DNA of 64,000 nucleotides from Cytobacillus sp. NCCP-133 (lineage in GTDB: Bacteria; Bacillota; Bacilli; Bacillales; Cytobacillaceae), in contig NZ_BRVM01000001.1 in NCBI RefSeq assembly GCF_026011715.1, positions 653,021-717,020 of the forward strand, read 5' to 3'. The notes below the pieces were generated by a model. The model ran no database searches and was not told the origin of the DNA. It was given only the letters and a program-made list of their open reading frames with translations. Shown here piece by piece: positions 1 through 64,000 of the stretch (position 1 is its first letter; each line of letters opens with the position of its first letter). The translations under genes and the position numbers were made by a program.

Positions 1-295
1 TGAAGCGGTATTTGTCAATATGCTCTTCTGCATCAAACAAATACTCTTCAACATCAGGAAGCTGGACAGTGACAATTTCATCCCACTCATTTCTCCAGCG
101 TTCGAAAAGCTCCTCGGTTTGTCCTGTCATATTCAGCTTTTTAACCCTGGACATTTCATCCAGAACAGGTCGATCGGTAATATCCATTTTCCATGTTTCA
201 AGCCTGTCAATCTCTTTGTAATGTTTTTTCTTCAAAAAATATCCCGTCAGATATAGGCATATGAGGATGACTATGCCTCCAATTATGTACTCCAT
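1..295 (-). CDS. ezrA: Septation ring formation regulator EzrA (5' part, runs off the window)
   Basis: This is the N-terminal 98 residues of EzrA, a membrane-anchored spectrin-like negative regulator of FtsZ ring formation. Read on the minus strand the protein starts [20 protein letters not shown], a single N-terminal membrane segment. A charged helical region follows with [13 protein letters not shown] and [17 protein letters not shown], which I recognise as conserved in Bacillus EzrA. The start ATG is preceded by AGGGGG eight bases upstream. The rest of the gene (several hundred residues of coiled coil in the family) lies to the left of the window. It stands divergent from hisJ, as in B. 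subtilis. Identification is by recalled similarity plus synteny and is strong. Confidence 0.93.
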
Positions 296-387
296 GTTAA
301 AGCCCCCTGTTCTGTTCCGAGCCGATATGTATATATTCAGGTTTCAATTAAAATTTCGACCGTAAAGTGATCCTTCTAAATGGGTCC

Positions 388-512
388 AACTGCCCAAGGA
401 TAGCTATGTCAGCATCCTCATCGCAAGACCTGGCGTCAGGTTTTGCGAGAATGCGGGTATGCAGACATTCGTGGCATTTTTAGTCTGCGTTTCATAGGTT
501 TGGCGCTTTCAC
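388..512 (-). repeat. Modular hairpin repeat, copy A (divergent)
   Basis: This lies in the 460-base gap between ezrA and hisJ. On the minus strand it reads a GCGCC left end, then GCAGACTAAAAATGCCACG and GTCTGCATACCCGCAT. This is the same nested hairpin module seen intact near 2986-3022 and 63176-63220. A further inverted repeat, TTTTGCGAG/CTTGCGATGAGGATG, is present. The right end is degraded. The remainder of the gap, 513-757, is AT-rich and probably holds the hisJ promoter, but I cannot assign one with confidence. Confidence 0.6.
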
Positions 513-757
513 ATAACAAGTGTTTTTTTCAATGTTTTTATGATACCATGTAAACGACATTTATTGACTATTTATTTCTTTTTTTTATGAATTTATTACA
601 CTATTTCAATTTAAGAAAACTGCTTTCCTAAAGCAAATAAGAAATAATAAAAACTTACCGCTCATTTTATTGAACAATATGAGTTTCATAATTACAAACA
701 ATTCGCTTATTATTGCCTATTTCCTTCCTAATTAGAAAAGAAAGGTGATTCTCCTTA

Positions 758-1555
758 ATGCTAAAAGACGGCCATATCCACTCATCCTATTGTCCACACG
801 GGACAAAAGACTCTTTGGAAGATTATGTCGAAAGGGCTTTGGAACTTGGTTTCCAGGAAATTTCATTTACTGAACACGCCCCCTTACCGGAAGGTTTTTC
901 TGACCCGGCTCCCGCTTCAGACAGTGCCATGAGACAGGAAAACCTCGAACAATATTTTGATGAAATTTCTCGGGTCAAATCAGCTTATAAAGGAAAAATC
1001 AAAATCAATGCAGGGCTTGAGGTGGATTTTATTGAGGGGTTCGACAATGAGATTCGCAGGTTTTTGAATAAAATAGGAAAATTTTTAGATGATTCCATCT
1101 TATCCGTCCACTTTTTAAAGCATGATTATCAATACGATTGTCTGGATTATAGTCCGGATGTTTTTGGGAAAATGGTCAGGCAATACGGCTCAATCGAAAG
1201 AGTTTATGAAAATTACTTCCGAACACTGCTTTTATCCATCCGTTCTGATTTAGGACCCTTCAAGCCCAAACGAATCGGCCATATTACCCTGGTTAAAAAG
1301 TTCCAAAAAAAATATCCCGTTGAGAGGGAATTTAAGGATGAAATCATTCAAATATTGAGTGAGATTCAAATACAGGGATATGAGCTGGACTATAATGGTG
1401 CCGGGTTTACTAAGCCGCTTTGCAAAGAACCTTACCCTCCTGACTGGGCAGCTGAAGAAGCAAGCAATAAGGGAATTACACTCATTTATGGCTCAGACGC
1501 ACATCAGGCAAAGGAAATGGGGCAGGGCACAAGAGTTATGAAGTATCTTAAATAG
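758..1555 (+). CDS. hisJ: Histidinol-phosphatase HisJ (PHP family)
   Basis: It hydrolyses L-histidinol phosphate to L-histidinol, the penultimate step of histidine synthesis in Bacilli. The 265-residue protein has the PHP metal-binding start DGHIHSSYCPHG (about residues 5-16). Further metal and substrate motifs are FTEHAP (about 38-43), GLEVDF (about 86-91), SVHFL (about 115-119), and a C-terminal YGSDAH (about 244-249). Length matches the family. AAAGGTG precedes the ATG. In B. subtilis hisJ likewise sits between ezrA and refZ, away from the his operon. It converges with refZ. Confidence 0.93.
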   Translation: MLKDGHIHSSYCPHGTKDSLEDYVERALELGFQEISFTEHAPLPEGFSDPAPASDSAMRQENLEQYFDEISRVKSAYKGKIKINAGLEVDFIEGFDNEIRRFLNKIGKFLDDSILSVHFLKHDYQYDCLDYSPDVFGKMVRQYGSIERVYENYFRTLLLSIRSDLGPFKPKRIGHITLVKKFQKKYPVEREFKDEIIQILSEIQIQGYELDYNGAGFTKPLCKEPYPPDWAAEEASNKGITLIYGSDAHQAKEMGQGTRVMKYLK

Positions 1556-1571
1556 ACTGCATGACACATTG

Positions 1572-2204
1572 TCATAGGATTGCGGCAAATGGTTTCCCGG
1601 CATGATGATTGCACAGTACACCATCAATCCAATTAAAAATTTCCTTTGTGTATTTTTCAGCGAAGTATTTTTCATGCGGGAACACATGCAGCACCTCTGC
1701 CATATAATGTGTATTCAAAAATGGCATGGACAAAAGCCCCTTTAGCTGGATAATCATATAATTGCTTGAATGAGGTCGAAATTCCTTCGTTTTCATGCCC
1801 CTTTCCAAAACCTTGCTGAAGTAAAATTTCTCTTTGGCCAGATAAGTGGACATAATTTCCCTGACCACTTGTGAATCAATGGAAACTTCGCGGAGAATAA
1901 GCCTTGTCAAATGGCTATTTTCGAACTGATAAGACATAATATTCTCCGCTATTTTTTTCAAGCTGATTGCTGCTCCCTGATCCAGCAATGTAAATCCCCT
2001 GTCAATCTCCTTAATATAACCTTCAAAAAAAGCGGTGAAGCAGTACTCAAGCAATCCATGCTTATTATCAAAATAGTAAGCTATATTTGCCGGATTGGTA
2101 TTTGCTTTTCCGGCGATATCGCGGATCGATGTTCCTGAAAAACCTTTCGTATTAAACAAAGATATAGCAGCTGCCACAATTGACTGTTTAGCGTTTTTCT
2201 TCAT
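1572..2204 (-). CDS. refZ: TetR-family regulator RefZ (YttP)
   Basis: A 210-residue TetR-type DNA-binding protein. The N-terminal helix-turn-helix is at about residues 20-48, with FSGTSIRDIAGKANTNPANI followed by AYYFDNK. The C-terminal ligand/dimerisation region is helical and variable. In B. subtilis the protein at this locus, RefZ, is made early in sporulation, binds palindromic sites near the origin and affects FtsZ ring positioning and chromosome capture. The start ATG has GAGGCGGG upstream. Assignment to RefZ rather than another TetR protein rests on length and on the conserved ezrA-hisJ-refZ-msrC order. I did not look for or find RefZ-binding sites here. Confidence 0.85.
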   Translation of the reverse strand: MKKNAKQSIVAAAISLFNTKGFSGTSIRDIAGKANTNPANIAYYFDNKHGLLEYCFTAFFEGYIKEIDRGFTLLDQGAAISLKKIAENIMSYQFENSHLTRLILREVSIDSQVVREIMSTYLAKEKFYFSKVLERGMKTKEFRPHSSNYMIIQLKGLLSMPFLNTHYMAEVLHVFPHEKYFAEKYTKEIFNWIDGVLCNHHAGKPFAAIL

Positions 2205-2380
2205 ATTCCCGCCTCGCTTTCATCGTAAAAAATCCACCAAAATATGCGGAATGATTGTTATAATTAAACATTCTTGCTAAAATCGTCTTATCCTTTATAA
2301 ACTTCTCGACAATGTCTTCCTTATTTCCTGCGCGTTTGCCAGGAAATTTACATATTTTTAAGAAAGCTAGGTGAATAGTG

Positions 2381-2860
2381 GTGTTTAATGTCGAATCCTA
2401 CAACGGAACCCGTGAAGAAAAATATAAATTAGTGATCAAACAGCTGATTGCATTGCTTGAAGGAGAAAGGAACATAATTGCAAATCTTAGCAATGCATCG
2501 GCACTGCTCAATCAATTCCTGGACCGTACCAATTGGGTAGGATTTTATTTGATGGAGGACGGAGAGCTCGTGCTTGGGCCTTTCCAGGGTCTCCCGGCCT
2601 GTGTTAGGATTCCGCTTGGAAAAGGTGTCTGCGGTACTGCTGCCAAACAGATGGAAACCATCCGCGTTGAAGATGTCCACCAGTTCCCTGGACATATTGC
2701 CTGCGATGCCGCTTCACAATCTGAAATCGTTATCCCCCTTATTAAAGAAGGAAAGCTGCTTGGTGTTTTGGATATCGACTCACCTGAAAAAAATCGTTTT
2801 GACAAACTTGACCATGAATACTTAGATGAGTTTTCCAAAGTACTGGTATCTTACCTATAA
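2381..2860 (+). CDS. msrC: Free methionine-(R)-sulfoxide reductase, GAF type (YtsP)
   Basis: A single GAF-domain enzyme that reduces free L-methionine-R-sulfoxide using a reductant such as thioredoxin. Three conserved cysteines are visible: C74 in GLPACVRIP, C84 in GKGVCGTA and C108 in PGHIACDA. The tail contains GVLDIDSPEKNRFD, typical of the family. Two GTG codons are adjacent, at 2378 and 2381. I chose 2381 because AGGTG then lies seven bases upstream and the protein begins MFNVE like its relatives. It is 159 residues long. A modular repeat begins six bases after the stop, and methionine gamma-lyase converges on it from the other side. Confidence 0.93.
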   Translation: MFNVESYNGTREEKYKLVIKQLIALLEGERNIIANLSNASALLNQFLDRTNWVGFYLMEDGELVLGPFQGLPACVRIPLGKGVCGTAAKQMETIRVEDVHQFPGHIACDAASQSEIVIPLIKEGKLLGVLDIDSPEKNRFDKLDHEYLDEFSKVLVSYL

Positions 2861-2865
2861 ATAAG

Positions 2866-3283
2866 AAAAGCGCAGGGCGCCCTGACCACCCCCGACAAGC
2901 ACAAGACGAGCCTCACGGAAAGGCTTTCTTTGCCTTTTTGGGAGGATTGCTCGAAATGTGAAGGTGACTTGCCCATTCAAGGAACGCAGACTAAAAACGC
3001 CACGTCCTGTGGCAACGTCTGCATGACCCGCATCCTCCCATAAGCTGCCGCTTTCGGTCGTGCGATGTTTATCCTCAAAAAAGCTAACGCTTTTTTCTTC
3101 GTGCCAAAAGATTTGCTGACGAAGCCTTCCTTGTCCTGCGGACCTCAGGCATAAGACGGTTCCTGTAAGAAGGTGTTTTCCCTTCTGGAAGGAATTGGCT
3201 TATGACCCCGAGTGCTCTAGGAGCCGCAACTAGACAAACTTGCGACCTCGAGTGGGTAGGCTGCTTGCGCTAGACAGTTATCG
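2866..3283 (+). repeat. Modular hairpin repeat, copy B (longest, about 418 bp)
   Basis: This is the fullest member of the intergenic family. Modules in order are: the left end AAAAGCGCAGGGCGCC; a hairpin flanked by GACAAGCACAAGACGAGCCTC-like sequence with a GGAAAGGC/GCCTTT core; a nested hairpin GCAGAC..GCCAC-GTCCT-GTGGC..GTCTGC (2986-3022); an AGCTAACGCTTTTTT hairpin; a hairpin CATAAGACGG..AGAAGG/CCTTCT..GGCTTAT (about 3150-3205); and the right end GGGTAGGCTGCTTGCGCTAGACAGTTATCG. It fills the convergent gap between msrC and the methionine gamma-lyase and starts six bases after the msrC stop. No convincing reading frame was found in it. Confidence 0.85.
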
Positions 3284-3305
3284 ATGGTCAAAAAACTTTA
3301 ATAGA

Positions 3306-3343
3306 AAAGGAGATGTCTCTTAACAGGACATCTCCTTTTTATT
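3306..3343. terminator. Bidirectional intrinsic terminator
   Basis: AAAAGGAGATGTC and GACATCTCCTTTTT form a 12-13 bp stem followed by T-runs in both directions. It ends the methionine gamma-lyase gene on the minus strand and would stop transcription coming from msrC through the repeat. Confidence 0.85.
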
Positions 3344-3347
3344 TTTA

Positions 3348-4535
3348 TTAAATCTTTTCCAGGGCCTGAAATAGGTCATCACGGATATCTTCCCAAGATT
3401 CAAGCCCGACAGAAAGCCTCAGCAGTGTATCATCAATCCCCATCTGTTCTCGTGATTCCTGAGGAACCACTGCATGGGTCATTGTTGCCGGGTGCTGGAT
3501 CAGCGTCTCAGCATCTCCAAGGCTAACTGCAATTTTGATGATTTTCAGCTCATTCATAAATGCCTGGGCGGTTCCTTTATCTCCCTTTAAGGTAAACGAA
3601 ATCATTCCGCCTGCTTTTCTCATTTGTTTCTTAGCAATCTCATAATCGGGATTATTGCTGTCTCCCGGGTAATAGATCTTTTCGACTTTTGGGTGCTCCA
3701 ATAAACAAGCCGCCAGCTTTTCGGCATTCTCGCAATGGCGGTCAAGCCTTACAGCAAGTGTTTTTAGTCCGCGCAGAAGAAGCCACGCATCAAATGGAGA
3801 AATAATGCCTCCGATATCTTTTTGGGTAGTCATTGAAACTTTATCCAAAAATTCTTTCGGACCTACAACAATTCCAGCCACAACATCCCCATGTCCGCTT
3901 ATATATTTTGTTGCACTGTGAACGACAATGTCACAGCCTGCATCAATTGGATTCTGCAAATAAGGGGAGCAGAATGTATTATCAACTACTACAGGGATCC
4001 CTTTCTCTCGACCTACTTCTGCTACCATCTGCAAGTCTGCCAATTTCATTGTTGGATTTATCGGAGTTTCAACATAAATGCAGGCTGTCTCAGGCTTTAT
4101 TTGATCCAGCAGCTGTTCTTTCGTCTCCATAGCTGAAAAATCATGGCTAATTTTATATTTCTCATCCATCATCTCCAGCAAACCAAATGTGCAGCCATAC
4201 ACACCCTGAGAACATAAAATATGATCGCCTGTTTTGGTAAGCGCGATTAGTACAGCAGATACCGCTGCCATTCCTGACCCAAAGGCTAGGGCGGACTCTC
4301 CCTTTTCAAGGGCCGCCATCCGTTCTTCCAGAATTTTTACAGTTGGATTGCCAAGACGCGAATAAATATATCCTTCCTCTTCACCCGCAAAGCGCTTCTC
4401 CCCTTGCTGTGAAGTTTCAAATGTAAAAGTGGATGTTTGAAAAATGGGCGGAGCCAGGCTTCCTTTAAATCTCTCTGAATCATAACCTTCATGAATGACC
4501 TGTGTCTCCATTTTCAATTGTTGCTTCCTTTTCAT
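3348..4535 (-). CDS. megL: Methionine gamma-lyase (PLP-dependent Cys/Met metabolism enzyme)
   Basis: It cleaves L-methionine to methanethiol, 2-oxobutyrate and ammonia. The 395-residue protein is a fold-type I PLP enzyme: phosphate-binding YSRLGNPT (58-65) and FGSGMAA (85-91), PLP-ring Asp in VVVDNTF (182-188), and Schiff-base lysine K210 in HSATKYISGH. The segment GVYGCTFGLL (111-120) carries the cysteine (C115) that marks methionine gamma-lyases rather than cystathionine enzymes. I start at 4535, where AAAGGGAG precedes the ATG, because the 11 upstream codons have no ribosome site. No SAM riboswitch is visible upstream. Cystathionine gamma-lyase or synthase activity remains possible. Confidence 0.82.
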   Translation of the reverse strand: MKRKQQLKMETQVIHEGYDSERFKGSLAPPIFQTSTFTFETSQQGEKRFAGEEEGYIYSRLGNPTVKILEERMAALEKGESALAFGSGMAAVSAVLIALTKTGDHILCSQGVYGCTFGLLEMMDEKYKISHDFSAMETKEQLLDQIKPETACIYVETPINPTMKLADLQMVAEVGREKGIPVVVDNTFCSPYLQNPIDAGCDIVVHSATKYISGHGDVVAGIVVGPKEFLDKVSMTTQKDIGGIISPFDAWLLLRGLKTLAVRLDRHCENAEKLAACLLEHPKVEKIYYPGDSNNPDYEIAKKQMRKAGGMISFTLKGDKGTAQAFMNELKIIKIAVSLGDAETLIQHPATMTHAVVPQESREQMGIDDTLLRLSVGLESWEDIRDDLFQALEKI

Positions 4536-4642
4536 ACAAACTCTCCCTTTCGGTGTAACCGTTTTCATTTTTCTGTAATAAAATTTCCTCTTTTTTCAGC
4601 ATATGATAAACGTCTATTTTTTGAAAGTATTTTGTTCAAAGA

Positions 4643-4876
4643 AAAGCGCAAGGTGCCTTGACCATGAAGGAACGCAGATTAAAAGCGCCACGCCCGTGGC
4701 AATGTCTGCATGATCCCGAGTCCCTAGGAGCCGCAACTTGGCAAACCGAAATGTGGAAGCGACTGTCTAGGGACGACAGGCAAAAGACGGTTCCTCTAAG
4801 AAGGTATATTTCCTTCTGGAAGGAATCGGCTTATGACCTCGAGGGGGTAGGCGCCGGGAGCTAAAAAGTTACCGAC
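4643..4876 (+). repeat. Modular hairpin repeat, copy C (about 234 bp)
   Basis: It has the left end AAAAGCGCAAGGTGCCTTGACC. This leads directly into the GAACGCAGATTAAAAGCGCCAC hairpin module, skipping the GACAAGCAC module found in copy B. The GAGTCCCTAGGAGCCGCAACT segment follows, then the AAGACGG..AGAAGG/CCTTCT..GGCTTATGACC hairpin and the right end GAGGGGGTAGGCGCCGGGAGCT. It lies between the start of the methionine gamma-lyase and the 3' end of the diguanylate cyclase. A short open frame in it is an artefact of the repeat. Confidence 0.82.
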
Positions 4877-4904
4877 GTTCAAAATTTTTATACTTTCATA
4901 TTTT

Positions 4905-4936
4905 AAAAATAAAGAACTGCCTTTCAAAAAGGCAGT
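4905..4936 (-). terminator. Intrinsic terminator of the GGDEF gene
   Basis: On the minus strand ACTGCC(TTTTTGAAA)GGCAGT is followed by TCTTTATTTTT, four bases after the diguanylate cyclase stop codon. Confidence 0.75.
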
Positions 4937-4939
4937 ATC

Positions 4940-6826
4940 CTAAATAAAGAAATTTTCACCTGACTCAAGGACAACTTTATTTTTGCCTGACTGCTTTGCA
5001 GAATATAACGCTCTGTCGGCCCTCTTGAATAAAGCCGGATAAGTGTCCTTCCGCCCTCTGTTCCAATAGGATACCCCGCAGGAAATAGTCACCTGAGGAT
5101 TAGAGCATTCAAACACCCTATTCACAAGCCTTTCAGCAATCACCTTTCCTCCTGCCAGCGACACGCCGGGAAGATAAACAGCCAGTTCTTCACCGCCCCA
5201 CCTTGCTCCTATATCAGTGGCGCGAATATTTCCATTTATGACATCAGCGACCTGAATAATTACCTCATCGCCTACCTGATGCCCGTATGTGTCATTAATC
5301 GTTTTAAAGTCATCAATATCTATCAGAATAAAAGAGCCTTCAATATCTTCATTCATTGATAAATGGATCCGCTCGTCCAAATAACTCCTCGAGTAAAGCT
5401 TCGTTAAATGATCGGTGACAACCATCTTCTCCAGTTCTTCCCTCAGCATTGAGTTAGTAAAAGCCAAAGTTGAATGGTGAATCAATGATTGGAGAAGTTT
5501 AAAAGTTTCAAAAGAAAAATGGTAAGGAGACCGATGCATAACCAGCGCAAAACCTTTCAATTCTCCAGACTGAGTCATTGGTACAGCCATTATGGACTTA
5601 AAGCGGAAAACCTTTTTCTGGTTTTGCAGGCTGAAATCCCCAATAAACAAAGATTCTCGTTCCTTCATGATTTTCTTCTGTATATAGCGAATATAAAGAG
5701 ATGCATCCTTCGTGTGAAAGAAATCAGTACTTCCGTTCATTATATTGGTATGTAAGCCATCAGCAGACAATAGGATAAAACCAGCTTCCTCCGCATCAAA
5801 TGATTGCAAGATTTGCTCAGACATAAACATCATCATTTCTGTCAGGCGCAAATTGGAATTCAGACGGTGGGATGTTTCATTAATTAATTGCAGATCAGCA
5901 ATCAATCGCTTCGATTGCTGATACAGTTGGGCATTTTCCAATGCGCTCCCCGCCGTGCGGGCAAGCAGCGTGATAAATTCCACTTCATTTTTTGGGAACA
6001 TTAAGGTATTAGGTGCAATCACCTGCAGCACTCCATAAACCCCCTGCTTTCCTTTTAATGGGGCATAGAGAACCGAGCGCTTTTCTAGGACAGAATCTTC
6101 GAATTGGACAGCACCTGTCACATATGCCTGCATGGCTGCGATATTTTCGCTGTCATACTCCAGATCCCTAATCGGTAAATCTCCATGGTTTTTATTATCC
6201 TGTGATAAAAGAAGGTAATAAGTGAAAGTAGGATATACTTCCTGCAAGGTATAAATAATCTCGCCAAGTACCATGTCCATATCCATTGAAGAGTGAAACT
6301 TTTCAGTCACACGGTATAGTTGCTTATAGCGTTTTTCTTCCGACACAATCTTTGCCAGCCCCTGGGCTTTTTCTAAAAATTGCCCGCACTCTCCGCTAAG
6401 CTCCTGTAAAATCTTTTCCGGCAGGGTGTTAAAGGAATCCATACCCCCTATAAGAAACATACAGCCAAGCAATTGTTCCCCCTTGATTAGCGGAAGCATC
6501 AATTCCTCACTCTGCGTTTCTCCCGCCCTGCTTCGGATTTGCCGATTTTCCCTAATCCACCCCTTAAGTCCAGTACAGGAAATACTAGGCGGCAGCGTAC
6601 TTAATTGAAAATCGGATTTAGTCGCAGCTTCAATAAAAAACTCCTGTTTCCATTCATTGCAGCCATATAAAATGACCTCTGCTGCACCGGTCAGAGCTTT
6701 TATAGCCGAAAGCATTTCATCCAGCAGTTTTTCATAATGGAAAAATCCATTCTCTGTATCGATGATATCAAAAAAACGGCTTTTCAATTTAAAAATGATT
6801 TGGCGTTCGAGCGTATCCATCTCCAT
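4940..6826 (-). CDS. dgcP: GAF-GGDEF diguanylate cyclase (DgcP/YtrP type)
   Basis: It probably makes cyclic di-GMP from two GTP. The 628-residue protein has GAF-like sensory regions in the first about 460 residues and a C-terminal GGDEF domain. The latter carries the intact active-site loop RWGGEELAVY and the upstream FILIDIDDFKTINDTYGHQVG metal/nucleotide segment, so catalysis is expected. No transmembrane segment is obvious, suggesting a cytoplasmic sensor. A run of GTG/ATG codons (6832, 6829, 6826, 6820) makes the start uncertain. ATG 6826 leaves about five bases after AGGTG. The B. subtilis gene between msrC and rpsD encodes the active cyclase DgcP (YtrP), which supports the name. Confidence 0.85.
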   Translation of the reverse strand: MEMDTLERQIIFKLKSRFFDIIDTENGFFHYEKLLDEMLSAIKALTGAAEVILYGCNEWKQEFFIEAATKSDFQLSTLPPSISCTGLKGWIRENRQIRSRAGETQSEELMLPLIKGEQLLGCMFLIGGMDSFNTLPEKILQELSGECGQFLEKAQGLAKIVSEEKRYKQLYRVTEKFHSSMDMDMVLGEIIYTLQEVYPTFTYYLLLSQDNKNHGDLPIRDLEYDSENIAAMQAYVTGAVQFEDSVLEKRSVLYAPLKGKQGVYGVLQVIAPNTLMFPKNEVEFITLLARTAGSALENAQLYQQSKRLIADLQLINETSHRLNSNLRLTEMMMFMSEQILQSFDAEEAGFILLSADGLHTNIMNGSTDFFHTKDASLYIRYIQKKIMKERESLFIGDFSLQNQKKVFRFKSIMAVPMTQSGELKGFALVMHRSPYHFSFETFKLLQSLIHHSTLAFTNSMLREELEKMVVTDHLTKLYSRSYLDERIHLSMNEDIEGSFILIDIDDFKTINDTYGHQVGDEVIIQVADVINGNIRATDIGARWGGEELAVYLPGVSLAGGKVIAERLVNRVFECSNPQVTISCGVSYWNRGRKDTYPALFKRADRALYSAKQSGKNKVVLESGENFFI

Positions 6827-7177
6827 CATCACCTATCAACTGTTTCAGATCATGAATTTTGAAATCAATAAGATTATTATAGCGAACCAGGGTAATGTTT
6901 CCCCGTAAATTTGTGGCTATTTCGTTTCAATTCGGCATTTTCAACTATCAGTATGAATAATCTACAGCAGCGAAGCCGCTTTTCATTTCCCGTTTCATTT
7001 ATATAATTCACAACTGAATGTATTCCAATTTTTTCTTTATTATATCATATCTTACCAATGTTCTCTTAAGCATTGAATCATTTTACACTAAAATAGCTTC
7101 TAAATTATTTCTTCTATATAACTTCATTGATTTAGTAAATAAAAACTATTAGTGCCTATATTATAAGCAATAATACC

Positions 7178-7207
7178 TTGACTTTTATCCTGCAAAAATT
7201 ATATAAT
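7178..7207 (+). promoter_or_regulatory. Sigma-A promoter of rpsD
   Basis: TTGACT (7178-7183) and TATAAT (7202-7207) are separated by 18 bases, a near-consensus vegetative promoter. It implies a leader of about 275 nucleotides before rpsD. Confidence 0.85.
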
Positions 7208-7488
7208 ACTCCTTGTGTAAAATATTGCAGCCTATGTGATCACCTTGATGTACTCATTTTGTTCCTCAACCAGATTTTGAAGTTAGTTTTGTCTAGCTTC
7301 AGGCGCCATCGGCTCGACTTATGCTTGTCACCGATAAGCGGGCGCCTTACGCATTTCTGGGGATGGGGTACTGTGTAACCCTCTGCTGCTAGGGCGAAGG
7401 TACATGAAAACAAAATGGACATGATTGTTGTGCACATCTGTTACTGTTTTTATTTTACAAAATAAAAACACAAAAGGAGGAGTCTTAA
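7208..7488 (+). promoter_or_regulatory. Long rpsD 5' leader, candidate S4 autoregulatory RNA
   Basis: The transcript leader of the ribosomal protein S4 gene is about 275 nucleotides. In B. subtilis the rpsD leader folds into a structure bound by S4, which represses its own synthesis. The segment 7355-7488 (GGGGATGGGGTACTGTG, then CTAGGGCGAAGGTAC, ending with AAAGGAGGAG before the start codon) is the likely equivalent. I infer this from the gene and the leader length, not from a folded match. The leader also contains an inserted copy of the modular repeat at 7290-7354. Confidence 0.55.
7290..7354 (-). repeat. Modular hairpin repeat, copy D, inside the rpsD leader
   Basis: Read on the minus strand it is GCGTAAGGCGCCCGCTTATC, then GACAAGCATAAG with TCGAGCC, then GGCGCCTGAAGCTAGAC. 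This is a compact version with both family termini and the GACAAGCATAAG module only. The two GGCGCC ends can pair. It lies downstream of the rpsD promoter, so it is transcribed as part of the mRNA leader. Confidence 0.8.
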
Positions 7489-8091
7489 ATGGCTCGTTAT
7501 ACTGGTCCAAGCTGGAAATTATCACGTCGTCTTGGAATCTCTCTAAGCGGTACTGGTAAAGAATTAGAAAAGCGTCCTTACGCTCCTGGACAACATGGTC
7601 CAAACCAACGCAGAAAAATATCTGAATACGGATTGCAATTGCAGGAAAAGCAAAAGCTTCGTCATATGTACGGAGTAACTGAGCGCCAATTCCGTAACTT
7701 ATTTGATAAAGCTGGCAATATGCCTGGTAAGCACGGTGAAAACTTCATGATTCTTTTAGAATCACGTCTTGACAACGTTGTATACCGTTTAGGTCTTGCA
7801 CGTACTCGCCGTCAAGCTCGCCAGCTAGTTAACCATGGTCACATCATGGTTGATGGATCTCGTGTTGATATTCCATCATACCGCGTTGCTCCTGGTCAAA
7901 CAATCACACTTCGCGAAAAATCTCGCAACCTTGACATCGTTAAAGAAGCAATCGAAGTTAACAACTTCGTACCTGACTTCGTATCTTTCGATGCAGACAA
8001 GCTAGAAGGAACTTTCACTCGTATGCCTGAACGTTCTGAACTTCCAGCTGAAATCAACGAAGCTCTAATCGTTGAATTCTACTCTCGTTAA
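7489..8091 (+). CDS. rpsD: 30S ribosomal protein S4
   Basis: A primary 16S rRNA-binding protein that starts assembly of the 30S body. The 200 residues begin [20 protein letters not shown], typical of S4. An S4 RNA-binding domain follows at about 92-155, with [20 protein letters not shown] and [10 protein letters not shown]. The N-terminal zinc cysteines present in some S4 variants are absent, so this is the zinc-independent form. A strong AAAGGAGGAG precedes the ATG, and codon use is that of a highly expressed gene. It is monocistronic, with its own promoter and terminator. Confidence 0.98.
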
Positions 8092-8098
8092 TAGCTGC

Positions 8099-8140
8099 TT
8101 AAAAACTGCCGATATATGTCGGCAGTTTTTGTTTTGTTTT
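8099..8140 (+). terminator. Intrinsic terminator of rpsD
   Basis: AAAACTGCCGA and TCGGCAGTTTT form a stem with a six-base loop, followed by TTGTTTTGTTTT. Confidence 0.9.
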
Positions 8141-8426
8141 AAGGGTTTTAGTTTGAAGATTTTAGAGAGGATTTTGAGTAATTACCTTTTTTCCAGCTCT
8201 TTCCTCACTTCATTGTTAATCATCTGTATAAACTACCACTCCCCTCTCTCTGCACTCATTTTCTTCGTAAAGGCTGGATTAACTGCCATCTTCCTCCGGC
8301 TCTCATTTTTCTCGTTAACCAACAGGATCAACTTTCTGTTCAGAATCTTTAACTCATTTTTGATAAATCTCTTTACATTCCCCCAAAGTCGGAAAAAAGC
8401 CCTCATTCAGCAGGAGGGCTTTCATA
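8141..8426. other. Convergent intergenic region without a recognisable gene
   Basis: This AT- and pyrimidine-rich stretch lies between the rpsD terminator and the tyrS stop. An open frame here codes for low-complexity Phe/Leu/Ser sequence without a ribosome site and starts inside rpsD, so I do not call it. A small hairpin, AGCCCTC..GAGGGCT at 8397-8421, sits just past the tyrS stop and probably terminates tyrS. Confidence 0.5.
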
Positions 8427-9698
<1,272 letters not shown>

Positions 9699-9749
9699 CT
9701 AAATGAAACAGCAATTTTCTCAGGCATATCATAGGACAGGTCCAAGCGT

Positions 9750-10050
9750 ACAAAAAGCGCCCCTGCACATCTGCAGGGACGCATAATCACATTGCGCGGT
9801 ACCACCCAAATTGAGGGACAAATTGCCCTCCACTCTTTCAAGATAACGGATAAACCGTTCACTGCTAGCCTGCTCTGCAGGTTGACAGTGAAAGCTCAGG
9901 GAGGTAATTCATCCTTCTATTTGTACCGGCTCGCAGCATCCGCCGGCTTTCTGAAACAGGGATAGAAGCATTACTGGGTTCCCATCATTGCCTAAGTATT
10001 TTTAAAACAGAACTCATGTTTCTTACGTCTATGGCTAGTTAAAACATTTT
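9750..10050 (-). promoter_or_regulatory. T-box leader of tyrS
   Basis: On the minus strand the leader contains an AGTAATG motif on the 5' side of stem I and the T-box sequence GGGTGGTACCGCG (about 9797-9809), which pairs with uncharged tRNA acceptor ends. It ends in a terminator, GCGTCCCTGCA/TGCAGGGGCGC plus TTTTT (about 9752-9783). A candidate UAC tyrosine specifier lies in GAATTACC (9904-9906), on the 3' side of stem I. Low charging of tRNA-Tyr should favour the antiterminator and read-through into tyrS. Confidence 0.92.
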
Positions 10051-10205
10051 TATCATAAAAATTAGCAGTATGTCAAATATCTGTGCAAAAAAGGAAATTT
10101 CAGATAAATGGCGAACCTTGTCAATTAGTATGTCGCATTATCGCAGGTTAACGGTCAGTAACTTTAGAAAATTGGTTTTCTAGTATATACTCAATGAGTT
10201 ATTTC

Positions 10206-10391
10206 CGAACTAACTGCCCGTAAAAGCCCGATTGGTGAGATATTGTGAAACTGACCTTTGCTTTTTCAAAGGTATAGTTGAACCAATCAGGCTAGTAGTG
10301 CCAGTTAGATTGAAGTGCAAATGAAAATCTTACTGGCATTAGAACGTGACCAACCAACAGCGGAAAACACGCTGTTGGAAGTTTCACTTTA
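10206..10391 (+). repeat. Second hairpin repeat family, copy 2A
   Basis: It contains TAACTGCCCGTAAAAGCCCG with ATTGGT, an imperfect inverted counterpart ACCAATCAGGC..GCCAGTTAG, a hairpin CCAACAGCG..CGCTGTTGG, and the terminal sequence GAAGTTTCACTTTA. The first block and the terminus recur in reverse orientation at 29497-29633, and the terminus again at 26622-26650. The right end lies over the promoter of the penicillin-binding protein gene. Confidence 0.75.
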
Positions 10392-10400
10392 TGCTATAAT
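10372..10400 (+). promoter_or_regulatory. Putative promoter of the PBP gene overlapping a repeat end
   Basis: TATAAT at 10395-10400 is a perfect -10. Seventeen bases upstream is CTGTTG (10372-10377), a weak -35 that belongs to the hairpin arm of repeat 2A. The mRNA would start about 20 bases before the AGGGGGAC ribosome site. Confidence 0.6.
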
Positions 10401-10427
10401 AGATGTGATTTTAGGGGGACTGATACG

Positions 10428-13286
10428 ATGAAAGAAAAGTTTCAAATATTTATTGATAAATTGAGGCAAACTCCAGGCCTTTTCAGAAATAAAAAAGCAG
10501 CAAAAGGGGCCAGCATCACTTACCAGGTTGTCTGGAATCTAGCTTTGCTGTTTATCGTTTTAGCCGTCATTGGGGGTGCATTCGCTGGAGGACTGGGAGC
10601 TGGTTATTTTGCCTCCCTTGTAAAAGATGAACCAATACGCTCTTATGCAAGCATGAAAAAGGATATTTACGACTATGAAGAAACATCGGAAATTTATTTT
10701 GCCGATAATGTTTATTTGGGCAAGCTTCGGACCGACCTTGAACGTGAGGAAGTTAAGCTCGATGATGTTTCTGACCACTTAATTAACGCAGTGGTCGCTA
10801 CGGAAGATGAATATTTCTACGAACATGATGGAGTGGTGCCAAAAGCGATTATGCGTGCCCTGTTCCAGGAAGTAACAAATTCATCTGTACAATCCGGGGG
10901 AAGTACACTGACACAGCAGCTGATAAAGAACCAAATCTTAACGAATGAAGTTTCATTTGAGCGAAAAGCAAAAGAGATCCTGCTGGCTTTGCGCCTTGAG
11001 AAGTTCTTTGATAAAAAGGAAATTCTGGAAGCATACCTGAATGTGTCTACCTTTGGAAGAAATGCATCCGGCCGGAATATCGCCGGTGTTGAAGCAGCTG
11101 CCAAAGGGATTTTTGGCGTAAGCGCAAAGGAATTGACATTGCCGCAGGCAGCTTTCATAGCGGGACTTCCTCAGAGCCCATTCGGCTATACTCCTTTTAC
11201 AAGAGAAGGGACTATTAAGGAAAATCTTGAGCCCGGATTTTCAAGAATGAGGACAGTTCTAAAAAGAATGTATGACGACGGAAAGATTGATCAAAAACAA
11301 TATGAGGAAGCACTGGTGTATGATCTTACAAAGGATTTCACTACGCCTTCTGAAAGCCCTTTAGAAAAGTATCCGTACTTAACATTTGAAATTGAAGAGC
11401 GTGCCGTAAACATCATGACTAAAATTCTCGCTAAAAATGATGGGTATGAAGAGCAGGACTTAAAAGAAGATGATGAACTCCGTGAGGAATATAAAAATCT
11501 GGCAGACAGGACGATCCGCCAAAATGGATATCAAATCCATACAACGATTAATAAAGACATCTATGACAAAATGCAGCAGGTAAAGGATAACTACCCTTAC
11601 TATGGACCGGATAAACCAGAGACTATTAAGGACGCCGATACTGGCGAGAACAAGCAAGTCATGGAGCCAGTTGAAGTTGGCGCTATTTTAATCGAAAATA
11701 AGACTGGTAAAATCATCAGCTTTGTCGGCGGACGTGACCATAAGCGCGAGCAATTGAACCATGCCACAAACGCTGTAAGGCAAAATGGTTCAACCATGAA
11801 GCCGATCCTGGTTTATGCACCGGCAATGGAACTTGGCAAGGCAGCACCAGGAACAATTTTACCCGATGTGCCGTTATACCTAGCTCCTGGATTAAACCGC
11901 CCTTGGCCAAATAACTATACCAGGACTTATAGCGGATTGGTTTCAGCCAGGCAGGCTTTAAAGTATTCCTATAATGTTCCCGCTGTTAAGCTGTACAAGG
12001 ATATAGTCGGACAGCGTCCTGCAGCTTATCTGGAGAAGATGGGATTCACGTCATTAATTGGTCCGGATTACACAAACTTAGCTACAGCTATCGGTTCACT
12101 TGAGTACGGTGTAACTGTTGAAGAAAATACAAATGCATTCAGCACATTTGCCAACGGCGGTAAATTTATCGATGCATATATGATTGACAAAATCATTGAC
12201 AAAGACGGCAAAGCGATTTTTCAGCACGAAATCGAGCCGGTTGATGTATTTAGCCCGCAGACATCCTATTTAACCATCGATATGATGAGAGACGTTATTA
12301 ACAGCGGAACAGCTACTTCCATCAAGAGCAGATTAAAATTCGGCTCAGACTGGGCAGGGAAAACGGGAACTGGGGTGGATTTCCACGATGCCTGGTTTGT
12401 AGCAACCAACCCAAATGTCACTTTTGGCATCTGGTCAGGCTATGATACTCCTAAATCATTGAAAGCTCCCGGCCCATTAAGCTACAGCTTGCGAAATAAT
12501 TATCTGTGGGCTGACCTAATGAACGCAGCATATGATGTTGCCCCTGATCTTGTCGATCCAAGCGAAAGCTTTAAAATGCCAGGCGGCATAGTAAGACGTT
12601 CTTTCTGTGCCATTTCCGGCCTTCTGCCTTCAGAGGCATGTTCTAAAGCTGGCCTAGTCGAGACAGACTTATTCAATGCAAAGTTTGTTCCAACAAAAGT
12701 TGATGACAGTCTTGGCAATGGAAAACTTGTGAGAGTCGGCGACAAAAAATATATGGCTCTTGACTCAACCCCTGAAGAGTTTACAGAATCTGGATTGGTA
12801 TTAAATCCAGCGTATATTGAAAAGTTATTTGGAATTAAAGCAAATCCAAGCGACCTGATTCCTAATAAAGAACGCTGGAGAAGCATTTTGACTACCGGCA
12901 ATAAACTCGAGGATAATGGCAAAGCTCCTGCAGCGCTGGCAATCAAAGCTTCAGGCGAGACAATTATTTGGGGTTCCCACCCTGAAAAAGATGTCATTGG
13001 CTATCGAGTATACATCGGAGGTAAAAAAGTTGCTACAATAAAAGCCGGCTCTTCCCTTACCTTTAAGGCCGGCAATGGCTCTATACATGTAACTGCGGTT
13101 GATATTGCAGGCAAAGAGTCCACCCCTTCCAACGTGGTGGAGATCGGCAAAAAGCCGGAAGAAGAAAAGCCTAAAGAGGAAAAGCCTAAAGAAGAAAAAC
13201 CTGCAGATCCTCCAGCTGAGGAAAAACCGGTTTCTGAAAAGCCGGAAGAACCTGGTGCCGGAGAAGAAGAAGGCAGCACAAACTAA
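10428..13286 (+). CDS. Class A penicillin-binding protein (PBP1A/1B family)
   Basis: A bifunctional peptidoglycan glycosyltransferase/DD-transpeptidase of 952 residues. It has a short cytoplasmic N-terminus and one membrane anchor at about 36-62. The GT51 domain (about 75-260) has catalytic Glu126 in TEDEYFYEHDG, and SGGSTLTQQLIKN. The transpeptidase domain (about 370-720) has S455xxK in NGSTMKPI, SYN at 514-516 and KTGTG at 645-649. An FN3-like module at about 830-905 and a Lys/Glu/Pro-rich tail of KPKEEKPKEE repeats follow; the tail may contact wall polymers. AGGGGGAC precedes the ATG. Which B. subtilis PBP it replaces is unclear, so no symbol is given. Confidence 0.93.
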   Translation: MKEKFQIFIDKLRQTPGLFRNKKAAKGASITYQVVWNLALLFIVLAVIGGAFAGGLGAGYFASLVKDEPIRSYASMKKDIYDYEETSEIYFADNVYLGKLRTDLEREEVKLDDVSDHLINAVVATEDEYFYEHDGVVPKAIMRALFQEVTNSSVQSGGSTLTQQLIKNQILTNEVSFERKAKEILLALRLEKFFDKKEILEAYLNVSTFGRNASGRNIAGVEAAAKGIFGVSAKELTLPQAAFIAGLPQSPFGYTPFTREGTIKENLEPGFSRMRTVLKRMYDDGKIDQKQYEEALVYDLTKDFTTPSESPLEKYPYLTFEIEERAVNIMTKILAKNDGYEEQDLKEDDELREEYKNLADRTIRQNGYQIHTTINKDIYDKMQQVKDNYPYYGPDKPETIKDADTGENKQVMEPVEVGAILIENKTGKIISFVGGRDHKREQLNHATNAVRQNGSTMKPILVYAPAMELGKAAPGTILPDVPLYLAPGLNRPWPNNYTRTYSGLVSARQALKYSYNVPAVKLYKDIVGQRPAAYLEKMGFTSLIGPDYTNLATAIGSLEYGVTVEENTNAFSTFANGGKFIDAYMIDKIIDKDGKAIFQHEIEPVDVFSPQTSYLTIDMMRDVINSGTATSIKSRLKFGSDWAGKTGTGVDFHDAWFVATNPNVTFGIWSGYDTPKSLKAPGPLSYSLRNNYLWADLMNAAYDVAPDLVDPSESFKMPGGIVRRSFCAISGLLPSEACSKAGLVETDLFNAKFVPTKVDDSLGNGKLVRVGDKKYMALDSTPEEFTESGLVLNPAYIEKLFGIKANPSDLIPNKERWRSILTTGNKLEDNGKAPAALAIKASGETIIWGSHPEKDVIGYRVYIGGKKVATIKAGSSLTFKAGNGSIHVTAVDIAGKESTPSNVVEIGKKPEEEKPKEEKPKEEKPADPPAEEKPVSEKPEEPGAGEEEGSTN

Positions 13287-13300
13287 TATATCGCTATAAG

Positions 13301-13350
13301 AGAAAGCTGAATTTCTAAACACAATCGTTTTTGGAATTCAGCTTTTTCTA
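13301..13350 (+). terminator. Intrinsic terminator of the PBP gene
   Basis: AGAAAGCTGAATT and AATTCAGCTTTTTCT form a long stem followed by a T-rich tract shortly after the stop codon. Confidence 0.8.
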
Positions 13351-13400
13351 TTCTGTTATGAACGAGTATCGATTTCCCTTCTAATTAGCCGGTTCATAAA

Positions 13401-13543
13401 ATTTGTTCGCTAATTTATATTGTTGTTTGCTAAATTTAGGATTTGTTCGCTAGTTTATAGGTTTGTTTGCTAGTTTATAGGATTTGTTTGCTAAATTCAC
13501 TGCTTTGTTCGCTAGTTTTTACTTTTATTCGCTAAGTTCACAA
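13401..13543. repeat. Seven-unit tandem repeat, consensus TTTGTTCGCTAGTTTATAGG
   Basis: Seven imperfect units of 19-22 bases follow one another, each containing GTTCGCTA or GTTTGCTA (the last ATTCGCTA). Units 3 and 4 are almost identical. It lies between the PBP terminator and the acsA terminator. It is not a CRISPR array, because there are no unique spacers. Confidence 0.85.
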
Positions 13544-13576
13544 ATATCCCAGAATGTTCCCCCCTGCTGCGAATCC

Positions 13577-13613
13577 AAAAAAAAAGAGAACCGCTCCCAT
13601 TGAGCAGTCCTCT
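13577..13613 (-). terminator. Intrinsic terminator of acsA
   Basis: On the minus strand AGAGGACTGCTC(AATG)GGAGCGGTTCTCT is followed by nine T residues. Confidence 0.8.
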
Positions 13614-13620
13614 TCCTCTA

Positions 13621-15339
13621 TTAATCTTCCATTGTTGACAGGTCGCCTGTTGGAAGATCCAACTCCCAGGCTTTAAGCACACGGCGCATGATTTTACCGC
13701 TTCGAGTTTTCGGAAGCTTGTCACGGAACTCAATTTCACGAGGTGCTGCATGTGCTGCAAGGCCTTTCTTTACAAATTGGCGGATCTCTTCCACTAATTC
13801 CTCTGTAGGCTCATGGCCATCTCTTAATGCAACAAATGCTTTAATAATTTCACCTCGGACAGGATCAGGCTTTCCGATAACCCCTGCTTCTGCAACGGCA
13901 GGGTGTTCGATCAGTTTGCTTTCTACTTCGAATGGGCCGACACGTTCGCCTGATGTCATGATCACATCATCTACACGTCCCTGGAACCAGAAGTAGCCCT
14001 CTTCATCCATATAAGCAGAATCCCCTGTTACATACCAGCCCCCTGGCATAAAGTAAGATTCATATTTTTGCTCGTTATTCCAAATGGCATGCATCATGGA
14101 AGGCCAGCCTTTCTTAATGGCTAGATTGCCCATGCGGTTCGGAGGCAGCTCATTCCCCTGATCATCAACAATCGCTGCTTTAACACCAGGAATCGGCTTG
14201 CCCATTGAGCCAGGCTTAATTTCCATGCAAGGATAGTTGCAGATCAGCTGCGCACCTGTTTCTGTCATCCACCAAGTATCATGGATTCGCAGATTGAACA
14301 CCTTCATGCCCCATCTGATTACCTCTGGATTTAACGGTTCACCAACACTTAAGATATGGCGAAGGCAGCTTAAGTCAAATTTCTTCACAACTTCATCGCC
14401 TGCACCCATCAGCATGCGAAAAGCGGTAGGAGCACTGTACCAAACCGTTACGCCATACTCCTCAAGCATCTTATACCAAGTTTCAGGATTGAACCGGCCC
14501 CCAACAATGAGATTGGACGTCCCAGTAAGCCACGGGCCGAAAATTCCATATGAAGTACCCGTTACCCAGCCCGGGTCAGCAGTGCACCAGTATACATCTT
14601 CTTCCTTCAGATCCAATACCCACTTAGCTGTCTGGTAGTGCTGGATCATTGCATTATGTACATGCAGCACACCCTTTGGCTTCCCTGTGGAACCGGAAGT
14701 ATAATGCAAAATTAATCCATCTGTTCCTTCAACCCACTCGATTGAAAGCTTTCGGCTAGACTCAGCCATCCTTTTATTAAAATCAACATAAGGGCCAGTT
14801 TCCTCAACATGATCGCCTACAAGGAAAACATGCTTTAGAGCCGGAAGCTGGTCAACAGGAACACGTTCCAGAAGTTCTGGTGTAGTAATTAGAACTTTCG
14901 CTCCACTATCCTCAAGCCTGTCTCGAACCGCCCCTTCCATAAAAGCTTCAAATAGCGGCCCTACAATCGCCCCTAGTTTGACGGCACCCAAAACAGCGAA
15001 ATAAAGTTCAGGTGAACGAGGCATAAAGATAAATACCCTGTCTCCCTTTTCTACATCACCGTAGGTTTTTAAGGCATTTCCTGCTTTATTGGAAAGCTCC
15101 TTCATTTCTTTAAAAGTATATTTCTCATTTCTTTGCCCGTCACGATAGTACAGGGCAACCTTATTCTTTCTGAAGGATTCAGCATGGCGATCGATCGCCT
15201 CATAGGCCATATTCATCCTGCCTGTCTCTTTCCAGGAAAACTCTTTTTCCGCGTCTGCCCAATTGAAATTTCCATATAGTTCATCGTATCTTTTTAGATT
15301 AAACTCCCCTTGCGTCACTGGTAGCGCTTCCACTTTCAT
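13621..15339 (-). CDS. acsA: Acetyl-CoA synthetase (AMP-forming)
   Basis: It activates acetate to acetyl-CoA through acetyl-AMP. The 572-residue adenylate-forming enzyme has the P-loop YTSGSTGKPKGVLH (about 211-224), the WWMTETG core motif, GDSAYMDEEGYFWFQGR at the hinge, and the C-terminal PKTRSGKIMRR. The lysine of that last motif is the acetylation target in the family. It diverges from acuABC, which encode the acetyltransferase and deacetylase acting on it in B. subtilis. A TTGAGA-17-TATAAT promoter and an upstream cre-like site fit carbon catabolite control. This is the shorter Bacillus form, as in B. subtilis AcsA. Confidence 0.95.
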   Translation of the reverse strand: MKVEALPVTQGEFNLKRYDELYGNFNWADAEKEFSWKETGRMNMAYEAIDRHAESFRKNKVALYYRDGQRNEKYTFKEMKELSNKAGNALKTYGDVEKGDRVFIFMPRSPELYFAVLGAVKLGAIVGPLFEAFMEGAVRDRLEDSGAKVLITTPELLERVPVDQLPALKHVFLVGDHVEETGPYVDFNKRMAESSRKLSIEWVEGTDGLILHYTSGSTGKPKGVLHVHNAMIQHYQTAKWVLDLKEEDVYWCTADPGWVTGTSYGIFGPWLTGTSNLIVGGRFNPETWYKMLEEYGVTVWYSAPTAFRMLMGAGDEVVKKFDLSCLRHILSVGEPLNPEVIRWGMKVFNLRIHDTWWMTETGAQLICNYPCMEIKPGSMGKPIPGVKAAIVDDQGNELPPNRMGNLAIKKGWPSMMHAIWNNEQKYESYFMPGGWYVTGDSAYMDEEGYFWFQGRVDDVIMTSGERVGPFEVESKLIEHPAVAEAGVIGKPDPVRGEIIKAFVALRDGHEPTEELVEEIRQFVKKGLAAHAAPREIEFRDKLPKTRSGKIMRRVLKAWELDLPTGDLSTMED

Positions 15340-15373
15340 CTATTCATTTCCCCCTTTTTTATGATTTGATAAT

Positions 15374-15402
15374 ATTATAGTATAAATAGTGTCTTTTCTC
15401 AA
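15374..15402 (-). promoter_or_regulatory. Sigma-A promoter of acsA
   Basis: On the minus strand TTGAGA (15397-15402) and TATAAT (15374-15379) are separated by 17 bases, about 35 bases upstream of the acsA start codon. Confidence 0.8.
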
Positions 15403-15490
15403 TTTTTAAAATATTGCTGTTAAAAAATAATTTATATGCATCTTTTGAACAATTGTCACAAAGTTTTTTCAATTTAACCAGAAAATTATG

Positions 15491-15504
15491 TGAAAGCGCT
15501 TTAA
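15491..15504. promoter_or_regulatory. cre-like CcpA operator in the acsA-acuA divergent region
   Basis: TGAAAGCGCTTTAA matches the catabolite-responsive element pattern TGNAANCGNWNNCA with one mismatch. It ends 16 bases before a TATAAT (15521-15526) that is probably the acuA -10, so it covers the -35 region of acuABC. It lies about 90 bases upstream of the acsA promoter. CcpA itself is encoded 5 kb away, and CcpA repression of acsA/acuABC is established in B. subtilis. Confidence 0.75.
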
Positions 15505-15564
15505 ATTAATAGTTTTTATGTATAATAGAAATTACATTGATCATGTCTTTTAGGCGGTGAATAA

Positions 15565-16197
15565 ATGGAACACAGAAAAACGTACAATGCTAAAGAGTTA
15601 AAAACAGCTAATGGAAATTTAATAATCGAAGGGCCAATCTCCCCTGAAAAGCTAGCTGATTATGAGTTTCATAAAGATCTGGTCGCTTTCAGGCCTCCGG
15701 CACAGCAGCATAAAGCACTGGTTGAAATTGCAGGATTGCCTGAGGGTAGGATTATAATAGCCAGAGACCGGCATACGATTGTCGGCTATGTCACCTATCT
15801 CTATCCCGACCCGCTTGAGCGCTGGTCAGAAGGCAAAATGGATAATTTGATAGAATTGGGTGCCATTGAAGTCATCCCTGCCTTTCGCGGATCGGGAACC
15901 GGAAAAAATCTTTTAAAAGTTTCCATGATGGATGATGCAATGGAAGATTATATCGTCATTACAACAGAATATTACTGGCATTGGGATCTAAAAGGAACCG
16001 GACTGAATGTATGGGAGTATCGGAAAGTTATGGAAAAAATGATGAATGCCGGGGGCCTGGGATGGTATGCCACAGATGACCCGGAAATCAGTTCCCATCC
16101 GGCAAACTGCCTGATGGCAAGAATCGGAAAAAGGATAGACCAGGAATCAGTCCAGCAATTTGACCGTCTGCGCTTTATGAACCGTTTTATGTATTAA
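15565..16197 (+). CDS. acuA: Protein acetyltransferase AcuA
   Basis: A GNAT-family acetyltransferase of 210 residues. In B. subtilis it acetylates and inactivates acetyl-CoA synthetase. The acetyl-CoA binding region is visible as IELGAIEVIPAFRGSGTGKN (about 94-113), with the R-G-S-G-T-G pyrophosphate loop. AGGCGGTGAATAA precedes the ATG. It is the first gene of acuABC, transcribed away from acsA, and a cre-like site overlaps its promoter. Ninety-seven bases separate it from acuB. Confidence 0.93.
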   Translation: MEHRKTYNAKELKTANGNLIIEGPISPEKLADYEFHKDLVAFRPPAQQHKALVEIAGLPEGRIIIARDRHTIVGYVTYLYPDPLERWSEGKMDNLIELGAIEVIPAFRGSGTGKNLLKVSMMDDAMEDYIVITTEYYWHWDLKGTGLNVWEYRKVMEKMMNAGGLGWYATDDPEISSHPANCLMARIGKRIDQESVQQFDRLRFMNRFMY

Positions 16198-16294
16198 CAA
16201 ATAATAAAAGTTTGCATCAATCTACTACATACGCTTCATTCACGCTTTCAAGATTCGCGTGACTCCATTTATATCCATAAAGGGGGCACTATAA

Positions 16295-16942
16295 GTGATT
16301 GTTGAAGAAATTATGAAAACAGATGTCACAGCATTGTCAAAGGACGACAGTATTGCAGACGCCATAAAAGTAATGAATGCAAAGAAAGTGCGTCATTTGC
16401 CCATAACTGACAATGACAACAAGCTAATTGGACTGGTCACGGACAGGGATATCCGGGATGCCACTCCTTCTATTTTCCATACTGAATTATTTAAGGATGA
16501 TCTTCAAAGGCCGCTGGATACCATTATGAAGACAGAAATCATTACAGGGCATCCTCTGGACTTTGCGGAAGAAATTGCCGCAATCTTTTATGAGCAGCGC
16601 ATCGGCTGCCTTCCCATTTTAAAAGATAATAAACTTGTTGGAATCGTAACAGAAACTGACTTGCTCCATACGCTGGTCCAATTGACAGGAGCACATCAGC
16701 CAGGTTCCCAAATTGAAGTGAAAGTGCCAAATAAAACTGGTATGCTCTTTGAAATTGCGGAAGTGATCTGCAAAAGAAAAGCAAACATTCAAAGTGTCCT
16801 TGTTTATCCGGATAAAAAGGATGAGAAATTCAAAATACTTGTACTAAGAGTGCAAACCATGAATCCCACACTTGTTATTGAAGATTTGCAAAACGCAGGC
16901 CATGAAGTACTATGGCCTAATCAGCCGGGGATTTCTCTATGA
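16295..16942 (+). CDS. acuB: AcuB, CBS-ACT domain protein
   Basis: A 215-residue protein with two CBS domains (about 1-135: [18 protein letters not shown] and VTDRDIRD; then [14 protein letters not shown] and VTETDLL). A C-terminal ACT-like domain follows (about 140-215: [20 protein letters not shown]). The CBS pair suggests adenine-nucleotide sensing. Its precise role in acetate/acetoin metabolism is not settled in the family. The start is GTG after AAAGGGGGCAC. The stop overlaps the acuC start by four bases (ATGA), so the two are translationally coupled. Confidence 0.93.
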
Positions 16943-18111
16943 CACATGATTCCATTTTTGTATATACGGAAGATCTGCTGAATTACAAATTCGGCAAAAA
17001 TCATCCCTTTAACCAGTTAAGGCTTAAACTGACACTTGATTTACTTAAAAATATGCAGGCCATTGAGGATCATCAAATCATTCCGCCTCGCCCTGCTTCC
17101 GAAGAGGAGCTTCATTTGATTCATGATCCAAATTATGTGAACGCTGTAAAGCTTGCAGGCCGTGAACAGCTTCCTGAGGATATAGGAGAAAATTATGGGC
17201 TTGGAACAGAGGATACGCCGATTTTTCCAAATATGCATGAAGCGAGCTCTCTTTTAGTCGGAGGGACCCTGACTGCTGTTGATGCTGTCATGAGCGGCCG
17301 TGCTAAGCATGCCCTTCACATTGGCGGAGGTCTTCATCATGGTTTCCGCGGAAAAGCATCAGGATTTTGCATCTACAATGATAGTTCGGTAGCCATTAAG
17401 TATATTCAGGAAACATACAAAGCAAAGGTGCTCTATGTCGACACGGATGCACATCATGGAGACGGGGTTCAATGGTCGTTCTATGATGACCCGGATGTCT
17501 GCACTTTATCCATCCATGAAACGGGACGATATTTGTTCCCGGGTACAGGCAATGTCAACGAACGCGGGCAAGGAAAGGGGTATGGATTCTCATTCAACAT
17601 CCCAGTAGATGCTTTTACAGAAGACGAATCCTGGCTCTATGCTTATCGGACAGCTTTCCGGGAGGTTGCTGAGTTCTTTAAGCCAGATGTGATCCTCACT
17701 CAAAATGGTGCGGACTCCCATTATCTTGATCCGCTTACACATTTGTCTTCGACCATGAAGATATACAGAGAAGTTCCTAAGCTAGCACATGAAATTGCAC
17801 ATGAATATTGTGATGGTAAGTGGATTGCGGTCGGCGGCGGCGGCTACGACATTTGGCGTGTCGTTCCCCGTGCCTGGGCTATGATTTGGCTGGAAATGAC
17901 TGAAAACCCAAATTCTTATGGCGAACTTCCTTTGGAATGGGTGAACAACTGGAAGGAGGATGCTCCGGTGCCCCTTCCCCTTCGGTGGGACGACCCGGAG
18001 GATCTTTACCCCCCGATTCCGCGTAAAAATGAAATTACTGAAAAAAATGCCCAAACAGTGGACAAAGCCCTTTATCCTATCCGAAATAGGAAAATGACAG
18101 AATCTATGTAA
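16939..18111 (+). CDS. acuC: Protein deacetylase AcuC (class I HDAC-like)
   Basis: A zinc-dependent deacetylase of 390 residues that, with the sirtuin SrtN in B. subtilis, reactivates acetylated AcsA. HDAC signatures are present: [10 protein letters not shown] (about 132-141, catalytic histidines), [11 protein letters not shown], and metal ligands in [11 protein letters not shown] (about 167-177) and in [11 protein letters not shown]. The glycine loop GGGGYD is at about 299-304. Length is normal. The four-base overlap with acuB places it in the acuABC operon. Confidence 0.94.
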
Positions 18112-18113
18112 TT

Positions 18114-18163
18114 AAAAAGCTGATAGAACCCGCTCTTATTTTGAAAGGGATATCAGCTTTTTC
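18114..18163 (+). terminator. Intrinsic terminator of acuABC
   Basis: AAAAAGCTGATA and TATCAGCTTTTT form a stem a few bases after the acuC stop, with an imperfect inner loop. Confidence 0.75.
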
Positions 18164-18242
18164 CATTTCACAGGCTAAAAACCAACATTTATTTTCCTGT
18201 TTATCAAATTTACCGGCCAATACACTTCCTTTCCTCCAAATA

Positions 18243-18275
18243 AAGAGAGGCCTGGCAAAAGCCAGGCCAAAAACT
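18243..18275 (-). terminator. Intrinsic terminator of motS
   Basis: On the minus strand GGCCTGGC(TTTT)GCCAGGCC is followed by TCTCTTTATTT, immediately past the motS stop. Confidence 0.85.
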
Positions 18276-19020
18276 AATGATTGATTAAACTTTCCTCATC
18301 ATATTTCGGATCTGAAATAATGATTTCAACCCGGCGGTTTTTTTCCCAATTTTCCGGTCCGGAATTAGGAACTGCCGGCCTTGTCTCTCCGTAGCCAACA
18401 GCAATAAACCGGCGGCTTTCAAGTTTATGATTTTCTGTTAAGTACCTGATTACAGTACTGGCTCTCGCCGCAGACAGTTCCCAATTTGATGGATATCTGT
18501 AAGTTGTAATGGGGCGATTATCTGTATGGCCTTCTACCTTAACCAGGTTTGGCATACTTGATAAGACAGTTCCCACCTTGTCCAAAAATGGATAAGAGCC
18601 TTCTATGAGGCTGGCCTCCCCCGATTCGAAAAGCACCTGTTCTTGCAGAACAAGAACCACTCCACGTTCCGTCCTGTTTGCAACAATTACATCCTCAAGA
18701 CCATTTTGATCTAAAAATGCCTGAATTTCGATTAAAAGCTGATCAAGAGAGTCGCCCTGCTCACTGCCTTCTTCTTCTGTATTTTGATCATTTTGTTCCA
18801 TATCGGTTGGATGTTCATTCGGAATAATGGAGGGATAAAAATCGAGCAGCTGCCGATCCCGAAATGATTCAGAAATGGCTTTAAACTTAAACATATCAAT
18901 TTGCGACATCGAAAAGAGCAAGATAAAAAAGACTAAAATCAGTGTGACAAGATCTGAGAAAGTAACCATCCACCGGGGAGCACCCTTAGCAGGCTCAGGA
19001 GGCCTTCTCCTACGCTTCAT
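18274..19020 (-). CDS. motS: Flagellar stator protein MotS (MotB family)
   Basis: The wall-anchored stator subunit that pairs with MotP. In bacilli this pair is the sodium-coupled flagellar motor force generator. The 248 residues have a basic N-terminus and one membrane helix at about 18-40. [19 protein letters not shown] supplies the ion-binding Asp in FSD. The C-terminal OmpA-like peptidoglycan-binding domain (about 125-240) shows [10 protein letters not shown] and [11 protein letters not shown] start at 19020, where GGGGGAGG precedes the ATG. That gives an 11-base overlap with motP, so the genes are coupled. A longer upstream reading has no ribosome site. Confidence 0.92.
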
Positions 19021-19828
19021 AATCCAAAGCCTCCCCCGAAGCAAGAGATTCTTCCATTTCTCTCCGTTCTTCTGACGACAAGAAAGCACTTAGTTTTTCT
19101 TCTAGGATTTTAGGATTCTGGCCTGATTGAACTCCGATAACCCCTTCGATACTAATCTCTTTATAGAATATTTCTTTCTCAGTCTTTAAAGCCAGCTTGG
19201 CAGCCATTGGCAAGAACACCAGATTAGCCAGCAGCGAGCCATATAATGTGGTAAGAAGCGCAATTGCCATATTAGGGCCAAGAGAGGCAGGATCATTCAG
19301 GTTTTTCAGCATTAAGACAAGCCCGATAAGCGTTCCGATCATCCCCCAGGCCGGCGCATACTCCCCTGCTCTTTCAAAAATGCTTCTGCCTTTTCGATGC
19401 CTTTCTTCCATGGCTGTAATTTCTGCATTCATAATATCAGTTATGACATCTGGCTCAATTCCATCCACCGCAAGGTAAATGCCTTTCCGAATAAAAGCAT
19501 CATCTACTTTTTCCACTTCAGCTTCAAGCGATAAAAGACCTTCTCTGCGGGCGCGGTCTGAGAGATTTACGAATATCCCGATCAGCCTGCCAATGCTTTG
19601 TTCATCACTGGAGAAAACTTGCTTAATGACAGTGGGCATATGCTTTATATCTTTCAACGGAAAACTTACAAGCAAACCTGCTATTAGCCCTCCAAGAACA
19701 ATCAGCATTGAAGATAAATCAATAAATGAAAAGAAACCCTTCGTTCCCCCGTTTGACATAATTCCAAAGATCAGCATTGCCAAACCAATCAGCAGCCCCA
19801 CTGGTGTTAAAAAATCAAACTTCCTCAT
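19010..19828 (-). CDS. motP: Flagellar stator protein MotP (MotA family)
   Basis: The membrane stator subunit of 272 residues with four membrane helices: about 6-25, 33-54, 148-170 and 180-202. The MotA/TolQ/ExbB core is visible as [20 protein letters not shown] and [20 protein letters not shown]. The charged cytoplasmic loop (about 60-145) would contact FliG. It partners MotS, whose gene overlaps its 3' end. It lies downstream of ccpA with a stem-loop between, as in B. subtilis ccpA-motP-motS. Confidence 0.93.
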
Positions 19829-19914
19829 TTTCTCTCTCCCTGATCAAACGCATTTGCCAAGACTTCTGTTATATATAGCCCGGCAAGAATGCTGATAAAG
19901 TAATGAAATGGCAG

Positions 19915-19955
19915 AAAGAAACGCCTTTCCATTATGTTAGCAAGGCGTTTTTTTC
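19915..19955 (-). terminator. Stem-loop between ccpA and motP (terminator/attenuator)
   Basis: AACGCCTT(14-base loop)AAGGCGTT with T-rich flanks on both strands lies in the 187-base gap. On the minus strand it would end most ccpA transcripts and limit read-through into motPS. Confidence 0.75.
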
Positions 19956-20015
19956 TGCCCTTAGTCTAGCTGCAGCGCATGGCGCCTCCACTTTTCTATT
20001 ATATCGGCATTTTTA

Positions 20016-21014
20016 TTATTTTGTTGAGTCTCGTTCTTCAATTCGGTGGGGAAGCACTACAATATGTTCATCTACGGATTCTTTGTTCATTAATTTGGTA
20101 AGCAAGCGCATGGCAACGGCTCCGATGTCGTATAATGGCTGCACGACAGAAGTCAGCTGAGGGCGGACCATCAATGCCAGGCGCGTATTATCGGAGCTGA
20201 TGACTTCAAAGTCTTCCGGAATTTTATAGCCTTTATCCTCGGCTCCATGGACAATGCCAAGCGCCATTTCATCGGATCCTGCAAAAATGGCTGACGGGCG
20301 CGGATTCGCTTCCAATAGCTTTTCAAAAGCCTCCATTCCTGAATCGTACGTATAATCTCCTTCTACAACTAATCCTTCGCGATATGAAACCTCAGCTTCA
20401 ACCAATGCACGCTTATAGCCAGCAAGCTTCTTTTCTTTATTGATTGGCTCACGCAACGGCCCCACAACTAGTGCAACTTCTTTGTGGCCTTTTTCAATAA
20501 ATGATTCGGTCACATCGAATGCTGCCTGTTCGTAATCAATATTTACAGATGGAATTTTGCCTGACTCCTCAATGGAACCTGCCAGAACAATTGGAACCGG
20601 TGACTTTTCAAATTCCTCAACATGCTCTGATGTAATATTGCCGCCCATGAAAACAATCCCGTCGACCTGCTTTCCAAGCATGGTATTAAGAAGGTGCAGC
20701 TCTTTCTCCACATTTTGGTCAGAGTTGCTCAAAATGATATTATATTTATACATTGTCGCAATGTCTTCAATTCCCCTTGCCAGCTCAGCAAAAAAGGTGC
20801 TTGAGATATCAGGAATAATCACTCCGACAGTTGTCGTCCTTTTACTGGCAAGTCCGCGCGCTACAGCGTTCGGGCGGTATCCAAGCCGATCGATTACTTC
20901 CATTACTTTTTTTCTTGTTGCGGGTTTTACATTCGGATTTCCATTTACAACACGAGAAACCGTTGCCATAGAAACATTCGCTTCCCTTGCTACATCATAT
21001 ATTGTTATGTTCAT
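20016..21014 (-). CDS. ccpA: Catabolite control protein A
   Basis: The LacI/GalR-family master regulator of carbon catabolite repression, which binds cre sites with HPr-Ser46-P. The 332 residues begin with the DNA-binding domain ([20 protein letters not shown], hinge helix [11 protein letters not shown] at about 50-60). The periplasmic-binding-like core includes [18 protein letters not shown] and [15 protein letters not shown] chose ATG 21014 because AAGGAG lies eight bases upstream. The alternative GTG three codons earlier overlaps that site. A likely target, the acsA-acuA cre, is in this window. Confidence 0.97.
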
Positions 21015-21173
21015 TTTAGTCACTCCTTCTTCATCTAGCGGTCACTTCTATTACTTTCTATTTTACAGCAACACTAGATAACCTACTCATTTTTTATCCT
21101 GTTTTGTGATTGGATACACCTGTTCAATTATGTATACAATCATACGACAGTCCAGGAATTGCCGCAATCTCAA

Positions 21174-21241
21174 GGCTTGTATTTTTTGAAAAAATCTTTT
21201 TTCAAAAAATACAAGCCTTCTGCTAATGAGCAGAAGGCTTA
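21174..21241 (-). terminator. Two overlapping hairpins after aroA
   Basis: Reading the minus strand from aroA, a first stem AAGCCTTCTGC/GCAGAAGGCTT (21213-21241) is followed by GTATTTTTTG. Its last five stem bases (21213-21217) are also the first part of a second, perfect 21-bp inverted repeat (21174-21194 with 21197-21217). The first is a plausible aroA terminator. The two stems cannot form together. Confidence 0.75.
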
Positions 21242-21252
21242 TGTTAATTAAT

Positions 21253-22329
21253 TTATACTCTTAGTAAAGCAGAGGACTGAAGCTCAGCCATAAAATGATC
21301 AAACTGATTTAAATCCATTTGCTGGGCTGAATCTGAGAGAGCAACAGCTGGATCCGGATGCACTTCTGCCATTACGCCGTCTGCTCCAATAGCTAGTGCA
21401 GCCTTAGCAGCAGGCAGGAGCAGGTCTCTGCGTCCTGTTGAATGTGTTACATCAACGAGAACAGGCAAATGTGTTTCCTGTTTCAGGATTGGCACTGCAG
21501 AGATATCCAGCGTGTTTCTTGTTGCACGCTCGTATGTGCGGATTCCGCGCTCGCACAGGATGATTTGGCCATTGCCCTGAGACATGATGTACTCGGCTGC
21601 ATTGATGAATTCTTCGATTGTTGCTGCAATGCCCCGTTTTAAAAGTACTGGCTTGTTCACAGCACCAGCTGCTTTTAAAAGTTCAAAGTTTTGCATATTC
21701 CGTGCACCGATTTGAATCACATCAATATAATCAACAGCTGTTTCAATATCATTTGGGCTTACAATTTCAGAGATTACCGCCAAATCATATTCGTCTGCCA
21801 CTCTTTTTAAAATTTTCAGTCCTTCAAGACCAAGACCCTGGAAATCATATGGAGATGTTCTAGGCTTATATGCTCCGCCACGAAGCAGCTTAAGGCCTTT
21901 TGCTTTAACAGCCTCGGCAACTGTCGCCACCTGTTCATAAGACTCAACCGCACATGGGCCAAATACCAGATGAGGGTTGCCATCTCCCACTTTTTCTCCT
22001 TTAAGGTCAACAATTGTATTCTCAGGCTTCTTCTTTCTGGATACAAGAAGCGCTTTTCTATGATCGTCTTTTTGCAGTTCTAGGCCTGCTTTGAAAATCT
22101 CTTTGAACATATGCTCAATTGTTGAGTTTTCAAATGGACCGTCATTATGTTCTTTAATCAAGTCCAGCATTTTGCGTTCACGGACAGGATCATAACGATA
22201 AACCCCTTGTGTTTCCTTTACTCTTCCGATTTCTTGAACAAGTTCTGCTCTTTCGTTGATTAAGGATAGCAGCTGCAGATTCAGCTCATCTACTCGATCT
22301 CGCAGTTTATCTAGCTCATTATTGCTCAT
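21253..22329 (-). CDS. aroA: Chorismate mutase / 3-deoxy-7-phosphoheptulonate synthase (AroA)
   Basis: A bifunctional entry enzyme of the shikimate pathway. The N-terminal AroQ-type chorismate mutase domain (about 1-85: [31 protein letters not shown]-like) acts as the feedback sensor. The C-terminal DAHP synthase domain (about 100-355) condenses PEP and erythrose 4-phosphate. It shows [41 protein letters not shown] and [12 protein letters not shown] start at 22329, with AAGGAAGGGACAGG upstream, giving 358 residues as in B. subtilis AroA. A longer upstream reading lacks a ribosome site. Confidence 0.95.
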
Positions 22330-22592
22330 TTCCTGTCCCTTCCTTTCAAATCTTAATTTAGAGCCGTCTGATAAGAAACATGAGCGAATATAGTTTATCA
22401 TTCGCCAAGTTAAACATTTCCATTCTTTCTCTTTTACGGCATCTGGATTTGTGATACATTTTTTATAATTAGGGTTATTATATATGAATTATTCAAACAT
22501 GTCACGAAAAAAATCTTTATTAATTAAACGCTTTTAAGTAATAAAGCATTTTAACGCCATTTTTTGACTAAAAATAAAGAAGGTGTATTGCT

Positions 22593-24782
22593 TTGGATAA
22601 ACAAAAAAAGCTCTTTGCACTGGATATCGGTACGCGTTCTGTCGTTGGAATAATTCTCGAAGAACATAAGGGCCAGTATCATGCTGAAGACATTGTCGTA
22701 AAGGAGCATACTGAAAGGGCGATGCTTGACGGCCAGATCCATGATGTTTTAGCTGTTTCTAAAATTATAACAGAAATAAAGGATGAGCTTGAAATAAAGC
22801 ATGGTCCTTTAAAAAAGGTTTGCGTAGCTGCTGCAGGAAGAGCGCTAAAGACAGAAAGGGCAAAGGCTTCCATAAATTTCAAGGGTAAACCGATGATGCA
22901 AAAAGAAGATATTCTCCATCTTGAACTCAGCGCTGTTCAGCAGGCACAGGCAATGGTTGCCGACAAACATGAGCTTGAAAAAAGCTATTATTATTATTGT
23001 GTAGGTTATTCAGTCCTTTATTATCGCCTGGATGGAGAAGAAATCGGAAATCTGATTGATCAGCAGGGTGACGAAGCTTCAGTGGAAATTATCGCTACCT
23101 TTTTGCCGAAGGTTGTAGTGGAATCACTCATTTCTGCTCTCCAAAGAGCAAAACTGGAGATGGAAGCACTAACCCTTGAGCCCATAGCAGCAATTAATGT
23201 GCTTATTCCGCCATCCATGAGGCGATTAAATGTGGCTCTTGTAGATGTTGGAGCCGGCACCTCCGATATTGCCATTACAGATATGGGCACTGTTATTGCA
23301 TATGGGATGGTGCCAATAGCTGGCGATGAAGTGACAGAGGCAATCAGCGATCAGCTGCTTTTGGATTTTCCATTAGCTGAAAAAGCCAAAAGAGATCTGC
23401 TAATCAATAATAGCATTAAAGTAACTGATATTCTTGGATTTGAAACAGAGATTGGAAAAGACGAATTGATTACCCAAATCTCACCTGTATTAGACCGGCT
23501 GGCAGATGCCATCTGCCATGAGATTTTGAACCTGAATAACAGAGCTCCAAAAGCGGTTATGCTTGTTGGCGGAGGAAGCTTAACGCCAGAGTTGCCTGAA
23601 AAAATCGCCAGTAAGCTAAGCCTGCCGGAAAATAGGGTTGCTATCCGGGGGATTGAAGCCATAAATGGACTCACAGTCTCCCGCACGATCGATAAGGGAC
23701 CCGAATTGGTTACACCAATAGGCATTGCCATTGCAGCAAAGAAATCACCTGTGCAATATTGCACCGTCTATGTGAATGAACAGCCTGTCCGCCTTTTTGA
23801 AGTAAAAAAGCTGACAGTGGGTGATTGCCTCCTTGCTTCCGGCACCAAAATGAAAAATTTATACGGCAAGCCCGGCCTAGCCATAATCGTTCAGTTAAAT
23901 GGACAAAACATAACAATCCCTGGAAGCCACGGAGAAGCTCCCATAATCATAAAAAATGGAAGCCCAAGTGCATTGGATGAAAAAGTTGCATCAGGAGATG
24001 TCATAACCGTGGAGAGAGGCAGGGATGGACAGCCGGCAGAAGTAAGAATGGGCGATTTAATTGATGACATACCTGCCAAAACGATCACCATTAATAACAA
24101 GGTCTACCCCATTAAAGCTAAACTTACTTTCAATGAAAAGCCAGCAGCAACAAATCAAATTCTAAGTGACCATGATCGGATTGGATGCAGAATACCGGAA
24201 ACAGCTGCAGAAGTTCTCCACGCCTTAGGATTGAATGACCTCTTGAAGGAGCTAAAGCCTTTTCGGATTAATATGAATGGAAAGGAGACTTTTCTTCCCC
24301 GTGTTTCAGGGAAGATATTTCGAAACGGCATTGAAATAAAACCCCATAACATGATAGAGCACGGGGACAATCTTATAATTGAAAGGAGAAAAGCACCAAC
24401 TCTCATAGAAATCGCTGAATTAAAACAGCTGATGCTAATTCAAAAAATCCCTGTTATGTTTAATGGTAAAAGGATCGAGCTTTCTAGGACCGTTACCGAA
24501 GTTCATAGAGCAGGAAAAGCCTTATTTGAGACTGATACCATCTATGATGGCGATGTACTGACTGTTACCCATAAAAAGCTTGGCCCTTTTATGTTCCAGG
24601 ATTTATTCGGCATTGTGGAAATTGACATGCCTAAAGACTCAGCAGGAACATTCCTCTTATTAAAAAACGGAGAAAAAACAACTTTTTATGAACCAATCGA
24701 GCCTGGAGACGATTTAAAAATCGTTTGGCCTGCAATAAATAAAAAAATTCCTAATATGGATCTTTCATCTGAAAATAAATAA
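22593..24782 (+). CDS. FtsA-like actin-fold protein with a long repeated C-terminal region
   Basis: A 729-residue protein of unknown role. Residues about 1-390 resemble FtsA/PilM actin-like ATPases. They show LFALDIGTRSVVGII (phosphate 1), the SHS2-like insert (about 60-175), VALVDVGAGTSDIAI (phosphate 2, about 210-224) and MLVGGGSLTPEL (adenosine, about 322-333). The tail from about 395 to 725 has about five related units of the form hydrophobic-NG..(about 20)..GD-hydrophobic, such as VQLNGQNITI..GDVITVE, FRINMNGKET..GDNLIIE, VMFNGKRIEL..GDVLTVT and LLLKNGEK..GDDLKIV. The start is TTG 22593 after AGAAGGTG. It is a separate paralogue-like gene, not the dcw-cluster ftsA, and a membrane-binding FtsA tail helix is not evident. 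Confidence 0.8.
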   Translation: MDKQKKLFALDIGTRSVVGIILEEHKGQYHAEDIVVKEHTERAMLDGQIHDVLAVSKIITEIKDELEIKHGPLKKVCVAAAGRALKTERAKASINFKGKPMMQKEDILHLELSAVQQAQAMVADKHELEKSYYYYCVGYSVLYYRLDGEEIGNLIDQQGDEASVEIIATFLPKVVVESLISALQRAKLEMEALTLEPIAAINVLIPPSMRRLNVALVDVGAGTSDIAITDMGTVIAYGMVPIAGDEVTEAISDQLLLDFPLAEKAKRDLLINNSIKVTDILGFETEIGKDELITQISPVLDRLADAICHEILNLNNRAPKAVMLVGGGSLTPELPEKIASKLSLPENRVAIRGIEAINGLTVSRTIDKGPELVTPIGIAIAAKKSPVQYCTVYVNEQPVRLFEVKKLTVGDCLLASGTKMKNLYGKPGLAIIVQLNGQNITIPGSHGEAPIIIKNGSPSALDEKVASGDVITVERGRDGQPAEVRMGDLIDDIPAKTITINNKVYPIKAKLTFNEKPAATNQILSDHDRIGCRIPETAAEVLHALGLNDLLKELKPFRINMNGKETFLPRVSGKIFRNGIEIKPHNMIEHGDNLIIERRKAPTLIEIAELKQLMLIQKIPVMFNGKRIELSRTVTEVHRAGKALFETDTIYDGDVLTVTHKKLGPFMFQDLFGIVEIDMPKDSAGTFLLLKNGEKTTFYEPIEPGDDLKIVWPAINKKIPNMDLSSENK

Positions 24783-24803
24783 AACATCCGGAATCCGGAA
24801 GTT

Positions 24804-25133
24804 TTATTTATTTTCCTCTAAAGCTTGTTTCAAGGAGTCGTATGTAATATTCCAATGAGAAGCGTGCCACGCTATATCTCCGTTGTTGAACAATATAACC
24901 TGGGGTGATTCGTGTTTTATATGGAAAGTCTCTGCAATATGATTAGAAAGAGGACGATCCTCCTGAACAACCAAATAGGTGGCATTCACTTCTTTATGTT
25001 CATTTACAAAGCTTTCATATTCACCATAAGCTGCGCCGCTGACAGGGCATGTTGAACTGTGCTTTAATAACAGCAGCTGATCTCCTGACTTTACAGCTTG
25101 ATCGAATGCTTCATTGCTATCGAATTTCTTCAC
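24804..25133 (-). CDS. brxC: Monothiol bacilliredoxin BrxC (YtxJ)
   Basis: A thioredoxin-fold protein of 109 residues with the single redox cysteine C29 in HSSTCPVSGAAYGEY (C-P-V-S). This is the monothiol bacilliredoxin motif used to remove bacillithiol from proteins. A cis-Pro region (HESPQVILFNNG, about 80-91) is also seen. I start at GTG 25133 because GGGAGG lies seven bases upstream and the length then equals YtxJ. A longer upstream reading runs into the repeat and is not credible. It is the last gene of ytxG-ytxH-ytxJ, but a repeat of about 250 bp now separates it from ytxH, so co-transcription is uncertain. Confidence 0.9.
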   Translation of the reverse strand: MKKFDSNEAFDQAVKSGDQLLLLKHSSTCPVSGAAYGEYESFVNEHKEVNATYLVVQEDRPLSNHIAETFHIKHESPQVILFNNGDIAWHASHWNITYDSLKQALEENK

Positions 25134-25156
25134 CTTCTTACCTCCCTTAAATAGAT

Positions 25157-25403
25157 AAGCGCAGGTGCCTCGATCACCCCTGACTAGCACAAGACGAGCC
25201 TCACAGGAAGGCGCTTTTTGCCTTTCAGTGAAGATTGCTCGAAATGTTAAGGCGACTGCATAGTGAGACAGGCGTAAGACGCTTCCCGTAAGAAGGTGTT
25301 GTTCCTTCTGAAAGGAAATGGCTTATGACCCGAGTCCCTAGGAGCCGCAACTGGGCATGCTTGTGCCCTCAAGGGGGGAGGTGCCGGAGCTAGCCAATTA
25401 TCG
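25157..25403 (+). repeat. Modular hairpin repeat, copy E (about 247 bp)
   Basis: Left end AAGCGCAGGTGCCTCGATCA, then the GACTAGCACAAGACGAGCCTC module with a GGAAGGCGC/TGCCTTTC hairpin and GATTGCTCGAAATGT. The GCAGAC hairpin of copies B, C and I is missing. Next come GGCGTAAGACGCTTCCCG, the AGAAGG/CCTTCT hairpin, GGCTTATGACC, GAGTCCCTAGGAGCCGCAACT and the right end GGAGGTGCCGGAGCTAGCCAATTATCG. It lies between ytxH and brxC, starting 24 bases upstream of the brxC start codon, opposite to the direction of those genes. Confidence 0.83.
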
Positions 25404-25485
25404 AATTTCCAAGAGAAACTGTTTAATCAAAAAAATTTACGGTGAAGTAATCGTATCACTTCACCGTTCTGAAAACAAATATGGA

Positions 25486-26004
25486 TTAATTATACTTTTG
25501 CTCAGTTTCGTCAAAAGCCTTTTTCGTTTCTTCAAGCTTCATTTGAATTTCGGCATCATTCACTGGCGCATTGCCTTCTGTCTGAAATGACTTGTCATTG
25601 ATGGCTTCAGGAGCTGATTCCAGTTCGCCTGCTGCCGATTCATTTGCAGCTTGTTCATTCGCATTTTTCCCTTCCTTCATGCTTTTCACTTTGTTGACGA
25701 GTTCGTTGGACTGCTTTGAGACGGTTTGTGTTATTGCATTTGTTTTTTCCTTTGCCACATTTGCAAACTCAGTTCCTTTTGTCATTGCTGTTTCACGGAA
25801 CTGGCCAGACTTTACTTTTAATAAAGATGCCTTCTCATTTAAATCGTTTTGAAGCTCTTTGCCGGATTTAGGAGCAAGAAACAGGGCAGTGGCAGCGCCA
25901 ACCATACCGCCAATTAAAGCCCCGATCATAAAATCTTTTGCATTGATATTTTCCTCTGATTTTGATTGGTTTCCATCAAACTGATTACGGTCCTGGTTAT
26001 TCAT
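25486..26004 (-). CDS. ytxH: YtxH-family general stress protein
   Basis: A 172-residue small membrane-associated protein. A glycine-rich hydrophobic segment, FMIGALIGGMVGAATALFLA (about 25-44), is followed by PKSGKELQNDL, the YtxH/gas vesicle GvpP-like signature. The rest is a long charged, helical, low-complexity tail. Molecular function is unknown; the B. subtilis gene belongs to the sigma-B general stress regulon. I start at 26004 with GAGGAGG upstream, 22 bases after ytxG ends. Upstream in-frame codons overlap ytxG and lack a ribosome site. Confidence 0.88.
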   Translation of the reverse strand: MNNQDRNQFDGNQSKSEENINAKDFMIGALIGGMVGAATALFLAPKSGKELQNDLNEKASLLKVKSGQFRETAMTKGTEFANVAKEKTNAITQTVSKQSNELVNKVKSMKEGKNANEQAANESAAGELESAPEAINDKSFQTEGNAPVNDAEIQMKLEETKKAFDETEQKYN

Positions 26005-26026
26005 TCTCCATTTTCCTCCTCGAATT

Positions 26027-26521
26027 CTAGAATCTTGCTCTTTCTCTTTGGCGTTCTGGCGGAAGTATTTTTTTCTCATCGACATTGTACTGATAAGGGT
26101 TTTCTTTTCTCATTTTCCACTTATCTTTAATTTCGAGAAGAACGTTGCTCCACTGTACCACTTGGGAGATTTTATCTTTATTCTGTTCAAGCTGTGTGTT
26201 TACAGAAGATGTGATTTTCTGAATCGATCCGTTAAACTTGCGGACAGAGTCCCCAACTTCTTTTACTGCTGTTACTACACTGTTAAGGTTTTCAGACTTT
26301 TGCTGAATATCAGTTGCCAGTGTATTAGTCTTATGAAGCAGGACAGTCGTTTCCTTTGTTACTCCGTCTAATTGCTTTTCAAGGCCTGCTAGTGTATGTG
26401 ATACGTTATCCAATGTTCCCTGCAGGGATTTTAACGTCTTAGCCAGGTAAATGACTAAAACAAGGAATGCGATAGCAATGACCGCTACACTCAAATATAA
26501 AATAATTTCCAATCCATACAC
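26027..26521 (-). CDS. ytxG: YtxG, DUF948 family membrane protein
   Basis: A 164-residue protein with one N-terminal membrane helix ([20 protein letters not shown], about 6-25). A long coiled-coil-like region of the DUF948 family follows ([20 protein letters not shown], about 42-130), then a basic tail. Function is unknown. It is first in the ytxG-ytxH-brxC stress operon and has a sigma-B type promoter 25-50 bases upstream. GGAGG precedes the ATG. Confidence 0.9.
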
Positions 26522-26546
26522 CTCCAGTTGTCTGTATACTTACTTT

Positions 26547-26571
26547 TTACCCAGCTGCACTGCCTCTAAAC
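26547..26571 (-). promoter_or_regulatory. Sigma-B type promoter of ytxG-ytxH(-brxC)
   Basis: On the minus strand GTTTAG (26566-26571) and GGGTAA (26547-26552) are separated by 13 bases. This is close to the B. subtilis sigma-B consensus GTTTAA-N12-14-GGGTAT. It is 26 bases upstream of ytxG, whose orthologue is a known sigma-B target. Confidence 0.85.
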
Positions 26572-26621
26572 CAGGCGTACATTAATAGATTCCATTTTCG
26601 CAGCCCAATTTCCTTCAATAA

Positions 26622-26665
26622 AATGAAACTTCCAACAGTGAAGGGAGTTTTCTTCAACCCCTGTT
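26622..26665 (-). repeat. Second hairpin repeat family, copy 2C (short)
   Basis: On the minus strand the segment ends in CACTGTTGGAAGTTTCATTTT, matching the terminus of copy 2A (GCTGTTGGAAGTTTCACTTTA). It is preceded by CCCTTCACTG and CAGGGGTTGAAG, which could form an imperfect stem. It lies between the divergent ytxG and M29 aminopeptidase genes. Confidence 0.55.
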
Positions 26666-26821
26666 CAGTCAAACGTGATTTTTATTGACAATTAATACGG
26701 GATAAAATCCTAAATTCTCTTTTAGAGTAAATATTAGCACACTTGGAAATATATCAACAAAATCTAAAATTTCGGGTACAATAATAGATGTCTAAAACAT
26801 ATTTTTAGGAGGGAATAGGAA

Positions 26822-27937
26822 ATGAAAGATCCTCGTATTGGAACGCTGGCAAAAAACCTGATCAATTATTCTGTCCGGCTTCAAAAAGGCGAAAAAATCC
26901 TTATTGAAAATTTTGGGCTGCAAAGAGAATTGGTAACTGCACTTGTAAAGGAGGCCTATGAGGCTGGCGGATATCCTTTTGTTTTGTTGAAAGACCATCT
27001 GGTGGACCGTTCCTTGCTTTTAGGTGCACAAGAAGAACAGTTTAATATGATGGCTGACTTTGAAGCAAATGTAATGTCTAAGATGGATGCATACATAGGT
27101 CTCCGATCAGGCGATAATATTAACGAACATGCCGATGTGCCTGATGATAAAATGAAAATCCACGGCTTAACAATCGGCCAAAAAGTTCATAGACAAATCC
27201 GTGTACCAAAAACGAAATGGGTTGTACTTCGCTATCCAAATTCTTCTATGGCGCAATTAGCTAAAATGAGCACGGAAGCATTTGAAGACTTCTACTTTAA
27301 TGTCTGTAATTTGGACTACGGTAAAATGGACAAAGCAATGGACAACCTTGTGGAATTAATGAATAAAACCGATAAGGTCAGGATTACCGGTCCTGGTACA
27401 GATTTGTCTTTCTCCATTCAAGATATTCCTGCCATCAAATGTTCCGGACAGATGAATATTCCTGACGGAGAGGTTTATACAGCTCCAGTGCGCGATTCGG
27501 TTAGTGGGGTTATTACCTATAACACGCCATCACCATACCATGGCTTTACTTTCGAAAATGTAAAGCTTACATTCAAAGACGGCAAAATTGTTGAAGCAGA
27601 AGCAAATGACAGCGAACGCATTAACAAGATTTTTGATACGGATGAAGGGGCACGTTATATCGGTGAATTTGCCATAGGAGTTAATCCATATATTCTTCAT
27701 CCCATGCAGGATATCCTATTCGATGAAAAAATTGACGGCAGCTTCCACTTCACACCTGGCCAATGCTATGATGAAGCTTACAATGGGAATAAGTCCAACA
27801 TTCATTGGGATATGGTCAACATCCAGCGCCCCGACTACGGCGGCGGAGAAATCTATTTTGACGATGCATTAATCCGCAAAGACGGCCGATTTGTGATTCC
27901 TGAACTAGAAGCACTTAATCCGGAGAATTTGAAATAA
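26822..27937 (+). CDS. Aminopeptidase, M29 family (AmpS/PepS-like)
   Basis: A 371-residue metallo-aminopeptidase releasing N-terminal residues from peptides. It shows M29 features: the N-terminal YSVRLQKGEKILIENFG domain, the metal-ligand Glu in the VYTAPVRDSVSG region (about 221-232), GARYIGEFAIGVNPYI (about 278-293), and a late NIHWDMVNIQRPDYGGGEIY segment with the ligand His/Asp. AGGAGGGAATAGGAA precedes the ATG. It is slightly shorter than the about 410-residue AmpS. It sits between ytxG and murC, where B. subtilis has no such gene. Confidence 0.88.
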   Translation: MKDPRIGTLAKNLINYSVRLQKGEKILIENFGLQRELVTALVKEAYEAGGYPFVLLKDHLVDRSLLLGAQEEQFNMMADFEANVMSKMDAYIGLRSGDNINEHADVPDDKMKIHGLTIGQKVHRQIRVPKTKWVVLRYPNSSMAQLAKMSTEAFEDFYFNVCNLDYGKMDKAMDNLVELMNKTDKVRITGPGTDLSFSIQDIPAIKCSGQMNIPDGEVYTAPVRDSVSGVITYNTPSPYHGFTFENVKLTFKDGKIVEAEANDSERINKIFDTDEGARYIGEFAIGVNPYILHPMQDILFDEKIDGSFHFTPGQCYDEAYNGNKSNIHWDMVNIQRPDYGGGEIYFDDALIRKDGRFVIPELEALNPENLK

Positions 27938-27939
27938 GC

Positions 27940-27975
27940 AAAAAAGGATGCAGCCCAATGGCGCATCCTTTTATT
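27940..27975. terminator. Bidirectional terminator between the aminopeptidase and murC
   Basis: AAAAAGGATGC and GCATCCTTTT pair around AGCCCAATGGC, between two convergent genes. Confidence 0.8.
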
Positions 27976-27976
27976 A

Positions 27977-29272
27977 TTATAGCTGGTTTTCATATGCCTT
28001 CTGGAACTTTTGAATATCGCCGGCACCCATAAACATAATCACACTGTCTTCATGTTTTTTTAATACAGCTGTTTCTTCTTCGTTCAAAATCTCTGCATCT
28101 GGTATTTTAGCCTTTAAATCATCGATCGTAAGTTTTCCATGGTTCTCACGGGCAGAGCCGAAAATTTCGCACAGATAGACTTTGTCAGCCAAATTAAGGC
28201 TTGCAGCAAAATCATCCAAAAATGCTTGAGTTCTCGTAAAAGTATGCGGCTGGAATATAGCTACGACTTCCTTTTCTGGATATTTTTGTCTCGCTGCCTC
28301 TACTGTAGCCTTTATCTCTGTCGGATGATGGGCGTAGTCATCAATAATGACTTGTGACCCCACAGCCTTTTCCGAGAATCTTCTTTTAACACCTTCAAAA
28401 GAGAGAAGGTGCCCCTGAACAATCTTTGCCTCTATTTCTTCGTAATGGCAAATTGCTATGACAGCCAGGGAGTTTAAGACATTATGGTCCCCATATGCCG
28501 GAATAGAGAATGTTTCATAGAAGGTGTTGCGGACGAACACATCAAATGTCGTCCCTTCCGTTGTTTTAACCACATTGCGTGCCTGGAAATCATTGTCTTC
28601 CCCAAAACCGTAAAATACAACTGGCACTTTAGCCTGGATTTTTTGCAGCTGTTCGTCGTCACCGCACGCAAAAATCCCCTTATTCACCTGCCATGACATC
28701 TCCTGAAAGGCAGAGAAAACATCATCAATGTTGGCAAAGTAATCAGGATGATCAAAATCAATATTTGTCATGATCGCATAATCAGGGAAATACGAAAGGA
28801 AATGCCTTCTGTACTCACAAGCTTCGAATACAAAATACTCCGCTTCTTCGTCCCCTTTGCCCGTTCCGTCTCCAATAAGGAATGAAGTTGGTTTTGCGCC
28901 CCTCATAACATGTGCAAGCAAACCTGTAGTAGACGTTTTTCCATGTGCACCTGTAACCGCGATGCTCGTGAACCTTTTCATAAAGTCACCTAAAAAACGA
29001 TGATAACGCACAATAGGCAAGCCAAGTTTCATTGCTTCAACAATCTCTTCATGCGTGTCCGGATAGGCATTCCCAGCGATTACTGTCATGCCCGGCTTTA
29101 TATTTTCCTTTTGAAAGGGAAGGATCTTTATTCCTGATTTTTCAAGGGCCACCTGAGTAAAAAAGTGTTTCTCATAATCGGAGCCCTGAACCTGATAGTT
29201 CATATCATGCAGAACTTGCGCCAACGCACTCATTCCAGACCCCTTAATACCGACGAAATGGTAAATAGTCAT
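27977..29272 (-). CDS. murC: UDP-N-acetylmuramate--L-alanine ligase
   Basis: It adds L-Ala to UDP-MurNAc, the first amino acid step of peptidoglycan precursor synthesis in the cytoplasm. The 431 residues show the Rossmann UDP-binding start [20 protein letters not shown], the ATP loop [13 protein letters not shown] (about 109-121), IDFDHPDYF and [10 protein letters not shown] (about 294-303), all classic MurC features. I start at 29272, where GGAGGTT precedes the ATG; the alternative five codons upstream lies at the ribosome site. Confidence 0.97.
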
Positions 29273-29496
29273 ATAAAGAACCTCCAACCATCGTATATCT
29301 GTAAAACAGTATATGACATATATCTAGATTTGCGCATATCCCCTAATAGGACATGCTCCACTGACTGTGCCAGCAAGATGTTCAATTGTCCTCTTTGTTG
29401 AACACACACTTTAATGTATTGAATCATTATAACATTATTTATTTATAAAAATCTATGTAACGTATTGCCAGTTGACTATTCCCTAAATAAAGTGAA

Positions 29497-29633
29497 ACTT
29501 CAATTAGCGGGGGCTTTATTCCCGCTAATTGTTAGTTGAACCAATCGGGCCTTTACGGGCAGTTGGACTCCCGCTATTCCTCCTTCAATTCCTTCTGAAG
29601 TCTTGAAGTGGGGGTCTTACTGCCCGTTAGACT
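29497..29633 (-). repeat. Second hairpin repeat family, copy 2B
   Basis: On the minus strand: TCTAACGGGCAGTAAGACCC, then CTTCAAGACTTCAGAAGGAA (hairpin), CAACTGCCCGTAAAGGCCCG with ATTGGT, a perfect AATTAGCGGG/CCCGCTAATT hairpin, and the terminus GAAGTTTCACTTT. It shares the CTGCCCGTAAA-GCCCGATTGGT block and the terminus with copy 2A. It overlaps the last codons of the unknown gene at 29617-30276. Confidence 0.78.
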
Positions 29634-30276
29634 GCGATAAAAAATATAAAACATTTGTTTTTAGAAAAGATCTCCACGTTAATTCAGGATATTTGACTTT
29701 TGCCTCGGAATAAGCTTCTAGCATTTCCTCTACAGTCAGCGGATCCTTAACAGACAGTATGGGACCTACCGCCAAGTCATAAATCTGAATCGGAATTTTT
29801 CGAATGAAAAACCATTGGCCAGGCAGCAAGTCAGGCAAATCACTTTGCCTCATACGGAATGGCCGCTGATCTTCTGCTCCTGCCACAGTAATCACTTTAT
29901 GGTCATTGCTTATGATCCTTACCGGCTCTATTGCAGATGTTAAAAACAGAGCCCCTTGGATTAAGTCAGGCTCTGAAAGCTTCCGGGAATTGTTTTTCAA
30001 AAAAAGGCTGAACATGGTTGAGCCTTGTATGGTTTTATAATCAAACAGAAGCCAATTCTGAAATACTTCCGATTGCAATGGCGTAAACAGTATTTCAGGC
30101 TGAAGGCCGAGCGCTTTTCGAAAAAGATATTTTGCCCGAACCTTCTCCCTGATATTTGCAGTCCGTTCTGTATAAACCATGGCTCCTTTATGTAACTGTA
30201 CAGCAATTTTCTCTCCCTGCAGCTGCTTAGCCTCACGGTAAGACTTAAAATCCAAAATTGAGCCGTCCATATCCAT
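29617..30276 (-). CDS. Conserved-looking protein of unknown function, C-terminus supplied by a repeat
   Basis: A 219-residue soluble-looking protein beginning MDMDGSILDFKSYREAKQLQ. I do not recognise the family. It is mixed alpha/beta, with no signal peptide, no membrane helix and no clear catalytic motif. The central part (LLFDYKTIQGSTMFSLFL, about 75-92) and FRMRQSDLPDLLPGQWFFI (about 138-156) look folded rather than random. AAGGAGC lies seven bases before the ATG. It follows nicotinate phosphoribosyltransferase by 49 bases, so the two are probably co-transcribed. The final residues, SQSNGQ, and the TAA come from the hairpin repeat 2B, so the native C-terminus was probably altered slightly. 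Confidence 0.72.
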   Translation of the reverse strand: MDMDGSILDFKSYREAKQLQGEKIAVQLHKGAMVYTERTANIREKVRAKYLFRKALGLQPEILFTPLQSEVFQNWLLFDYKTIQGSTMFSLFLKNNSRKLSEPDLIQGALFLTSAIEPVRIISNDHKVITVAGAEDQRPFRMRQSDLPDLLPGQWFFIRKIPIQIYDLAVGPILSVKDPLTVEEMLEAYSEAKVKYPELTWRSFLKTNVLYFLSQSNGQ

Positions 30277-30325
30277 CCAGGATGCTCCTTACTTGTTTGT
30301 TAATAGGTATTAGTGCGCTGATCAA

Positions 30326-31423
30326 TTATTCCACTTTTTCAAGACGGGGGTTCGGCCGATAGCGACGGCCAGCCTTTGCAGCATGCTTTCCATCTATCAT
30401 AACATTATCGCCTGTGAATCCCGTTGTGATCCTCAAGAGGCTGCTTCCGACTCCATACGTATCTACTGGAACTCCCCGCTCTTCAAATTCACGAATCCGA
30501 GACTCGGTAAAGCCACCGCTTACCACAATTTTCACATGGTGAAAGCCTTCATCATCCAAGGCTTTTCTTAAGGCATAGATCAGCTCGGCATTTACGCCTC
30601 GAGGATCAAATGTTCCAAGCAGATGCTGGTTCCTTAGGAAATACTGATCAATCATAGTTCTTGAAGTATCTATCCGGACACCCTTTAGAGTGTTTCCAAA
30701 CGCCCTTGCAGCTTTCAATGAATCCGTGATTGCATCATTATTATAATCAGCCAAGGCTACCAGTTCATCTTCAGGGAACGTTTCGTGATAAGCTTTTGTA
30801 GCTGCTACGATGTCGCCCTCGAACATTTGGATTAGTGCGTGCGGCATCGTTCCCATGCCTTTTTTTCCCCACCATTCGTTCATAGCATGTGTAGCCTGGG
30901 CAGTCGCGCCGCCAATAAAAGCTGCGTATCCGTCTCCGGCCTGGGTAATAAAGTGGTCATCACGGTCTCCCATAAAAATGACCTGCTTTTGAATCCCTGA
31001 AGCACCTGCCGCTTTAACCACATTATATACATTCGTTGCGACTGAAGTTCTTCTGGCCAGGATTCCATCTATGATGCCCTCCAAATAACCGAAATCCTGA
31101 TATCTTCCGGTAATCGTCAGGACTGTTTCAAACGGAGAAATCTTATCGCCATCTTTTAAAGAGTTAATCTCCAGATCATCTGGACGATCTGCAAATGTTT
31201 TGAGAAGGGCAATCACTTCATCAGTCCCGCATAAAACGGCTTGGTTCTTCTGGAAGAATTGCATCGTTACGACTTTTTCTTCATGGTGTTTCTTTACAAT
31301 TTCCCTGGTCTTGAGAAAATAAACTGCTGAAAACCAGCCATCTCTTACACGTTCATCAAATTTAAATGTCTGGTTTGTCAGACGTTTTATTTCCCCTTTT
31401 ACCTTCATTTCAATTTCTTTCAT
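30326..31423 (-). CDS. pncB: Nicotinate phosphoribosyltransferase
   Basis: It converts nicotinate and PRPP to nicotinate mononucleotide in NAD salvage. The 365-residue protein is the shorter type. It has DGWFSAVYFLKT at the N-terminus, FQKNQAVLCGTDEVI, the GYLEGIIDGILARRTSVATN region (about 113-132), and the PRPP/phosphate-binding segments GVRIDTS (about 247-253) and IVVSGGFTESRI..YGVGSSLL (about 300-330). AAGGAGCC precedes the ATG. It lies downstream of sftA, with paired hairpins between. Quinolinate phosphoribosyltransferase is less likely given the length and the N-terminal domain. Confidence 0.88.
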   Translation of the reverse strand: MKEIEMKVKGEIKRLTNQTFKFDERVRDGWFSAVYFLKTREIVKKHHEEKVVTMQFFQKNQAVLCGTDEVIALLKTFADRPDDLEINSLKDGDKISPFETVLTITGRYQDFGYLEGIIDGILARRTSVATNVYNVVKAAGASGIQKQVIFMGDRDDHFITQAGDGYAAFIGGATAQATHAMNEWWGKKGMGTMPHALIQMFEGDIVAATKAYHETFPEDELVALADYNNDAITDSLKAARAFGNTLKGVRIDTSRTMIDQYFLRNQHLLGTFDPRGVNAELIYALRKALDDEGFHHVKIVVSGGFTESRIREFEERGVPVDTYGVGSSLLRITTGFTGDNVMIDGKHAAKAGRRYRPNPRLEKVE

Positions 31424-31449
31424 TCCTAAGGCTCCTTACAAATATTAAA

Positions 31450-31530
31450 GAAAGCAGAAAGCCTGCTGACTTGGATTAGCAAGGGAGCAGGCCTTAAAGC
31501 CGGCAGCCGCCAGCTTTAAATAGCTTTCTT
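31450..31530 (-). terminator. Paired stem-loops between sftA and pncB
   Basis: On the minus strand AAAGCTGGC(GGCT)GCCGGCTTT is followed by GCCTGCT(18-base loop)AGCAGGC and TTTCTGCTTTCTTT. The second may be an sftA terminator with partial read-through into pncB. I could not match it to a known riboswitch. Confidence 0.5.
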
Positions 31531-31588
31531 AGTTTATCAATGTTATTATTTCTATTGTTTTTAACATGCAAGTAAAGAATACCATGTA

Positions 31589-34500
31589 TTAATTTAATGT
31601 ACTAGTGTCTTGTAAAGATTCGAGGTCTGCTTGGGTAATCAGGACATCTCTTGGCTTACTGCCTCTATTCTCAGAAATAAATCCCTGCTTCTCCATCATA
31701 TCAATCAATCGTGCTGCCCTGTTATAGCCAATTTTGAACCTTCTTTGCAGGCTGGAAGTCGAAGTTGCTCCCTGATCCACTACGTACTCGCATGCTTCAA
31801 AAAATAGCTCATCCTCTTCTTCAACAATTTGGGCTTTCTTTAAGAGCTCTTCCTGTTCAAATAAATAGTCCGGATCGCCCTCCCTGCGAACATGGGCTAC
31901 AACGTCGTCAATTTCACTGTCCGATACGAATGTTCCCTGGAGGCGGACTGGTTTGGACGATCCATTTTCAAGAAATAGCATGTCTCCTCGGCCCAGGAGC
32001 TTTTCTGCTCCGCCTATATCGATTATGGTTCTTGAATCAACCTGAGATGAGACTGAAAACGCAATTCTCGTTGGAACATTTGCTTTTATCAGTCCGGTAA
32101 TAACATCTACAGATGGGCGCTGGGTTGCAATAATAAGGTGGATGCCGCACGCCCTGGCTTTCTGGGCAATCCGGCAAATCGCTTCCTCCACATCTGCAGG
32201 AGACATCATCATTAAGTCTGCAAGCTCATCAATTACAATTACCATAAATGGCAGTTTTTCCGAATAGCGTTTATGCTCCTCTGCCAATTCATTAAAACGG
32301 TTTATATCTCTGACGCCTGCATGGGCGAATAATTCATATCTGCGCTCCATCTCTTCTACAGCCCACTTTAAAGCAGCTGTAGCCGCCTTGACATCTGTAA
32401 TAACAGGGCTGACCAGATGGGGAATCCGGTTAAAAGGCGCAAGCTCAACCATTTTCGGATCAATTAGCAGCAGTTTTAATTCATCAGGGCTTGCCTTATA
32501 AAGCAAGCTCACAAGGATCGTATTAATGCATACGCTTTTTCCAGAACCGGTCGCGCCTGCAATCAATCCGTGCGGCATTTTTCTTAAGTCAGTAACAATC
32601 GGCATTCCTGATATATCAAGACCCAAGATAGCTGTTAAAGGCGATTCACTATTTTGAAATTCTGAAGTGTTGATAATCTCGCTGATCAAGACGGGACGGC
32701 TGCTTTGGTTCGGTACTTCGATCCCAATTGTATGCTTGCCTGGAATCGGCGCTTCAATCCGTATGTCTTTTGCAGCAAGGCTAAGCTTAATGTCATCTGA
32801 AAGATTCGTAATTTTGTTCACTTTCACACCTGGTTCCGGCTGTACCTCAAATCTCGTAACAGATGGACCTTGTGTTACATTGACAACCCTGGCCCTGACA
32901 TTGAAATTCTTCAATGTGGAGTTCAGCATTTGCTCCTGCTCATACAGCCAATCGGAATTCTCATCCTTGATTACAGGGGGCGTCAGCAGTGTTTTGGAAG
33001 GAAACGCGTAATAAGAGATTTCATATTCTTCCTTTTGGGTGATCACTTTGAGACCGTCCGTTTCAGGTAATTGATGATTTTGTGAAGCAGGATGCTGTAC
33101 CGGTTCAGCTGTTTGGCTTGATGCGCTGTCAACATTTCTGTGGTCCTCAGCAATTTCAACCCCTGCAGCTGTTTGCTGGATATTCTCTAAAGGGAATCTG
33201 GCGACTTTATTTTTTTTTTGCTGTTCTTCTTCACTTTTTGTTATCGTTTCTGCCGGTTTCTCTAACTGCCTTTGATGGTTTAGTTTTTTTCTATCATTGT
33301 TTAGCATGATGACATTGAACGGTATATGGCCCCTGCTTGAAGTCATCTTCTCTCCTGGAACCTTGGCGGCTGGCTTTGAATCTTCGAATGATTCCTTTTC
33401 AGATTCCAAAAAAGCTGATTCCTGCTTTTGCACCGCTTCGGACACTTCTGAGCTTTTAGCCTGTAACTGTTCAGCGTTTGCAGCATCGGCTCCGAGATCA
33501 CTCGGTTCAGGACTTGCTTGTACTATGGAATCTGCCGGAAGGTGAGTACCGCTAGTAGCCTGAGGCATAGCTTCTTCGCATAATTCAAATTCTGCTTGGG
33601 CTTTCTGGATGACCTCGGAATCAGGCTGTTCTTTATCAAAAGCTCCAGCTTCCTCCTGCATTACTGTCTTATCCATTTCAGGGGTTACCTGCAATACTTC
33701 CTTCGAATCAAATTCCAGATTCCCTTCACTGGTTTCTTCAATTACGGGCGCAAGCTCTAAATCCTCCCGATTTGATTCTTGTTTCATTTCACCGCTTTTT
33801 TCTGAAGATTCATCCATAATACTGTTGAATTCTGCCTTTTGGCCGTGTTCAGCTGAACGCCCATGTCTTTCCTCTTCAAAACTTGGCCGTAATACATCCG
33901 TAACGGCTTGCTTAAAGTGAATCTTAAATTCAGCTGCATTTGCTTCATCTTCAAGTTCAGTGAACTCATTGTCTCTTAAATTTTTTTCTTGCTCGCCCTC
34001 TTTAATAACATTGGATACTTCCTCTTCTTGAAGAGCAAAGTCCAGCAAATCACTTATATTAGCCTTTGAGGAGCTTTTATGTTCATGGGCTGCCTCCATT
34101 TCATCTTGTTCATTGTATACTGGCACGAATGGCGCTTCCCCATCTGTCTGATCTGACTCAGTTTGCTTGGCTGTTTCGCTATTTTCTTCAGGTACTTCGA
34201 ACATTAAATTTGAAGCCTCGCCAATTAAATACTTTATGGCTTTAGGCTTATCGGTTTCCAACGCAGCTGACTGAGCGTGGAAGGCTTCGAGCTTTTCTGA
34301 GATGGTTTCTTCTTGCGCAATGTCTCTTTTCACGTTTTCTGGGGCATTTGCCCTTTTAGGAGGCATCTGCTGGATTTTGCGCATAACCTCATCGTATGTA
34401 AGTTCACTCGGTTTAAATTCTGAAGCCTTCCGATCTGGCTTGTTGATTGAAGCACCTGGCCTTGGTCTCTTAAAACCATAAATGGGCGACGGTATTTCTG

Positions 34501-34912
34501 TGGGCTGGAATGGCCTCTTCTTGTTGGCAGCTTCTCTTTCATTCCTTGTCAATGGTCTCTCTTCTTTTGTCACTGGAGCTGCGGGCTTTCTCTGCTGCTC
34601 TCTTTCTGCCATGCGCGGCTGCCTCTTTTCTGGCTTTCTATCAGGCTGCTCTCGTTTTTCAACAGGACGTGGGCGAGGCCTCGGCCTCCCATTTTCCTGT
34701 TCGCTCTCATTGTCAGGGATTACCGGAAAACGGAACTGCCCTTTCGGATATTGGTAAACCACCTTTGCATCTACGTCCCTTGAGCTGTCCTTGGTACTCT
34801 TGGATGGCGGCAGCTGTAAATTCTTAACCTCTTCGTCAGCATATTCTTCTATATTCTCATATTCATCTTCATCATTTTTGAACATGTGGAACAGCTTTTT
34901 GATCCAACTCAT
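31589..34912 (-). CDS. sftA: DNA translocase SftA (FtsK/SpoIIIE family)
   Basis: A soluble septum-associated FtsK-family ATPase that clears DNA from the closing division septum. The 1107 residues divide into a long, acidic, low-complexity N-terminal part (about 1-640: Pro/Arg-rich PRPRPRPVEKREQPDRKPEK, then Glu/Ser-rich) and the motor. The motor has Walker A GATGSGKSVCIN near residue 785 and Walker B MVIVIDELADLMM near 895. A C-terminal winged-helix gamma domain follows (TSTSSLQRRFKIGYNRAARL). There are no N-terminal membrane helices, which separates it from SpoIIIE. It is longer than the about 950-residue B. subtilis protein owing to the linker. Confidence 0.94.
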   Translation of the reverse strand: MSWIKKLFHMFKNDEDEYENIEEYADEEVKNLQLPPSKSTKDSSRDVDAKVVYQYPKGQFRFPVIPDNESEQENGRPRPRPRPVEKREQPDRKPEKRQPRMAEREQQRKPAAPVTKEERPLTRNEREAANKKRPFQPTEIPSPIYGFKRPRPGASINKPDRKASEFKPSELTYDEVMRKIQQMPPKRANAPENVKRDIAQEETISEKLEAFHAQSAALETDKPKAIKYLIGEASNLMFEVPEENSETAKQTESDQTDGEAPFVPVYNEQDEMEAAHEHKSSSKANISDLLDFALQEEEVSNVIKEGEQEKNLRDNEFTELEDEANAAEFKIHFKQAVTDVLRPSFEEERHGRSAEHGQKAEFNSIMDESSEKSGEMKQESNREDLELAPVIEETSEGNLEFDSKEVLQVTPEMDKTVMQEEAGAFDKEQPDSEVIQKAQAEFELCEEAMPQATSGTHLPADSIVQASPEPSDLGADAANAEQLQAKSSEVSEAVQKQESAFLESEKESFEDSKPAAKVPGEKMTSSRGHIPFNVIMLNNDRKKLNHQRQLEKPAETITKSEEEQQKKNKVARFPLENIQQTAAGVEIAEDHRNVDSASSQTAEPVQHPASQNHQLPETDGLKVITQKEEYEISYYAFPSKTLLTPPVIKDENSDWLYEQEQMLNSTLKNFNVRARVVNVTQGPSVTRFEVQPEPGVKVNKITNLSDDIKLSLAAKDIRIEAPIPGKHTIGIEVPNQSSRPVLISEIINTSEFQNSESPLTAILGLDISGMPIVTDLRKMPHGLIAGATGSGKSVCINTILVSLLYKASPDELKLLLIDPKMVELAPFNRIPHLVSPVITDVKAATAALKWAVEEMERRYELFAHAGVRDINRFNELAEEHKRYSEKLPFMVIVIDELADLMMMSPADVEEAICRIAQKARACGIHLIIATQRPSVDVITGLIKANVPTRIAFSVSSQVDSRTIIDIGGAEKLLGRGDMLFLENGSSKPVRLQGTFVSDSEIDDVVAHVRREGDPDYLFEQEELLKKAQIVEEEDELFFEACEYVVDQGATSTSSLQRRFKIGYNRAARLIDMMEKQGFISENRGSKPRDVLITQADLESLQDTSTLN

Positions 34913-35041
34913 TCATATCAACTCTTTCTATTTAGAACTTTATTCGTCTATCTTTCTTATTTTATCAGGTATTCACGGTTTTTGAATAATAAAACCGAGA
35001 ATGAGACCATTTAAAGACAGAATGGGTAAATTTACAAACAA

Positions 35042-35206
35042 ATGGAGGGTTTAAGCCATACTTTGGACTCAATCTCTGATGAATGGTTCATAGGGCTTTC
35101 TGTAAGACTTATTGCCTGCGGATGGGAGCAGCTATTCGTTGAAATAATCATTTCCTATAAAAACCTTCAAAAACCACAGGCATATCCATCTTACACTAGG
35201 ACCTGA
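35042..35206 (+). CDS. Small Sda-like protein (possible sporulation kinase inhibitor paralogue)
   Basis: A 54-codon frame too short for routine calling. It contains SISDEWFIGLSVRLIACGWE then QLFVEIIISYKNL. Laid on B. subtilis Sda ([20 protein letters not shown] then FIELIENEIKRR) without gaps, the SDE, the I three residues later, the basic residue, the F-(V/I)-E-(I/L)-I core and the helical-hairpin spacing all line up. Sda blocks the sporulation kinase KinA. The ATG at 35042 overlaps a GGAGGG. A TTG at 35063 (47 residues) is the alternative start. A hairpin follows at 35234. Function is inference. Confidence 0.45.
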   Translation: MEGLSHTLDSISDEWFIGLSVRLIACGWEQLFVEIIISYKNLQKPQAYPSYTRT

Positions 35207-35233
35207 GGAGGTTCTTAAAAGTTTCCAGCCCCC

Positions 35234-35262
35234 AAACGGCTACCCGGCTTCTCGCCGTTTTA
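35234..35262 (+). terminator. Hairpin after the Sda-like frame
   Basis: AAACGGC(13-base loop)GCCGTTT followed by TAAACC; a weak terminator for the small gene. Confidence 0.45.
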
Positions 35263-35307
35263 AACCTGGACTCGTCTGGGTTCCATAATGGCAAAAGGTA
35301 CTTTAGA

Positions 35308-35338
35308 AAATGAAAAAGGACCACTTCTAGTGATCCAC
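35308..35338 (-). terminator. Intrinsic terminator of ytpQ
   Basis: On the minus strand GGATCACT(AGA)AGTGGTCC is followed by TTTTTCATTTTC, just past the ytpQ stop. Confidence 0.75.
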
Positions 35339-35343
35339 TAATG

Positions 35344-36144
35344 CTACTTCTTTTTATTTTTTCCCAAAATAAAGATCGGTTCAAATTCTCCTTCTTCATA
35401 TAAGAATGATAAGGATGTAATAGGCACACGGCCGCTTGCAAAAAAGCTCATGGTCATTTGGGCAAGGACGTCATAGCCTGTTTCGTTTTTAATGTCGGCA
35501 ATAATCAGAACATCCTGATGAGGAACCGCTACAGCCATCGCCCCTTCCAATTTCCGCTTCATTTCTTTTATAAAAGATTCGTTCAGAATTCGGCTGGCAT
35601 CATATCCATCATTTTTATTTAAAAAATAAAAGGTATTGCCGGCGACGTTATCCGCCTTCATATCGGTTGATAGTGAACGGACATTAAACAGGGCCGTTTC
35701 TTTAATCCTCTCCGGAACCCAGCCCTCTTTTTCCATTAGCTGCTGATCGATGAGCCGGTAGGTTTTGCCAAGGTCCAGCGCGTAATAGATTCGTGTTTCA
35801 GCAGTATGGTCATCCGTTAAAAACGGAACACCCTCCTGTGATTCACCAGGGAAAGAGGTTGAACGAATGACAGGAAAAATATTTTTTTCATGCCCCGCCA
35901 AATGGGGATCTTTCACCATTGCTTGCAATCCCTCTTCCACATAATAAACGACTTCGTCAATTGCCTTTTCTTTTTGTTCCTGCCATTTGGCAATAATGCC
36001 TGGAAGGGAAATCGTAATTCCTTTTCCAGTCTCTGTATTTTCAATGCGGAGCTGGTCTTTCTCCCTGTCAAAGGAGAAAGTGCGATGATCCTTTGACAGC
36101 CGCTTTTCCAATTCATTCTTCATTTTTTTGCTGTCCATTTTCAT
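35344..36144 (-). CDS. ytpQ: YtpQ, DUF1444 family protein
   Basis: A 266-residue cytoplasmic protein of the DUF1444 family, matching YtpQ length. It starts [20 protein letters not shown] and contains [11 protein letters not shown] and [15 protein letters not shown]-terminal blocks [16 protein letters not shown] and [20 protein letters not shown] are conserved in the family as I recall it. Function is unknown. GGAGGGG lies six bases before ATG 36144; a longer upstream reading has no ribosome site. It is downstream of the thioredoxin-like ytpP, separated by a terminator. Confidence 0.87.
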
Positions 36145-36190
36145 AATAAGCCCCTCCTTATGGGGATTGATTCCGAATAACATTTTACAC

Positions 36191-36228
36191 TAAAAAACCC
36201 TCTTTCTCAAAAGAGACGAAAAAGGGTG
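36191..36228 (-). terminator. Intrinsic terminator of ytpP
   Basis: On the minus strand ACCCTTTTTC and GAGAAAGAGGGT pair and are followed by six T residues. Confidence 0.8.
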
Positions 36229-36238
36229 CAAGCTCTGC

Positions 36239-36556
36239 TTATTTTTCAAGAGTCCCAATGAAGTTCTCAATTTCTTCCTGTGTTTTGCGGTCTTTGCTGA
36301 CAAAGCGGCCCAGCTCCTGGCCATCCTTATAGCCGATAAAGCTTGGGATGCCATACACATCCAGTTCAATGCAAAGATCAATGAATTGATCACGGTCTAC
36401 ATATATAAAATTGTAATCACTGAATTTTGCTTCTACATCTGGCATGATTGGATCAATTACCCTGCAGTCCGGACACCAATCAGCTGAAAACATAAAGAGA
36501 TGCCTTCCTTTGCTGCGCAGCTCGTTAAATTGCTCCAATGATTCTAACTTTCTCAT
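36239..36556 (-). CDS. ytpP: Thioredoxin-like protein YtpP
   Basis: A 105-residue cytoplasmic thioredoxin-fold protein with a dithiol active site C28-P-D-C31 in FSADWCPDCRVIDP and the cis-proline loop YGIPSFIGY (about 69-77). It probably reduces disulfides; its specific partner is unknown. Its ATG overlaps the stop of the upstream membrane-protein gene by four bases (ATGA), so it is translationally coupled to it. Confidence 0.92.
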   Translation of the reverse strand: MRKLESLEQFNELRSKGRHLFMFSADWCPDCRVIDPIMPDVEAKFSDYNFIYVDRDQFIDLCIELDVYGIPSFIGYKDGQELGRFVSKDRKTQEEIENFIGTLEK

Positions 36557-37575
36557 TTACTTTCTCCCCCTGTATTGATTTTCATGTCTCCGTACTGGAT
36601 CCATCCCTTTTTCCTCATATATTCAGATATTATCAAGCTAATTAGAGCAGGTCCAATAAAATGCAATACAATCACTTTTATTAAAATATCTGACCCAAAT
36701 CCCATCGTTGTAAAAGTCATAATCTGGCCGACAAGTCCGCTTGTTCCCATGCCCGCTCCGGCTGCGTTGTTTTCCATCAGCCATAGAGTTGTTCCGAAAG
36801 GTGCAAGAATCGCCCCAGCCAGGGTTGGGGGAATGAGAATTCGCGGATTCCTGATAATATTGGCAACTTGAAGCATAGAAGTCCCAATGCCAAGAGCAAT
36901 AAACCCGCCGATTTTATTTTCCCTAAAGCTACTTACAGCAAATCCGACCATTTGTGCCGCACAGCCAATGGTTGCAGCACCTGCGGCAAGCCCATGAAGA
37001 TCCAGCATAAGTGCAATTGCCGCCGAAGAGATGGGAGCTGTTAGTGCTAATCCCATTAATACAGCAACAATCACTCCCATTATGATAGGCCTTTGTTCAG
37101 TGCCCCACATGATCAGGCTGCCAAAGCTCTTCATTCCATAATCAATACCTGGGCCAATGGCTGTTGCAATAACATAACCAGATGCAATCGTGACAAGCGG
37201 GGTCACAATGATATCAACTTTAGTCTCTTTGCTGACGAGCTTACCAATTTCTGTAGAGATGAGTGCAGCAATAAAACTCCCGGCTGGCCCGCCTAGTGCG
37301 GCCCCAGCAGCCCCGCTTGCAATTGCCGAAAATACAACAAGCGGCGGAGCTTTCAAACCATAGGCGACTGCTACTCCAATCGCAGGACCCATTAGCCCCA
37401 TTGCCAGTACACCCATCTCAGTCAGATACGCCCAATTGAATTGATCTCCGATTGTTTTAATGATCAGCCCAATGATCAGCGAAGCAAAAAGACCTAAGGC
37501 CATGCTGCTTAGCGCATCAATAAAATAAACTTTAGCTGAAAGAGATACCCCTTTTCTATCCAGAAAGGCTTTCAT
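36553..37575 (-). CDS. PTS_EIIC_2 family membrane protein (PfoR-like)
   Basis: A very hydrophobic 340-residue protein with about ten membrane segments and glycine/alanine-rich loops (SAIASGAAGAALGGPAGSFI, LDLHGLAAGAATIGCAAQMV). This pattern is that of the PTS EIIC-like family typified by clostridial PfoR. No phosphorylation domains (EIIA/EIIB) are attached or nearby, so sugar transport is unproven. ATG 37575 has AGGGGGA upstream; the 32 codons before it lack a ribosome site. It overlaps ytpP by four bases. Confidence 0.78.
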   Translation of the reverse strand: MKAFLDRKGVSLSAKVYFIDALSSMALGLFASLIIGLIIKTIGDQFNWAYLTEMGVLAMGLMGPAIGVAVAYGLKAPPLVVFSAIASGAAGAALGGPAGSFIAALISTEIGKLVSKETKVDIIVTPLVTIASGYVIATAIGPGIDYGMKSFGSLIMWGTEQRPIIMGVIVAVLMGLALTAPISSAAIALMLDLHGLAAGAATIGCAAQMVGFAVSSFRENKIGGFIALGIGTSMLQVANIIRNPRILIPPTLAGAILAPFGTTLWLMENNAAGAGMGTSGLVGQIMTFTTMGFGSDILIKVIVLHFIGPALISLIISEYMRKKGWIQYGDMKINTGGESK

Positions 37576-37802
37576 TATTGTCCCCCTATGTATACTTTTT
37601 TCATCTATAAAGATAACACATGTCAAGACACTTGTTATACATATTTTTTCTATTCTTATTGTTGTATTCAAGAGGGTATTCTATGATACTATATTCATTT
37701 TATTTAATCTGTTAATTGGCATGTTCATCTCTGCACTCTCGCAGGACTTTGAAACACAGCCTTTTATTCATATCTCACTTGTTACAGATAAACGAACATA
37801 AG

Positions 37803-37836
37803 AAAAGCGTAATGCGCCTGAAGCTAGACAGTTATC
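37803..37836 (+). repeat. Modular hairpin repeat, copy F (minimal, 34 bp)
   Basis: AAAAGCGTAATGCGCC is joined directly to TGAAGCTAGACAGTTATC. It holds only the left and right termini of the family, with no internal module. It lies upstream of the PTS_EIIC_2 gene and downstream of the lipoprotein gene. Confidence 0.75.
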
Positions 37837-37867
37837 TAATTCAAAAGGATATAAATTCTGATATTAT

Positions 37868-37900
37868 AAAAAAACGAAGGGCAATGCCCTTCGTTCGTTT
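37868..37900 (-). terminator. Intrinsic terminator of the lipoprotein gene
   Basis: AACGAAGGGC(AAT)GCCCTTCGTT with T-runs on both strands. Confidence 0.85.
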
Positions 37901-38413
37901 TTATTTCTTCACCTTGACGGAATTAATGATTTCCATCATGGTGGCAGCATCAGATGATAAATGTTTCGTTTTGGATTGCGTTGATATTTTTACACCACCG
38001 ATGCCGGCGACCAATTCATTTTCGTCTTTATTTCCATTGTTGATTAATAGAAAGCCCCTATGCCCATCTTTCGTATAGGTTTCATTCACTTCATATTCTT
38101 TTTTCTGCTGTAATGTAGCATCGTAGACAACTTGGCTGTCCGTGCCTTCGTGCGGATTGTAAAAGAGGATATACGTCTTGGAACCATTTTTTAAAATGAT
38201 ATTATTAGGGCTTTCCTCTTTCACTTCCACTCCGAAAGGCAAATAATACTCTATATCTTCATTCTTGTGATTAGTCTTTTCAGGTGTTTTATTGAATGCT
38301 TCCTCTGCAGCATTCTTTGCGGCGGTTTGCTCTTCCTCCAATGATGCTGAACAAGCACTGAGCAGTATAACAGAAATAAACAAGAGCAAGGCTGCAGTCA
38401 TTTTTCTTTTCAT
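37901..38413 (-). CDS. Putative lipoprotein of unknown function
   Basis: A 170-residue protein with a lipoprotein signal: basic MKRKMTAALLLFISVILLSA followed by the lipobox cysteine (LLSAC, Cys about 21). It should be diacylated and held on the outer face of the membrane. The mature part is charged, with NIILKNGSKTYILFYNPHEG (about 70-89) and GFLLINNGNKDENELVAGIG. I do not recognise a functional domain. The start at 38413 has AAGGGGGAC upstream; the longer reading would bury the signal peptide. It stands alone, with its own terminator. Confidence 0.82.
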   Translation of the reverse strand: MKRKMTAALLLFISVILLSACSASLEEEQTAAKNAAEEAFNKTPEKTNHKNEDIEYYLPFGVEVKEESPNNIILKNGSKTYILFYNPHEGTDSQVVYDATLQQKKEYEVNETYTKDGHRGFLLINNGNKDENELVAGIGGVKISTQSKTKHLSSDAATMMEIINSVKVKK

Positions 38414-38575
38414 ACTAAAGTCCCCCTTGCCAGGAAATCGATCATCCTTTCTTATCATACATTTCTTCTTAATAGTCTGACAACCCTCCATATTGGAAAT
38501 GAGAGCCTTTTCAGTGCGTTACTTCTTAGCAGAAATGTTAAAATATAAGAATCATGCATAAAGGAGGAAAAAGGA

Positions 38576-39022
38576 ATGGAAATTACCGTCTATTTAGCGG
38601 GTGAAATTCACTCCAACTGGCGCGATGAATTAAAAGAAAAAGCAAAATCCCTTCAGCTGCCTGTTCATTTTACAGGTCCTATGGAAAACCACGACCGTTC
38701 CGATATGATTGGGGAAGAAATTCTGGGTAAACAGACAGATGCGATCTTCCGGGATGAGGCTGCTTCAAGCATTAATAATTTAAGGACACAGCTTCTTATG
38801 CAAAAGTCAGATCTTGTGATCGCATTATTCGGAGAAAAATATAAACAGTGGAATACCGCAATGGATGCAAGTGCGGCCCTCACACTTGGCAAGCCGCTGA
38901 TCCTTATCCGTCCAAAAGAGCTCCATCACCCATTAAAAGAACTTTCAAGCAAGGCAAATGTAACAGTTGAAACCGTTAACCAGGCATTAAAAGTGCTATC
39001 CTACATCTATGAAACTGAGTAG
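38576..39022 (+). CDS. ytoQ: YtoQ family protein
   Basis: A 148-residue cytoplasmic protein with a nucleoside deoxyribosyltransferase-like fold signature: ITVYLAGEIHSNWRDELK at the N-terminus, and SDLVIALFGEKYKQWNTAMDA and LTLGKPLILIRP in the centre. The substrate is unknown. AAAGGAGGAAAAAGGA precedes the ATG. A repeat begins one base after the stop codon, so its terminator lies beyond it at 39114. Confidence 0.88.
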   Translation: MEITVYLAGEIHSNWRDELKEKAKSLQLPVHFTGPMENHDRSDMIGEEILGKQTDAIFRDEAASSINNLRTQLLMQKSDLVIALFGEKYKQWNTAMDASAALTLGKPLILIRPKELHHPLKELSSKANVTVETVNQALKVLSYIYETE

Positions 39023-39077
39023 AAAAGTGCAAGCGGCCTGCCCATTAAGGGGGAGTCGTCCCGCTAGATAGTTATCG
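39023..39077 (+). repeat. Modular hairpin repeat, copy G (short, 55 bp)
   Basis: AAAAGTGCAAGCGGCCTGCC, a short internal segment (CATTAAGGGGGAGTCG), then the right end CCGCTAGATAGTTATCG. It is a degenerate short copy abutting the ytoQ stop. Confidence 0.6.
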
Positions 39078-39113
39078 CCGTTTAACATTATACTTCCTTA
39101 TCTTTTAAAGAAT

Positions 39114-39142
39114 GGGGCAGCCTAGCGGCTAGCCCCTTTTTC
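39114..39142 (+). terminator. Intrinsic terminator of ytoQ
   Basis: GGGGCAGCC(TAGC)GGCTAGCCCC followed by TTTTT. The stem overlaps the last codons of the convergent DUF84 gene. Confidence 0.8.
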
Positions 39143-39641
39143 CATATTCATATTGCCCGATCAGCAATTGCATAACGTGCGAGAACATTTCTGCACGATT
39201 CACTTGCCCATTCGTAAAGATCCCGACTGCCCCTTCATTTTTGCGGATATTAGCTTTTTCGGCATAATTATCCATTACAGGTCCCAGCTCTTCGCCGGCA
39301 AGAAGCCTTAAGGAAACTTCTTTCGGAAGCGGTATTCTTGCTCCTCCGCCAATAATAGGTGGTTTCCCATCTTCAATTAGAGCACCCCAGTTGCATAGAA
39401 AAAGCCCATAATCTGTTTGCTGTACCCCGCCTTCCAAGCCAATCCCAATATGGCCGCCAGCTGCTTCAAGAGCCGCGAAAGCTCTGTTTATGGCCCCTTT
39501 GATTGTTTCTTCATCAGAAAAAGGCTGGTCGCTTACGCCTGATGGCACATTTTTCGAAATGACTTCGGCTTCATATCCGCTAAATCCTCTTTCCACCGCC
39601 AGGATTTTGGCTGGATTTTTTGAACCAATGATGATTTTCAT
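39129..39641 (-). CDS. DUF84 family inosine/xanthosine triphosphatase-like protein
   Basis: A 170-residue protein of the NTPase family that includes E. coli YjjX, which hydrolyses ITP and XTP to keep deaminated purines out of nucleic acids. Visible features are the N-terminal IIIGSKNPAKILAVERGF nucleotide-binding loop, SDEETIKGAINRAFAAL (about 42-58), GIGLEGGV (about 66-73) and GGARIPLP. AAGGAGCAGTT precedes the ATG. It is 52 bases downstream of ytoP, after a terminator hairpin. Its 3' end overlaps the ytoQ terminator. Confidence 0.87.
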   Translation of the reverse strand: MKIIIGSKNPAKILAVERGFSGYEAEVISKNVPSGVSDQPFSDEETIKGAINRAFAALEAAGGHIGIGLEGGVQQTDYGLFLCNWGALIEDGKPPIIGGGARIPLPKEVSLRLLAGEELGPVMDNYAEKANIRKNEGAVGIFTNGQVNRAEMFSHVMQLLIGQYEYGKRG

Positions 39642-39663
39642 AACTGCTCCTTTCTTAACGGAA

Positions 39664-39693
39664 AAAGAGACAGCAGAGCTGTCTCTAAAAAAA
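39664..39693. terminator. Intrinsic terminator of ytoP
   Basis: On the minus strand AGAGACAGC(TCT)GCTGTCTCT is followed by TTTTT. The opposite strand also carries a T-run. Confidence 0.8.
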
Positions 39694-40767
39694 TTAGCTG
39701 TTTTGGCGAATTGTATCTACAGTGGTGCGGTCACATGATTTTACAAGCTTTACGAGAAGCTCTTTTGCCGCTGCGTAGTCATCTACATGCACAATGGAAG
39801 CATGTGTATGGATATAGCGGGAACAAATGCCAATCACCGCACTTGGAACTCCTTCATTGGAAATATGCACTTTTCCGGCATCGGTTCCGCCCTGCGAAAC
39901 GAAATACTGATATGGAATATTGTGCTTTTCGGCTGTATCCAGAACAAATTCTCTCATTCCGCGGTGTGTGACCATTGAGCGGTCCAGGATTCGGAGAAGG
40001 GCTCCTTTTCCCAGATGGCCAAATTCATTCTTATCGCCAGTCATATCGTTAGCGGGGCTTGCATCCAAAGCAAAGAAAATATCTGGGTTGATCATATTCG
40101 CTGCTGTTTGCGCACCTCTTAAGCCCACTTCCTCCTGGACAGTTGCTCCTGAATATAGGATATTCGGCAAAGTTTCACTCTGAACTTCTTCCAATAGTTC
40201 CACTGCTAAACCGCAGCCATAACGGTTATCCCATGCCTTAGCCAATAGTTTCTTTTGATTTGCCATTGGGGTAAACGGACAGATCGGGAGTATTTGCTGG
40301 CCCGGCTTGATGCCGATTTTTTTGGCATCTTCACGGTCGTCTGCACCGATATCAATCAGCATGTTCTTCAATTCCATCGGCTTGCTTCGCTTTGCCTCAT
40401 TTAAAAGGTGGGGAGGGATAGATCCAATTACACCAGTAACTGGGCCATTATCCGTACTAATCTGGACTCTTTGTGCAAGCAAAACCTGGCTCCACCAGCC
40501 GCCAAGTGTCTGAAAACGGATCATTCCATTATCCGTGATAGAGGTTACCATGAATCCCACTTCGTCCATGTGACCTGCCACCATCACAGCCGGGCCGTTC
40601 TCATCGCCTCTTTTTACGCCAAAGATGCCTCCAAGCTTGTCCTGAACGACCTCATCGGCATACTGGCTGATTTGTTCCCGCATAAAATTCCGCACTAAAT
40701 GTTCGTTTCCGGGTGCTCCCGGCAATTCAGTCAACATTTTAAAAAGCTTCAATGTTTTTTCGTTCAT
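39694..40767 (-). CDS. ytoP: M42 family aminopeptidase YtoP
   Basis: A tetrahedral-type dinuclear metallo-aminopeptidase/glutamyl aminopeptidase of 357 residues. Metal ligands and catalytic residues are in [11 protein letters not shown] (His/Asp, about 63-73), AWDNRYGCG (bridging Asp, about 178-186), [10 protein letters not shown] (catalytic Glu-Glu, about 210-219), ALDASPAND (about 235-243) and the late [11 protein letters not shown] (His, about 322-332). It has the fold inserts of the family and normal length. AAAGGAGCAGAAAA precedes the ATG. The exact peptide preference is unknown. Confidence 0.93.
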
Positions 40768-41041
40768 TTTTCTGCTCCTTTAACACGTGCCAAAATCGGC
40801 TGTGAGAATATGTATTATTTTATTTTACAGAACTTTCTTACGTCTTGCCACCATTTCAAAAAAGTGAACTTCGGTAATCTAAATTTGCGTAATTGGATTT
40901 TCTTAAGTTTTACTTAAGGCAATAGGTTATTTATTTTAGTGTCAGCTTTTTTTTGGTAAGATAGAGTTGGAAACATTTAATCGAACTTTTAAAATCATTT
41001 TGGAATCTGCTTTTTTATCATCCGCCTTGGGAGGTGCAATT

Positions 41042-41356
41042 ATGAACTGGAAATCATTTATGTTTGGTGTCGGAGTCGGTATTGCCAGCGGGTATGCTGC
41101 AAGGGAACTTCTGTCGCAAAAGACATCTGTTTCTCCGGAAAGAGCTTTGGCGAATGCAAAAGAATCGTTCAAACAGGAAGGACCCATAAGCGGTTCGTGG
41201 ATTCAAATGAAAGCAGAGCCTTATGAGAAAGGACATTTGAAATATCAAGTCTATAGAGGCGGCATTTCTAGATTTTCCGGGGAAGAGGCTGAGCAATATG
41301 AGTTTATTGCGGATGCCGGGACCGGAACGATATTGGACGTTTATCCACTCCATTAA
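41042..41356 (+). CDS. ytzB: YtzB, PepSY-domain protein
   Basis: A small 104-residue protein with a hydrophobic N-terminal segment (FMFGVGVGIASGYAARELL, about 6-24) that may anchor it. A PepSY-like domain follows: SPERALANAKESF (about 31-43), GSWIQMKAEPY, YQVYRGGISR and YEFIADAGTGTILDVYPL. Such domains are thought to inhibit or modulate proteases. GGGAGGTG lies six bases before ATG 41042; the earlier in-frame ATG has no ribosome site. Length equals B. subtilis YtzB. Confidence 0.88.
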   Translation: MNWKSFMFGVGVGIASGYAARELLSQKTSVSPERALANAKESFKQEGPISGSWIQMKAEPYEKGHLKYQVYRGGISRFSGEEAEQYEFIADAGTGTILDVYPLH

Positions 41357-41382
41357 AAAAATCCCCTTATGGGGATTTTTTT
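41354..41382. terminator. Bidirectional terminator between ytzB and ytnP
   Basis: AAAAAAATCCCC(TTAT)GGGGATTTTTTT. Confidence 0.9.
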
Positions 41383-42226
41383 AACTTTCTTTCCTTTCCA
41401 ATTGATCCGATAAACTTTTCCCTGTCTCATCCCATTTGACAGCACGGTAAAATGCATCGTGGTAAAAAGTGAACCAGGCATTATTTTTCAATCCATATTC
41501 CATCCATTCTTGTTTAGCGCTGATGGAATCCATCGGGTAATCATCATAAGCCAATACCCATAATACATTCTGGTGGGCATGCGTCGGCATAATATCCGCC
41601 ATATGGATTATCGTCTCGCCCTCATCTTCGATCACAAGGATGGAATGGCCATCACTATGGCCGCCGGTGTGAACCATCTTAATTGGGCCAAGCGTCCATT
41701 CTCCTTCAAAGGCTTCTACCTGATTTTGGATCGCTTCCCAGTTTTCTTTCCAGTATGTATTCCTTGAACGGATGTTTGGATTTCTCATTTCTTCCCATTC
41801 CACTGCTGAAGCAATTATTTTTGCATTCGTGAATACAGAAGCAAATCCCTCCTCCGCAGGCTTTGTCAGTCCGCAAGCATGGTCAAAATGAAGATGTGTC
41901 ATAAGAATATAATCAATATCCTCAGGAGTAAGGCCAAGTTCAGCCAAATCCTGTATAACGTATGATTCTTCAAGAGCTCCAAAATTGCGCTTCTGCTTTT
42001 CATTCAATTTTCCATTGCCCAACCCGGATTCCAAAAGAATATTTTTCCCGGCAGCTTGTATTAAAATCGGGTCAGATCTTAATTCAATTTGATTTGTCTC
42101 ATTGCACGGGTATTTTTTTGACCATAGTGGTTTGGGCACTACTCCAAACATAGCCCCGCCATCTAGATATGTAACTCCCCCGCGAAGCCAGGTAAGCTTT
42201 ATGTTTTTCAGTTCCAATTTTTCCAT
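41381..42226 (-). CDS. ytnP: YtnP family metallo-beta-lactamase-fold quorum-quenching hydrolase
   Basis: A 281-residue metallo-hydrolase. B. subtilis YtnP is a lactonase that interferes with signalling of competitors such as streptomycetes. Zinc motifs are [13 protein letters not shown] (HxHxDH, about 107-119), [11 protein letters not shown] (His, about 185-195) and the Asp/His of [18 protein letters not shown]-like substrate loops ([10 protein letters not shown], about 62-71) resemble AHL lactonases. GGAGGAG lies six bases before ATG 42226. Natural substrate in this organism is unknown. Confidence 0.9.
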
Positions 42227-42304
42227 GATTATCTCCTCCAATTTTCTATTTTATTTTATAGTAACACTTAATCGTTTACTTGTTGAAATATTTGAAATTA
42301 TTCA

Positions 42305-42336
42305 GTCAAAAAAAGCCTACCCAAATGGATAGACTT
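42305..42336 (-). terminator. Intrinsic terminator of trmB
   Basis: On the minus strand AAGTCTA(10-base loop)TAGGCTT is followed by TTTTT. Confidence 0.65.
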
Positions 42337-42340
42337 AAAA

Positions 42341-42979
42341 CTATCTATATTGCACTTCACACCGGTAGATGCGGCTTCCTTTTGCTGAAAACTTCTCTTC
42401 ATATTCTGTCATGATGTTTCCTTCGAAATCGCTGCTATGCAGGTCAAGGCTGACAAATGTCAGAAGCATGCCGTAATCCGAGAAGCTCATCAGAGAGGAT
42501 TCGAATAAGCCCCGGTTATCGGTTTTAAAGTGAATTTCTCCTTTATCCACCAGGATATCCTTATATATTTCCAGGAAGGTTCTGTATGTCAGCCTGCGTT
42601 TTGCGTGGCGTTTTTTCGGCCAAGGATCGGAAAAGTTGAGATAAACGCGGTCAACCTCGCCTTTATCAAAGTAGTCCCGAAGATCATTGGCGTTTACATT
42701 CAAAAGCTTTATGTTAGGCAATTCCTCCTCAATGATCCGGTCAAGAGCTGTAACAATAACACTTTCAGCCAGTTCAATCCCAATGTAGTTGATATCCGGA
42801 TTCGCTTTTGCCATTCCAGTAATAAAGCGTCCCTTACCGGTTCCAATCTCAATATGAAGCGGCTGGCTCTTATCGAATGCTTCATGCCACTTTCCTTTAT
42901 ATGTTTCAGGTTCAGAAATTACATATTGAGGATATTCGGCTAATTTGTCTTTAGCCCAAGGTTTATTTCGCTGTCGCAT
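42341..42979 (-). CDS. trmB: tRNA (guanine-N7-)-methyltransferase
   Basis: It methylates G46 in the variable loop of tRNAs using SAM. The 212 residues begin [17 protein letters not shown]. The SAM motif [15 protein letters not shown] (about 44-58), YIGIELAE (about 67-74), the catalytic [17 protein letters not shown] (about 116-132, Asp and His/Arg cluster) and the C-terminal T-EYEEKF substrate motif are all present. A normal-length single-gene unit next to ytnP and ytzH, as in B. subtilis. Confidence 0.97.
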
Positions 42980-43212
42980 ATTGACACTCCCAAAAATTAA
43001 TATCGTTCAAACAATATCATGCAAATTGCAGTGATGCAACTTTATTTTGCGGCATTGATTTTCCATAGAATACTTCTTATAGTTTAACCAATTAGCTGCT
43101 GAACCTATAATTTGCATTTGTCTCCATGAATAAATGAAAAAAGGAATCCACAACCTAGAGGTGAATTCCTTTTGTTTTATATCTTCAGATTCAGGAAGAA
43201 AGGGTGTTTTTG

Positions 43213-43491
43213 ATGCCGCTTAGACAGCAAGACCAATTAAATTTATTAAAGGATATATTAAGCAATCATCAGACGGATTGCTGTGGCTCTATATCAGAAT
43301 GTGAACAATTGGAACGATTGGTGAAGTCTCTAATGGTCAATGGCCATATTAATCAAAATGTAAAAACAGTATTAGAAGAAATTTATGAGTACAGCCAGCA
43401 TGGCATTAATTCTTCCCAATTGGATAATCACATTGAATCACATCAGAATGAATTATCACAATGGGTTCATGACATTGATCAGTTTTCCTGA
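43213..43491 (+). CDS. ytzH: YtzH-like small protein
   Basis: A 92-residue hydrophilic helical protein, MPLRQQDQLNLLKDILSNHQ onward. It has a Cys-Cys pair (CCGS, about 24-27) and a C-terminal HQNELSQWVHDIDQ. Length equals B. subtilis YtzH and position matches (between trmB and ytmP). Function is unknown. I prefer ATG 43213 over GTG 43204 because AAAGGG then lies about eight bases upstream. It converges with ytmP, with only four bases between stops. Confidence 0.85.
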   Translation: MPLRQQDQLNLLKDILSNHQTDCCGSISECEQLERLVKSLMVNGHINQNVKTVLEEIYEYSQHGINSSQLDNHIESHQNELSQWVHDIDQFS

Positions 43492-43495
43492 GCTT

Positions 43496-44269
43496 TTATA
43501 AGAGCTCATCCAAATAGAAAATCCACTTGTCCATTTCCTGGTATCTAAGTTTGCTCTTATGCCATTGGATCGAAGTTAGTGTTTGAGCGATCACATACCA
43601 TTTCATTCGGAGCATCAAGTCATCTGTTAATTCGATTCCATAACGCTCTACCCAATTTGGCCATTCTTCCTTTGGGATATACCAATATAACAGCATTCCT
43701 AAATCAATGGCCGGATCGGCAATCATAGCCCCATCCCAGTCAATCAAGTACAGCTGGTTGTTTTCTGAAAGCAGCCAGTTGTTATGATTCACATCGCAAT
43801 GGCAAACTGTCATTTCCTCACACTGGATATTTGCGATCTCTCTCTTAAGGAATTCAATCGATTGAATGACCGCCCTTTTCTGTTTTAAATCGGAATCCAG
43901 TTCCTCCTCAACCATATGCAATAATGTTTCAGGCTGAAGCGGAGACTTTCCCAGTCTCGTCAGCATCCCCAGCAAAGGCTTGGAGGAATGAATTTTTTTC
44001 AGCAGCTTTGCAATGCTTTCCTGGTTCATATCGGAAGCTTTCAGTTCTCTGCCATTTAACCATTGCTGTGCTGTAATGACATCTCCATTCTCCATCCTTT
44101 TCGTCCACACCAGCTTTGGGACAATCCCTTCAGCAGACAGAACAGCCAGAAATGGCGAGGAGTTTCGTTTTAAAAATAGCCTTTGCTCTTCATGCTGGGC
44201 ATAAAAAGCTTCTCCCGTCGCACCTCCGGCGGGAACAATCTCCCAGTCATGTCCAAATAAATGTTCCAA
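43496..44269 (-). CDS. ytmP: Choline/aminoglycoside kinase-like phosphotransferase YtmP
   Basis: A 257-residue APH-fold kinase-like protein. It has a nucleotide loop at the N-terminus (VPAGGATGEAFYAQ), the catalytic HCDVNHNNWLLSE loop (about 157-169; Asp and Asn), and the metal-binding YLIDWDGAMIADPAIDLGML (DW, DP, about 174-193). Its small-molecule substrate is not known. Family members include thiamine and choline kinases and aminoglycoside phosphotransferases, but the locus gives no hint of antibiotic resistance. Confidence 0.85.
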   Translation of the reverse strand: MEHLFGHDWEIVPAGGATGEAFYAQHEEQRLFLKRNSSPFLAVLSAEGIVPKLVWTKRMENGDVITAQQWLNGRELKASDMNQESIAKLLKKIHSSKPLLGMLTRLGKSPLQPETLLHMVEEELDSDLKQKRAVIQSIEFLKREIANIQCEEMTVCHCDVNHNNWLLSENNQLYLIDWDGAMIADPAIDLGMLLYWYIPKEEWPNWVERYGIELTDDLMLRMKWYVIAQTLTSIQWHKSKLRYQEMDKWIFYLDELL

Positions 44270-44746
44270 AATTGTTCACCTGCAATCTAGTAAGCCATTT
44301 TATTAAACAGCTATAGTTGATAAACATAAGCCCCGTTTTTTATCACTCACACTATTCTTCAAGACGAATCGCAGAAAAAGAGTATTCTATCCAAAATAAG
44401 CTAAAGCCCATATACATTAAAGGTTATATTCACGGTTTTCATACGTCTATATCATGCCTGTTAACCCCATAAATCAAATCAAGCATCTATACCTCACAGG
44501 TAAATAGCCGGATGCGTTTTATAAGAGACTGCCTCTTTGATAGGCACAGATTGATATCTTAAAATAAAAAAAGCGCTATTGATTCAAGTTTCTCACAATA
44601 GCCATCTTTATAAATTTTATTCTTACTGGCTTTTTTCGTCAAGTGCATCTATTTAGGTTTCCGGAATATTAGCCAAAAAATAGAGAAAAATCCGGCTTAT
44701 TTCTTCAGTATTTTTTATATAGGAATAACATCGCCAGGAAGGCGGT
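44270..44746. other. Intergenic region between ytmP and the pullulanase
   Basis: About 480 AT-rich bases. I see no reading frame with a ribosome site. At 44572-44620 GGCTATTG/CAATAGC followed by GCTTTTTTTATT on the minus strand looks like a terminator, probably for the pullulanase gene although it is over 100 bases past its stop. The upstream part should hold the ytmP promoter, which I could not identify. Confidence 0.5.
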
Positions 44747-46906
44747 CTAATCTTGGACCTCCTCCCTGCAAACTAACACATATGAACTTACAGGCATTAC
44801 GGTTAGATTTTTGGAAGCTCTCCCTATTGACATAGAACCGGCTTTTTCATGATTTGCAAAAATTTCCCACACCCCCTCCGGCAGAGGAATCACCTCTTTG
44901 GCCGAAGTCGGATTTAGCAATACTGCAGCCCTTTTCCATTCTGCTTTTCCGTCGGAACTAATCAGAACAAATCCAATAAGCGGCCTCTTTATATTAAGAA
45001 AGCAAATGGATTTCCGGATTGAATCAGCACTGGAAAGCCTGAAAAGAGGTATGTTTTTCCTTATTTCAATAATTCCTCTTATATATTCCACATGATCCGA
45101 AAATTGGATTTTCCGCTCCCAATCCAGCTTATTAATGGAATCCGGGGCGCGGTAGCTATTTCCATTGCCCCTTTTAGTCCTGAAAAATTCCTGGCCGCTA
45201 TGCAGAAAAGGAATCCCCTGTGCAAGGAGAACCATAGCTGTCGCCAAACGGTGTTTTCTTTGCTGAATCGTTTCATCCAATCCCTCGGTGCACACGAGAA
45301 TTTTATCCCATAGAGTATGATTGTCATGTGATTCCACATAATTTACAGATTGCGAAGGAGAACTGAAAATGCCCTTTTCTTTTTTTTCAAGGCCAATGCT
45401 GCCAGCGAGCACCTTTTTTGCAGCTTCATAATAATGGTCATTCCCTAATGCATACCCCTTATCATACAAATTAAATGTGCTGCCCTTTATGGAATCCCGA
45501 AAATAGTCATTAAACTGCCCAATCCCCGGAAGCTTTTCCTGATTGCGGATGCTTGCTTTTTGGTCATCTGGGATTGGAGTATTCAAATCCCAGCCTTCCC
45601 CTATAATAACCGAAGTTGGATCTATTGAATCTGCCACTTTCCGTATACGGTTCATGGTTTCGATATCGAGTATACCCATTAAATCGAACCTGAATCCATC
45701 AACATAGTATTCCTTCATCCAAAACTCCACGGAATCAAGAACAAACTTCCTGGCCATTAGGCGTTCCGATGCAAAATCATTTCCGACTCCTGTTCCGTTG
45801 GAAGGCATTCCAAATTCGTTGTGGCGAAAATAATAGCCAGGCACGATTTTCTCAAAAGAAGATTCTTCCCGGATATAGACATGATTATATACCACGTCCA
45901 TAATTACCCTTATCCCCTCGGAATGAATAGAATGAATCATGGCTTTTAACTCCCGTATCCTGGAATAAGGATCACTGGGATCGGATGAGTAGCTGCCTTC
46001 TGGTGCATTAAAATGCAAAGGGTTGTAGCCCCAGTTATAATCGGACTTTGGACCCATCTCATCCACTCCTTCGAAATCATGGAAAGGCAGAAGTTCAATA
46101 TGGGTGATTCCAAGTTGTTTTACATAGGAAAGTCCAGTCGGCTTTCTATCTCTCCCCATCGTACCTCCCTCACCGGCTCCAAGGTACAATCCTTTTCTTT
46201 TTGCTCCGCTTCCGGAATGGATCGTAAAGTCCCGTATATGCGTTTCATAAATGATTGCATCCGTTGGCTGAAGAATTGGCTGGAGTTCAGGCTTGCCTAT
46301 TTTGGTGCTTTCCAAATCGACTATAGCTCCGTATTCGCCATTGACCGCAACGGAAATAGCATAAGGATCCACCGCTTCTCTCCATTCAAGGTTCACACAA
46401 ACGAGATAAGTGTAATAATACCGGTCAAGATCACCAGGTATTTCACTGCTCCAAACTCCTTTTTCCCCTCTGGCCATCTCGACTGTTTGAGCTTCTTCCT
46501 TTAAATTTACTTTCAGCTTAAGCTTCACTTTTGTGGCAGTGGGTGCCCAGAGCCTAAAAACAGTCTTTTCTTTGGAATAGGAGAAGCCCAGGGGACCCTC
46601 ATAAAAATAGTTCCTGTCGAATTGCTCGGTTCGGATGACGGCCCCCATTTGCAAATCCGTTTTCTCACCATATTCATCCACTACCCAGTACTGTTTTCCC
46701 AGTGCCAGCTCCTGATCAATCCGGCAGGTATATTTAATGGCCTCCTCAATCGGCAGGCTAGCCAATATCTTCATCGGAATTTCTTCCGCACCTGCCAGCA
46801 GATTAAACCTTGATGATCGTCCTTGATGGTATTGGAAAGGAAGTAAGATCGTAATGATGTGCATTTCATCTAAATAGGCATAATAATTCCGTTCTATTGA
46901 TATCAT
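44747..46906 (-). CDS. amyX: Type I pullulanase (AmyX)
   Basis: A cytoplasmic GH13 debranching enzyme that cleaves alpha-1,6 bonds in pullulan and glycogen-derived dextrins. The 719 residues comprise an N-terminal beta region, a CBM48-like module (about 95-205: GPLGFSYSKEKTVFRLWAPT) and the catalytic barrel. The barrel has YNWGYNPLHFNAPEGSYSSD (the type I pullulanase motif), DVVYNHV, GFRFDLMG (nucleophile Asp), IIGEGWD (acid Glu) and VESHDNHTLWD. No signal peptide is visible. It is followed upstream by ytlR at 16 bases, so ytlQ-ytlR-amyX may be one unit. Confidence 0.95.
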   Translation of the reverse strand: MISIERNYYAYLDEMHIITILLPFQYHQGRSSRFNLLAGAEEIPMKILASLPIEEAIKYTCRIDQELALGKQYWVVDEYGEKTDLQMGAVIRTEQFDRNYFYEGPLGFSYSKEKTVFRLWAPTATKVKLKLKVNLKEEAQTVEMARGEKGVWSSEIPGDLDRYYYTYLVCVNLEWREAVDPYAISVAVNGEYGAIVDLESTKIGKPELQPILQPTDAIIYETHIRDFTIHSGSGAKRKGLYLGAGEGGTMGRDRKPTGLSYVKQLGITHIELLPFHDFEGVDEMGPKSDYNWGYNPLHFNAPEGSYSSDPSDPYSRIRELKAMIHSIHSEGIRVIMDVVYNHVYIREESSFEKIVPGYYFRHNEFGMPSNGTGVGNDFASERLMARKFVLDSVEFWMKEYYVDGFRFDLMGILDIETMNRIRKVADSIDPTSVIIGEGWDLNTPIPDDQKASIRNQEKLPGIGQFNDYFRDSIKGSTFNLYDKGYALGNDHYYEAAKKVLAGSIGLEKKEKGIFSSPSQSVNYVESHDNHTLWDKILVCTEGLDETIQQRKHRLATAMVLLAQGIPFLHSGQEFFRTKRGNGNSYRAPDSINKLDWERKIQFSDHVEYIRGIIEIRKNIPLFRLSSADSIRKSICFLNIKRPLIGFVLISSDGKAEWKRAAVLLNPTSAKEVIPLPEGVWEIFANHEKAGSMSIGRASKNLTVMPVSSYVLVCREEVQD

Positions 46907-46922
46907 TTTGAGCTCATCTCCT

Positions 46923-47903
46923 TTACTTCCCCTTCTTTTTCAAGATAACAGAAAGAGCATTTTCGCATACTGAAACACTCATCGGGGTAGTCCCCAAAAG
47001 TTCCCCATCAGCATGGGCCGGGATAGAATGCGAAGAACGGATGGTTATCTCCTTTCCCTCTAGTACAGCCACCTCTTCAAAGGCAACATGCTTCCCTTTA
47101 AAGACAGTTGCAAAGACAAATAATAGCTTTACCTTTGATATATTGTGGACAACCGTAAGATTTAGAATTCCGTCAAAAGGATTTGCGTCAGGGGAAATCT
47201 TCATTCCGCCTCCATAAAAGGGCTGGTTGGATAAAGTAACAAACCATGCCGATCCAAAGGAATGCTTCTTCCCGTCAATCTCGATTTCAAGATTTGAACA
47301 TTTATAGGTAAACAGCTCTCTTACCAGAAAAAAGACATAAACAAATTTGCCGAGTGAAAAATGATTTAAAAGCCCTTTGACTTTTGAACTGTTAACCTTT
47401 TCAGCAACTTGGGCATCGAATCCAGCACCCATGTTATTTATAAAATATGTTTCTTTATCTCCTGTGTGTCTTATGACGCCAATATCCGTTTTGACCGGCC
47501 TGTAATCAACTCCTTTTAGAATTTCATTTAGAGCACTTACAGGTTTTTTTGGAACTCCGAAGCCACGGGAAAAATCATTCCCTGATCCTCCCGGGATAAA
47601 GGCAATATTCACATTTGGATACAAGGCGCTCCCATTCACAACTTCATGAAGAGTTCCGTCGCCTCCGACCGCTATCAGATCCAATCGCTGCCCCTTAGCT
47701 GCTTCAGCAAAAGCTCTGGCTTGTTCTTTAGCATGCCCGGGATATTCTGTAAAGCAGGCTGAATATGAGATGCTTTCATGCTCCAGGACCTGTTTTACCT
47801 TTAGCCAGACTTTTTGGCAATTTCCATTCTTTGCCTGCGGATTGATAATAAAAATGACAGAGCTTTTATTGGCTGCAGCATTGTTATTATTGATCATCCG
47901 CAT
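46923..47903 (-). CDS. ytlR: Diacylglycerol/lipid kinase family protein YtlR
   Basis: A 326-residue protein of the DAGK catalytic family (YegS/DgkB-like). The nucleotide-binding loop is VGGDGTLHEVVNG (about 78-90); FIPGGSGNDFSRGFG (about 101-115), FINNMGAGFDAQVA and GGGMKISPDANPFDG follow, the order typical of soluble lipid kinases. It probably phosphorylates a lipid or sphingoid-like substrate at the membrane. The start codon overlaps the end of ytlQ by 17 bases, indicating translational coupling. Confidence 0.88.
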   Translation of the reverse strand: MRMINNNNAAANKSSVIFIINPQAKNGNCQKVWLKVKQVLEHESISYSACFTEYPGHAKEQARAFAEAAKGQRLDLIAVGGDGTLHEVVNGSALYPNVNIAFIPGGSGNDFSRGFGVPKKPVSALNEILKGVDYRPVKTDIGVIRHTGDKETYFINNMGAGFDAQVAEKVNSSKVKGLLNHFSLGKFVYVFFLVRELFTYKCSNLEIEIDGKKHSFGSAWFVTLSNQPFYGGGMKISPDANPFDGILNLTVVHNISKVKLLFVFATVFKGKHVAFEEVAVLEGKEITIRSSHSIPAHADGELLGTTPMSVSVCENALSVILKKKGK

Positions 47904-48858
47904 TCTCCCACTCCAGCCTCCTTACTGATGTGGTCTGGCAATAGTGAAAAAGGGCCTGGGCTCCTTTTAGCTGCATATGTTTGAGAGGGGAACGCTGGTT
48001 TCTCATACTTTGGAACCAGTCCTGATAATTACGCTTTTCTATAAATTGAACATCAAAAGGAGCTGTCGGAAAATCAATATAACCATTTCTGCACAGTATG
48101 GCTTTTTGAATTGGCAAGTCGATATCATGGAGCTCAAAAACTTTGCTTACAATCTTTTCTGTCCTGTTTAACGCCAGCAAGGGGTTAAGAATCTTCTTGT
48201 CTCCCGCTGTTCCTTTCTTGGTCCAGAACCGTTCCTTAGATCCTGAAAACACTGCTAAATCCTCTGCCTCCAAAAAACTGATGCACCAAGCTTCCGTCGG
48301 GCTTATCAATATGGATTCTGTTTCTACTGGTGCCTGCTTCAGCAAAAAAATAGGATTGTACAAAGTAAGATAAGTATCCGGAAACCTTTGCAGAAAATAT
48401 TTAAGTTTTTCATCATAATAGTATCGTTTATCAGGAAAGGATTTTTCTGTTAGAGTCGACGTGGCCCACTTCATTTGAAAACGGAAGAGCTGATCCAGAA
48501 ATTGATGCTTTAAGGTGTCGAGCGTCTCCGGACGCACTGAAAAAGAAGCTTTAAAATCAAGAGCATCCTCTGCTTCTTCTTTCTGTTGAAACACCTGCGG
48601 GCTCAATTCTTCTTCATTTTTTTCCCGCTTTAAGAAACTCTTTAATTTATCCATAAGAGGTTCTTTTTCTTCATCAGTCCAGCCGCTGCTGCCTGAAAAC
48701 TGGTCCTCCGGCTCGAAGATGGAGCTTTCCTTTGATTCCCATGCATGATGCCACTTACCCCACTGCTGTTTCTTCAGTCTGACAAAACGGGAAGGATAGA
48801 TAAAAATATCCTGTTCATAACGTGAAACATAATCCTGCAATTTAATTAACTGTCCCAT
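47887..48858 (-). CDS. ytlQ: YtlQ-like protein, possibly nuclease-related
   Basis: A 323-residue cytoplasmic protein starting MGQLIKLQDYVSRYEQDIFI. It is placed between ytlR and the ytlP gene as YtlQ is in B. subtilis. A charged middle (about 50-115) is followed by LKYFLQRFPDTYLTLYNPIF and ESILISPTEAWCISFLEAED. The latter is loosely reminiscent of NERD (nuclease-related) domains, but I cannot see a full catalytic set. Function is unknown. It overlaps ytlR by 17 bases. Confidence 0.75.
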   Translation of the reverse strand: MGQLIKLQDYVSRYEQDIFIYPSRFVRLKKQQWGKWHHAWESKESSIFEPEDQFSGSSGWTDEEKEPLMDKLKSFLKREKNEEELSPQVFQQKEEAEDALDFKASFSVRPETLDTLKHQFLDQLFRFQMKWATSTLTEKSFPDKRYYYDEKLKYFLQRFPDTYLTLYNPIFLLKQAPVETESILISPTEAWCISFLEAEDLAVFSGSKERFWTKKGTAGDKKILNPLLALNRTEKIVSKVFELHDIDLPIQKAILCRNGYIDFPTAPFDVQFIEKRNYQDWFQSMRNQRSPLKHMQLKGAQALFHYCQTTSVRRLEWENADDQ

Positions 48859-48993
48859 TTCTCCTAGCCCTGCTTTCGTAAAAACTTCTATCTATCTGCT
48901 ATATGTTCAAAGCTCTTTTAATACTGACTGTGGTTTTCTCTGCAAATTTCAGTAAGAAAATCAAAGTACGTAAAAAATCTATGTATCTAAATG

Positions 48994-49572
48994 TTATTCC
49001 ACCAAAAGCGGAAAGATGGCAATACTTTCGTATTTTGGTGTTTTGTCTAAATGTGTACGGTAGAGAACAACCCCAGAAGCAGAGAATTCAATTGTTTTTT
49101 CTTTAAAAGGGTTATACTGATCAAGCATGCTTTTTTGAAAGTTCTCAGAACCAATCCATTTTCTTGCTATTGTGATGTGAGGCTTAAAAGGTCTTTTCTC
49201 CAATTTAAACCCGGCTTCCTTGCATGCGGAAAAAACCTGATCCCTTAAATAATGAAGCCTTTCCTCCCGCTCGGTATCACTCCAAAAAATTCTCGGAGCA
49301 CTTTCATTTCCAAAAACACCTAGCCGATTTATGAACAGCGGAAATGATTTTACATTTTTGATAGAGTCAGCCACCAGCTTTGCTGCAGCAATGAGCTTGT
49401 CCTCAGGCGCCGATCCCAAAAATGCCAAAGTAATATGGTAATCGTCATGATGAACCCAGCGGCTAAAGGGGAATTTCCCTTTCAATTCTTCACAATGCTC
49501 ATTGAGTTTCTTTTTTGTCTCGGAAGGCAATTTTAGCGCAAAGAAAAAATGCGCATTTTGCTGATTTCCCAC
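48994..49572 (-). CDS. thpR: RNA 2',3'-cyclic phosphodiesterase (YtlP/ThpR)
   Basis: A 2H phosphoesterase-fold protein of 192 residues with the two HxT motifs: YHITLAFLGS (about 45-54) and KPHITIARKW (about 130-139). The family opens 2',3'-cyclic phosphates at RNA ends. I choose GTG 49572 because AGGGG lies eight bases upstream and the protein then begins VGNQQNAHFFFALKLP, as relatives do. The ATG 13 codons earlier sits directly on AAGGG with no spacer. It lies next to ytlQ, as in B. subtilis. Confidence 0.88.
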   Translation of the reverse strand: MGNQQNAHFFFALKLPSETKKKLNEHCEELKGKFPFSRWVHHDDYHITLAFLGSAPEDKLIAAAKLVADSIKNVKSFPLFINRLGVFGNESAPRIFWSDTEREERLHYLRDQVFSACKEAGFKLEKRPFKPHITIARKWIGSENFQKSMLDQYNPFKEKTIEFSASGVVLYRTHLDKTPKYESIAIFPLLVE

Positions 49573-49842
49573 TGAATCAACCCCTATATTTTTACCTATT
49601 TTATCAAACATCCCTTAAAATTGGCAGTTCCTTTATTAAAGCCATCCCTAATATTTAAAATAATTTAAAACCCTTTGATTTGATTGGAATAGTCTGTTTT
49701 AGGTATGATGAATATGATATAACTTAATTATAGATTCCCTAAATGCGAATGGAATTAAACGGAAACACACAAAATAACAGCGGGATAGAAGCGATCTTGT
49801 TTGTTATATAATTTTTCAGCCTTTATCGAAAGGGAGAGTCAG

Positions 49843-50775
49843 ATGAAAATAGTCAATAATATTGCAGATTTAATCGGCGATACTCCGCTTGTAAAATTAA
49901 ACAGGCTTGCTCCGGAAAATGGCGCAAGCGTTTATGCCAAGCTTGAATTTTACAACCCAAGCCGAAGCGTAAAAGATCGCGCTGCCTTTAACATGATTGT
50001 TGAAGCAGAGAAGGCAGGCAAATTAAAGCCCGGTTCAACCATCATTGAACCGACAAGCGGGAACACGGGTATTGGACTGGCAATGAATGCTGCCGCCCGT
50101 GGCTATAAAGCCATTCTTGTTATGCCGGATACGATGACGGCTGAACGGATCAATCTTTTAAAAGCATATGGTGCAGAGGTCGTTCTGACGCCAGGAGATG
50201 ACAAAATGCCGGGAGCCATTCAAAAAGCCAATGAACTGGCTGACGAAATTCCAAACAGCTATGTTCCGATGCAATTCGAAAACAGTGCCAACCCGGATGC
50301 GCATAGGCATTCGACGGCACTGGAAATTATCGACGGCATGAAGCAAATTGGCAAAAACCTTTCCGCATTCGTTGCTACTGCGGGAACAGGCGGAACCATT
50401 ACAGGTACTGGAGAAGTTCTTAAAGAGCATTACCAAGGACTGGAAGTTCATGTTGTTGAGCCAAAAGGCTCGCCAGTATTATCTGGAGGAAAACCCGGAA
50501 AACATAAACTTGTCGGCACAAGTCCAGGGTTTATTCCGGAAATTTTAAATACAGATGTTTACGATGAAATTCATCAAATCAAAGATGAAGATGCTTATGA
50601 TACAACACGCAGGATGGCGAGAGAGGAAGGCATTCTTGTGGGTCCATCATCAGGGGCAGCCTGCTTTGCTGCCATCCAGGTAGCAAAGAGGCTACCGCCG
50701 GAAGACGTTGTTGTATTTATCGTTTGTGATACAGGCGAAAGATATCTTTCAAGTGACCTATTCCAATTTGAATAA
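49843..50775 (+). CDS. ytkP: Cysteine synthase-like PLP enzyme YtkP
   Basis: An O-acetylserine sulfhydrylase-type enzyme, 310 residues, making L-cysteine from O-acetylserine and sulfide. The PLP lysine is in NPSRSVKDRAAF (about 36-47). The substrate loop PTSGNTGIGLAMNAAARGYK (about 70-89), the phosphate-binding GTGGTITGTGEVLKE (about 178-192) and the late GPSSGAAC (about 269-276) are all present. ATG 49843 has AAAGGGAGAG upstream. It probably is a second CysK paralogue, as YtkP is in B. subtilis. Cystathionine beta-synthase activity cannot be excluded. Confidence 0.92.
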   Translation: MKIVNNIADLIGDTPLVKLNRLAPENGASVYAKLEFYNPSRSVKDRAAFNMIVEAEKAGKLKPGSTIIEPTSGNTGIGLAMNAAARGYKAILVMPDTMTAERINLLKAYGAEVVLTPGDDKMPGAIQKANELADEIPNSYVPMQFENSANPDAHRHSTALEIIDGMKQIGKNLSAFVATAGTGGTITGTGEVLKEHYQGLEVHVVEPKGSPVLSGGKPGKHKLVGTSPGFIPEILNTDVYDEIHQIKDEDAYDTTRRMAREEGILVGPSSGAACFAAIQVAKRLPPEDVVVFIVCDTGERYLSSDLFQFE

Positions 50776-50781
50776 AATATT

Positions 50782-50813
50782 GAAAAACCCCCGGCGCTCC
50801 TCCGGGGGTTTTG
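50782..50813 (+). terminator. Intrinsic terminator of ytkP
   Basis: AAAACCCCCGG(CGCTC)CTCCGGGGGTTTT. Confidence 0.88.
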
Positions 50814-50829
50814 CGTTTCAACATCTTTA

Positions 50830-51690
50830 TTAAACCTGCAAGCTCCCGCATTGCCTCTCAATTTCTGTCTCAAAAAGATCTTGCAGCTTCCTTGTAAGAG
50901 GTCCAGGGGTACCAGCGCCTATCGGTTTCCCTTCAATTTCAGTAATAGGTGTAATTTCTGCAGACGTGCTGGACAAAAATACTTCATCTGCTTGTTTTAA
51001 ATCCTCAATTGTAAAAGCAGTTTCTTCCAGAGCAATTTCGTTTGCCTGGCAAAGTTCATTGATCTTGCGGCGTGTAATGCCGTTAAGAATCAGATTCGTA
51101 GCAGGATGCGTGCAAATCTTTCCATTCCTGACAATGGCAATATTGGACGAGCTTCCTTCTGTTACTGTTTCTCCGCGGTGCTGAATGGCTTCGAAGCATC
51201 CTGACTGTGCTGCTTTTTGTTTAGCCATGATGTTGCCAAGCAAATTCAGGCTCTTAATATCACAGCGAAGCCAGCGGATGTCTTCAACTAAAAGGGCTTT
51301 TACACCTTTTTTCATGTTTTCTTCAGGCCTTGTTGTTTCACGTGTATAGGCTGTGAATGCAGGGAGCACATCTTCGCCAGGATATGCATGGTTTCTTGGC
51401 GAAGTGCCCCTCGTAAATTGCATGTACACAATCCCCAGTTCCAGTTTATTTTTCACAATCATCTGTTCAAGCAGATGTTTTAGCTTTTTAACGGGATAAG
51501 AGATGTTCAGTTCAATTTTTTTTCCGCTTTCCAAAAGCCGCTCAAGATGCTCTTCAGCTGTAAACATTTTTCCATTATAAACTCGAATCACTTCATAAAC
51601 GCCATCACCAAATTGATAGCCGCGGTCTTCCATATCCACTTTTGCTTTAGAACGATCAATAAATTCCCCATTCAAAATAACATATTCCAT
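50830..51690 (-). CDS. dat: D-amino-acid transaminase
   Basis: A fold-type IV PLP aminotransferase of 286 residues that interconverts D-alanine and D-glutamate for the cell wall. It begins MEYVILNGEFIDRSKAKVDM with EDRGYQFGDGVYEVIRVYNG, typical of D-amino-acid transaminase. The PLP lysine lies in RCDIKSLNLLGNIMAKQKA (about 141-159), and the tail has VTEGSSSNIAIV and FLSSTSAEITPITEI. ATG 51690 is preceded by AGGGAGTGGCAGG. A branched-chain aminotransferase is less likely given the length and RGYQFGDG. It sits downstream of pepV. Confidence 0.93.
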   Translation of the reverse strand: MEYVILNGEFIDRSKAKVDMEDRGYQFGDGVYEVIRVYNGKMFTAEEHLERLLESGKKIELNISYPVKKLKHLLEQMIVKNKLELGIVYMQFTRGTSPRNHAYPGEDVLPAFTAYTRETTRPEENMKKGVKALLVEDIRWLRCDIKSLNLLGNIMAKQKAAQSGCFEAIQHRGETVTEGSSSNIAIVRNGKICTHPATNLILNGITRRKINELCQANEIALEETAFTIEDLKQADEVFLSSTSAEITPITEIEGKPIGAGTPGPLTRKLQDLFETEIERQCGSLQV

Positions 51691-51773
51691 ATTTCCTGCC
51701 ACTCCCTGTGCCTGGTTTCTTTATTATTGTTTTGCTGTTTTTTTAACAAATCTTTGGGCCATCATAACAGGGT

Positions 51774-53198
51774 TTAAGTCTCTTTCGCAAGCTCATATAT
51801 AGCCTGTGCATAAATAGCTGTTGCTCTCAGCAAGTCTTCTATAAACATATATTCATCTTTTTGGTGGGCAATGTCTTCCCTTCCGGGGAATAGCGGCCCG
51901 AAAGCAACACCAGACTTCAAGGAGCGTGCATAGGTGCCCCCTCCGATGGATAATAGTTCTGCTTTATTGCCTGTCTGCTGTTCATATACTTTTCTCAGTG
52001 TTTGAATCAGGAAATCATCCTCTTTTACATGGTGAGGCTTGGAATCAGTAAAATTCTCCAACCTGAAGTGTTCTTTCTCTGCCAGGTTCAGCAGCTGACC
52101 CTTTGTTTCTTCCATATCATTTGTAACAGGGTAACGAACATTAAAGCCCAGACGGCCGCCATTTTCCTGTGAATAGGATAGTTTGCCGACATTGACGGTT
52201 AAGTCGCCCGTTTTTTCATCCGTACAAGCGATTCCAAGCTTCCCTCCCCTGGAATCATCACATAGAAATCGGGTTACGAATTCAAAGTACTGGGATGCTT
52301 TAGCATCTATTTGAAGGGAGGCAAGAAATGATGCCAAAAGAATGCCGGCATTCTTTCCATTGTCCGGTTCCATTCCATGAGCCGATACTCCCTGAAGTTC
52401 AAGAATCAATTCCCCATTATCGATGTAATATTTACCCTCAAGCTCCGTTTTTTTAAGAAAATGGATATACCTCTGCACTGCCTCTGTCTGTTCAAGGTGG
52501 ACAACTAGGCTGGCTTTCGCAAAGTCGGGAACCATATTGTACCTTCTTCCAGACTGAAAAGAAATGACTTCAGCCAATACGTCTTTTTCTGATTCTTCGT
52601 ATTTTCCGATCTGGACGAAGTCAAAATCAGTTATACCCTTTTCGGCGTAAATGATTGGGAAGTCAGCATCCGGGGCGAATCCCATTGCCGGCATTTCCTC
52701 TTGCTTAAAATAATGTTCAACACAGCGCCAATCACTTTCCTCGTCTGTTCCAATAATCATGCGGACACGCTTGCTCAGAGGCAACTCCAATTCCTTTACG
52801 ATTTTCATGGCATAATAAGCAGCCATTGTCGGGCCTTTATCGTCAATGGCACCTCTGGCAAAAATCTTTCCATCGCGGATTTCCGCTCCAAAAGGATCGC
52901 TTGTCCAGCCGTCACCTTCTGGGACAACATCAACATGGCAAAGCACCCCAACGATCTCTTCGCCTTGGCCAAACTCTAGGTGGCCTGCCAAATTGCCGAC
53001 ATTTTTCGCTGTGAAGCCATCCTTTTCACCAAGATCGAGCATAAAATCGAGGGCTTCTTTGACACCTTCCCCAAGCGGCGCAGCTTCTGAAGCGTTTTCC
53101 TCATCCAGGAGACTTTTAATCCTTAAAAGTTTTTGGGTATCTTCTATTAAAGCATCCTTTCTTTTTTCCACTTCTTTCTTCCAATCCAGAACATTCAT
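51774..53198 (-). CDS. pepV: Dipeptidase PepV (M20 family)
   Basis: A 474-residue zinc dipeptidase acting on short peptides, including D-Ala-containing dipeptides in relatives. It has the LCHVDVVPEGDGWTSDPFGA metal segment (His and Asp, about 86-105), GAIDDKGPTMAAYY (Asp, about 115-128), GTDEESDWRC (Glu-Glu, about 148-157), the large lid domain and the C-terminal FGPLFPGREDIAHQKDEYM (His). AAGGAGG precedes the ATG. It begins 16 bases after the K+ channel gene ends, so they form an operon. Confidence 0.94.
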   Translation of the reverse strand: MNVLDWKKEVEKRKDALIEDTQKLLRIKSLLDEENASEAAPLGEGVKEALDFMLDLGEKDGFTAKNVGNLAGHLEFGQGEEIVGVLCHVDVVPEGDGWTSDPFGAEIRDGKIFARGAIDDKGPTMAAYYAMKIVKELELPLSKRVRMIIGTDEESDWRCVEHYFKQEEMPAMGFAPDADFPIIYAEKGITDFDFVQIGKYEESEKDVLAEVISFQSGRRYNMVPDFAKASLVVHLEQTEAVQRYIHFLKKTELEGKYYIDNGELILELQGVSAHGMEPDNGKNAGILLASFLASLQIDAKASQYFEFVTRFLCDDSRGGKLGIACTDEKTGDLTVNVGKLSYSQENGGRLGFNVRYPVTNDMEETKGQLLNLAEKEHFRLENFTDSKPHHVKEDDFLIQTLRKVYEQQTGNKAELLSIGGGTYARSLKSGVAFGPLFPGREDIAHQKDEYMFIEDLLRATAIYAQAIYELAKET

Positions 53199-53213
53199 CG
53201 GGTTTCCTCCTTA

Positions 53214-54233
53214 TCATTGTTCAGCTGTCAATTTTATATATGTATCATGGTCACAAATAATATATAATATGGCTCCTTGCGGGATATTCTCCTCCAGCCG
53301 GCGGTTAATATTCATATCCTGGCCTGAACTGATTAAGGTTGCCCCTTTTTCAAGCAAATGATGAAATGCATCCCTGTAAGTCACCCACTCCGAAGATACG
53401 GGAATCTGATATAAATCCTCCCCCACTTTACGGCTCATCAACTGTGAGTAGATCGTAGTCGCTCCTTTGGAAAGAACCGCCTGTGCAGCCATTCTGGAGA
53501 TCATTTCATCTGAAATAATAAACTCATCAACAGACACATGCTTAAACAGGTCCATGTGTTTCTCTACCTTTAATTCAACTGTAATATGCAGATCGCCTGC
53601 AAGACGCTCAATTCCAGTAGCAATCAATAAGGATTTCCCATCTGTCAGCTGGTTATCTTCAATTGAGTCATCCGCGAAAATGATAACACTTTTAGCATCT
53701 TTAATATTGGCCATTTCCAGAACCGCTTCATCAGCAGCATCTCCATGGACAAAATGAACAATATCATGTTTCACCGGCGTTTTCTCCAGCATGGCGACCA
53801 GCACGATTTCTTTTTTTGGATCGGCTAACCTGATTTCTTCCAAAGCATGCTCCGCTTTCTTAGACCAGCCGACAACGACAATATGATTTCTCCCATTATA
53901 ACTCATCTTCCCCTCCTCCTGCTTAACACGGAATTGCGCAAAGCCTTCTACTAATTTCCCAATGACAATTCCGATTAGGCCAATTCCAATCAAGTACAAG
54001 AATATGGCATACACTCTTCCGGCAACTGAGACCGGGTAAAAATCGCCATATCCAACTGTCGTTACCGTTGTCATCACCCACCAAAAAGAATCAAAATAAT
54101 TGGTAAAGGTCTGAGGTTCTATAAGTGTCATCAATATCGTGCTGCATATAATCAAAAGTCCGCTTGAAAGAAAGATCAGCCAGTTATTAAGCGTATAAAG
54201 CCTTTTAAGAAACCTTCTAAATAGAATGTCCAT
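53214..54233 (-). CDS. Ion channel with RCK/TrkA-N domain (YugO-like K+ channel)
   Basis: A 339-residue potassium channel subunit. Two membrane helices (about 17-38 and 72-94) flank a pore helix and the selectivity filter TTVGYGDFYP (TVGYGD at 59-64). The cytoplasmic region begins NHIVVVGWSKKAEHAL, an RCK/TrkA-N Rossmann domain (about 112-235), followed by a TrkA-C-like part. This is the MthK/YugO layout. ATG 54233 lies just after GGAGAAGGAGGG; an upstream in-frame ATG (18 codons earlier) is less well placed. It is the first gene before pepV. Confidence 0.9.
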   Translation of the reverse strand: MDILFRRFLKRLYTLNNWLIFLSSGLLIICSTILMTLIEPQTFTNYFDSFWWVMTTVTTVGYGDFYPVSVAGRVYAIFLYLIGIGLIGIVIGKLVEGFAQFRVKQEEGKMSYNGRNHIVVVGWSKKAEHALEEIRLADPKKEIVLVAMLEKTPVKHDIVHFVHGDAADEAVLEMANIKDAKSVIIFADDSIEDNQLTDGKSLLIATGIERLAGDLHITVELKVEKHMDLFKHVSVDEFIISDEMISRMAAQAVLSKGATTIYSQLMSRKVGEDLYQIPVSSEWVTYRDAFHHLLEKGATLISSGQDMNINRRLEENIPQGAILYIICDHDTYIKLTAEQ

Positions 54234-54304
54234 CCCTCCTTCTCCAACAATATCATTATAAATAATTTCGCCGATATTTTCCTCCACTATTAAATCCTAG
54301 CTGC

Positions 54305-54421
54305 TCACAGTCCTCGGGGAACACCTAATTGAGAAAATAAGAACAGCCAGAAAGCCACAATAAGGCCTAATAGCAAAATCGCAATGATAAATAATGCCAT
54401 AGCCTGAGGCAATATCCACAT
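54305..54421 (-). CDS. Possible 38-residue membrane peptide
   Basis: A very short frame upstream of the K+ channel gene: MWILPQAMALFIIAILLLGL, then IVAFWLFLFSQLGVPRGL. Almost the whole peptide is one long membrane helix with a short polar tail. A strong AGGAGGAG lies 18 bases before this ATG. It is better spaced for a different-frame ATG at 54434, whose reading is less coherent, so the true start is unclear and a frameshift is possible. Coding status is unproven. Confidence 0.35.
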   Translation of the reverse strand: MWILPQAMALFIIAILLLGLIVAFWLFLFSQLGVPRGL

Positions 54422-54434
54422 TCAATAAGTTCAT

Positions 54435-54829
54435 ATTTTCTCCTCCTGACAATACTTACGGACCAGAAAGGAAAAGGTTGCCTATCTTTAAAGGTTTTTT
54501 AAGGCTTTTTCAAAGGAATTTTTTTAAGATTTATCCCGAATCCAAATTCCTCCAGAGAGGATAAGTTACCCATTGATTACCAAACAAATATATTAGACTT
54601 TTTGAATTTTCAGTACATATTACTAGCCCCCTCCACCATAAGGTATAGTAAAGCCGTTTCCCAAGAATGTTTATCCCGGCACATAAAGGGAAAATAAACA
54701 TACATTAAAAAGGAGGGAGAAGCACAGACTAGGAAGGGAAGCGTAAATATTTTGTAAATTTGTTTCCTTAAAGTAGAAATTATCAGATAATAGAGTTACA
54801 ATATAGTCAGATGTATGACATCTAGTTAG
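54435..54829. other. Intergenic region upstream of ytzE
   Basis: This is AT-rich. At 54709-54720 there is a strong ribosome-site-like AAAAAGGAGGGAG with no start codon in range, and GTTTATCCC..GGGAAAATAAAC forms an imperfect inverted repeat just before it (about 54668-54700). I see no credible gene. Promoters of ytzE and of the K+ channel operon are expected here but not identified. Confidence 0.4.
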
Positions 54830-54898
54830 AAAAAGCGTAAGGCCTTGACCATCCCTGATAACTTGAGGGGGTAGGCACTAACGCAAAACAGATGTCGA
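54830..54898 (+). repeat. Modular hairpin repeat, copy H (divergent, about 69 bp)
   Basis: It has the left end AAAAAGCGTAAGGCCTTGAC, CATCCCTGATAAC, then a GAGGGGGTAGGC right-end block that has decayed (CACTAACGCAAAACAGATGTCG). It lies about 160 bases upstream of ytzE. Confidence 0.65.
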
Positions 54899-55057
54899 TG
54901 TTCAAAGTTTTTACTTTCTTTTATTGAAAATAACCAGAATACAAAGGAGTTGTCTGGGGAAAAGAAAACTACATACCTTTGGAGGGATATCCTTCAATGT
55001 AGCTGTCGGTTGCAGGGAATTGCCATGGGGTTTGAAAAAAGGATAGGGAGTGGTTTT

Positions 55058-55279
55058 TTGAAACCTTCAACTAACCGGATGTTAAACCGTGTAAAATCCG
55101 TCTACATGTTTATCAGTAAGCGCGGAACTGTAACAACTCAGGAGCTTGTAGAGGAATTTGGTATTACTCCTCGCACCATACAAAGAGATTTGAATGTCCT
55201 TGCCTACAATGACTTGGTGAAAAGCCCAAGCAGAGGCAAATGGACCATTACACAAAAGAAAGTAAAGATATCATCTTAA
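55058..55279 (+). CDS. ytzE: Small DeoR-type HTH regulator YtzE
   Basis: A 73-residue winged-helix protein consisting of the DeoR-type DNA-binding domain alone, without an effector domain. It has NRMLNRVKSVYMFISKRGTV then TTQELVEEFGITPRTIQRDL at about 20-39, and SPSRGKWTITQKKVKI at the end, nearly as I recall B. subtilis YtzE. I choose TTG 55058 because AGGGAG lies seven bases upstream and the length then equals YtzE. The in-frame codons before it (from 54950) lack family similarity. Targets are unknown. Confidence 0.87.
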   Translation: MKPSTNRMLNRVKSVYMFISKRGTVTTQELVEEFGITPRTIQRDLNVLAYNDLVKSPSRGKWTITQKKVKISS

Positions 55280-55309
55280 CAAGAAAGATAACCCACATAA
55301 TAGATTTAG

Positions 55310-55340
55310 AAAAATCGCCCCGAACTGGGCGATTTTTTTG
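55310..55340. terminator. Bidirectional terminator between ytzE and ytzG
   Basis: AAAATCGCCC(CGAACT)GGGCGATTTTTTT. Confidence 0.9.
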
Positions 55341-55343
55341 TCT

Positions 55344-56063
55344 TTATTTTACTTCATAACTCAGCAGCATTTTGAGCTCTTCATCTGTCAGCTCCCGATA
55401 CTCTCCCAATTCCAGTGTTTCATCAAGCTCGAGAGGTCCCATTGTGAGCCTTTTTAAATAAATGACTCTTTTCCCAACTGCTTCAAACATTCTTTTCACC
55501 TGATGAAATTTTCCTTCTGTAATCGTTAATTCAATATCAGAAGTTATGCCTAATTTCAATATTTTCAGTTCTCCTGGCTTCGTTTCATAGCCATCTTCCA
55601 AGATAACACCTTCCTTAAAAGCAGCAATATCGTCCTCTGTTACCTCGCTGTTAATGACAGCATAGTAGGTTTTAGGAACATGCTTCTTTGGAGAAAGCAG
55701 CCGATGTGCAAGCTGGCCGTCATTCGTCAGCAGCAAAAGGCCTTCTGTATCCTTATCAAGTCGCCCAACAGGGAAAGGAGATAATACAAGGTCCTCCATC
55801 TCCAGCAAATCCACAACTGTCTCAAATTGGGAGTCTTCCGTTGCAGAAATCACACCAGGCGGCTTGTTCATCATCAAATAGACGAACTCTTTATATTCAA
55901 CCCTCTCACCATTGATAATGACAGCATCCTCCTCAGGATTTACATGGTGTTTCGGATCTTTCACTTTTTCATCGTTAACGGTTACACCCCCGTCTTTTAA
56001 TAGCTTTTTAACATCTTTTCGGCTGCCAAATCCAAGATTGGCCAGCATTTTATCAATTCTCAT
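55344..56063 (-). CDS. ytzG: 16S rRNA pseudouridine synthase, RsuA family (YtzG)
   Basis: A 239-residue RsuA/RluB/E/F-type enzyme that isomerises a uridine in rRNA (16S U516 in E. coli RsuA). The N-terminal S4 domain (MRIDKMLANLGFGSRKDVKK) is followed by the catalytic motif FPVGRLDKDTEGLLLLTNDG at about 98-117 (Asp nucleophile in RLD) and HRLLSPKKHVPKTYYA. LTITEGKFHQVKRMF is near the C-terminus. It belongs next to the MurJ gene ytgP, as in B. subtilis. Confidence 0.93.
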   Translation of the reverse strand: MRIDKMLANLGFGSRKDVKKLLKDGGVTVNDEKVKDPKHHVNPEEDAVIINGERVEYKEFVYLMMNKPPGVISATEDSQFETVVDLLEMEDLVLSPFPVGRLDKDTEGLLLLTNDGQLAHRLLSPKKHVPKTYYAVINSEVTEDDIAAFKEGVILEDGYETKPGELKILKLGITSDIELTITEGKFHQVKRMFEAVGKRVIYLKRLTMGPLELDETLELGEYRELTDEELKMLLSYEVK

Positions 56064-56179
56064 TGTTGGACCTCCAATTAATTTCTAAATTAATGGGCAT
56101 CTATCTATTCCAACGCAGCCCGGTATTGCATAGACTACTATCATATATTCGGATGAATACGTTAGAGGAGATGGTTCGT

Positions 56180-56398
56180 ATGTACCCGCGCCAGCAAGGG
56201 CAAGGCATCTATATCCCTCTTCCCGGCTTTACCCCAGGTTATCCTGGTTACCCGGGAGGCGGCAATACTGACAGGCGGATTGAACACCTGGAACGCCAAA
56301 TGCAAAGGCTTGAGCAGCAAGTTGACCGGCTCGATCGCAGGCTTGACCGGATTGAAAGGCGTCTCGGAATAGGCGATGGCGGTTATCGCGAGTATTAA
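56180..56398 (+). CDS. Small Pro/Gly/Tyr-rich protein with a C-terminal coiled coil
   Basis: A 72-residue protein, MYPRQQGQGIYIPLPGFTPG then YPGYPGGGN, with a disordered N-terminus resembling spore or surface-associated proteins. The helical RRIEHLERQMQRLEQQVDRL then DRRLDRIERRLG (about 33-64) has a clear heptad pattern with alternating Arg/Leu. I recognise no family with confidence; a spore-coat or spore-associated role is only a guess from composition. GAGGAGATGG lies upstream of ATG 56180. A longer reading from 56063 has no ribosome site. It has its own terminator. Confidence 0.75.
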   Translation: MYPRQQGQGIYIPLPGFTPGYPGYPGGGNTDRRIEHLERQMQRLEQQVDRLDRRLDRIERRLGIGDGGYREY

Positions 56399-56406
56399 AT
56401 TTAAGG

Positions 56407-56440
56407 AAAAAGGTCTCCATCTGCGGAGACCTTTTTTATT
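56407..56440 (+). terminator. Intrinsic terminator of the coiled-coil gene
   Basis: AAGGTCTCC(ATCTGC)GGAGACCTTTTTT. Confidence 0.88.
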
Positions 56441-58055
56441 ATGCCCTCAGCCTAAGCTTGTTCAGCATTCTATCAACTCTTGACCCAAACAGGATATAGA
56501 TTAACTTGGTTCTGAAACTTAAGTAGAAATAGATTCCCGCTCCTGCAGCTGCACAGATGGCGACAATGATCATCGCCTGCAGATCCGCTTTAGGTGATAA
56601 AAAGATCGTGGCAACCTGGTACATAACACCTGCTGCTATCATCATTAATACGGTAAAAATGATAATTAAGAGCCCTCTTCTGAACACTAAGCTGTATTTA
56701 TATCCTGAAAAATATTTAATTACAAAAAGATTAATTAAAATTGCAACCCCATATCCCAGAGCGGTGGCCAGGACAGCTCCCTTTGTCTCCATTAATTTTA
56801 TTAAAGGGATATTCAAACTTAGTTTGATCAGAATTCCAACCAATAAACTCAGAACTGTAAAACGCTGTTCGTTAATTCCCTGCAGGATTGCCGCTGTAAC
56901 TGAATATAAAGCAAACAGGATTACTACTGGAGCGTATGCCTGCAGCACTTCACTTCCCTGCAAGTCATGCTCATAAAAAAGGGTATAAATAGGCTCGGAT
57001 AAGATGGCCAATCCAACAGCAGCCGGCAAAGTTAAAAACATTAGCACTTGAAATGTCTGATTTAATTGTTTGTTCAGACTCAATTGATCATCCTCTATAA
57101 ATGCCTTTGTGATGCTTGGTACAAGTGTTAATGAAAAAGCTGTCGCCAAAGAAACGGGAATAATAACTAATTTATGGGTTTGATAATTTAAAATAGAAAG
57201 AGCATCTTCTGACAGGTTTCTTGGTATTCCGATAGAAACCATCGCTCTATTGAAGGTTAGCAAATCTACGAACTGGAAAACAGGATTGGCTATTCCCACT
57301 AAAATAAACGGGATAGAGTAAATGAGTATTTCTTTATAAATCTCTTTTAATGAAATGTTTATAGTACCTTTATCCTGGAAAAGGAGCTCATTAAGATACG
57401 GCTTCCTCTTATACCAATACCAGTATAACACAGCAAGGCTTCCCAATCCCCCAATAAATGCTGCAAAAGTAGCCACACTGACTGCTGTCACCATACTGCC
57501 CTTAAGAACATTTAAAACGATGAAAGCACCCGCAAGCAGAAACACAATTCGAACAATCTGCTCGACCACCTGGGAAACAGCAGAAGGCCCCATAGATTGA
57601 TGACCTTGGAAAAAACCGCGAATCAAACTCATAAAAGGGATGATAATTAACGCAAAACTAACAGCACGAATAACCGTTACTATTTCATCAGCTGACCCCA
57701 GCCCTTTATCAGCCCGAATCGTTTCAGCAAGTAAAGGAGCAGAAAAAAATAGGACAAGAAAGGCGATAAATCCGCTAATAAGCATAATAACGAGCCCGGA
57801 TTTAAACAGTTTTCTTCCAACTGCATACTCTTCCAGCGCATTGTATTTTGATATAAATTTAGAAACTGCAAGCGGAACGCCTGCCGTTGCAATGCTTATG
57901 AAAATGGTATAAGGCACGTATGAGTATTGGTAAAGGAGTGTTCCTTCCTTCCCAACTATAGAATAAAAAGGAATAACATAGAACAGCCCAAGAAACTTTG
58001 AAATAAAGGTTCCCAGCGTTAATATAAAAGTACCTCTTAAAAGCTTAGATGACAT
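56439..58055 (-). CDS. murJ: Lipid II flippase MurJ / YtgP (MATE-like polysaccharide exporter family)
   Basis: An integral membrane protein of 538 residues with about 14 membrane segments. It is of the MOP superfamily and, in B. subtilis (YtgP), flips lipid II across the membrane for peptidoglycan synthesis. It begins MSSKLLRGTFILTLGTFISK, with FLGLFYVIPFYSIVG in helix 1. It has the conserved SLIRGFFQGHQSMGPSAVSQ and QIVRIVFLLAG segments and a LNYQTHKLVIIPVSLATAFS region. A general polysaccharide exporter role (SpoVB-like) is the alternative. It lies downstream of no other gene in its own direction; ytfP diverges. Confidence 0.9.
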   Translation of the reverse strand: MSSKLLRGTFILTLGTFISKFLGLFYVIPFYSIVGKEGTLLYQYSYVPYTIFISIATAGVPLAVSKFISKYNALEEYAVGRKLFKSGLVIMLISGFIAFLVLFFSAPLLAETIRADKGLGSADEIVTVIRAVSFALIIIPFMSLIRGFFQGHQSMGPSAVSQVVEQIVRIVFLLAGAFIVLNVLKGSMVTAVSVATFAAFIGGLGSLAVLYWYWYKRKPYLNELLFQDKGTINISLKEIYKEILIYSIPFILVGIANPVFQFVDLLTFNRAMVSIGIPRNLSEDALSILNYQTHKLVIIPVSLATAFSLTLVPSITKAFIEDDQLSLNKQLNQTFQVLMFLTLPAAVGLAILSEPIYTLFYEHDLQGSEVLQAYAPVVILFALYSVTAAILQGINEQRFTVLSLLVGILIKLSLNIPLIKLMETKGAVLATALGYGVAILINLFVIKYFSGYKYSLVFRRGLLIIIFTVLMMIAAGVMYQVATIFLSPKADLQAMIIVAICAAAGAGIYFYLSFRTKLIYILFGSRVDRMLNKLRLRA

Positions 58056-58326
58056 ATAATCCCTTCCTTAGAAAACTGCAGCCTGCAATCTATGCAAGAA
58101 TAATATGATTAGACTGAAGCTTATAGCGACAATGATTTTAGCATAAATAAAATTAGATTTCGTCATTTTTCTATCTTTTTAGACACACTATTTGTAGTGT
58201 ACTCTTCTTGACGAAGAAATGCCACTTACAAAACCTGTATATAAAGGCTTTGTTTTTAGAAAACGAATAATTGCATTATAATAGAACTATTGCTTAAAAA
58301 GTGAATTAAGATAAGTTGGTGAAAAC

Positions 58327-59598
58327 ATGAAATATGATGTAATTGTAATTGGCGGAGGGCCGTCAGGATTAATGGCCGCCATTGGAGCAGCAGAACAGAA
58401 AGCAAAGGTGCTTTTGATCGATAAAGGGGACAAGCTTGGCAGAAAGCTTGCGATTTCCGGCGGAGGCCGATGCAATGTCACAAATAGGCTTCCTGTGGAT
58501 GAAATCATTAAGCATATCCCTGGCAATGGACGCTTTTTGTACAGCGCCTTCTCCCTCTTCAGCAATGAAGATATTATCAGGTTCTTTGAGAATCTGGGCA
58601 TACAGCTGAAAGAGGAAGACCATGGGCGGATGTTTCCTGTGACAGACAAAGCCCAATCTGTTGTGGATGCCCTGATAACCAGACTAAAAGAATTGAAGGT
58701 TGATTTAAAAACCAATAGCCCTATTCAGGATGTCCATTATAAAGATGGCAGGGTAAAGTCGGTGGAGCTTAAGTCAGGCAATTTGTATGAAGCCGATGCT
58801 GTGGTCATTGCAGTCGGAGGAAAGTCCGTACCCCACACAGGCTCAACGGGAGATGGCTATGCATGGGCGGAAAAAGCGGGTCATACCATCACAGAACTTT
58901 TTCCTACAGAAGTCCCTTTGACCTCGGCGGATAAATTTATTAAAGAAAAAACGCTGCAGGGATTATCGCTTAGAAGTGTGGAGCTTAGTGTTTTGAATCC
59001 TAAAGGAAAACCGCTTATCACCCATCGGATGGATATGATTTTTACCCATTTCGGCTTTAGCGGCCCAGCCGTATTGCGCTGCAGCCAGTACGTAGTCAAG
59101 GCAATGAAAAAGTGGAAACTAAAAGAAGTCACAATGAATCTCGATGCCATTCCCGAAACAAAGGAAGAACCTTTATTCCAGGAAGTGTCCAAAATGATTA
59201 AGAATGAACCGAAGAAAAGCATTAAGAATCTATTAAAAGGGTTACTGCCCGAAAGATACTTGCTGTTTCTTCTTTACAAAAATGGAATCGACCCTGCTGC
59301 ACAGGGAGCGAATATCTCTAATGAAAAAATCAGAAGCTTTATAAAAAGCTGCAAATCCTTTCAATTTACTGTTAACGGCACATTGCCGCTTGATAAAGCA
59401 TTTGTTACCGGCGGGGGTGTATCCGTTAAAGAAATTGAACCGCAAACGATGGCATCAAAAAAGATGGACGGCCTTTTCTTCTGCGGTGAAATCCTGGATA
59501 TACACGGCTATACAGGCGGATACAATATCACATCCGCTCTCGTAACCGGCAGGCTGGCAGGGATAAACGCAGCCGAGTCTGCACAAACAGCAAAATAA
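58327..59598 (+). CDS. ytfP: YtfP, HI0933-family NAD(P)/FAD-dependent oxidoreductase
   Basis: A 423-residue flavoprotein. The FAD dinucleotide loop is [20 protein letters not shown] (about 5-24), followed by [20 protein letters not shown] with NVTN (about 31-54), the HI0933 signature. Late blocks are [20 protein letters not shown] (about 160-180), [12 protein letters not shown] and [18 protein letters not shown]. The substrate is not known; members are often annotated as aminoacetone-like or undefined oxidoreductases. It stands alone between ytgP and cse60. Confidence 0.92.
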
Positions 59599-59601
59599 AA
59601 A

Positions 59602-59641
59602 ATATAGAGCCTGATGCCTGCCGCGGCTTCAGGCTCTATAT
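59602..59641. terminator. Bidirectional terminator between ytfP and cse60
   Basis: AGAGCCTGA(loop TGCCTGCCGCGGCT)TCAGGCTCT. Confidence 0.8.
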
Positions 59642-59811
59642 ATGACCATCGCAGAAAAACAGTAAATCTGCTCGTCTTCATCCTCTTGGACTGCTGCCAC
59701 ATTATATTTTATATCCAGCAGCTTTTTCTCTTCGATCTTCTCCAAAAAGTGGTTCATATCCTTTTCTAGATCCTTTTCGTGTTCATGATCGAATAATTTC
59801 ACCTTTATCAT
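59629..59811 (-). CDS. cse60: Sporulation protein Cse60
   Basis: A 60-residue protein, MIKVKLFDHEHEKDLEKDMN then HFLEKIEEKKLLDIKYNVAA and the ending YCFSAMVIYR. These are the residues I recall for the B. subtilis sigma-E-dependent small protein CsE60. Biochemical role is unknown. AGGAAGAG precedes the ATG. A CATAATTT on the minus strand near 59875 resembles a sigma-E -10, but the -35 is not convincing. It is next to ytwF. Confidence 0.85.
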   Translation of the reverse strand: MIKVKLFDHEHEKDLEKDMNHFLEKIEEKKLLDIKYNVAAVQEDEDEQIYCFSAMVIYRA

Positions 59812-59880
59812 AGAACTCTTCCTTTCTGGCTTTTTTTAATCAGTTTGGACAATTTTCTTAATTTTTAAAATTATGAGTAT

Positions 59881-59914
59881 TAAAAAACGAAGCCTTGTCG
59901 GCTCCGTTTTTTTT
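59881..59914 (-). terminator. Intrinsic terminator of the rhodanese gene
   Basis: On the minus strand AAAACGGAGCC(GACAA)GGCTTCGTTTTTT. Confidence 0.8.
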
Positions 59915-60218
59915 ATTCTGTCTTGCCTTGCCAGTTCAGCATGCCGCCTACCATATTGCGAACCTTATAGCCTTGTTCTTTCATATAGTTGCACACATTT
60001 CCGCTGCGGCCGCCGGAGCGGCAAATGAAAATGTATTCTTTTTCCTTATCGAAATTATCAAGATTTTCCGGAATTGTCCCCATACGGATATGTCTCGCAC
60101 CAGGAATCATGCCAGATGCAACCTCATCATCTTCCCTTACATCCACAAGCTCAAGCTTCTCTCCTGCTTCCAGCTTCTTTTGCAATTCTTCTGTTGTAAT
60201 TTCTTCAATACGGTCCAT
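59913..60218 (-). CDS. ytwF: Rhodanese-like protein YtwF
   Basis: A single rhodanese domain, 101 residues, with the active-site cysteine C66 in FICRSGGRSG and ELVDVREDDEV (about 23-33) before it. Such stand-alone domains carry persulfide sulfur; the acceptor is unknown. AAGGGTGTAAAT precedes the ATG. It sits between cse60 and leuS as in B. subtilis. Confidence 0.92.
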   Translation of the reverse strand: MDRIEEITTEELQKKLEAGEKLELVDVREDDEVASGMIPGARHIRMGTIPENLDNFDKEKEYIFICRSGGRSGNVCNYMKEQGYKVRNMVGGMLNWQGKTE

Positions 60219-60660
60219 TATTTACACCCTTTCCGAAAAACTTATAAATACAGGCATATAGCATTAATACTTGCCGCCACTTCTATAATACCTTATATGG
60301 CACACAAAATATAAATATGGAGTTTCTCTTATCTTAGGTACAAACAATTAGCTGTGTCTACTTCTTATATCTAATAAACCTTTAGCATTCCTCCTATTAA
60401 CCTGAGATAATAGGGAGCTTCCTTTATTGGTCGATCTCTCTTAACTGATAATAAGCGGGAAATGTTTCAGCCCACCCTTTTTTGATGCATTTTCTCCATC
60501 AATCCCTTCTGGATGTTGCTTCTATCCATCTCTTTGTTACCTCTTTTCCATCAGCCCCCGCAAGATGGCATCTGTATTACCCTCTCCCTATGAAAAAGAG
60601 GCACTAATCGCTCCTCCACCCTTTGGTCAGTCCACGTGTTGTTAATATTTTACAATAAAA
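60219..60660. other. Intergenic region between ytwF and leuS
   Basis: About 440 pyrimidine-rich bases on the plus strand without a convincing reading frame. Several short, related TCCATCA/ATCCATC segments are spaced over 60490-60560 and might be a decayed repeat. No promoter or RNA motif is assigned. Confidence 0.4.
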
Positions 60661-60662
60661 GA

Positions 60663-60692
60663 TAACCACCCCTATTTCATAATAGAGGTGGT
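60663..60692 (-). terminator. Intrinsic terminator of leuS
   Basis: On the minus strand AACCACCTCTATTA and TAGGGGTGGTT pair around a short loop, followed by ATCTTTTATT. Confidence 0.75.
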
Positions 60693-60704
60693 TGCTGCAA
60701 AAAT

Positions 60705-63122
60705 TTAATTCGCAACGATATTAACCAGTTTTCCTGGTACCGTAATGACTTTGCGGACTGTTTTACCGTCGATTTGTTCTTTTACTTTGTCATCACACAT
60801 GGCGATTTGCTCCAATAGATCCTTCTTGGCATCAGCCGGAACCATAAGCTTAGCTTTAACTTTGCCGTTAATTTGAATAACGATTTCCACTTCATCATCA
60901 ACCATTTTAGCTTCATCGTATGCAGGCCAAGTTTCATAGGCAATGCTTTCACCGTGGCCAAGTTTTGTCCAAAGCTCTTCAGAAATATGCGGAGCGATTG
61001 GCGAAAGCATTTTTACAAAGCCTTCGACATAGCTCTTCGGAAGGACATCTGCTTTATAGGCTTCATTGATGAATACCATCATTTGCGAAATGGCTGTATT
61101 AAAGCGCAACCCTTCGTAGTCTTCAGTTACCTTTTTAACCGTTTGATGGTAAACCTTTTCAAGACTGCCGCCTTCTTCAGTCTCCTGGATTTTCGGGCTT
61201 AGTTCGCCAGTTTCTTCAGCAAATAAGCGCCAGATGCGGTCAAGGAATCTCCTTGATCCATCCAAGCCATTTGTAGACCATGCAATGGAAGCTTCAAGCG
61301 GTCCCATGAACATTTCATATAAACGAAGTGTATCTGCCCCATGACTGGCAACAATCTCATCCGGGTTAACAACATTGCCTTTGGATTTACTCATTTTCTC
61401 ATTATTCTCACCAAGAATCATGCCCTGGTTAAATAGCTTTTGGAAAGGTTCTTTCGTGTGGACAACTCCTACATCATAAAGGACCTTATGCCAGAAGCGG
61501 GCATAGAGAAGGTGAAGAACTGCATGTTCTGCTCCGCCTATATAGATGTCAACCGGAAGCCATTCTTTTAATTTTTCAGGATCTGCAAGGGCTTCACTGT
61601 TTTTGGGATCAATATAGCGCAGATAGTACCAGCAGCTGCCTGCCCATTGCGGCATCGTATTTGTTTCTCTGCGGCCTTTTTTGCCTGTTTCAGGATCAAC
61701 AACATGAACCCAGTCATCAATGTTGGCTAAAGGTGACTCACCTGTGCCGGATGGTTTAATTTCCGTTGTTTTTGGAAGGACCAATGGCAGCTCCTCTTCC
61801 GGAACGGCAGTCATGGTACCGTCTTCCCAGTGGATAACTGGAATGGGTTCTCCCCAATAGCGCTGACGGCTGAATAGCCAGTCACGAAGGCGATACGTAA
61901 CCTTTTTCATGCCAATGCCTTTTTCTTCAAGCCATGCAATCATCTTTTCGATCGCATCTTCTTTGTTCAAACCATTAAGGAAATCGGAGTTAACATGCTC
62001 TCCGTCGCCTGTGTAGGCTTCCTTCTCAACATCTCCGCCGGCAACTACCTCCTTAATAGAAAGGCCAAATTGCTTGGCAAACTCATAGTCACGCTCGTCA
62101 TGAGCAGGTACGGCCATTATCGCACCTGTTCCATAGCTTGCAAGAACATAGTCCGCAATCCAGATTGGCATTTTTTCGCCGTTAACAGGATTAGTGGCAT
62201 ACGCACCTGTGAAAACGCCTGATTTTTCTTTAGCTAAATCAGTACGCTCTAAGTCGCTCTTGCTTTTAACTTTTTCAATATAAGCCTGAACTGCCTCACG
62301 CTGCTTATCAGTTGTAATTTTGTCAACAAGTACATGTTCTGGGGCCAAAACAGCATATGTGGCACCATATAATGTATCAGGGCGTGTTGTAAAAACAGTA
62401 AATGTGCCATCATGACCTTCGATATTGAATGTCAATTCTGCGCCTTCAGAGCGGCCAATCCAGTTCCGCTGCATATCTTTAAGGCTTTCAGGCCAATCCA
62501 GCAAATCAAGATCCTCAAGCAGGCGATCTGCATAAGCCGTGATTTTCAGCATCCATTGTCTCATTGGGCGTCGCTCTACAGGGTGTCCTCCTCGCTCACT
62601 TTTCCCGTCAATGACCTCTTCATTGGCAAGAACGGTTCCCAAAGCAGGGCACCAGTTAACCGCTACTTCATCAATATAAGCAAGCCCTTTTTCATATAGC
62701 TTTAAGAAAATCCATTGAGTCCATTTATAGTATTCAGGATCTGTTGTATTCACTTCACGCTCCCAGTCATATGAAAAGCCTAATGCCTTAATCTGGCGGC
62801 GGAACGTATTAATATTTTTCTCCGTGAATTCTGCGGGATCATTTCCTGTATCAAGTGCATATTGCTCTGCAGGCAAACCAAATGCATCCCATCCCATCGG
62901 ATGAAGAACATTATAGCCCTGCATGCGCTTCATGCGGGAAAGGATATCTGTTGCTGTGTAACCTTCCGGATGGCCAACATGAAGTCCTGCGCCCGATGGG
63001 TAAGGGAACATATCCAGCGCATAAAACTTGCGCTTGCCTTTATCTTCAGTTGTTTTGAATGTTTTATTTTCGTCCCAGTAGCTTTGCCACTTTTTTTCAA
63101 TCTCCAGGTGATTGAAGCTCAT
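60705..63122 (-). CDS. leuS: Leucyl-tRNA synthetase
   Basis: It charges tRNA-Leu. The 805-residue class Ia synthetase has the HIGH-like signature [20 protein letters not shown] (about 40-59). It has a CP1 editing domain with the threonine-rich [17 protein letters not shown] (about 245-261) that removes mischarged residues. [10 protein letters not shown] (about 577-586) and a C-terminal tRNA-binding region follow. Length matches Bacillus LeuRS. AGGAGG precedes the ATG. It lies behind a T-box, but a 246-bp repeat now separates the T-box terminator from the coding start. Confidence 0.97.
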
Positions 63123-63144
63123 TTTTGTTTCCTCCTAATATCAG

Positions 63145-63390
63145 AAAGTGCAGGGCGCCCGCTTATCCAAGGGCCGCAGACTAAAACCGCCACGTCCTGT
63201 GGCAACGTCTGCATGACCCGCATCCTCCCAAAAGCTTTCGCTTTTGGTCGTGCGAAGGTAATGCTGACGAAGCCTTCCTTGTCCTGCGGGCCTCAAGCAT
63301 AAGACGAGCCGGCGGAAAGGTTGTTCTTTAACCTTTTTGACGGATTGGCTTATACCCAAGAGCCGATGGATTACCGAGCTAGACTACTTT
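63145..63390 (+). repeat. Modular hairpin repeat, copy I, inside the leuS leader (about 246 bp)
   Basis: Left end AAAGTGCAGGGCGCCCGCTT, then the GCAGACTAAAACCGCCACGT..GTGGCAACGTCTGCATGACC module (63176-63220). The GCATCCTCCCAAAAGC hairpin, GCTGACGAAGCCTTCCTTGT, CAAGCATAAGACGAGCC..AAAGG/CCTTT..GGCTTATACC and the right end GAGCTAGACTACTTTC follow. The central block is nearly identical, base for base, to that in copy B 60 kb away. It lies between the leuS T-box terminator and the leuS ribosome site, in opposite orientation to leuS. Confidence 0.85.
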
Positions 63391-63424
63391 CTGACTTCAA
63401 AAATTTGTACTTCTTAAAAAAATA

Positions 63425-63680
63425 AAAAAACCTCTCATCCCAAAAAGGGACGAGAGGATTATGTATAAATCTCCCGCGGTACCACCCACATTAGTGACAA
63501 TGTCACTCACTTCATTCATCCTTAACGCGGAAAACGGCAAGCATTACTGCTAATTCACACTTGCTGCTCAAAGGCGAGTTCATGATGTGCCCGGCTGACT
63601 TGCACCGTCCGTCAACTCTCTAAAATCGGGCTGCGTCATCATTACTGATCCTTATCAAAGCATTTCAGTATAAGATATGA
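63425..63680 (-). promoter_or_regulatory. T-box leader of leuS
   Basis: On the minus strand: CAGTAATGATGACGCAGCCC (AGTA motif of stem I) and a candidate CUC leucine specifier in GAACTCGCC (63576-63578). The T-box GGGTGGTACCGCG (63476-63488) follows, then a terminator CCTCTCGTCCC(TTTTT)GGGATGAGAGG with TTTTTTT (about 63430-63455). Uncharged tRNA-Leu should allow read-through towards leuS. Confidence 0.92.
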
Positions 63681-63816
63681 CTATTGTATTAAATTTCCCG
63701 CCAGGATGCAAGCGGGCTTATCCCTGACAGGAAATTTAATATTAAGACTATGCAGAGTTCATTGGTTATGTGCTTGCATTCGCTTATATTCCACAAACAT
63801 AACCAAATTTCTTAAG

Positions 63817-64000
63817 CTATTTCAAATCAGTGAAATGAGGATGGAAGAACCATAGAAGTATAGCAATTATGGGAATCGACACCAGCAATGCAATCCCAGG
63901 CTTTTTATAATGCATTCGGAGCATCGTGAACATGATTAGATTAAACAGCACAGACCACCAAAAGTTCCAGCCGTTATCATAAACAAACAGGCCCTTCTTA
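63817..64000 (-). CDS. C-terminal part of a small membrane protein (possibly YtvB), runs off the window
   Basis: An open frame on the minus strand enters from the right edge and ends at TAG 63817. It encodes the last 60 residues: KKGLFVYDNGWNFWWSVLFN, LIMFTMLRMHY, then KKPGIALLVSIPIIAILLWF with FHPHF and TDLK. Two membrane helices joined by a basic loop can be seen. In B. subtilis the gene upstream of leuS is the small membrane protein ytvB, which fits by position only. No ribosome site is visible because the start is outside the window. Confidence 0.65.
   Translation of the reverse strand, partial: KKGLFVYDNGWNFWWSVLFNLIMFTMLRMHYKKPGIALLVSIPIIAILLWFFHPHFTDLK

Follow-up and report, generated by a model that had tools for sequence, protein, structure and literature searches.

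Nine places in the window, the whole stretch of 64,000 nucleotides of Cytobacillus sp. NCCP-133 that was analyzed, carry related hairpin-rich sequence, which raises the question of whether the copies are mobile DNA, structured RNAs or parts of ordinary terminators. An earlier note, made from the letters of the window, had described nine copies of a modular intergenic element with shared ends. We found related sequence at 9 of the 9 places and both ends at six (2866, 4643, 25157, 37803, 39023 and 63145, with diverged right ends in the 25157 and 63145 copies). No end is recognizable in the fragment at 388-512, the copy at 54830 is degenerate, and that at 7290 sits within the rpsD leader and points the other way (Table 1). 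The size of 34 to 418 bp given in the earlier note became a range of about 37 to 460 bp, and its right border had been drawn too short, since GTTATC is followed by about 25-30 bp of conserved tail. It had also overlooked the informative strand, which is opposite to the one it read, the intrinsic-terminator target described below, and at least two additional structured repeat families that are present in these genomes besides the element.

Table 1. Element copies and their modules in the window (ends of all parts are approximate; G001 and G011 are close relatives).
Feature	Position	Strand	Adjoining feature or score	G001 and G011
Fragment, module remnants, ends unrecognizable	388..512	+		
Full copy, several modules	2862..3304	-	sense 5' end abuts terminator ~3305-3337	element absent in G001 (gap 42) and G011 (gap 57)
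Rfam Bacillaceae-1 (RF01690) module in 2862 copy	2975..3048	+ (Rfam strand)	65.8 bits	
Full copy, several modules	4638..4903	-	adjoins terminator ~4905-4937	shorter, divergent copy in G011; none in G001
Rfam Bacillaceae-1 module	4663..4729	+	38.9 bits	
Copy in the conserved leader that precedes rpsD (Pfam match to ribosomal protein S4)	7270..7360	+		shortened remnants in both
Copy, ends diverged	25152..25432	-	terminator ~25438-25466	no element in either
Minimal copy, ends only	37799..37866	-	terminator ~37868-37897	no element in either (left flank aligns poorly)
Short copy	39020..39109	-	terminator ~39112-39137	site empty in both
Degenerate copy, GCAAAACAGATGTC in place of GCTAGACAGTTATC	54827..54922	-	no adjoining terminator recognized	site empty in both
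Copy between T-box and leuS start codon	63140..63418	-	T-box 63443-63667	ortholog in G011 (198/212 aligned bases identical); none in G001
Rfam Bacillaceae-1 module	63165..63226	+	55.5 bits	
59-bp nested hairpin module beside TCCT (AGGA) loop	63223..63281	-		missing from G011 ortholog

The repeat is real and genome-wide, and is not a product of chance. A profile of the right end gave 78 matches in 1.55 Mb of the same genome and 95 when two relatives were added, with none in reversed sequence (the 63145 copy is missing among these matches), and the 14-mer of the right end, at most 2 mismatches being allowed, occurred 186 times in the genome vs 43 for the reversed pattern. On the informative strand, a short 5' tail beginning with ATATCAG or similar is followed by paired arms that close a set of hairpins, then by a GC-rich palindrome and TTTTCTTA. 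The palindrome and TTTTCTTA together resemble an intrinsic terminator and have a sharp border; at the end opposite to the tail that follows GTTATC, the information drops to about zero just past TAAG (76 rows, some of them chance matches). The conserved tail is of two types, one with inverted TAAGAAA / TTTCTTA at the element ends and the other without an inverted repeat. Hairpin modules occur or are missing as entire blocks, as the earlier note had seen, and copies with ends and no module exist. Head-to-tail tandem copies were found at C1:185956/186026, C1:744026/744137 and joined position 259749 of G001. With the 2866 copy as the sole query, a distant blastn search of plasmids and phages gave no match, and in 5.39 million open-access papers six element strings matched two, both unrelated by title.

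Read on the informative strand, an element starts immediately after the T-tract with which an intrinsic terminator ends. The T-tract started 30-39 nt ahead of the GATAACTG anchor in 46 of the 74 copies of the same genome, in 8 of 17 copies in G001 and G011, and in 38 of the 81 from named genomes, as compared with 25 of 600 control positions (Fisher p values of ~1e-33 and 3e-23); no terminator was detected at the peak offset in 28/74, 9/17 and 43/81, respectively. In a mirrored control at the opposite element end, only 2 of 50 junctions had a terminator within 15 nt. When the element-less alleles of G001 or G011 were inspected by eye, a terminator bordered the site at six of seven window copies (2866, 4643, 25157, 37803, 39023 and 63145, not 54830). 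Thus, the copies sit in fixed orientation directly behind host-terminator T-tracts far above chance. The orientation bias was weaker in convergent regions (17/26) and absent between lagging-strand genes (3/6), with 5 copies inside called ORFs omitted from these counts. Since the element itself ends in a hairpin plus TTTTCTTA, the copies could be parts of ordinary or back-up terminators that arose independently. That reading, which is contradicted because the copies share sequence, is scarcely credible: they also have sharp ends and a separate terminator that exists without them.

To explore the mobility of the family, we compared G001 and G011, which are 94.97% identical. In a strict set, there were 11 element differences across 600 kb (a loose set of 16 may contain family C rows), and 8 of the 11 were whole elements by reading. 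Six of these eight sites were also element-free in the genome of the window and are therefore probable gains, with polarity based on one outgroup; strict-difference site 2, where that genome is element-like only by a loose 5' motif, was not a counted gain. At 26 sites of the window's genome compared with G001 and G011 (one tandem pair counted twice), at least 21 were without a recognizable copy, four had a similar motif, and a fifth (4643) had a divergent short copy in G011 that the motif rule had missed. A terminator was detected in four of the element-less alleles at the eight whole-element differences, one being the end of another copy, and at sites 1 and 8 none was seen even by eye. We conclude that the family is mobile. 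The empty sites that had been sought in close relatives were found, and the idea of a mosaic non-autonomous mobile element was borne out by this presence and absence, by the gains polarized by one outgroup and by nested modules.

The sites of the differences read were A/T rich, and no target duplication was evident. It is unlikely that the element is an ordinary miniature inverted-repeat transposable element (MITE) of the DDE type, with both its short inverted repeat (TAAGAAA / TTTCTTA) and its target duplication blurred by the A/T-rich site. The inverted TAAGAAA that bounds one subfamily, the many copies and the lack of any noticed ORF are as expected of such an element; however, no shared duplication was visible at the sites read, the second tail type has no inverted repeat, and a limited look gave no insertion sequence with these ends.

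We then considered structure. In 81 copies, the mean duplex energy of the arms was -22.39 vs -18.98 (sd 0.37) for swapped arms, and none of 2000 permutations reached the observed energy (kinship uncorrected); the arms therefore covary. For 29 copies in an imperfect alignment, RNAalifold gave 7 pairs and -0.67 kcal/mol, and a minimal copy folded no better than its shuffles (z 0.62). A 59-bp hairpin module is lodged in the AGGAC loops of several hairpins, showing that such loops gain or lack at least one of the internal hairpin modules as a whole block (family A or B was assigned by eye to the 14 rows compared).

One internal hairpin module belongs to the Rfam RNA Bacillaceae-1 (RF01690; Weinberg et al. 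2010, PMC2864571). The Rfam entry is a 67-nt RNA, whereas here it is one optional block that is missing from many element copies. There were 3 matches in the window, all over the 35-bit cut-off, and 60 in the genome, 58 of them over it. Among the best 30 loci in the genome, 24 had an element end within 520 bp (29/300 for random windows), 3 had family B ends and 3 had neither.

Module membership and arm covariation are also consistent with a selected structured RNA (a leader or 3'UTR RNA, a Bacillaceae-1 sRNA or a CsrA sponge) that stays behind terminators and does not move. In addition, the copy in the leader of leuS (identified by a Pfam match to the leucyl-tRNA synthetase editing domain) is conserved between the window and G011 like the adjacent T-box (93%) and above the leuS stretch (87%), and a CsrA match has been proposed on the reverse strand of Bacillaceae-1 (PMC4333381). 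Nevertheless, most element sites are not common to relatives, RF01690 went unmatched in 2 of the genus's 36 genomes, and ends-only copies lack the module, so that a non-mobile RNA is improbable. Of the idea of a structured RNA with swappable arms, only the structure was supported. On the rpsD leader, Rfam gave only a sub-threshold, chance-like match, and the border of the 39020 copy supplies an in-frame TAG that ends 157 open codons on the plus strand.

The earlier note had also suggested a search for a transposase or reverse transcriptase bounded by the same ends; a limited look found none. For 180 five-prime ends, a 3' end lay within 700 nt in 95, farther in 45 and nowhere in 40. Among the 85 without a 3' end within 700 nt, the look covered the six intervals with the nearest 3' ends (0.8-2.8 kb; in two more the distance is 4-5 kb), and it gave no gene-bearing copy; open frames were inspected over their first 70 residues, those in the G011 interval by eye alone. 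Of seven ORFs compared with Pfam, five matched RNase J, metallo-hydrolase, methyltransferase, response regulator and histidine kinase, two were unmatched, and none was a transposase. Group II intron reverse transcriptase, RVT_1, Y1_Tnp and IS110 were considered as mobilizers, and none tracks the element over 36 genomes of the genus. Y1_Tnp (PF01797) occurs in 23 and is missing from 11 element carriers; IS110 occurs in 33, which neither supports nor excludes it. Two of the three IS200/IS605 matches in the window's genome were read (one partly); they are decayed, and no ends in common with the element were noticed.

In the same genome, a terminator and an element flank a group II intron, which has GTGCG at the T-tract; the 3' part of this intron that Rfam matches stops about where the element tail starts. 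The 5' consensus of group IIC introns is GTGYG. Group IIC introns insert immediately behind rho-independent terminators (Robart et al. 2007, as given in PMC8919778), the same target as that of the element, and group II reverse transcriptase matches occur in 26 of the 36 genomes. These observations would fit a retroelement that is mobilized in trans by the reverse transcriptase of a group IIC intron, in the way that SINEs depend on LINEs. On the other hand, all 9 genomes with neither a group II reverse transcriptase nor an RVT_1 match carry the element core (G028 with a single match). Among the nine are G001 (a single contig) and G011. Recent insertions distinguish these two, and both are without a detectable reverse transcriptase or Y1 transposase, although they may have lost the enzyme recently; G027, with 29 group II matches, has no element core. 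Group IIC introns, which are ribozymes, have a 5' consensus of their own and encode a reverse transcriptase, and the element has neither. In the window, no Rfam intron family reached the gathering score, and the element 5' ends are not GTGYG. We consider such a retroelement quite unlikely.

Our main reading, to which we give a probability of about 70%, is that these are small non-autonomous mobile elements that use terminator-like attachment sites and are joined to them by a recombinase or transposase supplied in trans. The element 3' end and the target would be the same kind of attachment site, a hairpin plus T-tract, and the enzyme would take a copy of the element, either circular or single-stranded, and join it to a terminator's T-tract. 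Such a model would account for the constant orientation, the absence of a duplication and the head-to-tail tandems, which may arise when a new copy inserts behind the T-tract of an older one. Because a terminator site would be harmless to the host, many copies could be allowed.

MITEs, REP/REPINs (with RAYT) and IS200/IS605-derived elements are likewise small, palindromic, non-autonomous and present in many copies; the element differs in having no partner transposase with its ends among the sequences searched and in its carriers without Y1_Tnp. The bcr1 repeats are intergenic structured repeats with mobile-element traits, and by description alone the element is similar to these repeats of the Bacillus cereus group, which are mentioned in PMC2267715. 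In architecture, the aspect compared, the element resembles the BOX elements of Streptococcus pneumoniae, which are structured and non-autonomous with constant end modules and a variable interior, and BOX, RUP and SPRITE insert into one another (excerpts of PMC3049150 and PMC10969869). BOX elements differ in varying by tandem boxB modules, and those excerpts make no mention of a fixed place behind terminators. More tentatively, and with considerable doubt, the element could represent a separate class in which the element end and host terminators are one kind of attachment site, the enzyme is neither a recognized reverse transcriptase nor Y1, and smaller hairpin elements insert in the loops of larger ones.

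The orphan Rfam RNA Bacillaceae-1, of uncertain strand and function, thereby gains a context, being in this genome mostly a module of a mobile repeat. The finding adds a kind of element that targets intrinsic terminators and is active where no reverse transcriptase is detectable in the genome, so that unrelated elements can now be compared in how they target terminators. The empty sites and the defined target make the missing enzyme searchable, and such repeats complicate the annotation of 3'UTRs, T-boxes and ribosomal leaders in many genera of the order.

The element is a modular, non-autonomous, mobile repeat family that targets terminators. On its informative strand, which is opposite to the strand first read, the element runs from a 5' tail through the core (GATAACTGTCTAGC), an arm (for example, TCCAGGCGCC), optional hairpins and the other arm to the 3' end (..GGCGCCTTGCGCTTTTCTTA). 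The 5' tail of about 30 nt is of two types, ..ATATCAGAATTTATATCC.TTTGAACTTA or ..TAAGAAAGTATAAAATTTTGAACGTC, and beyond TTTTCTTA the information is about zero (76 rows, chance matches among them). Minimal copies have the two ends and nothing else.

The earlier note listed nine copies in the window. Related sequence was present at all nine places, but both ends were found at only six, two of which had diverged ends; the other three were one reversed within the rpsD leader, one degenerate and one fragment. Using a right-end profile on 1.55 Mb of the NCCP-133 assembly (4.31 Mb in 62 contigs, with the 64-kb window on contig C1) and on 600 kb each of two related genomes, G001 and G011, we found 95 copies (78, 9 and 8, respectively) and none in the reversed sequence. 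Rfam Bacillaceae-1 represents one internal block of the element; it matches three times within the window and at 60 places genome-wide, 58 of which exceed the cut-off. In the comparison genome G028, a tandem array (C4:356465-360587) with a period of 312 bp has 14 Bacillaceae-1 matches.

Covariation of the arms was seen in 81 copies: with kinship ignored, the pairing energy was -22.39 for the own partner versus -18.98 (SD, 0.37) for swapped arms, and 0 of 2,000 permutations reached the own-partner value. RNAalifold predicted seven pairs in an imperfect alignment of 29 copies, five with changes on both sides, at a small energy of -0.67. The 60 shortest of the 81 copies folded with a median z of -2.75 (range, -6.8 to 0.1), and a minimal copy folded no better than its shuffles.

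A hairpin and T-tract directly precede the element start on the informative strand. Of the 74 own copies that could be used (4 of the 78 profile matches could not), 46 had a T-tract beginning 30 to 39 nt ahead of the core, as did 8 of 17 copies in G001 and G011 and 38 of 81 copies among the named database records listed, versus 25 of 600 random control positions behind same-strand genes. At the opposite end, 2 of 50 junctions had a terminator facing them no more than 15 nt away. Where G001 or G011 lacks the element at a window site, a terminator was seen by eye at six of seven sites. With simple ORF calls taken as genes and five copies inside called ORFs left out, the informative strand was the sense strand in 47 of 53 copies between codirectional leading-strand genes. 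It was the leading strand for 17 of 26 in convergent regions, for 4 of 4 in divergent regions and for 3 of 6 in lagging-gene regions. Both replication and gene direction may contribute to this bias.

Some copies lie in leaders. At 63140-63667 the element separates the leuS T-box from the start codon; its conservation between NCCP-133 and G011 is close to that of the T-box, and it is absent in G001. At 7270-7360 an element or remnant, its length varying between species, interrupts an rpsD leader stretch otherwise about 95% conserved. A TAG from an element border (39020-39022) closes 157 open plus-strand codons.

The mobility suggested earlier was supported by empty sites in relatives. Alignment of G001 with G011 (578 kb, 94.97% identity) revealed 11 strict differences involving the element, eight of them whole elements as read by eye. 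Six of the eight sites are likewise without the element in NCCP-133 and were therefore read as gains, with this single outgroup. Among 26 comparable C1 rows of NCCP-133 (one tandem pair counted twice), G001 or G011 has a similar motif for four by rule and for a fifth by eye. The window sites at 63145 and 4643, the latter holding a different, short copy in G011, suggest repeated insertion or else a loss in G001. Comparison of the 63145 copy with its G011 ortholog shows a difference of one 59-bp hairpin block, situated at a TCCT loop. A pattern search for blocks behind AGGAC or similar returned 14 places, at 11 of which the host arms pair over at least 6 bp beside the loop; the hosts, assigned by eye, include the element family and family B.

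Family B is a second structured repeat (CGCAGTCTAACGGGCAG ... GATTGAAGTTTCACTTTAT), elsewhere with TTTAT at both flanks, and has a terminator T-tract directly ahead in 12 of 40 copies. Family C, a third repeat (CTTTCCGCGGGG ... CTGAGTTGATTGGAGCGGAA), sometimes adjoins terminators (5 of 42 at one offset). Both are polymorphic between G001 and G011.

Locations of the other structured repeats
Feature	Coordinates	Strand	Location
Family B copy, diverged	10142-10392	+	window
Family B copy	29487-29636	-	window
Family C	L170:1010-1290		region L170; G001/G011 breakpoints

In the genus, the 16-mer core (at most one mismatch) occurred in 33 of 36 genomes and the control pattern in none. In the order, it occurred in 118 of 397 genomes and 52 of 135 genera, where single matches may be chance, since the control pattern, by manual count, likewise matched once or twice in 14 genomes. 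The most matches in this survey, 161, were in the 4-Mb genome G219, from another family of the order. An exact longer pattern matched at least 109 stretches; among the 80 listed, record titles named Cytobacillus, Neobacillus, Siminovitchia, Anaerobacillus and Halalkalibacter, along with a small number of others (for example, Pseudomonas sp. ISL-84 and Chryseobacterium sp. ISL-80) that may be misnamed.

In a limited inspection, no transposase gene turned up between matching element ends. RVT_1 was absent in 10 of the 36 genus genomes, all with the core; in nine of the 10 there is no group II RT match either, and G002 has fragments. Y1_Tnp was absent in 13, of which 11 bear the core. None of the three matched in G001 or G011. 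Genome G027 lacks the core despite 29 matches to group II RT, and IS110, present in 33 of 36 genomes, showed no pattern. It is conceivable that the enzyme was lost in the past from present carriers. Group IIC introns share the terminator target, according to PMC8919778, and at C1:362997 and C1:363516-364523 (region L091) a group II intron lies between terminator and element. This neighborhood shows a shared site and is not proof of a shared enzyme.

Searches of the open-paper literature returned no earlier description of the family. Its kind, small mobile repeats, is already known; what marks it as a new variant is that it targets terminators, nests within loops and has a missing enzyme.
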